Positions 1 through 44,508 are shown, counted from the stretch's first letter. The stretch is 44,508 nucleotides of DNA from Candidatus Rokuibacteriota bacterium (GCA_016179925.1 JACPCG010000014.1:1-44508); one strand, 5' to 3'. The notes: a model not told the origin generated them from the letters alone. Program-made: numbers and translations.

Positions 1-602
1 CGGACCACCAGCGACATCACGTTGATCGCCGGGCCGCCGTCCGGCGGCGTGAACGACAGCTTGAGCACGCTGCGCGGGCTCAGCGGCGCCTTGAGCCGCG
101 CCTTCATCCCCGCGATGCCGATCTCGATGGTCGTGCCGTGGTGTTCGGCGCCGCTGTACTCGTTCACGCGGACGGGAACCGATAGGGGCACGCGCCCCTG
201 TCGCCGCCGGTCGGCATGCGGCGCGCGTTCGGCGAGCCGGCTCAGCGCGTGCGGCTCGAGGAACGTGAGGACCTCGTGCAGGCGGTCCAGCGGGACGGGC
301 TTGCCGACGAAGTCGGCGGCGCCGAGGCGAAGGCACTCGCGCGCCTGGCTCTCCGTGACGACGCCCGAGACCGCGACGATCGGCACGCCGAGCTCGCGCA
401 CGGGGCGGAGCTGGAGGAAGTCGAGCCCGCTCATCCCGGGCAGATGGATGTCGAGGATGATCGCGTCCGGGCGCTCGGTCCGGAGTTTGCCCAGCGCTGC
501 CTCGGCGCTGCGCACGACGAGGGGCTGATGACCGAGCTCGAGGAGGAAATCCCGGAAGACGTCGCCGAGGTCCGGCTCGTCCTCTACGACCAGCACCCGC
601 AT
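1..602 (-). CDS. Response regulator receiver with C-terminal PilZ-like domain (partial, runs off the window)
   Basis: Reading the minus strand from the ATG at 602 gives 200 codons without a stop, so the C-terminus lies outside the window. Residues 1-115 are a CheY-like receiver: acidic pocket VVEDEPD near residue 5-11, phospho-acceptor Asp51 in ILDIHLPGMSG, Ser79 in VAVSG and Lys101 in VGKPV. From about residue 132 a PilZ-like domain starts with an RxxxR motif (RRQGR), but the second c-di-GMP motif (consensus D/NxSxxG) reads EIGIAG, so binding is doubtful. A role as a phosphorylation-controlled PilZ effector is inferred. It is divergent from nuoA1 and shares the 603-729 gap with it; no partner histidine kinase is visible. 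Confidence 0.8.
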   Translation of the reverse strand, partial: MRVLVVEDEPDLGDVFRDFLLELGHQPLVVRSAEAALGKLRTERPDAIILDIHLPGMSGLDFLQLRPVRELGVPIVAVSGVVTESQARECLRLGAADFVGKPVPLDRLHEVLTFLEPHALSRLAERAPHADRRRQGRVPLSVPVRVNEYSGAEHHGTTIEIGIAGMKARLKAPLSPRSVLKLSFTPPDGGPAINVMSLVV

Positions 603-729
603 GTCGTCGGAAGTCTAGCACGATAGGTGCAGAGCCGGCCACGGCCTCCGGGAGGCGCGCGGTCCGACCGCGCGTGCTATACCGCGTGCTATACTGCGTT
701 GTCGGGCCGATTCGAAGGAGGAAAGCTGC
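603..729. promoter_or_regulatory. Divergent intergenic region with tandem -10-like boxes ahead of nuoA1
   Basis: This 127-bp gap separates the divergent response regulator and nuoA1. It contains two near-identical 12-bp units in tandem, giving TATACC at 678-683 and TATACT at 690-695 on the + strand. TATACT is a good -10 hexamer, but no convincing -35 lies 16-18 bp upstream of either. A strong Shine-Dalgarno AAGGAGGAAA lies at 714-723, just before the GTG at 730. Promoter assignment is tentative. Confidence 0.35.
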
Positions 730-1083
730 GTGTCGGGCTACCTGCCCGTGCTGATATTCGCTGCGTTCATCGTCGGGTTCGGAGTCGTCTCGCTCGCCGT
801 CGCCCGGTTGCTCAGGCCCCACCGCCCGGACGACGTCAAGCTCGCGAACTACGAGTGCGGCGCCGAGCCGATCGGCTCGGCGTGGGTGCAGTTCCCGGTC
901 GGCTTCTATCTCGTCGCCCTCGTCTTCGTCGTCTTCGACGCGCTGGCCGTGTTCCTCTTCCCCTGGGCGCTCGTGCTGCGCGCCGCCGGCATGGGCGCGT
1001 TCTGGGTGATGGCGGGCTTCGTCGGGATCATCGGGCTCGGCTGGCTCTACGCGTATCGGGAGGGCGTGCTCGAGTGGAAGTGA
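730..1083 (+). CDS. nuoA: NADH-quinone oxidoreductase subunit A, locus 1
   Basis: 117-residue membrane subunit of complex I with three predicted transmembrane segments. The family loop YECGAEP and the FPWAL segment are present. The GTG start at 730 follows AAGGAGG. The conserved acidic pair in TM2, normally FDxE, reads FDAL here: the Asp is kept but the Glu (E. coli NuoA Glu81 equivalent) is Leu, whereas the locus 2 NuoA keeps DIE. It is the first gene of an operon lacking nuoE/F/G and overlaps nuoB1 by 10 bp. Family assignment is firm; the effect of the missing Glu is unknown. Confidence 0.93.
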
Positions 1084-1709
1084 AGCCGCCGGTCCCGCAG
1101 GTCCCGCCGCCCGTCTGGGGCGACTTCCGGGACCTCCAGGAGTGGGAGAAGTACCACCAGCACCGCGCGGTCGACGACAAGACCTCGAACACGCTCGCGT
1201 CCATCGCGGAGGCGATCCACCACATGCCGGGCGGCTGGATCGTCACGACGTCCACCGAGAAGATCTTCAACTGGGCACGGAAGTCGTCCATCTGGCCGGT
1301 GACGTTCGGGCTGGCGTGCTGCGCGATCGAGATGATGGCGACATTCGCCTCGCGCTTCGACGTCGAGCGCTTCGGCATGGTGCCGTGGGCGTCGCCGCGC
1401 CACTCGGACCTGATGATCGTCTCCGGCACGGTGACCATCAAGATGGCGCCGATGCTCAAGCGCATCTACGACCAGATGCCCGACCCGAAGTGGGTGGTCT
1501 CGATGGGCTCCTGCGCGAACTCGGGCGGCCCCTTCCGGCACGGCTACCACGTCGTCAAAGGAGTGGACCGCGTCGTGCCCGTGGACGTCTACGTGCCCGG
1601 CTGCCCGCCCACGCCCGACTCGCTCATGTATGGCCTGCTGAAGCTGCAGGAGCAGGTCGCCGAGTTCCAGAAGACCGGCGCGCGCCCCGCCTCGTCCGGT
1701 CCCAAGTGA
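1074..1709 (+). CDS. nuoB: NADH-quinone oxidoreductase subunit B, locus 1
   Basis: 211-residue peripheral subunit that binds cluster N2, the last iron-sulfur centre before quinone. The cluster ligands are visible in [18 protein letters not shown] and VPGCPPTP. The reading frame stays open upstream into nuoA1, but a GTG at 1074 sits 9 bp after GGGAGGG (1058-1064) and fits better than the GTG at 1080. The N-terminus (about 50 residues before the core) is longer than in NuoB of locus 2. It is followed 2 bp later by nuoC1. Confidence 0.93.
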
Positions 1710-1711
1710 GC

Positions 1712-2164
1712 ATGACGGCCGCCGACGCGAGCACGCGGATCCGGGAGAGGTTTGGCGTGGAGGCGGTCATGGCCGACGGCGTGCTGAGCGTCGTCTTGCC
1801 GCGCGAGCGATGGCAGGAGTTCGGCCGCGTGGCGAGGGAGGAGCTGGGCTGCGCCTACTTCAACTGGCTCTCCGCCGTCGACTGGAAGGACCAGGGGCTC
1901 GAGGTGCTCTGCCGCGTCGAGAATCTCGACGCGCGTCTGGTCGTGATGATGCGGACGCGGCTCGTGGCGGGCGAGGCGCGTTGCCCGACGCTGACGCACC
2001 TCTGGCGCGGCGCCGACTGGATGGAGCGCGAGTGCTACGACATGTTCGGCATCGTCTTCGAGGGCCATCCCGATCTCCGGCGGATCCTCCTGTCCGAGGG
2101 CTGGGAGGGCCACCCGCTGCGGAAGGACTACGCCGTCGACACCCCGTTCACCCCGTACCGATGA
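1712..2164 (+). CDS. nuoC: NADH-quinone oxidoreductase subunit C, locus 1
   Basis: 150-residue 30-kDa-type subunit that packs against NuoD near the quinone cavity. The signature [20 protein letters not shown] and the HPLRKDY tail are present. The ATG at 1712 begins 2 bp after the nuoB1 stop. It is a separate gene rather than a nuoCD fusion. The gene downstream is not nuoD but a NIPSNAP-family gene, which breaks the usual nuoC-nuoD adjacency. Confidence 0.92.
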
Positions 2165-2186
2165 CCCCTCACGAGAGGAGCCGCCA

Positions 2187-2822
2187 ATGATTTATGAGCT
2201 GCGCACCTACACGCTGATGCCGGGCAAGCAGGGCGAGTACCTCAAGCTCAACGCGGAGGTCGGCCGCCCGACGCGGGGCGACAAGTACGGCAAGCTGGAA
2301 GGCTCGTGGACGACCGAGTTCGGCACGCTGAACCAGTTCGTGCACCTCTGGAGCTACCCCGACCTGGTCGAGCGCGAGCGGCTCCGCGCCGAGCTGCAGA
2401 AGAACACCGACTGGACCCAGGGCTACATCCCGAAGATCCGCCCGATGCTCCTCGCGCAGGAGAACAAGATCCTCTCGGCCCAGCTGCCGCTCAAGCCGCC
2501 GGCGGACAGCGGCAACGTGTACGAGCTGCGCTGGTATCGCACGCACGTCGGGAAGGCGGGCGAGTGGCTCGGCCACTTCAAGGCGATCATGCCGATCCGC
2601 GAGAAGTACTCGAAGAACGTCGGCCTCTGGCAGACCGAGGTCGCCCAGCTCAACGAGGTCGTCCACCTCTGGGCGTACCGCGACCTGAACGACCGGGCGG
2701 CCGTGCGCGCCAGGGTCCTTCAAGATCCGGAGTGGCAGGCCTTCATCGGCAAGTCGTCGCCGCTCCTCGCCGAGATGCGGTCGATCGTCCTCAACCCCGC
2801 GCCGGCGTCGCCCATGAAATAG
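2187..2822 (+). CDS. NIPSNAP family protein inserted between nuoC and nuoD
   Basis: 211 residues made of two tandem ferredoxin-like (dimeric alpha/beta barrel) repeats. The first begins MIYELRTYTLMPGKQGEYL, and the second, near residue 112, begins NVYELRWYRTHVGKAGEW. Each ends in a matching Q-hL-W-Y/R-L block (NQFVHLWSYPDL, NEVVHLWAYRDL). This is the NIPSNAP pattern, and molecular function in bacteria is not established. A GAGAGGAG Shine-Dalgarno precedes the ATG, and it lies 22 bp after nuoC1 and 75 bp before nuoD1, on the same strand within the operon. No signal peptide or membrane segment is seen. A role in complex I assembly or as an accessory subunit is speculation from position only. 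Confidence 0.8.
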   Translation: MIYELRTYTLMPGKQGEYLKLNAEVGRPTRGDKYGKLEGSWTTEFGTLNQFVHLWSYPDLVERERLRAELQKNTDWTQGYIPKIRPMLLAQENKILSAQLPLKPPADSGNVYELRWYRTHVGKAGEWLGHFKAIMPIREKYSKNVGLWQTEVAQLNEVVHLWAYRDLNDRAAVRARVLQDPEWQAFIGKSSPLLAEMRSIVLNPAPASPMK

Positions 2823-2838
2823 CCGCAGGGCGAGCCGA

Positions 2839-2870
2839 GCGACTGCCGTGGGCGGGGCGCCACGAGTCGC
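2839..2870. other. Intergenic hairpin before nuoD1
   Basis: GCGACT (2839-2844) pairs with AGTCGC (2865-2870), and inside it CGTGG (2847-2851) pairs with CCACG (2860-2864). This gives an 11-bp stem with a 2-nt bulge and an 8-nt loop in the 75-bp NIPSNAP-nuoD1 gap. No T-tract follows, so it is not a classical intrinsic terminator. It could modulate translation or RNA processing. Confidence 0.4.
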
Positions 2871-2897
2871 GAGGCGAGCGAAAGACGAAAGTCCAGG

Positions 2898-4055
2898 ATG
2901 AACACGCAGACGCAGGTCGTCGAGCTGGGCTACGGCGGCAACGAGCGCCTCATGTTGAACATGGGGCCTCAGCACCCGTCGTCGCATGGCGTCTTCCGCA
3001 TGATCCTCACCCTCGCGGGCGAGACGGTCGTCGCCGTGGACGCGGTCATCGGCTACCTCCACCGTTGTCACGAGAAGCTCGGCGAGACCCTCACGTACGC
3101 GCAGTACCCGTCGATCGCCTCGAAGACGGACTACGTCGCCGCGATGACCGCCGAACTCGCCTACGTCTCCGCCGTCGAGCGGGTCGGGAAGATCGAGGTC
3201 CCCAAGCGGGCGCAGTATTTGCGCGTGATCGCGGCCGAGCTCCAGCGGATCGCGTCGCACTGCCTCTGGCTCGGCACGTGGTGCCTCGACATGGGCGGCG
3301 CGATCGGCGGCGGCTCGACCGTGTTCCTCTACTGCATGCGCGAGCGCGAGATGATCCTCGACCGCTTCGAGGAGCTGACGGGCGCGCGGCTGCTCTACGG
3401 CTTCCACCAGGTCGGCGGCACGCGCTACGACGTTCCGGCCGGCTGGGACACGAAGGTCCGCGCGACTGTCGACTTCATGGAGAAGCGCATCGACGAGTAC
3501 GAGGCGATGCTCGAGGGCAACGCGTTCTTCCTCGTGCGGACGCAGGGCGTCGGCGTCATCTCCCGGGAGCTCGCGCAGGAGGTCGGCGTCGTCGGGCCGC
3601 TGATCCGCGGCTCGGGCGTGAACTACGACGTCCGCCGGGCCGAGCCGTACTCGTCGTACCGGGACTTCGATTTCCGGGTGCCGGTCGAGACGGCGGGGGA
3701 CTGTTACGCGCGCTACCGCGTGCGGATGGTCGAGTTCCGCGAATCGATCCGGATCATCCGTCAGGCCCTCGACGGTCTGCCCGACGGGCCGATCTCGTCG
3801 CGGCCCGGCGTGAAGTCGGTGGGGCAGGTGCGCGTGCCCAAGGGCGAGGGGTACGCGCGGGTCGAGGGGCCGCGCGGCGAGGTCGGCTGTTACCTCGTCA
3901 GCGACGGCGGGCCCAAGCCCTACCGCCTCAAATGGCGGGGCGCCTCGTTCACGAACCTCGCGGTGCTGCCCCACATCATTCCCGGCCACAAGGTCGCCGA
4001 CGTCGTGGCCATCATGGGGTCGGTGGACCCGGTCTTCGGCGAGGTGGATCGGTGA
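2898..4055 (+). CDS. nuoD: NADH-quinone oxidoreductase subunit D, locus 1
   Basis: 385-residue 49-kDa-type subunit that forms the quinone pocket with NuoB. Quinone-site residues can be placed: His in GPQHPSSHG, Tyr in SKTDYVAAM, and Asp in LDMGGA. The next segment, GYLHRCHEKLGE, has a Cys-His where many homologues have Gly-Ile, and the region up to the Tyr is diverged. It lacks the roughly 50-residue insertion of the locus 2 NuoD, so the two are not recent duplicates. The stop overlaps the nuoH1 GTG as GTGA. Confidence 0.92.
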   Translation: MNTQTQVVELGYGGNERLMLNMGPQHPSSHGVFRMILTLAGETVVAVDAVIGYLHRCHEKLGETLTYAQYPSIASKTDYVAAMTAELAYVSAVERVGKIEVPKRAQYLRVIAAELQRIASHCLWLGTWCLDMGGAIGGGSTVFLYCMREREMILDRFEELTGARLLYGFHQVGGTRYDVPAGWDTKVRATVDFMEKRIDEYEAMLEGNAFFLVRTQGVGVISRELAQEVGVVGPLIRGSGVNYDVRRAEPYSSYRDFDFRVPVETAGDCYARYRVRMVEFRESIRIIRQALDGLPDGPISSRPGVKSVGQVRVPKGEGYARVEGPRGEVGCYLVSDGGPKPYRLKWRGASFTNLAVLPHIIPGHKVADVVAIMGSVDPVFGEVDR

Positions 4056-5041
4056 CCTCGTCGCCGGTGGTCTGGCAGGCGATCGAGGCGTTCGTCGTGC
4101 TGAACGCCCTCCTGGTCCTGGTGGCCTACGTGACGCTGCTCGAGCGGAAGTTCGCGGCGCGGATGCAGTCGCGGATCGGGCCGTACTACGTCGGCCGCCC
4201 CCACGGCTGGCTCCAGCCCATCGCCGACGCGCTCAAGCTCATGCTCAAGGAGGACGTCGTCCCGACCGCGTCGGACCGCGGGGTGTACAACCTCGCGCCC
4301 ATCGTCTTCCTCGTGCCCTGCCTCCTGATCTTCGCGACGATCCCGTTCGCCCCGGAGCTCGGCGTGGCCGACCTGAACATCGGCGTGCTCTTCTTCCTTG
4401 CCGTCTCCTCGCTCGAGATCGTCGGGCTCTTCATGGGCGGCTGGGGGTCGAACAACAAGTACGCGCTCCTCTCGGCGATGCGGGCGGTGAACCAGATCAT
4501 CTCGTACGGCCTCCCGTTCATCTTCGTCGCGCTCGTGCCCGTCCTCCTGGCGGGCTCGCTCCAGATGTCGGCCATCGTCGCCGCCCAGCAGGGGCTCTGG
4601 TTCGTCGCGTACCCTGGCCTGGGCCAGCTCGCGTTCGTCCTCTTCCTCGTCGCGGCGCTCGCCGCCGAGAACCGCGTGCCCTTCGACATCCTCGAGGCCG
4701 AGTCGGAGCTGGTCGCGGGCTTCCGCGTCGAGTACAGCGGGATGAAGTTCGCGCTCATCCAGCTCGGCGAGTACGCCCACATGCTGGGCACGAGCTTCCT
4801 CGGCGCGCTCCTGTTCCTCGGCGGCTGGTCGGGGCCCTGGCCCGCGTGGTTCGGGCCCATCGCATTCCTGCTGAAGGCGGTCGGCATCTTCCTGCTCGTC
4901 ACGTGGGTGCGCTGGTCCTTCGTGCGGATCCGCGTGGACCAGATCCTCGCGATCTCGTGGAAGCTCCTGCTCCCCGCATCGCTCGTCCTCCTGCTCGCGA
5001 CCGGCTTCGTGGTCGCGCTCCGAGGCGCCGGTGGCGCATAA
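4052..5041 (+). CDS. nuoH: NADH-quinone oxidoreductase subunit H, locus 1
   Basis: 329-residue membrane subunit linking the quinone site to the pump modules, with about eight hydrophobic segments. Family motifs are GRPHGWLQPIADALKLMLKE in the first cytoplasmic loop and ENRVPFDILEAESELVAGF followed by VEYSGMKFA. GTG at 4052 was chosen because it gives a GTGA overlap with the nuoD1 stop; the frame is open far upstream only as a shadow of other genes. It overlaps nuoI1 by 11 bp. Confidence 0.92.
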   Translation: MTSSPVVWQAIEAFVVLNALLVLVAYVTLLERKFAARMQSRIGPYYVGRPHGWLQPIADALKLMLKEDVVPTASDRGVYNLAPIVFLVPCLLIFATIPFAPELGVADLNIGVLFFLAVSSLEIVGLFMGGWGSNNKYALLSAMRAVNQIISYGLPFIFVALVPVLLAGSLQMSAIVAAQQGLWFVAYPGLGQLAFVLFLVAALAAENRVPFDILEAESELVAGFRVEYSGMKFALIQLGEYAHMLGTSFLGALLFLGGWSGPWPAWFGPIAFLLKAVGIFLLVTWVRWSFVRIRVDQILAISWKLLLPASLVLLLATGFVVALRGAGGA

Positions 5042-5600
5042 CGGCCGCGGGATCCCGGGCTTCTGGGGCGAGACGGGCCAGCTCGTCGGCGCCGTCGGGC
5101 GCGCGATGGGCGTCACGCTCCTGAACCTCTTCCGCCGACCGGTGACCGTCCGGTACCCGGACGTCCAGCGGACGTACCCCGACCGGTTCCGGGGCATCCT
5201 CGCGCTCACCTACGACCGGGAGACCGGCGAGGAGAACTGCATCGGCTGCCGGCTCTGCGAATACATCTGTCCGCCGCAGGTCATCAAGGTCGAGATGCTC
5301 AAGAGCGAGAAGCGGAACTACGCCAAGACGTTCACGCTCGAGCTCTATGCGTGCGAGTTCTGCGAGCTGTGCGTGCAGGTGTGCCCGACCGACGCGATCG
5401 TCATGCTCCGGACGTTCGACCTGGCCACGGCCGACCGCCGCTCGATGCTCCTCGACAAGGACCGGCTCCACGCGCTCGGCATGCAGTTCGAGCCGTCGTG
5501 GGCGACCGGGAACAAGCTGCGTGACATGCAGGCGCCGCCGAAGGCGGCGAAGGCCGCCGCCGAAGGCGCCAAGGGAGACGCGAAGGAGCGCGCCGAGTGA
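5031..5600 (+). CDS. nuoI: NADH-quinone oxidoreductase subunit I, locus 1 (two 4Fe-4S clusters)
   Basis: 189-residue ferredoxin-like subunit holding clusters N6a and N6b, feeding electrons to NuoB. Two CxxCxxCxxxCP motifs start at Cys70 (CIGCRLCEYICP) and Cys108 (CEFCELCVQVCP). The C-terminal 25 residues are Ala/Lys-rich and low-complexity. The GTG at 5031 lies inside the end of nuoH1. In a complex without NuoE/F/G this subunit is the likely docking point for an external donor such as ferredoxin, by analogy with other 11-subunit complexes; that is inference. Confidence 0.92.
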   Translation: MAHNGRGIPGFWGETGQLVGAVGRAMGVTLLNLFRRPVTVRYPDVQRTYPDRFRGILALTYDRETGEENCIGCRLCEYICPPQVIKVEMLKSEKRNYAKTFTLELYACEFCELCVQVCPTDAIVMLRTFDLATADRRSMLLDKDRLHALGMQFEPSWATGNKLRDMQAPPKAAKAAAEGAKGDAKERAE

Positions 5601-6091
5601 CGTTCGAGACCGTGGGGTTCTGGGTGGTGGCCGCAGTGCTGCTCGCCTCGAGCCTCGCCGTGGTCCTCACGAAGAACCTCTTCCACGCCGTGCTCTACCT
5701 GGCGGCGGCGCTCGTCGCGACGGGCGCCGTCTTTCTCCTGTTGGACTCGCCCTTCCTCTTCGGCGTCCAACTCCTCCTCTACGCGGGCGGCGTGGTGACG
5801 ATCGTGGTCTTCGCGATCATGCTGACGGAGCGGCTGGTCGGCGCGCGCATCGCCCAGACGAGCCGCGCGGTCTGGCACGGCGCCGTCGTCGCGGCGGCGG
5901 TGTTCGTGGGCGTGGTCGGGTTCCTGATCCGGGCGCCCTGGCCGACGGCGCGCCCCGCCCTGCCCGCGGATCTGACGCCGGCGATCGGCCAGGCGCTCGT
6001 CGGCCCGTTCGCCGCCACGCTCGAGTTGCTCGGAGTCCTGCTGGTGATCGCGCTCCTCGGCGCGCTCTACTTCGCGCGGACGGACGACTAG
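5597..6091 (+). CDS. nuoJ: NADH-quinone oxidoreductase subunit J, locus 1
   Basis: 164-residue membrane subunit with about five hydrophobic segments. The TM3 region reads LLLYAGGVVTIVVFAIML, a variant of the usual [14 protein letters not shown] seen intact in the locus 2 NuoJ. GTG at 5597 overlaps the nuoI1 stop. It is followed by a 286-bp gap with a large inverted repeat before nuoK1, unusual within this otherwise compact operon. Confidence 0.9.
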   Translation: MTFETVGFWVVAAVLLASSLAVVLTKNLFHAVLYLAAALVATGAVFLLLDSPFLFGVQLLLYAGGVVTIVVFAIMLTERLVGARIAQTSRAVWHGAVVAAAVFVGVVGFLIRAPWPTARPALPADLTPAIGQALVGPFAATLELLGVLLVIALLGALYFARTDD

Positions 6092-6158
6092 TGCGGCTCC
6101 ACGTGATCTCGCCGAGCGTCGTGCGCCCGCGCGTCCCGCCGCGGCGGATCGGGCCGCA

Positions 6159-6308
6159 GGGCGCAGGGGGCGGGCTCCGGGGCGCGGGCTCTCCGAGACC
6201 CGGAGCCTCCGGGCGGCGCCTCGGCTCCGACCGGACGGCCTGAGCGCGCGCAGTGAGTGCTAGCGTGGCCGAGGAGAGCCCGCGCCCCGGAGCCCGCCCC
6301 GTGCGCCC
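6159..6308. repeat. Large inverted repeat (36-bp arms) between nuoJ1 and nuoK1
   Basis: Arms at 6159-6194 and 6273-6308 are complementary over 36 bp with one mismatch, enclosing a 78-nt GC-rich loop. Weaker complementarity, centred on a CCGCGGCGG block, continues outward to about 6135 and 6332. It fills most of the 286-bp nuoJ1-nuoK1 gap (6092-6377). No protein is recognisable there, although frames are open. The fold could be a palindromic mobile repeat, an RNA-processing site or an attenuator; no T-tract follows. Confidence 0.75.
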
Positions 6309-6377
6309 GACGCTTCCTGTCCGCCGCGGCAGGACCCGCAGCCTCGACGCTCACCGAGACACGGTGGAACGGCATTC

Positions 6378-6656
6378 GTGGGCCTGAACGCGTACCTCAC
6401 CCTCGCGGCCCTGGTCTTCGCGATCGGCCTCTTCGGCGTCCTCACCCGACGGAACGCGATCGGCATCCTGCTCGGGATCGAGCTCATGCTCAACGCCGTC
6501 ACCATCAACTTGGTCGCGTTCGCGCGCTTCCACGGCGATCTCGCGGGGCTCGTCTTCGCGCTGTTCATCATCGCGATCACCGTCGCCGAGGTGGCCGTGG
6601 GGCTCGCGATCGTCATCGTGATCTTCCGCGTGCGCCGGACCGTCGAGGCGGAGTCC
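6378..6656 (+). CDS. nuoK: NADH-quinone oxidoreductase subunit K, locus 1 (3' end disrupted)
   Basis: The GTG at 6378 opens a NuoK with three TM segments. Both proton-path glutamates are present: Glu35 in GILLGIELMLNA and Glu71 in ITVAEVAVGL. The recognisable protein ends near residue 93 (FRVRRTVEAES), where a stop is expected, but the frame runs on through unrelated residues to 7088 inside nuoL1. The downstream nuoL1 correspondingly lacks a start, so a short stretch carrying the nuoK stop and nuoL start seems to be missing around 6645-6660. End coordinate is where homology ends, not a stop codon. Confidence 0.8.
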
Positions 6657-8452
6657 TGGCGCTGCCCTTCGCAGCGTTCGTCCTGCTGGCCGTCGTGGCG
6701 CCGCTCCGCCGCGCGGGCCACCTCGCGGGGGGCGTGTCGATCGCGGCGATCGGGGCGGCGCTCGCCGGGGCGCTCGTCGTCTGGGCCGAGGGGGCCCGGA
6801 GCGACGCGACGTGGACGTGGATCCCGGCCGACGACGGCCCCATGGCCACCGTGGGCCTCCTCGTGGACCCGCTCGCGAATGCGATGCTCGTCCTCGTCAC
6901 GCTGGTCTCGCTGCTTGTGCAGGTCTACTCGCTCGGATACCTCCACGATGAGCGCGCGCCCGCGCTCGGCCGCTACTACACGTACCAGTCGCTCTTCGCC
7001 TTCTCGATGCTCGGGCTGGTGCTCTCGCCCTCGTTCGTCCAGATGTTCGTCTTCTGGGAGCTCGTGGGGCTCTGCTCGTACCTCCTGATCGGCTACTGGT
7101 ACGCGCGCCCGTCGGCGGCGCGCGCCGCGGTGAAGGCGTTCTGGGTCACGAAGGTCGGCGACCTCGGGTTCGTCATCGGGATCGTCATGCTGTGGGCGGC
7201 GACGGGCACGTTCGAGTTCGAAGCGCTCTTCGCGAAGGCGCAGGAGCACGCGCTGGCGATCGACGGGCTCGGGACCATCATGTTCCTGATCTATCTGGGC
7301 GCGGTCGGCAAGTCGGCGCAGTTCCCGCTGCACGTGTGGCTGCCGGACGCCATGGAGGGCCCGACGCCCGTGTCCGCGCTCATCCACGCGGCGACGATGG
7401 TCACCGCGGGCGTCTTTCTGGTGACCCGCGCGCAGCCGCTCTTCGCCCTCGTCCCCGACGTGTTGACGCTCATCGGCTGGGTCGGCGCGTTCACGGCGCT
7501 GCTCGCCGCGAGCATGGCGTGCGTGGAGGGCGACATCAAGCGCGTGCTCGCCTACTCGACCGTCTCGCAGCTCGGCTACATGATGGCGGCCGCGGGCGCC
7601 GGTGCGCCCGACGCGAGCTTCCTGCACCTCCTGACGCACGGGCTGTTCAAGGCGCTCCTGTTCCTCGGCGCGGGCGCCGTCATCCACGCCGTCGGGACCA
7701 ACGACATCTTCAGAATGGGCGGGCTGTTCCGGACGATGCCCCAGACGTGCGTCGTCTTCGTCGTCGGCACGGGGGCACTCGCCGGGCTGCCGCCGCTCGC
7801 CGGCTTCTTCTCGAAGGAGGCGATCCTGGCCGGCGTGTGGGAGGCCGGGATGACGGGGCCATTCCTCATGCTGGCGCTCACCGTGCTGCTGACCGCCTTC
7901 TATATGGCCCGCGTCGTCTTCCTCGCGTTCTTCGGCCGCGCGCTCGCCTCGGGCCACCCGCACGAGCCGCCCTGGACCATGCGCGGCCCGCTCTGGCTCC
8001 TCGCGGCCCTCACCGTGGTCGCCGGCCTGCGGCTCGCCCTCGCCGAGAGCGGCGAGCCCCACGGGCCGGGGTGGCTCGCGCCGGCCTCGGTGGCGCTCGC
8101 GGCGGCCGGCATCGCGCTCGCGTGGGCGATGTACCAGCGGGGCACCGTGGACCCGGCGCGCCTCGACGGGACGTTCCCGTTCTCGGCGTTCGGCTTCATG
8201 GCGCGGCGCCGCTACGGGCTCGACGCCCTCTACGGCGGCCTCTATCGCGGCTTCATCCTGGGCTTCTCGCGCCTCATCGGCTGGATCGACCGCTACCTGG
8301 TGGACGGCGTCCTGAACTTCCTGAGCGCGTCGACCCTTCGCGGCGGCGATCTCCTGCGGCGCATCCAGAGCGGCCAGCCCCAGGACTACGTCTACGGCGT
8401 CGCCTTCGGCGTGCTCCTGCTCCTGATCTGGGCGCAGTGGTGGGGTTCATGA
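6656..8452 (+). CDS. nuoL: NADH-quinone oxidoreductase subunit L, locus 1 (5' end disrupted)
   Basis: About 598 residues of the largest antiporter-like pump subunit. Key residues are present: Glu in FVFWELVGLCSYLLIGYWY, Lys in VGKSAQFPLHVWLPDAMEGP and the HxxTH-type LLTHGLFKALLF segment. The normal start is absent: homology begins at ALPFAAFVLLAVV right where nuoK1 homology ends. The only in-frame candidates are a CTG at 6656 and a GTG at 6734 that would remove TM1. A few N-terminal residues appear lost with the junction. The 731-residue frame open from 6257 is a read-through artefact. The stop lies in the start of an R1 repeat. Confidence 0.85.
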   Translation: MALPFAAFVLLAVVAPLRRAGHLAGGVSIAAIGAALAGALVVWAEGARSDATWTWIPADDGPMATVGLLVDPLANAMLVLVTLVSLLVQVYSLGYLHDERAPALGRYYTYQSLFAFSMLGLVLSPSFVQMFVFWELVGLCSYLLIGYWYARPSAARAAVKAFWVTKVGDLGFVIGIVMLWAATGTFEFEALFAKAQEHALAIDGLGTIMFLIYLGAVGKSAQFPLHVWLPDAMEGPTPVSALIHAATMVTAGVFLVTRAQPLFALVPDVLTLIGWVGAFTALLAASMACVEGDIKRVLAYSTVSQLGYMMAAAGAGAPDASFLHLLTHGLFKALLFLGAGAVIHAVGTNDIFRMGGLFRTMPQTCVVFVVGTGALAGLPPLAGFFSKEAILAGVWEAGMTGPFLMLALTVLLTAFYMARVVFLAFFGRALASGHPHEPPWTMRGPLWLLAALTVVAGLRLALAESGEPHGPGWLAPASVALAAAGIALAWAMYQRGTVDPARLDGTFPFSAFGFMARRRYGLDALYGGLYRGFILGFSRLIGWIDRYLVDGVLNFLSASTLRGGDLLRRIQSGQPQDYVYGVAFGVLLLLIWAQWWGS

Positions 8453-8537
8453 AGAGTGCGCTGGAGGGACGGAGCCACGCCGCGCCTGTCTCAGGCCACC
8501 CTCGGACACACGCGGCCCCGGGGTCCCCGCTACAATG
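8449..8537. repeat. R1 intergenic repeat, copy 1 (nuoL1-nuoM1)
   Basis: Nearly identical to the copy at 12905-12992 over about 88 bp. It opens with ATGAAG overlapping the nuoL1 stop, carries GAGGGACGGAGCC, then the perfect mini-hairpin GCCTGTCTCAGGC, CACCCTCGG and a GC-rich tail ending in CCGCTACAAT. It spans the whole gap to nuoM1, whose ATG lies at its last bases. The tail contains TACAAT (8531-8536), a -10-like hexamer too close to the ATG for a normal leader. Confidence 0.85.
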
Positions 8538-10061
8538 ACACTGCCCGTGCTCTCCCTCATCACGTGGGCGCCGTTCGTCGGTGCGCTCCTCATCATGTTC
8601 ACGGCGCGCCACCGGCCGCTCGCGGTGCGGCTGATCGCCGCGGTCACGACGGGGATCTCGATGGCGGGGTCGCTGTGGATCTACGCGGTCTACGACCGGG
8701 AGGCGGCCGGGTTCCAGTTCTACGAGAAGCTCCCGCTGGTGCCGCCGCTCGGGATCTCCTACGAGCTGGGCGCGGACGGGATCAGCCTGCTCCTGGTGCT
8801 GCTGACGTCCATCATCATCTTCGCCGGGGTCTTCGCGTCGTGGACGGTCGTCGTCCGCAGCCAGGAGTTCTACGCGCTGCTGCTGGCGCTCGTCACCGGC
8901 GTCTTCGGCGTGTTCGTGTCGCTGGACCTCTTCGTCCTGTTCCTCTTCTACGAGCTCGCGGTCCTGCCGATGTACCTGCTGATCGGGATCTGGGGCTCGA
9001 GCGGCGAGATCCGCCCGCGCGGCATTTTCGCCTGGGCGTACCGGGAAACCGGCGTCGGGACGAAGGAATACGCCGCGATGAAGCTGACGCTCTACCTGCT
9101 GTTCGGGTCGGCGTTCATCCTCGTCGGCATCTTCGCGCTCTACGTCAACGCCGGCGCCGCGTCGTTCTCGTTCCTCGACCTCGAGGCGGCGTCCTTCTCG
9201 CCGGCGGTCCAGCGCTGGGTCTTCCTCGCCTTCTACCTGGGCTTCGGGATCCTCGCGGGCATCTGGCCGCTGCACACGTGGTCGCCCGACGGCCACTCCT
9301 CGGCCCCCACCGCGGTCTCGATGCTTCATGCCGGCGTGCTCATGAAGCTGGGTGCCTACGGGATCGTGAGGATCGCCATGGGGCTCCTCCCCCAGGGCAC
9401 GAGCGACTGGGTTTGGCTCGTAGGGACGATTGCGACGATCAACATCGTCTACGGCGCGCTTGCCGCCATGGCCCAGACGGACCTCAAGTACGTGATCGCG
9501 TACTCGTCCGTCTCGCACATGGGGATCGTCCTCCTCGGGGCGGCGACGCTGACCGAGGCGGGGCTGAACGGGTCGGTCTTCCAGATGTTCGCCCACGGGA
9601 TCATGACGGGCCTGTTCTTCGCGATCGTCGGCCTCGTCTACGAGAAGGCGCACTCCCGCGAGATCGGGAGGATGGGCGGCTTCGGGCAGGTGATGCCGGG
9701 GATCGCGACCGCGTTCACGGTCGGCGGCCTCTCCTCCCTCGGCCTGCCGGCGACCGCGGGCTTCGTCGCCGAGCTGCTCACGTTCATGGGCGCCTGGCGC
9801 TCGGCGCACGTGTGGTGGCTCTTCCCGGCGGTCGCGGGGACCTTCCTGACCGCCGTCTACGTCCTCCGGGTCGCCAAGCAGATCTTCTGGGGCCCACCCT
9901 CGCCGCACGTCCACCCCCTCGAGGACGCGCGCGGGCCGGAGTGGGTCGCCCTCATCCTCCTGGTGGCGGTGCTCGTCGTCTTCGGCATGGTGCCCGGGAT
10001 CGCGATCGCGCCGGTGGTCCCGGCGACGGTGGCGCTCCTGTCGCGGATCGTGGGGCCCTGA
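8535..10061 (+). CDS. nuoM: NADH-quinone oxidoreductase subunit M, locus 1
   Basis: 508-residue antiporter-like pump subunit. Glu140 (LFLFYELAVLPMYLLIG), His247 (PLHTWSPDGH), Lys271 (AGVLMKLGAYG) and the late Glu in AGFVAELL are conserved. The TM7 lysine, normally in FAVKxPxxPxHTWLPDAH, is Leu240 here (FGILAGIWPLHTW), while NuoL1 and NuoN1 keep theirs. No Shine-Dalgarno is seen before the ATG at 8535 because the R1 repeat abuts it. NuoN follows 4 bp later. Confidence 0.93.
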   Translation: MTLPVLSLITWAPFVGALLIMFTARHRPLAVRLIAAVTTGISMAGSLWIYAVYDREAAGFQFYEKLPLVPPLGISYELGADGISLLLVLLTSIIIFAGVFASWTVVVRSQEFYALLLALVTGVFGVFVSLDLFVLFLFYELAVLPMYLLIGIWGSSGEIRPRGIFAWAYRETGVGTKEYAAMKLTLYLLFGSAFILVGIFALYVNAGAASFSFLDLEAASFSPAVQRWVFLAFYLGFGILAGIWPLHTWSPDGHSSAPTAVSMLHAGVLMKLGAYGIVRIAMGLLPQGTSDWVWLVGTIATINIVYGALAAMAQTDLKYVIAYSSVSHMGIVLLGAATLTEAGLNGSVFQMFAHGIMTGLFFAIVGLVYEKAHSREIGRMGGFGQVMPGIATAFTVGGLSSLGLPATAGFVAELLTFMGAWRSAHVWWLFPAVAGTFLTAVYVLRVAKQIFWGPPSPHVHPLEDARGPEWVALILLVAVLVVFGMVPGIAIAPVVPATVALLSRIVGP

Positions 10062-10065
10062 GCCG

Positions 10066-11493
10066 ATGCCGACGCCCGACATCGTGCGCGCGCTCCTGCT
10101 GGAGCTGGGGCTCGCCGCCCTGCTCCTGCTCGTCTTCGCCGCGAATCTCGGCCTCCGGGGCGCGGACCGCCGGGTCGTCGGATGGATCGCGACCGGCGGC
10201 GTGCTGGTGCTGGGGTTCACGAGCTTCCTCGTGGCGCCGGCGCCCGCCGCGCTCGGCGGCATGTTCGTGCAAGACGGCCTCGCGATCTTCGCGAAGCGGC
10301 TCTTCCTCGGGGCGACCCTCATCGGCCTCCTCGCGTCCCTCGGGGAGCCCGAGGTCGCGTTCGCGCGGCGCGCCGGCGAGTACCACCTGCTCCTGCTGTC
10401 CTCGCTCCTCGGGATGCTGGTCCTCGCCTCCGCGCGGGACGTGATCCTGCTCTTCGTGGCGTTCGAGCTGATGTCGATCCCGCTCTACGTGCTCGCGGGC
10501 TTCCTCAAGCGTCGGGACGAGGCCGTCGAGGCGGCGCTGAAGTTCTTCCTCGTCGGCAGCGTGTCCTCGGCGGTGATGGCGTACGGGCTGTCGTTCGTCT
10601 ACGGCGCCGCGCGCTCGACCGACCTCGCGAAGGTCGCGCAGGCGGCCGCCTCCGGCCAGCCGCTGGTGACGCTCGGCCTCCTCGCGGCGTTCGCGGGCTT
10701 CGCGTTCAAGATCGCGGCGTTCCCCTTCCACATGTGGGTGCCGGACACCTACGAGGCCGCGAGCACGCCGTTCGTGGCGTGGCTGAGTGTGGCCCCGAAG
10801 GCCGCGGGGTTCGTGGCGCTGTTCCGCGTGTACTTCGAGGGCGCGGGGGAGCGCGCAGCCGCCTGGATCCCCGTCGCGGCCGGGCTCGCGACGCTCACGA
10901 TCGTCGCCGGCAACCTCATGGCGCTCCCGCAGCAGAACACGAAGCGTCTCCTCGCGTACTCCGGGATCGCCCACATCGGCTACATGCTCGTCGGGTTCGC
11001 GGCGGCCTCCGCCTCCGGCGTGGCGATGGTCCTCTTCTATCTCGTCGCCTACGTCTTCGGCAACATGGGGGCGTTCCTGGTCGTCGAGGCGGTGGCGCGG
11101 ACCGAGGGCTCGGAGTCGACCGCCGCGCTCCGGGGCCTCGCGCAGCGCTCGCCGCTCCTGGCCCTCGCGATGCTGCTCTTCCTGCTGTCGCTCGGCGGCG
11201 TCCCGTTCGTCGCGGGCTTCTGGGCGAAGCTCTACGTCTTCTGGGCCGCGGCCACGGTCGGGCTCTACTGGCTCGTCCTGCTCGGTGCGGTCCTCACCGT
11301 CGTGGCGCTCTTCTACTACCTGCTCGTCGCCAAGCGGATGTACATCGAGCCGCCAGAGCGGACGGGGCGCGTACGCCTGTCCCCCACGCTAGCCGCGGCC
11401 GTGCTCCTCTGCGTCGCAGGCGTCCTCGTGCTCGGGGTCTACCCGAAGCCCCTCGTCATGGCGGCGCTCCGCGTCGCCGCCCCGCTCTTCTGA
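10066..11493 (+). CDS. nuoN: NADH-quinone oxidoreductase subunit N, locus 1
   Basis: 475-residue third antiporter-like subunit and last gene of locus 1. The pump residues are present: Glu in LFVAFELMSIPLYVLAGF, Lys in EAALKFFLVGS, and the TM7 Lys in GFAFKIAAFPFHMWVPDTYE. A further Lys lies in LSVAPKAAGF. It begins 4 bp after the nuoM1 stop. Downstream, 11494-11583 carries the promoter of the next unit, with no clear terminator. Confidence 0.93.
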   Translation: MPTPDIVRALLLELGLAALLLLVFAANLGLRGADRRVVGWIATGGVLVLGFTSFLVAPAPAALGGMFVQDGLAIFAKRLFLGATLIGLLASLGEPEVAFARRAGEYHLLLLSSLLGMLVLASARDVILLFVAFELMSIPLYVLAGFLKRRDEAVEAALKFFLVGSVSSAVMAYGLSFVYGAARSTDLAKVAQAAASGQPLVTLGLLAAFAGFAFKIAAFPFHMWVPDTYEAASTPFVAWLSVAPKAAGFVALFRVYFEGAGERAAAWIPVAAGLATLTIVAGNLMALPQQNTKRLLAYSGIAHIGYMLVGFAAASASGVAMVLFYLVAYVFGNMGAFLVVEAVARTEGSESTAALRGLAQRSPLLALAMLLFLLSLGGVPFVAGFWAKLYVFWAAATVGLYWLVLLGAVLTVVALFYYLLVAKRMYIEPPERTGRVRLSPTLAAAVLLCVAGVLVLGVYPKPLVMAALRVAAPLF

Positions 11494-11532
11494 TTTCCAA
11501 GTACATGAAATAACGGGATTTGATCTCAGGGC

Positions 11533-11580
11533 TTGACGCCGGTTCGCTGAGCCGCTAGGTTATGTACCGACTGGTTGGTA
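11533..11580 (+). promoter_or_regulatory. Promoter and near-palindromic operator of the TetR-type gene
   Basis: TTGACG (11533-11538) and TAGGTT (11556-11561) are separated by exactly 17 bp. Immediately downstream, TACCGACTGGTTGGTA (11565-11580) is a 16-bp near-palindrome pairing at 6 of 8 positions, typical in size and style for a TetR-family operator. It lies between the predicted transcription start and the ATG at 11584. This position fits autorepression by the adjacent regulator; binding itself is not shown. Confidence 0.6.
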
Positions 11581-11583
11581 CAC

Positions 11584-12219
11584 ATGACGACCAAGACCGC
11601 GACAGCAGGAAGTCGGGCCAGGGACGGGCGAACGACACGTGAGGCGATCCTCGCGGCAGCGACGCGCCTCATCCATGTCCACGGCTACAACCAGACCGCG
11701 CTCGACGACGTGCTGCGCGAGAGCGGCGTCGGCAAGGGGAACTTCTACTATCACTTCAAGAGCAAGGAAGACCTCGGCTACGCGATCCTCGACCAGGTGG
11801 TCGCGTCGTTCCTCGAGCGGACGCTCGCGCCGTGCTTCTCGGACCCCGCCGGCCGGCCCCTCGCGCAGATCCGCTGCTTCCTGGACCGCGTGCTCGAGAC
11901 GCAGCGCGAACGCAACTGCGTGGGCGGCTGCCCGCTCGGCAACCTGGCCGCCGAGCTCTCCGACGTCCATGAGGGCTTCCGCACGCGCCTGGCGCAGGTC
12001 TTCGCCGCGTGGCGGGAGCGGCTGACCGAGGCGCTGCGCGAGGCGCGGCGCCGCGGCGAGGTGGGCGACGACTGCCGGCCGGAGGCGGTCGCGGACTTCC
12101 TCGTCGCCTCACTCGAGGGCGCGATCCTCCTGACGAAGGTGACCAAGGACATCGCCGTCATGGAGCAGTGCGTGGGGGAGATAAAGCGCTATCTGTCGCT
12201 GTACGAGCCGAGGACGTGA
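11584..12219 (+). CDS. TetR/AcrR family transcriptional regulator
   Basis: 211 residues. The N-terminal helix-turn-helix covers roughly residues 20-65, with the classical TetR pattern TREAILAAATRLIHVHGY, TALDDVLRESGVGKGNFYYHFKSKEDL split across the two blocks. The C-terminal ligand/dimer domain contains CPLGNLAAEL, found in one TetR subgroup with Cys-Pro near helix 6. ATG at 11584 is preferred to the TTG at 11575 because the operator-like palindrome would otherwise lie in the coding part. The ligand is unknown. Its stop overlaps the start of the sigma factor gene, so the two are probably co-expressed. Confidence 0.85.
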   Translation: MTTKTATAGSRARDGRTTREAILAAATRLIHVHGYNQTALDDVLRESGVGKGNFYYHFKSKEDLGYAILDQVVASFLERTLAPCFSDPAGRPLAQIRCFLDRVLETQRERNCVGGCPLGNLAAELSDVHEGFRTRLAQVFAAWRERLTEALREARRRGEVGDDCRPEAVADFLVASLEGAILLTKVTKDIAVMEQCVGEIKRYLSLYEPRT

Positions 12220-12824
12220 CGGCCGTGGAGACGCGGAAGGCGGACGGGGACGCGGGACTGGTCGAGGCGCTGCGGCGCGACGATCCCGAGGCGCCCGAGC
12301 TCCTGGTCGAGCGGTTCGGGGACCGCGTGTACCGGCTCGCGCTGCGCATCACCGGGTCCAACGAGGACGCCGAGGAAGCGGCGCAGGACGCGCTCTGGAC
12401 GGCCGCGCGCAAGATCCAGATGTTCAAGGGCGAGTCCGCCTTCGGCAGCTGGCTCTACCGGATTGCGGCGAACGCCGCGTACCAGAAGCTCCGCGCGCGA
12501 CGCGCCAAGGCGGCGGAGATCGCGCTCGACGACGTGCTGCCGACGCTCGATCAGGACGGTCGCCACTTCGAACCGATGGACGACTGGTCCAATCGCGTGG
12601 ACGAGCAGGCGCTCCAGAGCGAGCTGCGTCGCGTGCTCGCGGACGCCATCGACGCGCTGCCGCCCGAGTACCGGACGGCGCTGGTCATGCACGACGTCGA
12701 GGGGCTGTCGAATCCCGACATCGCGGCCGCGCTCGGCATCAGCCTGCCGGCGGTCAAGTCGCGGGTGCACCGCTCGCGCCTGTTCGTGCGCAAGCGGCTG
12801 GCCGAGTACATGCACACCGTCTAG
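12216..12824 (+). CDS. RNA polymerase sigma factor, ECF (sigma-70 family)
   Basis: About 202 residues with sigma region 2 (LVERFGDRVYRLALRITG, EDAEEAAQDALW, FGSWLYRIAANAAY) and region 4 (LPPEYRTALVMHDVEG, NPDIAAALGISLPAVKSRVHRSR). GTG at 12216 gives a GTGA overlap with the TetR-type gene; the GTG at 12225 is an alternative. The interdomain linker is acidic and fairly long. No anti-sigma factor gene follows; two R1 repeats do. The target regulon is not apparent from this window. Confidence 0.9.
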   Translation: MTAVETRKADGDAGLVEALRRDDPEAPELLVERFGDRVYRLALRITGSNEDAEEAAQDALWTAARKIQMFKGESAFGSWLYRIAANAAYQKLRARRAKAAEIALDDVLPTLDQDGRHFEPMDDWSNRVDEQALQSELRRVLADAIDALPPEYRTALVMHDVEGLSNPDIAAALGISLPAVKSRVHRSRLFVRKRLAEYMHTV

Positions 12825-12826
12825 CA

Positions 12827-12992
12827 ATGACGAGCGCGATTGAGGGACGGAGCCACCCCGCACCCCTGGTCGGCCACCCTCGGACACGCGCGGCCCCGGC
12901 GTCGATGAAGCGTGCGAGCGAGGGACGGAGCCACGCCGCGCCTGTCTCAGGCCACCCTCGGACACCCGCGGCCCCGCGGTCCTCGCTCCAAT
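12827..12992. repeat. R1 intergenic repeat, tandem copies 2 and 3
   Basis: Two R1 units in tandem begin 2 bp after the sigma factor stop. Copy 2 (12827-12904) is diverged: the GCCTG/CAGGC hairpin is broken. Copy 3 (12905-12992) nearly matches copy 1 and also has outer complementarity, AGCGAGG(G)AC with GTCCTCGCT. The rest of the gap to rplU (12993-13075) holds TTGACG at 13004-13009 with no well-spaced -10 and a TAGGAAGG Shine-Dalgarno-like stretch before rplU. Confidence 0.85.
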
Positions 12993-13075
12993 AGCCCGTA
13001 CAGTTGACGCGGGGCGTTGCCCTGTGGTCTGATAGGTGCTCGTCACCATTACCGTTTTAGGAAGGTCTAGGGTCC

Positions 13076-13387
13076 ATGGAAGCCGTCATCGCGACCGGAG
13101 GCAAGCAGTACCGCGTGGCACCCGGGCAGGTCATCTCGGTCGAGAAGCTACCGGGCGACAAGGGGACCTCGGTCGAATTCCGCTCCGTTCTGCTCGTAAC
13201 CAAGGACGGCGAGGTCATCGCCGGCGCCGAGGCGCTCAAGGGTGCCAGAGTCTCGGGCGAGGTCGTGGGCCAGGGGCGTGGCCGGAAGGTGTCGGTCGTG
13301 AAGTTCAAGCGCCGCAAGAACTACCGCCGGAACCGTGGCCACCGCCAGGCGGCGACAACGGTCCGCATCACGAAGATCGAGGTCTGA
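13076..13387 (+). CDS. rplU: 50S ribosomal protein L21
   Basis: 103 residues, normal family length, starting MEAVIATGGKQYRVAPGQ and ending in the basic KRRKNYRRNRGHRQ / TTVRITKI block characteristic of bL21. A component of the large ribosomal subunit binding 23S rRNA. It is followed after 6 bp by rpmA and then obgE, the standard bacterial order, so this start of the operon is firmly identified. Confidence 0.97.
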   Translation: MEAVIATGGKQYRVAPGQVISVEKLPGDKGTSVEFRSVLLVTKDGEVIAGAEALKGARVSGEVVGQGRGRKVSVVKFKRRKNYRRNRGHRQAATTVRITKIEV

Positions 13388-13393
13388 GACATC

Positions 13394-13651
13394 ATGGCGC
13401 ACAAAAAGGGCGTCGGCAGCTCCAGGAACGGGCGGGACTCGAATCCCCAGATGCTCGGCGTGAAGCGGTTCGCCGGCCAGTTCGTGACCGGCGGCTCCAT
13501 CCTCGTCCGCCAGCGCGGGACGCGGTTCAGGCCGGGCCCCAACGTCGGGCTGGGCTCGGATGACACGCTCTTCGCGAAGATCGACGGTTACGTCCGGTTC
13601 GAGCGGCGAGGGGACTCGCGCTTCGTGAGCATCGCCTCAGAGCGCGCGTGA
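13394..13651 (+). CDS. rpmA: 50S ribosomal protein L27
   Basis: 85 residues beginning [20 protein letters not shown], the bL27 N-terminus that reaches towards the peptidyl transferase centre, with [13 protein letters not shown] and [14 protein letters not shown] following. It has no extra N-terminal cleavage peptide of the Firmicutes type. It sits between rplU and obgE as in most bacteria. Length and motifs are normal. Confidence 0.97.
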
Positions 13652-13688
13652 CCGCCGGCGGGCAACCCCCGGGCCCGCGTGGGATTGT

Positions 13689-14615
13689 ATGTTCGTTGAC
13701 GAGATCGACATCTTCGTCAAAGGCGGCGACGGGGGCGCCGGCTGCGTCTGGCTCGAGGCCGATCCCGCGCTGACGACCCTCCTCGACTACCACTACAAGC
13801 GCCACTACCACGCCGAGCGCGGCCAGCACGGCGAGGGCGGCAACCGCCACGGCAGGAGCGGCGGGGACCTGCTCCTGCGCGTGCCGCTCGGCACCCTCGT
13901 CGCCGATCGCGATACCGGCGAGCGTCTCGGTGACCTCACGGCGTCGGGCCAGCGCGTGCTGGCCATCCGCGGCGCGCGCGGCGGCCGGGGCAACGCGCGC
14001 TTTGCGACGTCCACGAACCGCGCGCCGCGGCGGGCCGACCTCGGCCGGCCCGGCCCCGAGCGCTGGCTCCACCTCGAGCTGAAGCTGCTCGCGGACGTGG
14101 GCGTGATCGGCTTTCCGAACGCCGGCAAGTCCACCCTCGTGTCGCGCCTCTCAGCCGCCAAGCCCCGGATCGCGGACTACCCTTTCACGACCCTCGAGCC
14201 CACGCTCGGGATCGTGCGCGTGGACGCGGAGCGCACGTTCGTGATCGCCGACCTGCCGGGCCTCATTCCCGGCGCCGCCCTCGGCAAGGGGCTCGGCCAC
14301 CAGTTCCTGCGCCACACCGAGCGGACGCGTCTCCTGCTCCACATGCTCGACCTCGACCCCGGGACCGGCCGCGACCCAATCGACGACCTCCACGTGATCA
14401 ACCGCGAGCTGGCCGCCTACTCACCGGAGCTCGCCCGGCGCCCCCAGGTCGTCGTGGCGAACAAGTCGGACCTGCCGGAGGCGGCGCCGCGGCGGGACAA
14501 GGTCGAGCAGTACTGCGCGGCGAACGACCTGCCGCTCTTCGTGATCTCGGCGGCCACCGGCGCGGGCCTCGTCGACCTCGTGCGTGGGATCGCGACGGCG
14601 CTGGAGAAGGCCTGA
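13689..14615 (+). CDS. obgE: GTPase Obg/CgtA with an internal gap in the Obg domain
   Basis: 308-residue ribosome-assembly GTPase. The G motifs are complete: GFPNAGKSTL, DYPFTT, DLPGLI, NKSD and ISAATG. In the N-terminal glycine-rich Obg fold the sequence passes from GDGGAGCV straight to WLEADPALTTLLDY. Homologues such as E. coli ObgE have 24 more residues there, including FRREKYIPKGGPDGGDGG. The gap is exactly in frame (72 bp) at about 13745-13749, where CGTCT could have served as a short direct repeat. Either a real deletion or an assembly collapse of GGC-rich repeats is possible. No C-terminal OCT extension is present, which is common. It overlaps proB by 1 bp. Confidence 0.92.
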   Translation: MFVDEIDIFVKGGDGGAGCVWLEADPALTTLLDYHYKRHYHAERGQHGEGGNRHGRSGGDLLLRVPLGTLVADRDTGERLGDLTASGQRVLAIRGARGGRGNARFATSTNRAPRRADLGRPGPERWLHLELKLLADVGVIGFPNAGKSTLVSRLSAAKPRIADYPFTTLEPTLGIVRVDAERTFVIADLPGLIPGAALGKGLGHQFLRHTERTRLLLHMLDLDPGTGRDPIDDLHVINRELAAYSPELARRPQVVVANKSDLPEAAPRRDKVEQYCAANDLPLFVISAATGAGLVDLVRGIATALEKA

Positions 14616-15736
14616 TGGGCGCGCGCAGGCTCGGCCGCGTCCGCCGGCTCGTGGTGAAGGTCGGCAGCGGCCTCGTCACCGCGCCCGGCGCGGGCGTCGT
14701 CCCCGAGCGTGTCGGCGCGCTCGCCGGGGAGATCGCCTCGGTGCGCGAGGGCCGCCACGTGGTGCTCGTCACCTCCGGCGCGATCGCGACGGGCACGGCG
14801 CGCCTCGGCCTCGGCGAGCGGCCACGCTCGATCCCCGACAAGCAGGCCGCCGCGGCGGTGGGCCAGTCGGCCCTCATGTGGCAGTACGAGGCCGCGTTCG
14901 GGCGCCACGGGATCCCGGTCGGCCAGGTGCTCCTCACGGCGCAGGACATCGGCGACCGCGCGCGGTATCTCAACGCGAAGAACACCCTCCTGGCACTCCT
15001 CCGGTTCGGTGTGCTGCCGATCGTGAACGAGAACGACACGGTGGCCGTCGAGGAGATCAAGGTCGGCGACAACGACAACCTGAGCGCGCTGGTGGCGTCG
15101 CTGCTCGACGCGGACCTCCTCGTGCTCCTGACCGACGTCGACGGCCTGTACACCGACGACCCCGGGGTCAACGCGCGCGCGAGGAAGCTCGAGACGGTCG
15201 AGGCGGTCACCGAGGAGATCGCGCGGCTGGCGCGCGACCGGGCCGACGGTGTGTCGGTCGGCGGCATGGCGACGAAGCTCCAGGCGGCGCGCAAGGCGGC
15301 GGCGTCCGGTGTGCCGATGGTCATCGCCAACGGCCGCGAGCCGGCGGTCCTCCGCCGTCTCCTTGCCGGCGAGCCCGTCGGGACCTACTTCGCGCCGAGG
15401 GCCGACCGGCTCGCGGCCCGGAAGCGCTGGATCGCGTTCGCCGTGCCGCCCCAGGGCCGGCTCACGGTGGACGCGGGCGCGCTCGCAGCGCTGACCCAGC
15501 GCGGCAAGAGCCTGCTGCCCTCGGGCGTCGTCGAGGTCGAGGGCCACTTCAGCTCCGGTGAGGTCGTCGCCGTGGTGGGCGGCAGCGGCCGCCGCGAGTT
15601 CGCGCGCGGGGTCGTGAACTTCGACGCCGACGAACTCCGGAAGATCCGGGGCGTGAAGACGAAGGAGATCGAGGCGCGGTTGGGGTACAAGAGCTTCGAC
15701 GAAGTGATCCACCGCGACAATCTGGTGATCCTCTAG
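14615..15736 (+). CDS. proB: Glutamate 5-kinase with C-terminal PUA domain
   Basis: 373 residues, normal length. It phosphorylates glutamate in the first step of proline synthesis. The amino acid kinase domain shows VVKVGSGLVT, LVTSGAIATG, NENDTVAVEEIKVGDND and LTDVDGLYTDDP. The PUA domain occupies roughly residues 275-360. The TGATG junction with obgE indicates translational coupling. proA, the next enzyme, follows after a 248-bp gap filled by an R2 repeat. Confidence 0.96.
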   Translation: MGARRLGRVRRLVVKVGSGLVTAPGAGVVPERVGALAGEIASVREGRHVVLVTSGAIATGTARLGLGERPRSIPDKQAAAAVGQSALMWQYEAAFGRHGIPVGQVLLTAQDIGDRARYLNAKNTLLALLRFGVLPIVNENDTVAVEEIKVGDNDNLSALVASLLDADLLVLLTDVDGLYTDDPGVNARARKLETVEAVTEEIARLARDRADGVSVGGMATKLQAARKAAASGVPMVIANGREPAVLRRLLAGEPVGTYFAPRADRLAARKRWIAFAVPPQGRLTVDAGALAALTQRGKSLLPSGVVEVEGHFSSGEVVAVVGGSGRREFARGVVNFDADELRKIRGVKTKEIEARLGYKSFDEVIHRDNLVIL

Positions 15737-15768
15737 ACTGGCGATTCATGAGCGGTTCTCGTGGAGGT

Positions 15769-15937
15769 GGACGGTGGCGCACGGCGCGCAGCGTCGGGAG
15801 GGGCCGCTCGACCACGCGGCACGCGTCCGCTGCCCCGTCGCGGCTGGGCTCCATCCCGGCGCGCGGGGTCCGCGGCCACGCGGCGGGAACGGGTCTCGTC
15901 GACCCCTCCCGGCGCTGCGCGCCGTGCGCCACCGTCC
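15769..15937. repeat. R2 structured repeat, copy A (35-bp stem) between proB and proA
   Basis: 15769-15803 is complementary to 15903-15937 over 35 bp, with one G-T pair as the only exception. An inner stem TCGAC (15808-15812) / GTCGA (15898-15902) follows after a bulge. The loop core 15811-15864 is almost identical (one substitution, one 3-nt indel) to 41506-41556, in the pdhC-lpdA gap, while the stem sequences of the two copies differ. Frames are open on both strands but no protein is recognisable. It occupies most of the gap 15737-15984. Confidence 0.85.
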
Positions 15938-15984
15938 GACCCGTGCGTGCGGCGATCGTGAATAACCCGGACTAGGGGATGACC

Positions 15985-17241
15985 ATGGACGTCCGCTCCC
16001 TCGTGGAAGCCAAGGCTCGCGCGGCCCGCGTCGCGGCCCGCGCGCTGGCGCTCTGCCCGACGAAGGCGAAGAACGACGCGCTGGCCCAGATGGCGCATGG
16101 CCTCGTGGAGAAGACGGAGGCGCTGCTCGAGGCCAACCGGGCCGACGTCGAGCGCGCGCGGAGCCGCGGCGTCGCCCGCGCGTTCCTGGACCGGCTCACA
16201 CTCACCGAGACGCGCATCGAAGAGATGGCGCAGGGGCTCCGGGAGATCGCCGCGCTGCCCGACCCGGTCGGGACCGTCGTCGAGTCGTGGCGCCGGCCCA
16301 GCGGGATCGAGATCTCGCGCGTCCGCGTCCCGCTGGGGGTCATCGGCTTCATCTACGAATCGCGGCCGAACGTCACCGCCGACGCCGCCGGGCTCTGCAT
16401 CAAGTCGGGCAACGCCGTGATCCTGCGCGGCGGCAGCGAGGCGATCGAGTCGAACACGATGATCGCGGCCGTGCTGGCCAAGGCGGTCGAGAAGGCGGGC
16501 GCCCCGGCCGACGCGATCCAGTTCGTGGACACGACCGACCGGGACGCGGTCGCGGTCCTGCTCGGGCTCGACCGCCTGGTGGACCTGATCATCCCGCGGG
16601 GCGGCGAGGAGTTCGTGCGGTGGGCGGGCGAGCGCTCGCGCGTGCCCGTGCTCAAGCACGACAAGGGGCTGGTCCATGTGTTCGTGGACGCCTCCGCGGA
16701 TCCGGCGATGGCCACGCAGATCGTGCTCAACGCCAAGGCCCAGCGGCCGAGCGTCTGCAATGCGCTCGAGACACTCCTGGTGCACGGGGCGATCGCGCCG
16801 GCGCTCCTGCCGCCGCTGGCGGCGCGCCTCGCTGAGGCGGGGGTCGAGCTGCGCGGCTGTCCACGCACGCGGGTTCTGGTCCCCGCGGCCCGTGCGGCGG
16901 CGGCCGCCGATTGGGACACGGAGTACCTCGACCTGATCCTCGCGATCCGCGTCGTGGACGACCTCGACGCGGCGATCGCCCACATCCACCGGCACGGGTC
17001 CGGCCTCGCCGAGGCGATCGTGACCAACGATCTCGCGCACGCGCGTCGCTTCACGCGCGAGGTCGACGCCGCGGCCGTCCTCGTGAACGCGTCCACACGC
17101 CTGGTGGACGGCGGCCAGTTCGGCATGGGCGCCGAGATGGGGATCTCGACGTCGCGGATCCACGCGCGAGGCCCGGTCGGCGTCCGGGAGCTGACGACGA
17201 CGAAGTTCGTCGTCCAGGGCGACGGCCAGGTGCGGGACTAG
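15985..17241 (+). CDS. proA: Glutamate-5-semialdehyde dehydrogenase (gamma-glutamyl phosphate reductase)
   Basis: About 418 residues, normal length. It reduces glutamyl-5-phosphate with NADPH in proline synthesis, following ProB. Motifs include IGFIYESRPNVTADA, the ALDH-fold catalytic Cys in RPSVCNALET and NASTRLVDGGQFGMGAEMG near the end. ATG at 15985 lies 6 bp after AGGGG and is preferred; the ATG at 15979 is too close to that Shine-Dalgarno. Next to proB apart from the R2 repeat. Confidence 0.96.
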   Translation: MDVRSLVEAKARAARVAARALALCPTKAKNDALAQMAHGLVEKTEALLEANRADVERARSRGVARAFLDRLTLTETRIEEMAQGLREIAALPDPVGTVVESWRRPSGIEISRVRVPLGVIGFIYESRPNVTADAAGLCIKSGNAVILRGGSEAIESNTMIAAVLAKAVEKAGAPADAIQFVDTTDRDAVAVLLGLDRLVDLIIPRGGEEFVRWAGERSRVPVLKHDKGLVHVFVDASADPAMATQIVLNAKAQRPSVCNALETLLVHGAIAPALLPPLAARLAEAGVELRGCPRTRVLVPAARAAAAADWDTEYLDLILAIRVVDDLDAAIAHIHRHGSGLAEAIVTNDLAHARRFTREVDAAAVLVNASTRLVDGGQFGMGAEMGISTSRIHARGPVGVRELTTTKFVVQGDGQVRD

Positions 17242-17275
17242 TGCGGCGCCGTTTGACGCGGGTGTCGGACTAGGC

Positions 17276-17884
17276 GTGGCCCGCACCGCGGTCTTCGGGG
17301 GGTCGTTCAATCCCATCCACTACGGCCATCTCCTCCTCGCCGACGAGCTGCTCGAAGCGCTCGCCCTCGACCACGTCCTGTTCGTGCCCGCCGCCCTGCC
17401 GCCGCACAAGTCGCCCGCGTACCTCGCGCCCGCGGAGGACCGGTACGAGATGGTCAGGCTCGCGACGGCCGGCCACCCGAAGTTCGCCGTCTCGGACCTC
17501 GAGCTGCGCCGCCCGGGCCCCTCGTACACGGTGGACACGCTCGCGGCGCTCTGCGTCCCGCGCGACGAGCTTTTCCTGATCGTGGGCTCCGAGACGTTCC
17601 TGGACTTCCTCACGTGGCGCGAGCCGAAGCGGATCGCCGAGCTCGCCCGCATCGTGGTCGTGCCCCGGGTGGGGAGCGCGTTCGATCCCGAGAGCGCGGC
17701 CGTGCAGAAGGTGGTGCGCGGGATCGGCGACGAGCCGCTGGTCGTGCGCGTGACCTCGCTGCCGATCTCGGCGTCCGACCTCCGGCGGCGCGTGCGCGAG
17801 GGGCGCTCGATCGCGTACCGGCTCCCCGACGCGGTCATCGCGTTGATCCGCGCCCGCGGCCTCTACCGGAGCGGCGACGCGTGA
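17276..17884 (+). CDS. nadD: Nicotinate-nucleotide adenylyltransferase
   Basis: 202 residues. It transfers AMP from ATP to nicotinate mononucleotide in NAD synthesis. The nucleotidyltransferase signature GGSFNPIHYGHLLLA is at the N-terminus, VPAALPPHKSP follows, and the ISASDLRRRVREG block (ISSTxIR-like) lies near the C-terminus. The GTG at 17276 is the only start that preserves the signature. The obg-proB-proA-nadD-rsfS order is common in bacteria. It overlaps rsfS as GTGA. Confidence 0.95.
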   Translation: MARTAVFGGSFNPIHYGHLLLADELLEALALDHVLFVPAALPPHKSPAYLAPAEDRYEMVRLATAGHPKFAVSDLELRRPGPSYTVDTLAALCVPRDELFLIVGSETFLDFLTWREPKRIAELARIVVVPRVGSAFDPESAAVQKVVRGIGDEPLVVRVTSLPISASDLRRRVREGRSIAYRLPDAVIALIRARGLYRSGDA

Positions 17885-18237
17885 CGAAGGCGTCCGCCGA
17901 CGGCAAGGTGCGCCGAGCCGCACGCGCCGCGCTCGACAAGCGCGCGACCGACCTGGTGGTCCTCGACGTACGCGGGGTGTCGAGCGTCGCCGATTACTTC
18001 CTCGTCTGCAGCGGCACGTCCGCGACGCACGTCGAGACGATCTCCGACGCGATCCGCGCGGAGCTCAAGAGCGAGGGGATCCGGCCGCTCCACGCCGAGG
18101 GCGTCCCCGAGAGCGGCTGGGTCCTGCTCGACTACGGTGACGTGCTGATGCACGTGTTTCTGGACGAGACTCGTGCGTACTACGCGCTCGAGCGCCTCTG
18201 GGGCGACGCGCCCGCGGTGCCCGTCGAGGGCTCGTGA
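17881..18237 (+). CDS. rsfS: Ribosome silencing factor RsfS
   Basis: 118 residues. RsfS binds L14 and blocks subunit joining when nutrients are scarce. The family core is visible: KRATDLVVLDVRGVSSVADYF, VCSGTSATHVETISDAI, and SGWVLLDYGDVLMHVFLDETR followed by YALERLWGDA. GTG at 17881 overlaps the nadD stop. Frames are open upstream only inside nadD. It ends the run of genes that starts with rplU. Confidence 0.94.
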   Translation: MTKASADGKVRRAARAALDKRATDLVVLDVRGVSSVADYFLVCSGTSATHVETISDAIRAELKSEGIRPLHAEGVPESGWVLLDYGDVLMHVFLDETRAYYALERLWGDAPAVPVEGS

Positions 18238-18256
18238 GCGCCGCGGCGCGAAGGTG

Positions 18257-18285
18257 TTGCGCGCCCCGTGGACGCGTGCTAGCGT
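18257..18285 (+). promoter_or_regulatory. Candidate sigma-70 promoter of the DksA/TraR-like gene
   Basis: TTGCGC (18257-18262) and TAGCGT (18280-18285) are 17 bp apart. The predicted start of transcription is near 18292, giving a leader of about 37 nt to the ATG at 18329, which has GAGGAGG at 18317-18323. Both hexamers match the consensus only partly. Confidence 0.45.
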
Positions 18286-18328
18286 CTCTGTCTTAAGTGC
18301 GCACCCCGGAGGTCGTGAGGAGGTTCCG

Positions 18329-18694
18329 ATGCGAAAGGAACGACTGGCGTACTTCAGGAAGCGGCTGATCGAGAAGCAGCGCCAGCTGGCGGACGAGGTC
18401 GGCCGGACCGCGCTCTACGGCAAGGACCAGGAGGACGATTCCATCAAGGATCTGGGCGACCAGGCCAACACCGCCTACAACCGGGAATTCTTCTTCGAGC
18501 TCGGCAACGGCGACCGTCGTCTCCTGCGGGACGTCGTCTCCGCGCTGCAGAAGCTCGACGACGGGGGCTTCGGCTCCTGCGAGCGCTGCGGGGAGGCGAT
18601 CTCCGAGAAGCGCCTCGAGGCGCTGCCGTTCGCACGCTACTGCATCGACTGCCAGCGGGCGGTCGAGCAAGAGGAGCGGATGGCCACGGGCTAG
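18329..18694 (+). CDS. DksA/TraR family C4-type zinc finger protein
   Basis: 121 residues. The N-terminal coiled coil (about residues 1-80) resembles the DksA arm inserted into the RNA polymerase secondary channel. The C-terminal zinc finger has CERCGEAI and CIDCQ. The DksA tip motif DxxDxA is not clearly conserved, the nearest stretch being DDSIKDLGDQAN, so this could be a TraR/YocK-type relative rather than a true DksA. It has its own promoter and a strong Shine-Dalgarno. Confidence 0.88.
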   Translation: MRKERLAYFRKRLIEKQRQLADEVGRTALYGKDQEDDSIKDLGDQANTAYNREFFFELGNGDRRLLRDVVSALQKLDDGGFGSCERCGEAISEKRLEALPFARYCIDCQRAVEQEERMATG

Positions 18695-18749
18695 CCGCGG
18701 CGGCCCCGGTGACCCGGCTCCTGCGGCCTCCGCGCTCCCTGCCTCCGCC

Positions 18750-19697
18750 GTGACCCTGCTCGCTTCGCTCCGCACCCTCGTGTCGGTCGGCCTCGGGCTC
18801 AAGCGACTTCTGGACCTGGGCCGCGCACCCGCGCCCGGCGCCGCCGACGCGCAGACGCTCGAGCTGCTGCGGCGCGCCGGCGAGGCGCGGCAGGCGGGCC
18901 GCCCGGAAGAGGCGGGGACGCTCTATCGGCAGATCCTCCAGTCGCGCAAGACCCACCTCGGCGCCCTCCGGGGCCTCCGGGATCTGGCCGCCGCGGCCGG
19001 CCGGTGGAGCCAGGCGCTCGAAACGCAGCGGCGCATCATGGGCGCCGTCGGCTCCAGCGAGCGCTCGCCGGAGACCGAGTGGCTGGCGGTCCTCCATTAC
19101 GAGCTGGGGCGCGCCGAGCTCAGTGGTGGCCATGCGTCCGCCGCGCTGCCCCATCTCAAGAATGCCGTCCGCGCCGACCGCCACTTTCTCCCGGCGGCGC
19201 TCGCCGTCGGCGACGCCCACGAGATGCTCGGCGAGCACCGCGAGGCCGTGCGCGCCTGGGAACGGGCCGCGGAGATCCACGGAGCCCTGCCGCTCCTGGC
19301 CCGGCTCGAGCGCGCCTACCGCCAGGACGGGCGGCCGACCCGCATGATCGCGCTCTACCGCGAGGCCCTCGAGAAGGCACCCGACGACCTGGCCCTGGCC
19401 GTCGCCCTCGGCCGCGTCTTCTTCGAGCTCGAGATGCTCGACGAGGCCGCGGACCAGCTCGAGAAGGTCGAGGTGCGGGCGCCCGATCTGCCGGTCGTGC
19501 ACGCGTTCCTCGGCGCCGTCTTCGAGCGGCGCGGACAGATGCGCGAGGCCTTCGAGGAATACCGCCGCGCCCTCAGGCTCGGCCACGCCTTCGACTGGCC
19601 GCACCGGTGCGACGCGTGCGGAGCCGCGACGCCCGTGTGGCAGGACCGCTGCCCCGCCTGCCGTCGCTGGAACACGCTGCGCCCCGCGCGCCCCTGA
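18750..19697 (+). CDS. TPR-repeat protein with C-terminal rubredoxin-like zinc ribbon (LapB/YciM-like)
   Basis: 315 residues. A short hydrophobic N-terminus (LLASLRTLVSVGLGLKRLL) could anchor the protein. It is followed by several tetratricopeptide repeats from about residue 35 to 280 (for example YRQILQSRKTHLGALRGL, EEYRRALRLGH), and a zinc ribbon CDACG...CPACRRWNTLRP at the end. This architecture is that of LapB (YciM), which controls lipopolysaccharide synthesis by regulating LpxC turnover in enterobacteria. The same role here is inference. GTG start; 55 bp after the DksA-like gene. Confidence 0.8.
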   Translation: MTLLASLRTLVSVGLGLKRLLDLGRAPAPGAADAQTLELLRRAGEARQAGRPEEAGTLYRQILQSRKTHLGALRGLRDLAAAAGRWSQALETQRRIMGAVGSSERSPETEWLAVLHYELGRAELSGGHASAALPHLKNAVRADRHFLPAALAVGDAHEMLGEHREAVRAWERAAEIHGALPLLARLERAYRQDGRPTRMIALYREALEKAPDDLALAVALGRVFFELEMLDEAADQLEKVEVRAPDLPVVHAFLGAVFERRGQMREAFEEYRRALRLGHAFDWPHRCDACGAATPVWQDRCPACRRWNTLRPARP

Positions 19698-19713
19698 GAC
19701 ATCGTCTCCGACG

Positions 19714-19775
19714 GTGAAGACGGGCGGGTCGGAGCCGCGCCGCACCTCTCTCAGGCCGCCCTCGGATCCGCCCAG
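19714..19775. repeat. R1 intergenic repeat, copy 4, forming the 5' end of the comF-like gene
   Basis: The segment GTGAAG...GGTCGGAGCC..CGCC, CTCTCTCAGGCC, CCCTCGG aligns with R1 copies 1 and 3, starting at the same ATGAAG-like position. It starts 16 bp after the stop of the LapB-like gene. It supplies the GTG start and roughly the first 20 codons of the comF-like gene. The mini-hairpin has partly decayed. Confidence 0.7.
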
Positions 19776-20616
19776 GCTCGCCTCGCGCGTCGAACGCCCT
19801 GCGGCTTCGTACCGCCAGGCCGGCCTCGCGGCCCTCGCGACGACACTCCTGGATCTCGTCTTTCCCGCGCTCTGCCCGGTGTGCGAAGCCTCGCTCGGCC
19901 CCGGCCGCCGCGATCCCCTGTGCGGCGGATGCTGGAACGCGATCGCGCGCATCGAGCCCCCGTACTGCCCCACGTGCGGGCGCCCGTACGCGGCGTTCGG
20001 CACCGCGGCGATCGGCCCGAGCGAGGCGGGGCGGGGAGGGGGCTCGAGTGATGCGGGGTTCGCCGAACACGAGCGCGCCCGCCGCCCGGTCCCCTGCGGG
20101 CCGTGCGCCGCCGAGCCACCTGCGTACGATTACGCGCGCAGCGCCGCCCGGTACGAGGGGCCGCTGCGCGACGCGCTCCACGCGTTCAAGTTCTCCGGCC
20201 GGCGCGCGCTCGCCCGGCCGCTCGCCGACCTCCTGCTCGAGCAGTGCGGCGGTGCCTTGCCCGGCGGGATCGCGGCGGTCGTCCCGGTGCCGCTCGCGCG
20301 CGATCGCGAGTATCTGCGCGGGTTCAACCAGGCGCGGCTCCTCGCCGACCGCCTCGCCGGGCAGCTCGGCGCGCCGCTCGAGCCGCGCTGGCTCGCGCGC
20401 GTGCGCGCCACGCACCCGCAGAGCGATCTCTCCGCGGCCGAGCGCCGGGCGAACGTCCGCGGCGCGTTCCGCGCGTCGGCCGCCGTCGCCGGCCGCGACG
20501 TGCTCGTCGTGGACGACGTGTTCACGACCGGCGCCACGCTCGCCGAGTGTGCGCGGGCGCTGCGCGAGGCCGGCGCGGGATGGATCGGCGTCCTGACGGT
20601 TGCCCGCGTCGTCTGA
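19714..20616 (+). CDS. ComF family protein (amidophosphoribosyltransferase-like)
   Basis: 300 residues. An N-terminal zinc ribbon (CPVCEASL, CGGCW, CPTCGRPY, CGPC) is followed by a phosphoribosyltransferase domain with the PRPP loop VLVVDDVFTTGATLAECARAL. ComF proteins take part in DNA uptake and repair in competent bacteria; the role here is inferred. About 25 residues of Gly/Ser/Ala-rich sequence split the zinc ribbon (after CGRPYAAFG). The first 20 residues come from an R1 repeat, and no other standard start precedes the zinc ribbon, so the repeat may have replaced the native start. The gapA promoter lies in its 3' end. Confidence 0.85.
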   Translation: MKTGGSEPRRTSLRPPSDPPRLASRVERPAASYRQAGLAALATTLLDLVFPALCPVCEASLGPGRRDPLCGGCWNAIARIEPPYCPTCGRPYAAFGTAAIGPSEAGRGGGSSDAGFAEHERARRPVPCGPCAAEPPAYDYARSAARYEGPLRDALHAFKFSGRRALARPLADLLLEQCGGALPGGIAAVVPVPLARDREYLRGFNQARLLADRLAGQLGAPLEPRWLARVRATHPQSDLSAAERRANVRGAFRASAAVAGRDVLVVDDVFTTGATLAECARALREAGAGWIGVLTVARVV

Positions 20617-20629
20617 GCCGCCGTATAAT
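20600..20629 (+). promoter_or_regulatory. gapA operon promoter
   Basis: TATAAT (20624-20629) is a perfect -10 hexamer, preceded by TTGCCC (20600-20605) at 18-bp spacing. It overlaps the end of the comF-like gene and leaves a leader of about 36 nt to the ATG at 20672, with AAGGAG at 20659-20664. It probably drives gapA-pgk-tpiA-secG. Confidence 0.65.
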
Positions 20630-20671
20630 CGGCACGGAGATCGTTCTGCCGCCCCCACAAGGAGCCCTTCT

Positions 20672-21683
<1,012 letters not shown>

Positions 21684-21690
21684 GCCGGGC

Positions 21691-22878
21691 TTGCCGAAGC
21701 TCACGATCGAGCAGCTGGACCTCCGGGGGAAGCGCGTCTTCGTCCGCGCCGACCTGAACACGCCCCTGGTCCAGGGCCAGGTGTCCGACGACACGCGCCT
21801 GCGCGCGGTGCTCCCCACGATCCAGCTGGCGCTCAAGGCCGGCGCGGCCGTCGTGCTCGCTTCGCATCTCGGCCGGCCCAAGGGCAAGCCGTCCCCGGAG
21901 TCCTCGCTGCGGCCCGTGGCCCTGCGCCTGGAAGCGCTCCTCGGCCGGCCCGTGGAGCTCGCCCCGGACTGCGTCGGGCCGGAGACCGAGGCGCGGGCGC
22001 GGGCGCTCCGGCCGGGCGAGGTCCTGCTCCTCGAGAACCTCCGGTTCCATCCCGAGGAGGAGGCGAACGACGACGGCTTCGCCCGGCGCCTCGCCGGGCT
22101 CGCCGACTGCTACGTGGACGACGCGTTCGCGGCCGCCCACCGGGCGCACGCCTCGATCGCGGCGATCACGAAGCACCTCCAGCCCGCCGCGGCGGGGGTG
22201 CTCATGCAGCAGGAGCTCGCGGCGCTCGGCCGCATCCTCGGGGCGCCGGCGCGGCCCCTCGTGGCGATCCTGGGCGGCGCCAAGGTGTCCGACAAGCTCG
22301 CCCTCGTCGAGCACCTGCTCGAGCGGGTGGACGCCCTCCTGATCGGCGGCGGCATGGCCTTCACGTTCCTCCTGGCGCTCGGCCACGCGGTCGGGCGCTC
22401 GCTCGTCGAGCCCGATCGCGTCGAGACGGCGCGCGCCGCGCTCGAGAAGGCGCGGCGCTGCGGCGCGCGGATCGTGCTGCCCGTGGACGCGCTCGTCGCC
22501 CCGGACCTCGAGAGCCCCACGGGGCGCGCGGTGGGCATCCGCGAGATCCCGGCGGATCAGACGGGACTGGACATCGGCCCCCGGACGGTGGCGGGCTTCG
22601 CCACCGCGCTCCGCGGGGCGCGCACGATCATCTGGAATGGCCCGATGGGCGTCTTCGAGAAGCCGCCGTTCGCGGGCGGCACCCTCGCGGTCGCGCGCGC
22701 GGTCGCGGAGTCCGGCGCCTTCTCGGTCATCGGCGGCGGGGACACGATCGCCGCCGTGGCCCAGGCGGGCGTGACCGACCGGATCGGCTACATCTCGACG
22801 GCCGGCGGGGCGTTCCTCGAGTTCCTCGAAGGGCGCAGGCTTCCGGGCGTCGAGGCGCTCACGGAGGCGCCCGCGTGA
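21691..22878 (+). CDS. pgk: Phosphoglycerate kinase
   Basis: About 395 residues, normal length, making ATP from 1,3-bisphosphoglycerate. Motifs: RVFVRADLNTPL, ASHLGRPKG, LLLENLRFHPEEE, AILGGAKVSDK, IWNGPMGVFE and IGGGDTIAAV (the ATP-binding region). TTG at 21691 (MPKLTIEQLDLRGKR) is preferred to the TTG at 21667 inside the end of gapA. It ends in a GTGA overlap with tpiA, so the two are translationally coupled. Confidence 0.96.
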   Translation: MPKLTIEQLDLRGKRVFVRADLNTPLVQGQVSDDTRLRAVLPTIQLALKAGAAVVLASHLGRPKGKPSPESSLRPVALRLEALLGRPVELAPDCVGPETEARARALRPGEVLLLENLRFHPEEEANDDGFARRLAGLADCYVDDAFAAAHRAHASIAAITKHLQPAAAGVLMQQELAALGRILGAPARPLVAILGGAKVSDKLALVEHLLERVDALLIGGGMAFTFLLALGHAVGRSLVEPDRVETARAALEKARRCGARIVLPVDALVAPDLESPTGRAVGIREIPADQTGLDIGPRTVAGFATALRGARTIIWNGPMGVFEKPPFAGGTLAVARAVAESGAFSVIGGGDTIAAVAQAGVTDRIGYISTAGGAFLEFLEGRRLPGVEALTEAPA

Positions 22879-23654
22879 GGACGCCGCTCGTCATCGGCAA
22901 CTGGAAGATGCACGGCACGCTCGCCGAGGCGCGCGCGCTCGCCGGCGGGATCCGCGAGGGACTCAAGCGCCCCCGCGGGGTGCAGGTCGTCGTGTGCCCG
23001 CCGTTCACGGCGCTTGCCGCCGTCGCCGAAGTCCTCGCGGGGAGCCCCATCCAGCTCGGGGCGCAGACGTGCCACCACGAGGCCGCGGGGGCCCACACCG
23101 GCGAGATCGCCCCGCCGATGCTGGTCGAGCTCGGCTGCCGCTGGGTGCTCCTCGGCCACTCGGAGCGACGGAAGGAGATCGGCGAGTCGGACGCCGTGAT
23201 CAACCTGAAATTGCGCGCGGCGCTGGTCCACGGCCTCACGCCCGTCCTCTGCGTCGGCGAGACCACGGAGGAGCGGCGCCAGGGCCTCACCTTCACGACG
23301 GTCGAGGGCCAGCTGCGCGCCGGCCTCGCCGGGGTGACGGCCGCCCAGGTCGGCAAGCTCGCGCTCGCGTACGAGCCGGTGTGGGCGATCGGCACCGGGG
23401 TCAACGCCGAGCCGAGCCAGGCCGGCGAGGTGCACGGGTACCTGCGCGGCCTGCTCTCGGAGCTCGCCTCCAAGGAAGTCGCGCAGGCGGTCCGGATCCT
23501 CTACGGCGGCAGCGTCAAGGCCGAGAACGTGGACGGCCTCGTCGCCGAGCCCGAGATCGACGGCGCGCTCGTCGGGGGCGCCAGCCTGACCGCGGCGGGA
23601 TTTACTGCTATTGTGAAGAAGGCGGCGCGCGTCGGCGCGGCCTCCAGGGAGTGA
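22875..23654 (+). CDS. tpiA: Triose-phosphate isomerase
   Basis: 259 residues, normal length. It interconverts dihydroxyacetone phosphate and glyceraldehyde-3-phosphate. Lys in GNWKMHG, His in GHSERR, catalytic Glu in AYEPVWAIGTG and the phosphate-binding YGGSVK and GALVGGASL are all present. GTG start in the end of pgk. The gapA-pgk-tpiA-secG order is a common bacterial arrangement. Confidence 0.97.
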   Translation: MRTPLVIGNWKMHGTLAEARALAGGIREGLKRPRGVQVVVCPPFTALAAVAEVLAGSPIQLGAQTCHHEAAGAHTGEIAPPMLVELGCRWVLLGHSERRKEIGESDAVINLKLRAALVHGLTPVLCVGETTEERRQGLTFTTVEGQLRAGLAGVTAAQVGKLALAYEPVWAIGTGVNAEPSQAGEVHGYLRGLLSELASKEVAQAVRILYGGSVKAENVDGLVAEPEIDGALVGGASLTAAGFTAIVKKAARVGAASRE

Positions 23655-23658
23655 CGGG

Positions 23659-24003
23659 ATGTACATCGCACTGGTCATCGTTCACGTCATCGCGAGCTTC
23701 GCGATCATGGGGATCGTCCTGCTCCAGGCCGGCAAAGGCGCCGACATCGGGTCGGCGTTCGGCGGCGCCGGCAGCCAGGCCGTCTTCGGCTCCATGGGGA
23801 CGCCGACCGTGCTCGGCAAGATCACGACCGCGATCGCCATCGTCTTCACCATCACCTCCTTCACCCTGGCGCTGATGGGCGGCGAGCGCGGCGGCTCCGT
23901 GGTGCGCGAGGCCCCGGCGCCGCCCGCGGCGAGCGCGCCGGCGCCCGCGGCCGCGCCCGTCCCTGCGGCGCCGGTCCCCGCGCCCCCGGCCCAGCCCCGT
24001 TGA
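23659..24003 (+). CDS. secG: Preprotein translocase subunit SecG
   Basis: 114 residues with two transmembrane segments (about residues 2-22 and 54-76) flanking the conserved loop LLQAGKGADIGSAFGGAGSQ. SecG assists SecYE-SecA export. The last 35 residues are an Ala/Pro-rich tail (PAPAAAPVPAAPVPAPPA), longer and lower in complexity than typical but not unusual in GC-rich genomes. Linked to tpiA as in many bacteria; it overlaps the next gene as TTGA. Confidence 0.95.
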   Translation: MYIALVIVHVIASFAIMGIVLLQAGKGADIGSAFGGAGSQAVFGSMGTPTVLGKITTAIAIVFTITSFTLALMGGERGGSVVREAPAPPAASAPAPAAAPVPAAPVPAPPAQPR

Positions 24004-25676
24004 CCGTGAAGCGCAGCGTGCCAACCGTCGCCCTGGCGCTCGCCCTGGCGCTCGCCCTGGCGCTCGCCCTCGGCGGCTGCGGCGGCGAGGCCGACAGCGC
24101 CGTGGACCAGGGGGACGGCCGGGCGGGAGAGAAGCCCGCCTACGGCGACACCTTCATCGAGGCGATGATCGGCAACATCTCGGGCCTCATCCCGAACGTG
24201 CTGACCGACAGCGCGTCGTTCGAGGTGGGCTCGATGATCTACAGTGGGCTCGTCACGCGCGATCGCGACCTGAACATCATCGGCGAGCTGGCCGAGTCGT
24301 GGAAGTTCAGCAAGGACTGTCTCGACCTCACCTTCAATCTCCGAAAGAACGTGCGCTGGCACGACGGCCGGCCGTTCACGGCCGCCGACGTCGTGTTCAC
24401 GTACCAGACCATGATCAATCCGAAGACGCCCACCGCGTATCGCGAGGACTTCAAGGCGGTCGAGGCCGTGCGGGAGGTGGATCCGTACACGCTCCACATC
24501 CGCTACAGGCAGCCGTACGCGAAGGCGCTCCAGAGCTGGGGCACCTGGATGCTGCCCCAGCACCTGCTCGAGCCGTACGTGCGCGAGGGGCGGCTCCGGG
24601 AGGCGCCGCAGAACCGGTCCAACCCGGTCGGGACGGGGGCGTACCGGTTCAGCGAGTGGAAGCCGGGGGAGAAGGTCGTGCTGGTCGCCAACGCCGACTA
24701 CTTCGAGGGGCGCCCGTATCTCTCGCGCGTCGTCTACCGGATCATCCCGAGCCAGGCGACGATCTTCCTCGAGCTGAAGGCGAAGGGCGTGGACTCGGCC
24801 GGGCTCACCGCGCTCCAGTTCAAGCGGCAGACCGAGTACCCGGCGTTCCGGAAGGCCTACAGCAAGTATCAGTACCCCGCGAACGCCTACACCTACCTCG
24901 GCTTCAACCACAAGGACCCGCGCTTCGCCGACCGCCGCGTCCGGCAGGCGATCGCGCATGCGATCAGCAAGCGCGAGCTCATCGACGGCGTGCTCCTGGG
25001 CCTCGGCCGCGAGGCGACGGGGCCGTACAAGCCCGGGACCTGGGCGTACACCTCGAAGGTGCGGACGTACTCGCACGACACGGCGAAGGCGCGCGAGCTC
25101 CTCGCCGCGGCGGGCTGGAGGGAGAAGAACGCCGACGGGCTGCTCGTCAACCAGCAGGGCCAGCCGTTCGCGTTCGAGCTCCTGACCAACCAGGGCAACG
25201 ACGAGCGCAAGAAGGTCGCGGAGATCGTCCAGGCGACGCTCAAGGAGCTCGGGATCCAGGTGGAGATCCGCGTGATCGAGTGGGCGTCGTTCCTCAAGGA
25301 GTACATCAAGAAGCGGCGCTTCGAGGCGATCATCCTGGGCTGGGGCATCGGGCAGGACCCCGACCAGTACGAGATCTGGCACTCGTCCAAGACGGGCCCG
25401 GATGAGCTCAACCACCTTTCCTACGCGAACCCCGAGGTGGACGCCCTCCTCGAGCAGGGGCGGAAGTCGTGCGTCCAGGAGGAGCGGAAGCAGTCCTACC
25501 ACCGGCTCCAGGAGATCCTCGCCGAGGACCAGCCGATCGTCTTCCTCTACTTCCGGGACGCGTTGCCGGTGGTCTCGTCGCGCGTGCGGGGGATCATTCC
25601 GGGGCCGAACGGCATCCGGTACAACTTCAACGAGTGGTACGTGCCGAAGCACCTCCAGCGCTACACGTCGGGGTGA
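24000..25676 (+). CDS. Peptide/oligopeptide-type ABC transporter substrate-binding lipoprotein (SBP family 5)
   Basis: 558 residues. An N-terminal lipoprotein signal has a repetitive hydrophobic core of alternating Leu and Ala and a lipobox ending LGGC (Cys near residue 25). The mature part matches family 5 binding proteins: LTRDRDLNIIGELAESWKFS-like region, FNLRKNVRWHDGRPFTAADVV, NPVGTGAYRFSEWKPGEKV, FADRRVRQAIAHAISKREL and the WGIGQDPD segment. It should deliver peptides or similar solutes to the permeases downstream; actual substrate unknown. TTG at 24000 overlaps the secG stop; a GTG a few codons later is the alternative. Confidence 0.88.
   Translation: MTVKRSVPTVALALALALALALALGGCGGEADSAVDQGDGRAGEKPAYGDTFIEAMIGNISGLIPNVLTDSASFEVGSMIYSGLVTRDRDLNIIGELAESWKFSKDCLDLTFNLRKNVRWHDGRPFTAADVVFTYQTMINPKTPTAYREDFKAVEAVREVDPYTLHIRYRQPYAKALQSWGTWMLPQHLLEPYVREGRLREAPQNRSNPVGTGAYRFSEWKPGEKVVLVANADYFEGRPYLSRVVYRIIPSQATIFLELKAKGVDSAGLTALQFKRQTEYPAFRKAYSKYQYPANAYTYLGFNHKDPRFADRRVRQAIAHAISKRELIDGVLLGLGREATGPYKPGTWAYTSKVRTYSHDTAKARELLAAAGWREKNADGLLVNQQGQPFAFELLTNQGNDERKKVAEIVQATLKELGIQVEIRVIEWASFLKEYIKKRRFEAIILGWGIGQDPDQYEIWHSSKTGPDELNHLSYANPEVDALLEQGRKSCVQEERKQSYHRLQEILAEDQPIVFLYFRDALPVVSSRVRGIIPGPNGIRYNFNEWYVPKHLQRYTSG
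24030..24071 (+). repeat. 12-bp in-frame minisatellite in the lipoprotein signal peptide
   Basis: GCCCTGGCGCTC is repeated in tandem three times without change from 24030 to 24065, then starts a fourth time. Each unit codes four residues (Ala-Leu-Ala-Leu), so gain or loss of a unit would lengthen or shorten the hydrophobic core of the signal peptide while keeping the frame. Confidence 0.8.
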
Positions 25677-25705
25677 GGTCGCCGGCTGGGATAGAATAGC
25701 GCGCG

Positions 25706-26701
25706 ATGTTCCTGTACGCGCTGCGGCGGCTCCTGCTCGCCATCCCCCTCCTCATCGGCATCACCTTCATCTCGTTCCTGGTGATCCACCTGGCCCCGGG
25801 CCGTCCCGGGGAAGTGGTGACGGGCGACCTGAGTCCCGAGTCGCAGCGCGAGCTGTGGCAGCTGCTGGAGAAGGAGTACGGGCTCGACAAGCCGTTCCAC
25901 GTCCAGTACTGGAACTGGCTCACCCGGCTCTGCCGGCTCGACTTCGGCCGATCGTTCTCGCCCGACGCGCGTCCGGTGCTCCAGAAGATCGGCGAGCGGC
26001 TCCCGATCACGCTGCTCCTGAACGTCGTCGAGATGCTGATCATCGTAGCCCTCGCCGTGCCGATCGGCGTCTACTCCGCCACGCGCCAGTACTCGGCGTT
26101 CGACAAGGTCACGACGGTCTTCGTCTTCGTGGGCTTTGCGACGCCCGACTTCTGGCTCGCCCTCCTCCTGATGATCCTCTTCGGCGTGCAGCTCGGGTGG
26201 CTCCCGATCTCGGGGCTCCGATCGCTCAACTGGGAGTACCTGTCGTTCTGGCGGCAGCAGTGGGACTTCGCCGGCCACCTGATCCTGCCGATCCTCGTCG
26301 CCACGTTCGGCGGGCTCGCCGGCTTCTCGCGCTACATGCGGCAGTCCATGCTCGAGGTCGTGCGGCAGGACTACATCCAGTCGGCGCGCGCCAAGGGCCT
26401 GGCCGAGCGCGTCGTGATCGGCAAGCACGCGCTGCGGAACGCGATGCTCCCGATCGTGACGGTCCTCGGGCTCTCGCTGCCCGGCCTCATCGGCGGCAGC
26501 GTCATCGTGGAGTCCATCTTCGCGATCCCCGGGATGGGCCAGCTGATGGTCCAGGCGGTCTTCGAGCGGGACTACCCGGTGATCATGGGCAACCTCGTCA
26601 TCGTCGCGACGCTGACGCTGGTCGCCAACCTCCTCGCCGACATCACGTACAGCTTCGTCGACCCCCGCATCCGCGTCGCGGCGCGGCGCGGCCGGCGGTG
26701 A
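25706..26701 (+). CDS. ABC transporter permease, DppB/OppB family
   Basis: 331 residues with about six transmembrane segments. The N-terminus [21 protein letters not shown] and APGRPGE are typical of DppB. The inner-membrane transport signature appears as [20 protein letters not shown], with [18 protein letters not shown] after it. TAGAAT at 25692-25697 lies only 9 bp before the ATG, so it is unlikely to be its -10. It pairs with the permease downstream. No ATPase gene lies in this window, so the energising subunits must be elsewhere. Confidence 0.93.
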
Positions 26702-26705
26702 GCGC

Positions 26706-27563
26706 GTGAGGGCGTTCTGGCGGGCGCTCCGGCGGAATCGACTGGCGCTGGTCGGCGGCGTCGTCGTGGTCTGTCTCGCCGCGCTCGCGGTGCTGGCGCC
26801 CGTCATCGCGCCGTGGGACCCCAACCGGCCTGACGTCAAGAAGATCCTCGACGCGCCGTCGGGCGTGCACCCACTCGGGACCGACCAGCTCGGGCGCGAC
26901 GTGCTCTCGCGGATGTTCTACGGCGCCCGCGTGTCGCTCGCCGTGGGGTTCGTGTCGGTCGGCATCGCGTCGCTGATCGGGATCGTCCTGGGCGCGGCGG
27001 CCGGCTACCACGGCGGCCTCGTGGACGCGACGATCATGCGGCTCGTGGACCTCATGCTCGTGTTCCCGCGCTTCTTCCTGCTGCTGGCCGTGCTCGCCTT
27101 CCTCCGGCCGTCCATCTGGACGATCATGGCGGTGATCGGGCTCACGGGCTGGATGGGCGTGGCGCGGCTCGTCCGCGCCGAGTTCCTGGCGCTCAAGGAG
27201 CGCGAGTTCGTCCTCTGGTCGCAGTCCATCGGCGCGAGCGCGTTCCGGATCGTGTGGCGCCACATCCTGCCAAACGCGATGGCGCCGGTGCTCGTCGCGA
27301 TGACGCTCGGCATCCCCGCGGCGATCCTGACCGAGTCGGGCCTGTCGTTCCTCGGCCTCGGCGTCCAGCCGCCGCACGCGTCCTGGGGCAACATCTTGAA
27401 CGAGGGCAAGGACGCGATCGAGATCGGGTGGTGGCTCTCCGTGTACCCGGGGGTCGCGATCCTCGTCACGGTGCTCTCGTACAACCTGTTCGGCGAGGGC
27501 ATCCGCGACGCGCTCGACCCGCGGCTCCGGCAGAGCGTGGGGAGAATTGTCACGCGCCGGTAG
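26706..27563 (+). CDS. ABC transporter permease, DppC/OppC family
   Basis: 285 residues. The N-terminal segment and HPLGTDQLGRDVLSRMFYGAR are DppC hallmarks. The ATPase-contacting motif is SIGASAFRIVWRHILPNA, and ESGLSFLGLGVQPPHASWGN lies near the C-terminus. The GTG start lies 4 bp after the dppB-like gene. The gene ends just before the tRNA-Leu promoter, without dppD/dppF-like ATPase genes following. Confidence 0.93.
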   Translation: MRAFWRALRRNRLALVGGVVVVCLAALAVLAPVIAPWDPNRPDVKKILDAPSGVHPLGTDQLGRDVLSRMFYGARVSLAVGFVSVGIASLIGIVLGAAAGYHGGLVDATIMRLVDLMLVFPRFFLLLAVLAFLRPSIWTIMAVIGLTGWMGVARLVRAEFLALKEREFVLWSQSIGASAFRIVWRHILPNAMAPVLVAMTLGIPAAILTESGLSFLGLGVQPPHASWGNILNEGKDAIEIGWWLSVYPGVAILVTVLSYNLFGEGIRDALDPRLRQSVGRIVTRR

Positions 27564-27575
27564 GCGCGCTATACT
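27547..27575 (+). promoter_or_regulatory. Strong sigma-70 promoter of tRNA-Leu
   Basis: TTGTCA (27547-27552) and TATACT (27570-27575) are exactly 17 bp apart, one of the best consensus matches in the window. Predicted transcription starts near 27582, about 10 nt before the mature tRNA. The -35 overlaps the last codons of the upstream permease. Confidence 0.75.
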
Positions 27576-27591
27576 TCGCTCTCGTCGTCAC

Positions 27592-27676
<85 letters not shown>

Positions 27677-27706
27677 TTCCCTCCGAACCGGCTGATTCTC
27701 CCTGGC

Positions 27707-27729
27707 TCCCGGCGTTCTTCGCCCCGGGA
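27707..27729 (+). terminator. Possible terminator hairpin after tRNA-Leu
   Basis: TCCCGG (27707-27712) pairs with CCGGGA (27724-27729) around an 11-nt loop 31 bp after the tRNA. No T-tract follows, so only a weak or Rho-assisted terminator is suggested. Confidence 0.25.
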
Positions 27730-27757
27730 TCAGGTCGGAAGGAGCACGCCGAGCTGA

Positions 27758-27898
27758 CGTCCTAGATGCTCGCTCCGTTCGACATACTTCGGGAGCCGCA
27801 GGCGTCTGGACAGGTCACGTGCGCCCGTGAGATGCGTCGCCGCGTACGAGGTGAAGGTCGAGGGCGGCGCCGTCTATGTGGGGTGGCTCAAGCGATGA
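27758..27898 (+). pseudogene. Remnant of a Rieske-type ferredoxin C-terminus
   Basis: The frame ending at the TGA at 27896-27898 reads APVRCVAAYEVKVEGGAVYV then a short tail. It resembles the last strand of Rieske/NirD-like [2Fe-2S] ferredoxins (pattern xYEVKVEGGxVYV). The open stretch reaches back only to 27758, without a usable start or the CxH...CxxH ligands, so it looks like the tail of a decayed or truncated gene. Its stop overlaps the methyltransferase ATG as ATGA, the form of a genuine old operon junction. The remaining gap bases hold nothing recognisable. Confidence 0.4.
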
Positions 27899-28509
27899 CG
27901 CGAAGCCCATGGGCCCGCGAGTACGCGCGGACGCCGGACGAATACATCTGGGGACTGGGGCCCTCGGAGTTCGCCCGCGCGGTGCGCGCGCTCCTCCCGA
28001 CGGGCGCGAGCGTACTCGAGCTCGGCTGCGGCGAAGGACGCGACAGCGTGTTTTTCGCGACCTGCGGATGCGACGTGACGGGCGTGGACGTCTCGGCGGC
28101 CGGGCTCGCCAAGGCGGGGCGGCTCGCGCGCGCGCACGGCGTCACGGTCCGTTGGGTGCGCGCCGACGCGGCCCGTGAGCTGCCTGCCGGTCCGTTCGAC
28201 CTCGTCTACTCGTGCGGCGCCATCCACTACATCCCTCGACGCCAGCGGGCCCGCCTCTTCCCCCGGCTCAAGGCGCTGACGCGTCCCGGCGGGTCTCATG
28301 CCCACGTCGTGTTCACGGACCGGAGGATCTACGTCGAGAAGGGCGAGCGGATCGATTACTTCGCCGAGGGCGAGCTGAGCCGGATCTACGCCGACTGGCT
28401 GATCCTCCGGTGCGAGCCGGCGATGATCGCCTGCGCCCAGGACGGCACGCCGCATCGCCACAGCGTGGAGCAGTTCATCGCCCAGGCGGTCGAGTCGCCC
28501 CGGCCCTGA
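27895..28509 (+). CDS. Class I SAM-dependent methyltransferase (TehB-like)
   Basis: 204 residues from ATG 27895. Motif I VLELGCGEGRDSVFFATCG binds S-adenosylmethionine, an acidic VTGVDVS follows, and motif IV-like FDLVYSCGAIHYI completes the fold. DRRIYVEKGERIDYFAEGEL near the end resembles TehB/thiopurine-type methyltransferases. The substrate is unknown. The frame is open upstream to 27766, but those residues are Arg-rich shadow sequence. It lies between tRNA-Leu and lipA. Confidence 0.8.
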   Translation: MTRSPWAREYARTPDEYIWGLGPSEFARAVRALLPTGASVLELGCGEGRDSVFFATCGCDVTGVDVSAAGLAKAGRLARAHGVTVRWVRADAARELPAGPFDLVYSCGAIHYIPRRQRARLFPRLKALTRPGGSHAHVVFTDRRIYVEKGERIDYFAEGELSRIYADWLILRCEPAMIACAQDGTPHRHSVEQFIAQAVESPRP

Positions 28510-28537
28510 CCCCGTCCGGCAACCTCGCCGATCCGTA

Positions 28538-28546
28538 TGGCATAAT
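28538..28546 (+). promoter_or_regulatory. Extended -10 promoter candidate for lipA and the second nuo operon
   Basis: TGGCATAAT at 28538-28546 matches an extended -10 (TGn followed by CATAAT). No good -35 is seen at 17 bp. It leaves a leader of about 25 nt to the lipA ATG at 28578. It is the only promoter-like site noticed ahead of the lipA-nuo2-pdh run. Confidence 0.4.
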
Positions 28547-28577
28547 GATCTGGTTTGACCGGACGGGACAACTGCTC

Positions 28578-29486
28578 ATGACGCGCTCACTTCCCGTGAT
28601 CCAGCCCGCGAGCCTCACCCCGGAGGGGCGAAAGCCGGCGTGGCTCAAGGTCAGGGCACCCGGCGGGCCGAACTACATGCATCTCAAGAGCCGGATGCGC
28701 GAGTGGAACCTCCACTCGGTCTGCGAGGAGGCGCACTGTCCCAACATCGGCGAGTGCTGGGAGGAGGCGACCGCGACGTTCATGATCCTGGGCGACGTGT
28801 GCACGCGCAACTGCGGCTACTGCGCGATCGCCCACGGCCGGCCGGTGTGGGAGGACCGCGAGGAGCCCGAGCGCATCGGTCGCGCGGTGGGCGAGCTGGG
28901 CCTCGAGCACGTCGTGATCACGTCGGTCAACCGTGACGACCTCGCCGACGGTGGGGCGGCTCACTGGGCGGCGACGATCCAAGCGGTGAAACGTCACGCG
29001 CCCTGCTGCCGCGTCGAGGTCCTGATCCCCGACTTCCAGGGCGAGGCGCCGTCGCTCGAGACCGTGCTCGCCGCGCGGCCCGACATCCTGAACCACAACA
29101 CCGAAACGGTGCCCCGTCTCTACAAGTACGCGCGCCACGGCGGCCGCTACGAGCGCGCGCTCGAGCTCTTCCGCCGGGCCCGGGCGTGGGCGCCGGAGAT
29201 CCCCAGGAAGTCGGGCATCATCCTCGGGCTCGGCGAGGAGCACCAGGAGCTGGTCGCGACGATGCGCGACCTCAGCGAGGCCGGCGTGTCCCTCCTGACG
29301 CTCGGCCAGTATCTCCGGCCGTCGGCCGGGCACCTGCCCGTGGCGAGGTACTACCACCCCGACGAGTTCGCCGAGCTCGCCGCGATCGGACGGGAGCTCG
29401 GCTTCGCCCACGTCGAGTCGGGGCCGCTCGTGCGGAGCTCGTACCACGCCAAGCGCCAGGCGGACGCGGCGGGAGTCAGCGCGTGA
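28578..29486 (+). CDS. lipA: Lipoyl synthase
   Basis: 302 residues, normal length. A radical SAM enzyme inserting two sulfurs into octanoyl chains on lipoyl domains. The auxiliary-cluster cysteines lie in VCEEAHCPNIGECW, the radical SAM CxxxCxxC in CTRNCGYCAI, and the C-terminal RSSY supplies the serine ligand. ATG at 28578 gives a normal N-terminus. Its stop overlaps the nuoA2 start (GTGA), linking lipoate synthesis to the operon that ends in the lipoate-dependent pyruvate dehydrogenase; no lipB or lplA gene is in the window. Confidence 0.95.
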   Translation: MTRSLPVIQPASLTPEGRKPAWLKVRAPGGPNYMHLKSRMREWNLHSVCEEAHCPNIGECWEEATATFMILGDVCTRNCGYCAIAHGRPVWEDREEPERIGRAVGELGLEHVVITSVNRDDLADGGAAHWAATIQAVKRHAPCCRVEVLIPDFQGEAPSLETVLAARPDILNHNTETVPRLYKYARHGGRYERALELFRRARAWAPEIPRKSGIILGLGEEHQELVATMRDLSEAGVSLLTLGQYLRPSAGHLPVARYYHPDEFAELAAIGRELGFAHVESGPLVRSSYHAKRQADAAGVSA

Positions 29487-29839
29487 CCTACGCGCCGATC
29501 CTCATGACGTTCGCCTTTGCCGCCGCCGTCGCGGGGGCCCTGATCCTCCTGCCGAAGCTGCTCGCGCCGCGGCGCCTCACGCCGATCAAGGCGGAGCCGT
29601 TCGAGTGCGGCAAGGACCCGATCGCGATCTCGGAGGGGCGCTTCGCGATCAAGTTCTCCACGATCGCGATCTTCTTCATCATCATCGACATCGAGCTCCT
29701 CTTCATCTGGCCGTGGGCGCTCCTCTACCGCCAGCTCGGCTGGTTCGGGTTCCTCGAGATGATGGTGTTCCTCGGGATCCTGATGCTCGGGTTCCTCTAC
29801 AATGGGAGTAGGCAGCTTCTTCACGTCCAAGCTCGATGA
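29483..29839 (+). CDS. nuoA: NADH-quinone oxidoreductase subunit A, locus 2
   Basis: 118-residue membrane subunit with three TM segments. It keeps FECGKDPI and the acidic pair in IIIDIELLFIWPWALLYR that NuoA of locus 1 has partly lost. GTG at 29483 is coupled to the lipA stop. It overlaps nuoB2 by 38 bp, an unusually long overlap. First gene of the second complex I locus. Confidence 0.93.
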   Translation: MTYAPILMTFAFAAAVAGALILLPKLLAPRRLTPIKAEPFECGKDPIAISEGRFAIKFSTIAIFFIIIDIELLFIWPWALLYRQLGWFGFLEMMVFLGILMLGFLYNGSRQLLHVQAR

Positions 29840-30260
29840 GGCCATCGGCTGGGCGCGGAAATATTCGATCTTCCAGTACCCGTTCGTCACCGCGTGCTGC
29901 GGCATGGAGTACATGGCCACCGCGTGTTCCCACTACGACATCGACCGCTTCGGCGCGGGGCTCCCGCGCTTCTCGCCCCGCCAGGCGGATGTCCTGTTCG
30001 TCGTCGGGACGATCAGCCACAAGTTGGCGCCGGTCCTCAAGCGGGTCTACGACCAGATGACGGAGCCGAAGTGGGTCGTCGCCTTCGGCGTCTGCACGTG
30101 CACGGGGGGCTTCTACGACAACTACGCGACCGTCCAGGGCATCGACACGATCATCCCGGTGGACGTCTACATCCCGGGGTGCCCGCCGCGGCCCGAGTCC
30201 GTCATCGACGGGCTCATGAAGCTCCAGGACAAGATCGCCGCCCAGGCCCAGAGGTACTAG
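29802..30260 (+). CDS. nuoB: NADH-quinone oxidoreductase subunit B, locus 2
   Basis: 152 residues, shorter than NuoB1. Cluster N2 ligands lie in VTACCGMEYM, FGVCTCTGG and IPGCPPRPES. The membrane-facing FGAGLPRFSPRQADVLFV segment is intact. ATG at 29802 lies inside nuoA2. It is separated from nuoC2 by a 156-bp gap carrying a MITE-like palindrome, the only large interruption between core genes of this operon. Confidence 0.94.
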   Translation: MGVGSFFTSKLDEAIGWARKYSIFQYPFVTACCGMEYMATACSHYDIDRFGAGLPRFSPRQADVLFVVGTISHKLAPVLKRVYDQMTEPKWVVAFGVCTCTGGFYDNYATVQGIDTIIPVDVYIPGCPPRPESVIDGLMKLQDKIAAQAQRY

Positions 30261-30279
30261 GAGAGGTGCTGAATAAGGT

Positions 30280-30406
30280 GCAGGCTGCTCAAAAAGGTCC
30301 AGATGCAAGGCGGCGCCCGCTGGCCGCACGCGAGGCGTACTCCCCGTACGTTGAGCGTGCGGCCGAGGGCGCCAACGCCGCAGATGGGCCTTTTTCAGCA
30401 GCCTGC
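30280..30406. mobile_element. 127-bp palindromic MITE-like element between nuoB2 and nuoC2
   Basis: Terminal inverted repeats of 21 bp (30280-30300, containing GCAGGCTGCTCAAAAAGG; 30386-30406, containing CTTTTTCAGCAGCCTGC) match at 18 positions. The whole element is symmetrical around 30343: GCACGC pairs with GCGTGC, and GTAC-TCCCC-GTAC forms the apex. It encodes no transposase and resembles a type of dispersed palindromic repeat known from several bacterial phyla. The gap 30261-30416 is mostly this element, and the nuoC2 Shine-Dalgarno-like AGGA lies just past its edge. Confidence 0.85.
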
Positions 30407-30416
30407 TAGGACCTCC

Positions 30417-30914
30417 GTGGACGGGGCGGCGATCCTCGAGCGGCTCAGGGGGCGGTTCGGCGGCGACGTCGTCGAGACGCACGACCATCGCGGGGACCAC
30501 ACGGCGGTCGTCACGCGCGGGGCGCTGCCGCGCCTGCTCGCGCACTGCCACGACGAGCGCCCGCTCGCGTTCGACGTGCTCATGGACCTCACCGCGGTGG
30601 ACTACCTCACCTACCCCGGCCGCGAGGACGGGCCGCGCTTCGAGGTCGTCTACCACCTCTACTCGCTCGCCCACAACCATCGGCTGCGCGTGAAGGTCCG
30701 GGTCGACGAGGACGACGCCGTCGTCCCGAGCGCGGTGGACCTCTGGCCGATCGCCGACTGGTTCGAGCGCGAGGTGTGGGACATGTTCGGGGTGCGCTTC
30801 AGCGGGCATCCCGATCTCCGGCGCCTGCTCCTGTACGAGGAGTTCATCGGTCATCCGCTGCGGAAGGACTACCCGATCGACCGGCGCCAGCCGCTGATCG
30901 GCCCCACGGTTTAG
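30417..30914 (+). CDS. nuoC: NADH-quinone oxidoreductase subunit C, locus 2
   Basis: 165 residues from GTG 30417 (MDGAAILERLRGRFGGDVV). The signature EREVWDMFGVRFSGHPDLRR and HPLRKDYPIDRRQP are present. The frame is open back to 30303, but those codons belong to the palindromic element. Its sequence differs clearly from NuoC1, so the two loci are old paralogues or of separate origin. Confidence 0.92.
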   Translation: MDGAAILERLRGRFGGDVVETHDHRGDHTAVVTRGALPRLLAHCHDERPLAFDVLMDLTAVDYLTYPGREDGPRFEVVYHLYSLAHNHRLRVKVRVDEDDAVVPSAVDLWPIADWFEREVWDMFGVRFSGHPDLRRLLLYEEFIGHPLRKDYPIDRRQPLIGPTV

Positions 30915-30922
30915 GGACGGTG

Positions 30923-32296
30923 ATGGCGGACACGGCGCGACGCGAGTTCATGCTCGGGGAGGGCGGCGGCACCGGCGGCGGGAGCCAGAACCTCCACGTC
31001 GGCGTGGGGCCGGCGCACCCCGCGATGCACGGGATCATCCGCATCACGACCGAGCTCGACGGCGAGATCATCGTTCGAGCGGACGTAGAAATCGGGTATC
31101 TCCATCGGGCGTTCGAAAAAGAATGCGAAGCGGGCGGATGGAATAACGCCATGCCGTACACCGACCGGCTCAATTATGTATCGCCGCTCATCAACAACTT
31201 CGGCTACTGCTCCGCCGTGGAGAAGCTCCTCGGCATCGACGTCACCGAGCGGTGCAAGTACATCCGCGTCATCATGTCCGAGATCTCGCGGATCTGCGAC
31301 CACCTGACGTGCATCGGCGCCACGGCGATGGAGCTCGGCGCCTTCACCGTGTTCCTCTACATGATCAAGGCGCGCGAGTTCCTGTGGGAGCTGGTCGAGG
31401 ACGTGACGGGCGCCCGGCTCACGATCTCGTACGGCCGGGTGGGCGGCGTCAAGGCCGACCTGCCCGACGGGTTCGCCGAAAAGACGCTCCGCGCGCTCAA
31501 GGAGACGCGCGAGGTGCTCGACGAGGTGCACCGGCTGCTCACCGGCAACCGGATCTTCACGGACCGCATGGTGGGTGTGGGCGCGCTCAGCCGCGAGGAG
31601 ACGATCGCCTACGCGATCACCGGCCCGATGCTGCGCGCGGCGGGCGTGTCCTACGACGTGCGCCGGGCGCAGCCGTACTACGTGTACGATCGGCTCGAGT
31701 TCGAGATCCCGACGCAGAAGGACGGCGACAACTACGCGCGCTACCTCGTGCGCATGGCGGAGATGGAGCAGTCCATGCGCATCGTCGAGCAGGCGCTCGC
31801 GTCGATCCCGGGCGGGCCGGTCAACGTGGACTTCGAGGGGCGCCCGATCGATCCCGCCGCGTACGTGGACCGGGGCAAGCAGGGGAAGACCGACGGCCTC
31901 CTGCTCGTGCCGTTGACGCTCTCGCCCAACCTCCAGGGCCAGCAGCGCGCGGCCTCCGCGCGCATCAATGCGGACGACAAGCGGGTGGTCCTGCCGCCGA
32001 AGGAGAACACGTACGGCTCGATCGAAGGCCTGATGAACCACTTCATGCTGATCATGGAGGGCTACGGGATCCGGCCGCCCCGGGGCGAGGCGTACTTCCC
32101 GGTCGAGGGCGCGAACGGCGAGCTCGGCTTCTACGTCGTGTCGGACGGCGGTGACCGCCCGTACCGCGTGCGCTGCCGGCCGCCGTGCCTGCCGCCGATG
32201 GCGGCGCTCCACCGGATGATCGAAGGCGAGATGGTCGCGGACCTCGTCCCGACGTTCGGCTCGGTGAACATGATCGGCGGGGAGCTCGACCGGTGA
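30923..32296 (+). CDS. nuoD: NADH-quinone oxidoreductase subunit D, locus 2 (with insertion)
   Basis: 457 residues, about 70 longer than NuoD1. Quinone-site His (GPAHPAMHG) and Tyr (TDRLNYVS) are kept; the usual Asp of DLGA is Glu (MELGAFT). About 50 extra residues lie around positions 290-345 (VDFEGRPIDPAAYVDRGKQG, LLLVPLTLSPNLQGQQRA) before the conserved EGLMNHF segment. ATG at 30923 follows an AGGGACGG stretch. GTGA overlap with nuoE. Confidence 0.93.
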   Translation: MADTARREFMLGEGGGTGGGSQNLHVGVGPAHPAMHGIIRITTELDGEIIVRADVEIGYLHRAFEKECEAGGWNNAMPYTDRLNYVSPLINNFGYCSAVEKLLGIDVTERCKYIRVIMSEISRICDHLTCIGATAMELGAFTVFLYMIKAREFLWELVEDVTGARLTISYGRVGGVKADLPDGFAEKTLRALKETREVLDEVHRLLTGNRIFTDRMVGVGALSREETIAYAITGPMLRAAGVSYDVRRAQPYYVYDRLEFEIPTQKDGDNYARYLVRMAEMEQSMRIVEQALASIPGGPVNVDFEGRPIDPAAYVDRGKQGKTDGLLLVPLTLSPNLQGQQRAASARINADDKRVVLPPKENTYGSIEGLMNHFMLIMEGYGIRPPRGEAYFPVEGANGELGFYVVSDGGDRPYRVRCRPPCLPPMAALHRMIEGEMVADLVPTFGSVNMIGGELDR

Positions 32297-32841
32297 GCGT
32301 CGGGAATGACGCTCCGGGCGCCTGGAACAGGCCACCCTCGGGGCGCGCCGGCCTCGCGGACCCCGCTCCACGGGTCGCCTTCACCGCCGAGCAGCTCGCG
32401 GAGGCGCGCCGCCTGCAGTCGCTCTACCCGGACCCCCGCGGCGCCCTCCTCCCGGTGCTCCAGATGGCGCAGGACGCGTTCGGCTACATCTCGCTCCCGG
32501 TCGAGGAGTACGTTGCCGGTCTGTTCAACCTGTCGCCGGCCCACGTCCACGAGGTCGTGACGTTCTACACGCTCTTCTTCCGCGAGCCGAAGGGCCGCCA
32601 CGTCGTCGCGGTCTGCCACAACCTCTCCTGCCACCTCGCCGGCGCGCCCGAGATCGTCGCGCGTCTCAAGGCGCGCCTCGGCATCGAGGTCGGCGAGACG
32701 ACGGAGGACGGGAAGGTCACCCTCCAGTCGGTGGAGTGTCTCTGCGCCTGCGAGCACGCGCCGATGATGCAGGTGGACGACCGCTACGAGCTCGGGCTGA
32801 CGCCGGAGAAGGTGGACCGGATCCTCGAGGGTCTCCGATGA
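32293..32841 (+). CDS. nuoE: NADH-quinone oxidoreductase subunit E (2Fe-2S)
   Basis: 182 residues. Thioredoxin-like subunit holding cluster N1a, with ligands in CHNLSC and CLCAC (VECLCACEHAPMMQVDD). The core begins at VAFTAEQLAEARRL; the roughly 28 residues before it are Gly/Pro/Ala-rich and come largely from an R1 repeat (32305-32371). GTG at 32293 overlaps the nuoD2 stop, and no standard start lies between repeat and core. It is the only nuoE in the window. Confidence 0.93.
   Translation: MSVGNDAPGAWNRPPSGRAGLADPAPRVAFTAEQLAEARRLQSLYPDPRGALLPVLQMAQDAFGYISLPVEEYVAGLFNLSPAHVHEVVTFYTLFFREPKGRHVVAVCHNLSCHLAGAPEIVARLKARLGIEVGETTEDGKVTLQSVECLCACEHAPMMQVDDRYELGLTPEKVDRILEGLR
32305..32371. repeat. 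R1 repeat, copy 5, inside the 5' end of nuoE
   Basis: The block from GCGCCTGGAACAGGCCACCC to CCCGCTCCACG aligns with R1 copies 1 and 3, but the GAGGGACGGAGCC part is missing. The hairpin stem CCTG/CAGG is kept while its loop changed from TCT to GAA. It is read through in frame as part of NuoE, starting about 10 bp after the nuoD2 stop. Confidence 0.65.
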
Positions 32842-34064
32842 CCGCCGAGAAGCTCCTGACGCGGAACTTCGGCCGCGCCGACTCGCACACGCTGCGCGCG
32901 TACCTCGAGAGCGGCGGCTACACCGCCTGGCAGAAGGCGCAAGCGCTGGAGCCCGCGGCCATCACCGAGGAAGTGAAGCAGTCGAACCTCCGCGGCCTCG
33001 GCGGCGCGGGCTTCCCGACGGGCACGAAGTGGTCGTTCATCCCCAAGCACCATACGGGGCCCGTCTATCTCGTCATCAACGCCGACGAGGGCGAGCCCGG
33101 GACCTTCAAGGACCGCTACCTGCTCGAGCGCGAGCCCCACGCCCTCATCGAGGGCATGCTCATCGCCGCCCGCGCGATCCGTGCGGCCAAGGGGTTCGTC
33201 TACATCCGCGGCGAGTACGTCGAGCCGTGGCGGCGGTTCAGCGCCGCCGTGAAGGAAGCGTACGACGCCGGTTATCTGGGCCGGGGCCTCGACGTCGTGG
33301 TGCATCGCGGAGCCGGCGCCTATATCTGCGGCGAAGAGACGGGGCTGATCTCGTCGCTGGAAGGAAAGAAGGGCTGGCCGAAGGTCAAGCCGCCGTTTCC
33401 GGCGATCAAGGGCGCGTTCGGCATGCCGACGATCGTGAACAACGTGGAGACGATCTGCCACGTGCCGCACATCATCAACCGCGGCGCCGCGTGGTTCGCC
33501 TCGCTCGGCACGAAGACCCAGGGCGGCACGCGCATCTTCTCCGTGTCCGGCCGCGTGCGCAAGCCCGGCATCTACGAAGCGTCGGTGGCGATCACGCTGC
33601 GCGCGCTGATCTACGAGCTGGCCGGCGGCGTCGCGGGCAACGGGCGCCTCAAGGCGGTCGTCCCCGGCGGCTCCTCGGCGGCGATCCTGCGCGCCGACGA
33701 GATCGACGTGACCGCGGACGTGGACGGGCTCAGGAACGCGGGGACGATGGCGGGCTCGGCGGGCGTCATCGTGATGGACGAGACCGTGTCCATCCCCGAG
33801 GCGCTCATGGTCGTGGCGCGCTTCTACGCCCACGAGAGCTGCGGCCAGTGCACGCCGTGCCGCGAGTCCACCGGGTGGATCTACCAGATGACGAAGCGGA
33901 TCGTCGAGGGGCGCGGCCGGAAGGACGACCTCGACACGATCCTGGACGTGGCCCGACGCGGCGCCGGCACCACGATCTGCGCCTTCTACGACGGCGCCGT
34001 GGGGCCGTACATCTCCTACATCGAGAAGTTTCGCGCCGAGTTCGAGGCGCTGATCCCGAACTAA
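32838..34064 (+). CDS. nuoF: NADH-quinone oxidoreductase subunit F (NADH/FMN binding)
   Basis: 408 residues. This is the NADH entry point: FMN/NADH-binding GLGGAGFPTGTKWSF and NADEGEPGTFKDR, Tyr/Gly-rich AYICGEETGLISSLEGKKG, and the 4Fe-4S motif ESCGQCTPCRE with a distal Cys in TTICAFYDGAVGP. ATG at 32838 overlaps the nuoE stop (ATGA). Unique in this window; locus 1 has no counterpart. Confidence 0.95.
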   Translation: MTAEKLLTRNFGRADSHTLRAYLESGGYTAWQKAQALEPAAITEEVKQSNLRGLGGAGFPTGTKWSFIPKHHTGPVYLVINADEGEPGTFKDRYLLEREPHALIEGMLIAARAIRAAKGFVYIRGEYVEPWRRFSAAVKEAYDAGYLGRGLDVVVHRGAGAYICGEETGLISSLEGKKGWPKVKPPFPAIKGAFGMPTIVNNVETICHVPHIINRGAAWFASLGTKTQGGTRIFSVSGRVRKPGIYEASVAITLRALIYELAGGVAGNGRLKAVVPGGSSAAILRADEIDVTADVDGLRNAGTMAGSAGVIVMDETVSIPEALMVVARFYAHESCGQCTPCRESTGWIYQMTKRIVEGRGRKDDLDTILDVARRGAGTTICAFYDGAVGPYISYIEKFRAEFEALIPN

Positions 34065-34068
34065 CCCC

Positions 34069-35655
34069 ATGCCCAGGCTCACGATCAACGGCGGGGAGGT
34101 CGAGGTTCCGCCCGGGACGAACCTCATCGAGGCGGCGCGGAAGGTCGGCGTCGAGATCCCGCACTACTGCTATCACCCGGGACTGTCCGTCGCCGGGCAG
34201 TGCCGCCTCTGCATGGTGGACATCGAGAAGACGCCGCGCCCGACGATCGCGTGCAACACGCAGGCGGCCGAGGGCATGGTCGTCTGGACGGAGACCGACC
34301 GCGTCAAGGAGACCCGCCGCTCCGTCATGGAGTTCCACCTGATCAATCACCCGCTCGACTGCCCGGTGTGCGACCAGGCGGGCGAGTGCTGGCTGCAGAT
34401 CTACTACATGAAGCACGGCCTCTACGAGCCGCGGATGATGGACGAGAAGGTCCACAAGCCCAAGGCCGTGCCGCTGGGGCCCCACGTCATCCTCGACGCC
34501 GAGCGGTGCATCCTCTGCTCGCGCTGCGTCCGCTTCTGCGACGAGATCACGGGCACGGGCGAGCTCGGCATCTTCCACCGCGGCGACCACTCCGAGATCG
34601 GGCTCTTCCCGGGGCGGGAGCTCGCCAACAAGTACTCGGGCAACGTGGTGGACATCTGCCCCGTGGGCGCGCTCACCGACCGTGACTTCCGCTTCCAGGT
34701 CCGCGTCTGGTACCTGGACGCCACGAAGTCCGTCTGCCCCGGCTGCGCGCGCGGCTGCAACATCGACGTCCACGTGAACCGCCGGCGCCCGCACCACGCC
34801 GAGGGGCGCCGGGTGGCCCGGCTCAAGCCGCGCGTCAACGCGGACGTCAACACGTGGTGGATCTGCGACGCCGGGCGCTACGGGTTCACGTTCGTGGACG
34901 ACAAGACGCGGCTCGTGACGCCGTCCCGCCGCGACGGCGAGGCGGTGACGGACGTCGCGTGGGACCAAGCAGTCTCAGCCGTCGCCGCAGCGCTCGAGCG
35001 CGCGGCGCCCGGGGAGGTCGCCGTCGTCGCGTCGGCGAAGATGGCGAACGAGGATCTGTGGGCGCTGCGCCGCCTGCTCGTGCACCGGGGGATCCGCCGG
35101 GTCGGGTTCCGCATCCCGCCGCGCGTCCCGGGCGACGAAGACGCCTTCCTGATCAAGGCCGACAAGAACCCGAATTCACTCGGCGCCGAGCTGATCGGGC
35201 TCGAGGGTAACGTGCGGGACCTCCTCGCCGCCGCCCGCGCGCGGCAGGTGAAGGTGCTCTGGATCTTCGGCCACGATCTCTTCGAGAGCGCCCTGCCCGA
35301 GGCGGACGTCGCCGCAGCGCTCCGGGGGGCGGAGACCGTGATCTTCACCGGCACGAGCGCGAACGCCACGAGCGAGCGCGCCCGCTGGGTGCTGCCGGCC
35401 GCGGCGTGGGTGGAGCGGGAGGGGACGTATACGAACTTCCAGGGACGCGTCCAGCGCTTCCGCCGGGCGGTCGAGCCGCTCGGCCAGGCGCTCGCGGAGT
35501 GGGACATTCTCGGCCGGGTCCTCCAGGCGCTCGGGGCCGAGGCGACGCCCCCGCGCGCGGAGCGCTGGTTCCGCGAGCTTGCGGCCGCCGTCCCCGCCTT
35601 CGCCGGCCTGACCTACCAGGCGATCGGTGACGCCGGTGTCATGGTGACGCGATGA
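34069..35655 (+). CDS. nuoG: NADH-quinone oxidoreductase subunit G (short form)
   Basis: 528 residues, far shorter than the roughly 900 of E. coli NuoG. The 2Fe-2S domain (PHYCYHPGLSVAGQCRLCMV), the His-ligated cluster region (CPVCDQAGECWLQ), CILCSRCVRFCDEI and the N5 cluster CPGCARGCNIDVHVN are present. The molybdopterin-like domain is shortened and has no cofactor role in this family. It ends in an ATGA overlap with nuoH2. Electron transfer from NuoF to NuoI is its expected role. Confidence 0.93.
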   Translation: MPRLTINGGEVEVPPGTNLIEAARKVGVEIPHYCYHPGLSVAGQCRLCMVDIEKTPRPTIACNTQAAEGMVVWTETDRVKETRRSVMEFHLINHPLDCPVCDQAGECWLQIYYMKHGLYEPRMMDEKVHKPKAVPLGPHVILDAERCILCSRCVRFCDEITGTGELGIFHRGDHSEIGLFPGRELANKYSGNVVDICPVGALTDRDFRFQVRVWYLDATKSVCPGCARGCNIDVHVNRRRPHHAEGRRVARLKPRVNADVNTWWICDAGRYGFTFVDDKTRLVTPSRRDGEAVTDVAWDQAVSAVAAALERAAPGEVAVVASAKMANEDLWALRRLLVHRGIRRVGFRIPPRVPGDEDAFLIKADKNPNSLGAELIGLEGNVRDLLAAARARQVKVLWIFGHDLFESALPEADVAAALRGAETVIFTGTSANATSERARWVLPAAAWVEREGTYTNFQGRVQRFRRAVEPLGQALAEWDILGRVLQALGAEATPPRAERWFRELAAAVPAFAGLTYQAIGDAGVMVTR

Positions 35656-36743
35656 CGGCGTTGGCGGATCTGGGGATCGCCTTCGGCCGCGTCGCCTTCG
35701 TGATGCTGTTCGTCCTCAACCTGGGCGGGCTCCTGGGGTGGGTCGAGCGCAAGCAGTCGGCGATCATGCAGGACCGGATCGGCGCGAACCGCGCGTCGAT
35801 CCTGGGCTTCCGCGTGTTGGGCCTCTTCCACCCCATCGCCGACGCGATCAAGTTGCTGACGAAGGAGGACTTCCGGCCCGCGCGCGCCGATCGGTTTCTG
35901 TTCGGGCTGGCGCCGTTCGTCTCGGTGTTCTTCGGACTCGTGGCGTTTGCCTCGATCCCCTTCGGCGACACCCTCCGCGTCGCCGGCCGCGAGATCCCGC
36001 TCCAGGCGGTGACGCTCAACGTGGGCGTGCTCTACGTCTTCGCGATGCTCTCGCTCGGCGTCTACGGCGTCATGATGGCCGGCTGGTCGTCAGCCAACAA
36101 CTACGCGTTGCTCGGCGGCCAGCGCGCGGCGGCCCTGATGATCTCGGCCGAGATCGCGATCGGCGCCTCGATCATTGGCGTGGTCATGATCTACGGCTCG
36201 CTGGACCTCCAGGAGATCGTGCGTGCGCAGGGGGAGCTTCTGTGGGGGTGGCTCCCGGCGTGGGGCATCGTGACCCAGCTCCCGGCCTTCGTGATCTTCC
36301 TCACCGCGGGCATCGCAGCGACGAAGCGGGTCCCCTTCGACACGCCGGAAGGCGAGTCCGAGATCATCGGCTACTTCGTCGAGTACAGCGGGATGAAGGC
36401 CGGCATGTTCATGATGGCCGACTTCCTCGAGACGGTGGTCATCGCGGGGCTGACGACGTCGCTGTTCCTGGGCGGCTGGCAGGTCCCGTACCTTACCGCC
36501 GAGGGCTTCCGATTCCCGTGGGGCTGGGCGTGGGCGTTGCCGCACCTCGCCGTCGCCCTCCTGCAGGTGGGGGCCTTCGTCGTCAAGGTCTGCGCGATGA
36601 TCTTCTTCATGATGCTCGTCCGCTGGACGCTCCCGCGCTTCCGCTACGACCAGGCCATGCGGCTCGGGTGGCTCGGCCTCTTCCCGCTGTCCATCCTCAA
36701 CATCGTTGTGACGGGGCTGGTCCTGCTCCTCTGGAAACCATGA
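35652..36743 (+). CDS. nuoH: NADH-quinone oxidoreductase subunit H, locus 2
   Basis: 363 residues, with a clearly different sequence from NuoH1. Motifs: ERKQSAIMQDRIGANRA, LFHPIADAIKLLTKEDFRP and KRVPFDTPEGESEIIGYF followed by VEYSGMKAGMF. About eight TM segments. ATGA junctions at both ends indicate tight coupling with nuoG and nuoI2. Confidence 0.94.
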   Translation: MTALADLGIAFGRVAFVMLFVLNLGGLLGWVERKQSAIMQDRIGANRASILGFRVLGLFHPIADAIKLLTKEDFRPARADRFLFGLAPFVSVFFGLVAFASIPFGDTLRVAGREIPLQAVTLNVGVLYVFAMLSLGVYGVMMAGWSSANNYALLGGQRAAALMISAEIAIGASIIGVVMIYGSLDLQEIVRAQGELLWGWLPAWGIVTQLPAFVIFLTAGIAATKRVPFDTPEGESEIIGYFVEYSGMKAGMFMMADFLETVVIAGLTTSLFLGGWQVPYLTAEGFRFPWGWAWALPHLAVALLQVGAFVVKVCAMIFFMMLVRWTLPRFRYDQAMRLGWLGLFPLSILNIVVTGLVLLLWKP

Positions 36744-37279
36744 CGATGCTCCAGCGTGTCTACCTCGTCGAGGTGCTGTCGGGGGTCGCCCTGACGGCGG
36801 CGCACTTCTTCCGCAACATGGGCGCGCACACCGCACGCGCGCTCGGCCGGAAGGACGCGCGCGGCGCCGTGACCATCCAGTACCCGGAGGAGCGCCGCCC
36901 CTACTCGCCGCGGCTGCGAAGCCTCCATCGACTGGTGAGACGCGAGGACGGCTCGCCGCGCTGCGTGGCGTGCATGATGTGCGAGACGGTGTGCCCGGCG
37001 CACTGCATCTACATCGTCGCCGACGAGCACCCGAACCCGGAGATCGAGAAGGTCCCGCGGCGCTTCGACATCGACCTCGGCAAGTGCGTGTTCTGCGGCT
37101 ACTGCGTCGAGGCCTGCCCGGAGGACGCGATCCGGATGGACACCGGCATCCTCGAGTTTTCCTCGTACAGCCGCACCGGGATGATCTACACGAAGGAGAT
37201 GCTGCTCTCGCTCGAGCCCGCCGGGCCCGACGGCCGCCCGGCCTCCCCGGTCCCGATCCCGGCCGACCGGAGGCCGTAG
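36740..37279 (+). CDS. nuoI: NADH-quinone oxidoreductase subunit I, locus 2 (two 4Fe-4S clusters)
   Basis: 179 residues. Two 4Fe-4S motifs, [12 protein letters not shown] and [12 protein letters not shown], carry clusters N6a and N6b. [11 protein letters not shown] and [13 protein letters not shown] are typical of NuoI. ATG at 36740 overlaps the nuoH2 stop; the TAGTG at its end overlaps the nuoJ2 GTG by 1 bp. Confidence 0.94.
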
Positions 37280-37773
37280 TGGCGTCCGTGGCGTTCGTCC
37301 TGATCGCGGCGCTCGCCGTCGGCTCGGCGCTCGGGCTCGTGCTCAAGCGGAACGCGATCCACGGCGCGCTCTTCCTCGTCGTGAACCTCGCGTCCGTCGC
37401 GGCGCTCTACCTCATGCTCGGCGCGGAGTTCCTCGCGGCCGCGCAGGTCATCGTGTACGCGGGCGCGATCATGGTGCTCTTCGTCTTCGCGATCATGGTC
37501 CTCATCCCGGGCAAGGAGGAGACCGGGCCGGACCCGCGGCGCCCCTGGCGGCTGGTCGCGGTGCCGGTCGGGGCGCTCCTCGGCGTCCAGCTCCTCGTCG
37601 TCGTCCGCGCGCTGCGCGGCGGCGCCCCGGCGGGCGCCCAGCCGGTGCCCGGCAGCGTGGAGGCGCTCGCGCGCCTGCTCTTCACCCAGTACCTGTTCCC
37701 CTTCGAGCTGACCTCCGTGCTGCTGCTCGCCGCGATGGTCGGCGTGCTGCTGCTGGCGCGGCGGCGGACCTGA
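37279..37773 (+). CDS. nuoJ: NADH-quinone oxidoreductase subunit J, locus 2
   Basis: 164 residues with about five TM segments. The conserved TM3 [20 protein letters not shown], whose pi-bulge helix is central to coupling in complex I, is intact, unlike its variant in locus 1. GTG at 37279. The stop is TGA at 37771-37773, directly in front of nuoK2. Confidence 0.93.
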
Positions 37774-38048
37774 CGTCGGCGGTCCTCTTCACGATCGGGG
37801 TCGTCGGCGTCGTCATCCGGCGCAACCCGCTCGTGATGTTCATGTCCATCGAGGTGATGCTGAACGCGGCGAACCTCGCCCTCGTGGCCTTCGGTCGCCG
37901 GGCCGGCAACGCCGAGGGCCAGGCGCTCGTGTTCTTCGTGATGGCCGTCGCGGCCGCGGAGGTGGCGGTGGGCCTCGCGATCATCGTCACGATCTTCCGC
38001 CTCCGCCGCCGGCTCTCGGTGGACGACCTCAGCGTGATGCGCTGGTAG
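37770..38048 (+). CDS. nuoK: NADH-quinone oxidoreductase subunit K, locus 2 (start uncertain)
   Basis: About 92 residues if begun at CTG 37770, overlapping the nuoJ2 stop as CTGA. Both membrane glutamates are present ([28 protein letters not shown]). The first standard start in frame is the GTG at 37833, which would delete TM1 ([18 protein letters not shown]), so either the rare CTG is used or the 5' end is slightly damaged. It is the last nuo gene here: pdhA follows after 12 bp and nuoL/M/N are absent. Confidence 0.85.
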
Positions 38049-38060
38049 CGGGAGGCAGGC

Positions 38061-39138
38061 ATGGCCAAGACGGTGGCGCAGCAGAAGGCGATCCCGGGTC
38101 CCGGCCTCGACCCCCAGCTGGCGAGACGGCTGCTCGGGACGATGCTGCTGATCCGACGGTTCGAGGAGAAGGCGGCCGAGGCCTACACGCTCGGCAAGAT
38201 CGGCGGGTTCCTCCACCTCTACATCGGCGAGGAAGCGGTCGCCGCGGGCGCCACCTCGGCCCTGCGCCCCGACGACTACGCGATCTCGGCCTACCGCGAG
38301 CACGGCCACTGCCTGGCCAAGGGCGCGGACCCCCGGCGGATGATGGCCGAGCTCTTCGGCCGCCGCGACGGGCTCTCCAAGGGCAAGGGCGGCTCGATGC
38401 ACCTGTTCGACCGGAGCGTGAACTTCCTCGGCGGCCACGCGATCGTCGGCGCGCACCTGCCGCTCGCCGCGGGCGTGGGCCTCGCCATCAAGTACGATGG
38501 GCGCGACCAGGTGGTCGTCTGCTACTTCGGCGACGGCGCCGTGGCGCAGGGCGAGTTCCACGAATCGCTGAACCTGGCCGCGCTCTGGAAGCTGCCCGTG
38601 ATCTACCTCTGCGAGAACAACCGCTATGCGATGGGCACCTCCACCGAGCGGGCGCTCGCCCAGACGGAGATCTGGAAGTTCGGCCAGACGTACGGGATCG
38701 CGTCCGAGCGGGTGGACGGCATGGACGTAGACGGAGATCTGGAAGTTCGGCCAGACGTACGGGATCGCGTCCGAGCGGGTGGACGGCATGGACGTTCTTG
38801 CCGTGCGCGACGCCGTCGCCCGGGCGGCCGCCCGGGCGCGCGCCGATCGGACGCCGTCGCTCATCGAGGCGGACACCTACCGGTTCCGCGGCCACTCGAT
38901 GCGCGACCCCGCGGGAGCGGTCTACCGGACCAAGGAGGAAGTCGAGCGCGAGAAGCAGCGTGACCCGATTCCCCTCTTTCGCGAGCGCGCGCTCGCGGCC
39001 GGCGCCCTCACGGAGGCGGACGTGCGGGCGATCGAGAAGGACGTCGACGACCGCGTGGACGAGGCCGTGGCATTCGCCGACGCCTCCCCCGAGCCGCCGG
39101 CCGAGTGGCTGCTCACCGACATCTACAAGGAGGCGTGA
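38061..39138 (+). CDS. pdhA: Pyruvate dehydrogenase E1 alpha subunit, frameshifted by a 67-bp duplication
   Basis: Thiamine diphosphate-dependent E1 alpha. The first part (from ATG 38061, GGGAGG ahead) has [21 protein letters not shown], the ThDP/Mg motif [20 protein letters not shown] with [10 protein letters not shown], and reaches ERVDGMDV. The next 67 bp repeat the preceding 67 bp exactly, shifting the frame by +1. The rest ([39 protein letters not shown]) continues in the shifted frame to 39138. Deleting one copy gives a normal protein of about 336 residues. As written, the product would end at 38963 after about 78 out-of-frame residues. Confidence 0.9.
38662..38795. repeat. Exact 67-bp tandem duplication inside pdhA
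   Basis: 38662-38728 and 38729-38795 are identical at every base (both run from AGACGGAGATCTGG to GGCATGGACGT). Flanking bases differ, so the unit is exactly 67 bp, not a multiple of three. No such repeat exists in the PdhA family. The perfect identity means it is very recent or artefactual. Confidence 0.97.
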
Positions 39139-39139
39139 G

Positions 39140-40129
39140 ATGGCGGTGATGACCTACCGCGAGGCCCTGAACATGGCGCTCCGCGAGGAGATGCGCCGCG
39201 ACGGGCGCGTGTTCGTGATCGGCGAGGAGGTCGGCCTCTACGAGGGCGCCTACAAGGTGACGCAGGGGCTCCTGAAGGAGTTCGGGCCCCGGCGCGTGGT
39301 GGACACGCCCATCTGCGAGTCGGGGTTCACGGGCGTCGGCATCGGCGCCGCGATGGTCGGGCTGCGCCCCGTCGTCGAGATGATGACCTTCAACTTCGCG
39401 ATCATCGCCCTCGACCAGATCGTCAACACGGCGGCGAAGCTCCACTACATGTCGGGCGGGCAGTTCAACGTGCCGATCGTCATCCGCGGGCCAGGCGGGC
39501 CGGCGGCCCAGCTCGCCGCCCAGCACTCGCAGTCGATGGAGACGTACTTCTACCACGTCCCGGGGCTCAAGGTCGTGCGCCCGACGACGCCGATGGACGC
39601 GAAGGGGCTGCTCAAGTCATCGATCCGCGACGACAATCCCGTCATCTTCATCGAGTCGGAAACCCTCTATCCCGTCAAAGGCGAGGTTCCGGAGGATCCC
39701 GACTTCGTCATCCCGCTGGGCAAGGCGGTCGTGCGGCGCGAGGGGAAGGACGTCACCGTGATCGCGTACATGGGCATGATGTACCGCGCGATGGAGGTGG
39801 CCGAGGACCTCGCCAAGGAAGGCCTCTCCGTCGAGCTGGTGGACCCGCGGACGCTGCGCCCGATGGACACGGAGACGATCATCGGGTCGGTGCGGAAGAC
39901 CCACCGCTTGGTGGTCGTCGAGGCGGGCGCGGGCTTCGCCGGGATGGGCTCGGAGATCGCGTCCTTCGTCACCGAACAGGCGTTCGACGACCTCGACGCG
40001 CCCGTCGAGCGCGTGACCGGCGCCAATGCGCCGATGCCGTACGCGAGGAACCTCGAGAAGCTCAAGACGCCGTCGAAGGACAAGATCGCCGCCGCGGTCC
40101 GCCGCGTGTGCGGCGCGAACGGGGGCTGA
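39140..40129 (+). CDS. pdhB: Pyruvate dehydrogenase E1 beta subunit
   Basis: 329 residues, normal length. Forms the alpha2beta2 E1 that decarboxylates pyruvate. Features: FVIGEEVGLYEGAYKVTQGL, DTPICESGFTGVGIGAAMVG, the QHSQSMETYFYHVPGLKVV loop and PVERVTGANAPMPYA. ATG at 39140 follows pdhA directly. A branched-chain 2-oxoacid E1 is possible by homology, but the MPYA ending and the linked E2 and E3 favour pyruvate dehydrogenase. Confidence 0.92.
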   Translation: MAVMTYREALNMALREEMRRDGRVFVIGEEVGLYEGAYKVTQGLLKEFGPRRVVDTPICESGFTGVGIGAAMVGLRPVVEMMTFNFAIIALDQIVNTAAKLHYMSGGQFNVPIVIRGPGGPAAQLAAQHSQSMETYFYHVPGLKVVRPTTPMDAKGLLKSSIRDDNPVIFIESETLYPVKGEVPEDPDFVIPLGKAVVRREGKDVTVIAYMGMMYRAMEVAEDLAKEGLSVELVDPRTLRPMDTETIIGSVRKTHRLVVVEAGAGFAGMGSEIASFVTEQAFDDLDAPVERVTGANAPMPYARNLEKLKTPSKDKIAAAVRRVCGANGG

Positions 40130-40132
40130 GCC

Positions 40133-41434
40133 ATGGCCGTCACGAAGGTCGTCATGCCGAAGCTCTCCGAGGCGATGGAGAGCGGGAAGATCATCAAGTG
40201 GCTGAAGAAGGAAGGCGACCGCGTCCAGGGCGGCGACATCCTGGCGGAGGTCGAGACCGACAAGGCCGACGTCGAGATGGAGGCGTTCGGCGCGGGCGTG
40301 CTGCGCACGATCATCGTGCCGGCGGGTGAGAAGGCGCCGGTCGGCACGCTGATCGGCGTCATCGCCGAGCCCGGCGACGACATCTCCGCGCTGCTCGCGG
40401 GGGTGCCCGTGGCCGCTCCGTCCGGGCCGGGGGCCGGGGCCGAGGCTCAGAAACCTCCACTTCGCCCGGCCCCCATCCCGGCCGGCGCACCGTCTGCGCC
40501 GAGCGTCCAGCCGGCGCCGCCGGTCGCCCGCCCCGCGGTGGTCGCCGGCGCGCCTACCGCGAGCATCGCGCCACCGCGTGGCGGGCGGGTCAAGGCCTCG
40601 CCCCTGGCGAGGAAGATCGCCGCGCAGTCCGGCGTGGACCTCCGACTCCTCCAGGGCACCGGGCCCGGCGGCCGGATCGTGCGGCGCGACGTCGAGGCGG
40701 CCGGCGTGGCGGCCCACGCGGCCGCGCCCGCCGCGGCCGTGGTGCCCGGCGTCGAGTACGAGGACCGGCCGCTCACCCCGATCCGCGCGGCGATCGCCCG
40801 GCAGATGCCCATGGCGAAGGCGCCGGTCCCGCACTTCTACGTGACGAGCGAGGTGGCGATGGACCGGGCGTGGGAGCTCCGCGAGGAGCTGAACGCGCTC
40901 GAGGGCCAGCCGAAGATCTCGGTGAACGATCTGGTCGTCCGCGCGTGCGCGCTCGCGCTCATGAAGCATCCGGGCGTGAACGCCTCCTTCCGGGGCGACG
41001 CGATCCGCGTCTTCCACCGCGCGCACATCGGCGTCGCCGTCGCGCTCGAGGACGGCCTCATCACGCCGGTCCTCCGCGACTGCCAGGCGAAGCCGCTGAC
41101 CCAGATCGCCGTCGAATCGCGCGACCTCGCCGAGCGCGCCCGCGCCCGCAAGCTCAGGACGACCGAGCTCTCGGGTGCCACGTTCTCCGTCTCGAACCTC
41201 GGGATGTTCGACGTGGCGGAGTTCTCCGCGATCATCAACCCGCCCGAGGGCGCCATCCTCGCCGTCGGCGCGGTCCGGCGCGTACCGGTCGTGGAGGACG
41301 CAGGCCTCGGCGTCGGGCGGCGGCTGTCGCTGACGCTCTCCTGCGACCATCGCGTGATGGACGGTGCGATGGGCGCCCGGTTCCTCCAGGACCTCAAGCG
41401 TCTGCTCGAGGAGCCCTTGAGGCTCCTGGTCTAG
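40133..41434 (+). CDS. pdhC: Dihydrolipoamide acetyltransferase (pyruvate dehydrogenase E2)
   Basis: 433 residues in three domains. The lipoyl domain has Lys44 in VETDKADVEME, the target of lipoylation. A Pro/Ala-rich linker (about 85-145) leads to the E1/E3-binding domain (VKASPLARKIAAQSGVDL, GTGPGGRIVRRDVEAA). The catalytic domain ends in the DHRVMDGAMGARFL motif with the active His and Asp. One lipoyl domain only. Acts with PdhAB and LpdA; lipA upstream of nuo2 makes its cofactor. Confidence 0.95.
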   Translation: MAVTKVVMPKLSEAMESGKIIKWLKKEGDRVQGGDILAEVETDKADVEMEAFGAGVLRTIIVPAGEKAPVGTLIGVIAEPGDDISALLAGVPVAAPSGPGAGAEAQKPPLRPAPIPAGAPSAPSVQPAPPVARPAVVAGAPTASIAPPRGGRVKASPLARKIAAQSGVDLRLLQGTGPGGRIVRRDVEAAGVAAHAAAPAAAVVPGVEYEDRPLTPIRAAIARQMPMAKAPVPHFYVTSEVAMDRAWELREELNALEGQPKISVNDLVVRACALALMKHPGVNASFRGDAIRVFHRAHIGVAVALEDGLITPVLRDCQAKPLTQIAVESRDLAERARARKLRTTELSGATFSVSNLGMFDVAEFSAIINPPEGAILAVGAVRRVPVVEDAGLGVGRRLSLTLSCDHRVMDGAMGARFLQDLKRLLEEPLRLLV

Positions 41435-41474
41435 CGTCGGGTCGCCGAAATCATGTCAACGATCGCGCGGCGGA

Positions 41475-41618
41475 GCCGACGGGCACGCACGACAGAGGTC
41501 GCGGGACCACGCGGCACGCGTCCGCCCCGTTGCGGCTGGGCTCCATCCCGGCGCGCCCGGTCCGCACCCACCGGCGCAGGAACGGGTCCCGCGACCCCCG
41601 TCGCACGCGCCCGTCGGC
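41475..41618. repeat. R2 structured repeat, copy B (33-bp stem) between pdhC and lpdA
   Basis: 41475-41507 and 41586-41618 are complementary at 28 of 33 positions. All five exceptions are A-C oppositions on the + strand, which would be G-U pairs in RNA from the minus strand. The core 41506-41556 almost matches copy A in the proB-proA gap, but the stem sequence is different. It fills most of the 244-bp gap (41435-41678). A TAGCGT at 41670-41675 could be a -10, but it lies 3 bp from the lpdA start. Confidence 0.8.
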
Positions 41619-41678
41619 CCCGGGGCCCGCATGGCGGCAGCTCTTAACATGACTTCAGCGATGGGACACTAGCGTCCG

Positions 41679-43070
<1,392 letters not shown>

Positions 43071-43078
43071 GGGTGACC

Positions 43079-44236
43079 ATGGATTTCGAGCTGACCTCCG
43101 AGCAGCGGGCTCTCCGGGCCCTCGCCAGGAAGCTCGCCGACGCCGTCTTCGCCCCGCGCGCCGCGAAGTGGGACGCGCTGGAGGAGTATCCGTGGGAGAA
43201 CGTGAAGGACCTCGTCGGCGCCGGCCTCATGGGCATGACGGTCCCGGCCGAGCACGGCGGGTCCGGCCGGCCCGTGCTCGACGTCGTGCTCGTCATCGAG
43301 GAGATCGCGCGCGCGTGCGGCATCACGGCGCGGATCGTCGTCGAGGGGAGCCTCGGCGTCGTCGGCGCGCTCACGGCGTACGGGACCGACGCGCAGAAGC
43401 GCCGCTACTTCCCCTGGGTGCTCGACGGCGAGAAGCCGGCGATCGCGATCAGCGAGCCCGCCGCCGGCTCGGCGGCGACCGACCTCGAGACGCACGCCGA
43501 GGAGGCGCCCGGCGGCTTCCGGCTCACCGGCCACAAGTGCTGGATCACGGGCGCCGGCACCTCGCGCCTCTACCTCGTGTTCGCGCGCTTCGGCGGCCGG
43601 CCGGGCGCCGAGGGCATCGGCGGGCTCCTCGTCGAGCGCGACACGCCCGGCTTCACGATCGGCCGGCGCGAATTCATGATGGGGCTCCGCGGGATCCCCG
43701 AAGGGGAGCTCCACTTCGACGGCTGTGTCGTCCCGCGGGACAACCTCCTCGTCGGGCCCGGCGACGGCTTCAAGAAGCTCATGCGCGCCTACAACGGCCA
43801 GCGGCTCGGCGCCGCCACCGTCGCCCTCGGCCTCGCCCAGGGTGCGTACGAGAGGGCGCTCGCCTACGCGACCGAGCGGAGGCAGTTCGGGCGCCCGATC
43901 GCCGACTTCCAGGGCATCCGCTGGAAGCTCGCCGACATGGCGATCCGGCTCGACGCGGCACGCCTCCTGATCCACCGTGCGGCGGCGCGCGCGGGCCGCG
44001 GGTTCCCCGACGCGCTCGAGGCGGCGAAGGCCAAGACGTTCGCCGCGGAGACGGCGCAGGAGGTCACGAGCCAGGCGCTCCAGATCCACGGCGCCGCGGG
44101 CTACGGCCGGTCGCTGCCGCTCGAGCGCATGATGCGGGATGCGCGGATGTTCGCGATCGGCGGCGGGACGCTCGAGATGATGCGGAACCTGATCGCCGAC
44201 CGCGTCCTGCCGACGCGGGCGGATTGGCGCAAGTAG
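43079..44236 (+). CDS. Acyl-CoA dehydrogenase family protein
   Basis: About 385 residues, normal length, FAD-dependent. ATG at 43079 (MDFELTSEQRALRALARKLA) is preferred over GTG 43073, which lies inside the Shine-Dalgarno AGGGG. Flavin-binding blocks: AIAISEPAAGSAATDL, HKCWITGAGTSR, FGRPIADFQGIRWKLADM and QIHGAAGYGRSLPLERMMRD. The usual catalytic Glu of short/medium-chain enzymes (YEGT) reads IGGGTLEMMRN, so the base, if any, must be elsewhere and the reaction is uncertain. It follows lpdA by 8 bp and may be in the same transcript. Confidence 0.9.
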   Translation: MDFELTSEQRALRALARKLADAVFAPRAAKWDALEEYPWENVKDLVGAGLMGMTVPAEHGGSGRPVLDVVLVIEEIARACGITARIVVEGSLGVVGALTAYGTDAQKRRYFPWVLDGEKPAIAISEPAAGSAATDLETHAEEAPGGFRLTGHKCWITGAGTSRLYLVFARFGGRPGAEGIGGLLVERDTPGFTIGRREFMMGLRGIPEGELHFDGCVVPRDNLLVGPGDGFKKLMRAYNGQRLGAATVALGLAQGAYERALAYATERRQFGRPIADFQGIRWKLADMAIRLDAARLLIHRAAARAGRGFPDALEAAKAKTFAAETAQEVTSQALQIHGAAGYGRSLPLERMMRDARMFAIGGGTLEMMRNLIADRVLPTRADWRK

Positions 44237-44262
44237 GCTCCTCGGGGTTGGGGAGCTCGACC

Positions 44263-44508
44263 TCAGCCACGCGGCGGGGTCGACCCCTTGCGGATCTCCT
44301 CGCGCATCGCGTCCTTGCCGGCCTCGAAGGCGCTCATCAGCCGCTGCGTCTGCTCCTCGAACAGCTCGCGGCTCTTGTCGAGCCACTCGCCGGCGCGGCC
44401 CTGCGCCTCGGCGGCGAACTCCTGCGCCTTCTTCGTGATCTCGCCGCCGCGCTCGGCGAGGAGCTCGCGCGTCTGCTCGCCGGTCTTCGGCGTCAACAGG
44501 ACGGCGGC
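44263..44508 (-). CDS. YtxH-like coiled-coil protein (partial, runs off the window)
   Basis: On the minus strand at least 81 codons end at 44263; the frame continues past 44508, so the N-terminus is missing. The visible part, LLTPKTGEQTRELLAERGGE, resembles the APKSGEETR motif after the membrane segment of YtxH-domain proteins. It is followed by a charged helical stretch (QEFAAEAQGRAGEWLDKSRE). Convergent with the acyl-CoA dehydrogenase gene, 26 bp away. Function unknown. Confidence 0.6.
   Translation of the reverse strand, partial: AAVLLTPKTGEQTRELLAERGGEITKKAQEFAAEAQGRAGEWLDKSRELFEEQTQRLMSAFEAGKDAMREEIRKGSTPPRG

Follow-up and report, generated by a model that had tools for sequence, protein, structure and literature searches.

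The window analysed here is the whole of contig C162 (44,508 bp), which belongs to a genome of 3.57 Mb in 223 contigs, listed as 81% complete and 1.62% contaminated; since the window is one contig among 223, the replicon does not stop where the window does. The host is a soil bacterium, and its genome is metagenome-assembled. Two clusters of nuo genes, referred to below as locus 1 and locus 2, lie in the window with the following features.

730..11493, + strand, locus 1, nuoABC-(NIPSNAP)-DHIJKLMN (family models; relatives L128-L131 have this operon too)
730-1083, + strand, nuoA
about 1074-1709, + strand, nuoB
1712-2164, + strand, nuoC
2187..2822, + strand, NIPSNAP-family protein between nuoC and nuoD (PF07978, E 6.2e-48)
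2898-4055, + strand, nuoD, 385 aa
4052-5041, + strand, nuoH
5031-5600, + strand, nuoI
5597-6091, + strand, nuoJ
from 6378, + strand, nuoK
about 6653-8452, + strand, nuoL
8535-10061, + strand, nuoM, TM7 Lys replaced by Leu (residue comparison)
10066-11493, + strand, nuoN
within 28212-29486, upstream of locus 2, lipA (Pfam)
29483-38048, + strand, locus 2, nuoA-K in canonical order
29483..29839, + strand, nuoA
29802..30260, + strand, nuoB, N2 cluster cysteines present
30417..30914, + strand, nuoC
30923..32296, + strand, nuoD, 457 aa
32293..32841, + strand, nuoE
32838..34064, + strand, nuoF, NADH/FMN subunit with FMN, NADH and N3 motifs
34069..35655, + strand, nuoG, 528 aa
35652..36743, + strand, nuoH
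36740..37279, + strand, nuoI, two 4Fe-4S motifs
37279..37773, + strand, nuoJ
37770..38048, + strand, nuoK, the final nuo gene there
38061..43070, + strand, pyruvate dehydrogenase (PDH) E1 alpha, E1 beta, E2 and E3, directly downstream of nuoK (Pfam)

An earlier note on this DNA had described locus 1 as A, B, C, D, H, I, J, K, L, M and N without an NADH module, and locus 2 as A to K, including E, F and G, followed 12 bp downstream by pdhA; both descriptions were confirmed. The family models found no nuoE, nuoF or nuoG in locus 1 (730-11493), and no L, M or N gene lies between the end of nuoK at 38048 and the PDH genes, of which pdhA begins at 38061. Redox motifs for FMN, NADH and Fe-S clusters are present in NuoB, NuoE, NuoF, NuoG and NuoI of locus 2, among them GGAGFPTG, GAGAYICGEET and ESCGxCxPCR in NuoF and cysteine motifs in NuoE and NuoG. 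The subunits that the two loci share are clearly different in sequence, as the note had held from the lengths of NuoD (385 versus 457 residues); the two NuoH proteins are 43% identical. The gap between the loci is about 18 kb and their NuoH genes are 31.6 kb apart, and in several relatives both loci also share one contig, with the NuoH genes separated by about 30-37 kb. The reading frame at 2187-2822 was ruled out as a Nuo subunit by its match to the NIPSNAP family (PF07978). Two small irregularities were observed in the contig: some sequence appears to be missing where nuoK and nuoL meet in locus 1, and pdhA contains a 67-bp exact tandem duplication.

The nuoLMN genes of contig C13 and their conservation in Rokubacteriales

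For the absence of L, M and N from locus 2, three options had been offered: that these subunits are borrowed from locus 1, that they are encoded elsewhere in the genome, or that locus 2 specifies a non-pumping or weakly pumping module. We searched the genome for the antiporter domain PF00361. Besides nuoL, nuoM and nuoN of locus 1, the matches were a partial fragment on contig C222 and another full cluster, on contig C13 (G000:C13, 7,487 bp) of the same genome:

1355-3223 of C13, nuoL (E 2.2e-230)
3513-5012 of C13, nuoM (E 7.1e-194)
about 5012-6380 of C13, nuoN, in two pieces

The nearest solved structure to the C13 NuoM was 8qby, NADH dehydrogenase subunit M (483 bits), and this NuoM is 41% identical to that of locus 1 over the matched part. 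The two pieces of nuoN result from a frameshift near 5855 that accompanies a deletion removing a conserved segment; the gene is a single open frame in relative L095, and the defect on C13 looks like an assembly error. The match on C222, a fragment in a broken frame, was rejected as a further nuoL/M/N set. Each set holds three PF00361 proteins, and with the C222 fragment as the one further match, the genome does not show the four or more antiporter-like subunits per complex that mark a 2M or green complex I. Thus nuoL, nuoM and nuoN are present elsewhere in the genome, which was the second of the three options, and all 14 core subunits NuoA-N are encoded, A-K in locus 2 and L, M and a two-piece N on C13.

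To compare related genomes, we surveyed 38 relatives that belong to the same family and order (Rokubacteriales). NuoH of the locus-2 type was found in 37 of them (76-90% identity) and NuoM of the C13 type, whole or in large part, in 35 (70-86% identity), and the two were on different contigs in all 35 cases (35/35). We also fetched 20 locus-2 regions, 19 of which include nuoK, and 20 LMN regions from the relatives. In 18 of these 19 loci pdhA follows nuoK within about 230 bp, and no other nuo gene was found near L-M-N in any of the 20 LMN regions (20/20). The nuoLMN genes of C13 are flanked by genes for an M23 peptidase and a HAD protein, and most relatives have the same flanks. The nuoA-K and LMN clusters are therefore not a single operon, yet they are conserved together in 35 of the 38 relatives, and their separation is fixed across the order Rokubacteriales. 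The C13 cluster and the conserved layout in the relatives imply that neither a misassembly nor borrowing from locus 1 accounts for the L, M and N genes missing from locus 2.

Split complex I clusters in other phyla

We scanned a genome collection with the Rokubacterial NuoH. Outside Rokubacteria, proteins with 59-65% identity were found in Omnitrophota, KSB1, Calditrichota, Nitrospinota, Acidobacteriota and one genome of Zixibacteria, and the nuo operon of these genomes comprises A-I and ends after nuoI. Twenty J-N regions were fetched; most were stand-alone J-K-L-M-N clusters, sometimes preceded by E or F, and a few were truncated or part of another operon. In KSB1, Calditrichota, Nitrospinota and Acidobacteriota (L182-L217 with L254-L273), complex I genes are thus divided into A-I and J-N, a part for the peripheral arm plus NuoH and a part for the membrane arm, like those of Rokubacteriales, with NuoH about 59-65% and NuoM about 54-66% identical to the Rokubacterial proteins. 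The position of the break differs: in Rokubacteriales nuoJ and nuoK remain with A-I and the break falls between K and L, whereas in the KSB1 type it falls after I. The Rokubacterial division into A-K and L-N is a variant of this wider A-I and J-N split. In the sister class, the Methylomirabilis relatives, there are two tandem nuo operons, and in those checked nuoB (in some with nuoI or nuoG) lies elsewhere.

All 14 subunit families of the canonical bacterial complex I are encoded in the present genome, with redox and proton-channel motifs kept; however, the canonical enzyme is encoded by one operon, whereas here the genes lie at two places, A-K and L-M-N. A precedent for complex I from two transcription units is that of Sulfurospirillum multivorans, with the operons nuoGHIJKLMN and nuoABCDEF (PMC11238625), although its two units point in opposite directions and are divided at another position than in Rokubacteriales. 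Our literature search found no paper on nuoL/M/N at a separate locus. A mosaic origin inside Rokubacteriales, in which a foreign A-I part had joined a native LMN part, was considered and then given up as a required assumption, since a separate J-N locus, with NuoM at 60-66% identity to that of C13, is also carried by KSB1 and related A-I genomes.

Proton-channel residues, phylogeny and the status of locus 2

The channel glutamates and lysines of NuoK, NuoL, NuoM and NuoN are kept in the Rokubacterial rows for locus 2 and C13. NuoM of the C13 type keeps TM5 Glu, TM7 Lys, TM8 Lys and TM12 Glu; NuoL keeps TM5 Glu (with one gap) and the TM7 and TM12 lysines; and the Glu pair of NuoK is present. 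The TM7 position of NuoM, which we take to be that of E. coli K234, is Lys in 17 of 17 C13-type proteins and Leu in all five Rokubacterial locus-1 proteins, and is Ile or Thr in 8 of 8 Omnitrophota proteins.

In the phylogenetic trees, locus-2 NuoH and NuoD clustered with those of the A-I genomes and Omnitrophota (NuoH 100/100; NuoD SH-aLRT 100), in a clade that excluded the sister class and locus 1. The C13-type NuoM, NuoL and NuoN were placed alongside the A-I genomes and the sister class, with locus 1 and the Omnitrophota rows elsewhere in the trees; the second set thus falls with enzymes of the same phyla as NuoD and NuoH of locus 2, a result that the earlier note had named as counting against its reading. 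For NuoM, the Rokubacterial proteins grouped with the 14-subunit operon of the sister class, with most Omnitrophota rows outside. AU tests rejected a common clade of C13-type and locus-1 proteins for NuoM (p 1.4e-5) and NuoN (p 1.1e-4) and did not reject it for NuoL (p 0.26), p-values that are optimistic because the tested groups were partly named after the trees had been seen. With its small number of columns, the NuoK tree could not place the J/K boundary. Three rows with long branches, all from incomplete loci (SX_L122 in NuoM, AI_L190 in NuoL and SX_L123 in NuoN), were excluded from the later tree tests. For genomes with two NuoM sets, the set most like C13 was chosen, a biased choice, so that the pairing of A-I with J-N in those genomes is inferred from complementarity.

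Taken together, locus 2 and the C13 nuoLMN genes very probably encode one ordinary 14-subunit proton-pumping NADH:quinone complex I whose genes are split, with locus 1 separate from it. The nuoA-K part lies within a lipA-nuo-pdh cluster and the nuoL-M-N part between M23 peptidase and HAD genes; their products would assemble into one complex, and the assembled enzyme would pump protons. Because the PDH genes adjoin locus 2, their position suggests that NADH made by PDH is a major substrate of this enzyme.

Four other explanations were weighed against this one. First, locus 2 might borrow NuoL, NuoM and NuoN from locus 1, giving two peripheral arms with one shared pumping arm. Locus 1 does hold a full L/M/N set, and the two loci are about 18 kb apart here, with their NuoH genes at 30-37 kb in several relatives; however, a dedicated and conserved second set exists, the locus-1 NuoM shares only about 41% identity with that of C13 and lacks the TM7 Lys, and a common clade is rejected for both NuoM and NuoN, which makes such sharing highly unlikely. 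Second, locus 2 might be a non-pumping or weakly pumping NADH-quinone module devoid of antiporter-like subunits, as the absence of L, M and N from the locus itself would allow; this reading is unnecessary, and extremely improbable, because the same genome has a separate nuoLMN cluster, which 35 of the 38 relatives also keep alongside locus 2. Third, C13 might be a binning contaminant in an organism that truly lacks a second nuoLMN set, given that the contig is only 7.5 kb long and the bin is listed as 1.62% contaminated. Against this, the GC content of C13 (0.711, versus 0.707 in the window) and its tetranucleotide profile (r = 0.987) match, family members have nuoM at 74-86% identity to its own and its flanks are syntenic in the family, so that contamination has very little to recommend it. 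Finally, the loss of nuoLMN by misassembly at 38048-38061, named in the earlier note as something that would refute its reading and in keeping with the irregularities in pdhA and at the locus-1 nuoK/nuoL border, has a negligible chance of being true, for the nuoK-pdhA junction recurs in 18 of 19 independent relatives, whose nuoLMN genes lie elsewhere with conserved flanks.

Discordance was also observed between the two parts of the split enzyme itself. In the sister class NuoH and NuoM are encoded in the same operons, but the groups with Rokubacteriales in them take in the sister-class NuoM and leave out its NuoH. When NuoH was constrained to the NuoM grouping, two versions of the test gave log-likelihood penalties of 80.6 and 158.8 units; the converse constraint, with the NuoH grouping applied to NuoM, gave penalties of 157.6 and 49.6, and AU tests reject both constraints. 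We tentatively consider that bacterial lineages may have exchanged complex I in two pieces, the A-I part and the distal part of the membrane arm, separated where the operon is split, a scenario we put at somewhat less than an even chance. Another explanation is that long stem branches (for NuoH and NuoD, 1.3-1.4 changes per column), combined with unequal rates, produced the discordance with no exchange of halves.

The 11-subunit operon and the meaning of the split

Locus 1 likely encodes a separate 11-subunit complex that has its own NuoL, NuoM and NuoN, lacks the NADH module and uses another donor. That complexes of eleven subunits lacking E, F and G use other donors had been stated in the earlier note, and this matches published work: such a complex has been described in Desulfitobacterium (PMC11238625), and the second complex I locus of Caldithrix is of the 11-subunit kind (PMC5317091). 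Within the locus 1 operon, no electron-donor gene was identified. The gene set and order, ABCDHIJKLMN, are the same as in the Bacteroidota operon L274 (OY725991), whose NuoM also lacks the TM7 Lys and likewise has Leu there. What sets locus 1 apart from known 11-subunit complexes is the NIPSNAP gene between nuoC and nuoD, its only insert, which is present in 4 of the 5 Rokubacterial copies examined (it was found in the operons of L129-L131 and not in that of L128). Because proton transfer involves the TM7 and TM8 sites in the reviewed mechanism (PMC10212512), the TM7 Leu may alter pumping by the locus-1 enzyme, not by that of locus 2.

The gene content noted at locus 2 is thus correct but no longer anomalous: locus 2 makes up most of the gene set of an ordinary complex I that is divided between two clusters. 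Because it is completed at a distance, annotation that considers operons only would call its enzyme defective or non-pumping. The conserved divisions into A-K and LMN and into A-I and J-N follow structural modules of complex I, and the discordant trees suggest that its halves can be tested as evolutionary units. In addition, the absence of the TM7 Lys from the 11-subunit NuoM, common to the Bacteroidota operon and Omnitrophota, offers a concrete residue for studies of proton stoichiometry.

NIPSNAP gene and NuoM of the 11-subunit operon

The complex I-like operon of 11 subunits, which lacks nuoEFG, carries one inserted gene:

2187-2822, NIPSNAP gene, between nuoC and nuoD

When the 11-subunit operons of four Rokubacteriales relatives (L128-L131) were compared, the insert was present in L129-L131 and was not found in L128. 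We also observed that the NuoM protein of this enzyme (8535-10061) lacks the lysine of TM7. The residue is changed likewise in NuoM of an 11-subunit operon from Bacteroidota (L274), and it is replaced by isoleucine or threonine in NuoM of Omnitrophota (among L183-L222).

Irregular reading frames

At about 6652, the nuoK/nuoL border of the same operon is without the nuoK stop and the nuoL start that are found in relatives, and because both are absent, the nuoK frame extends to 7088. This irregularity is probably the result of a small deletion or an assembly error. Downstream of the nuoA-K locus, an exact tandem duplication of 67 bp inside pdhA (38662-38795) causes a frameshift, and the ORF is cut short at 300 aa; this duplication probably represents an assembly error. 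In the separate nuoL-nuoM-nuoN cluster of the same genome (contig C13, L009), nuoN is missing a segment of about 85 bp at about 5855, with a frameshift, and the conserved LKRMLAYSSIAH stretch of nuoN in the relative L095 falls within the missing segment.

Arrangement of nuo genes in other bacteria

In the sister class (Methylomirabilis relatives), the majority of the tandem nuo operons that were examined (L112-L127 and L132-L143) have no nuoB; this gene sits at a separate locus, in some genomes together with nuoI or part of nuoG. As a separate observation, a second B-C-I-D-like gene set follows the nuoA-I operon of split complex I in KSB1, Calditrichota, one Zixibacteria genome and one unassigned bacterium (L182, L186, L189, L191, L197, L199, L206 and L215).
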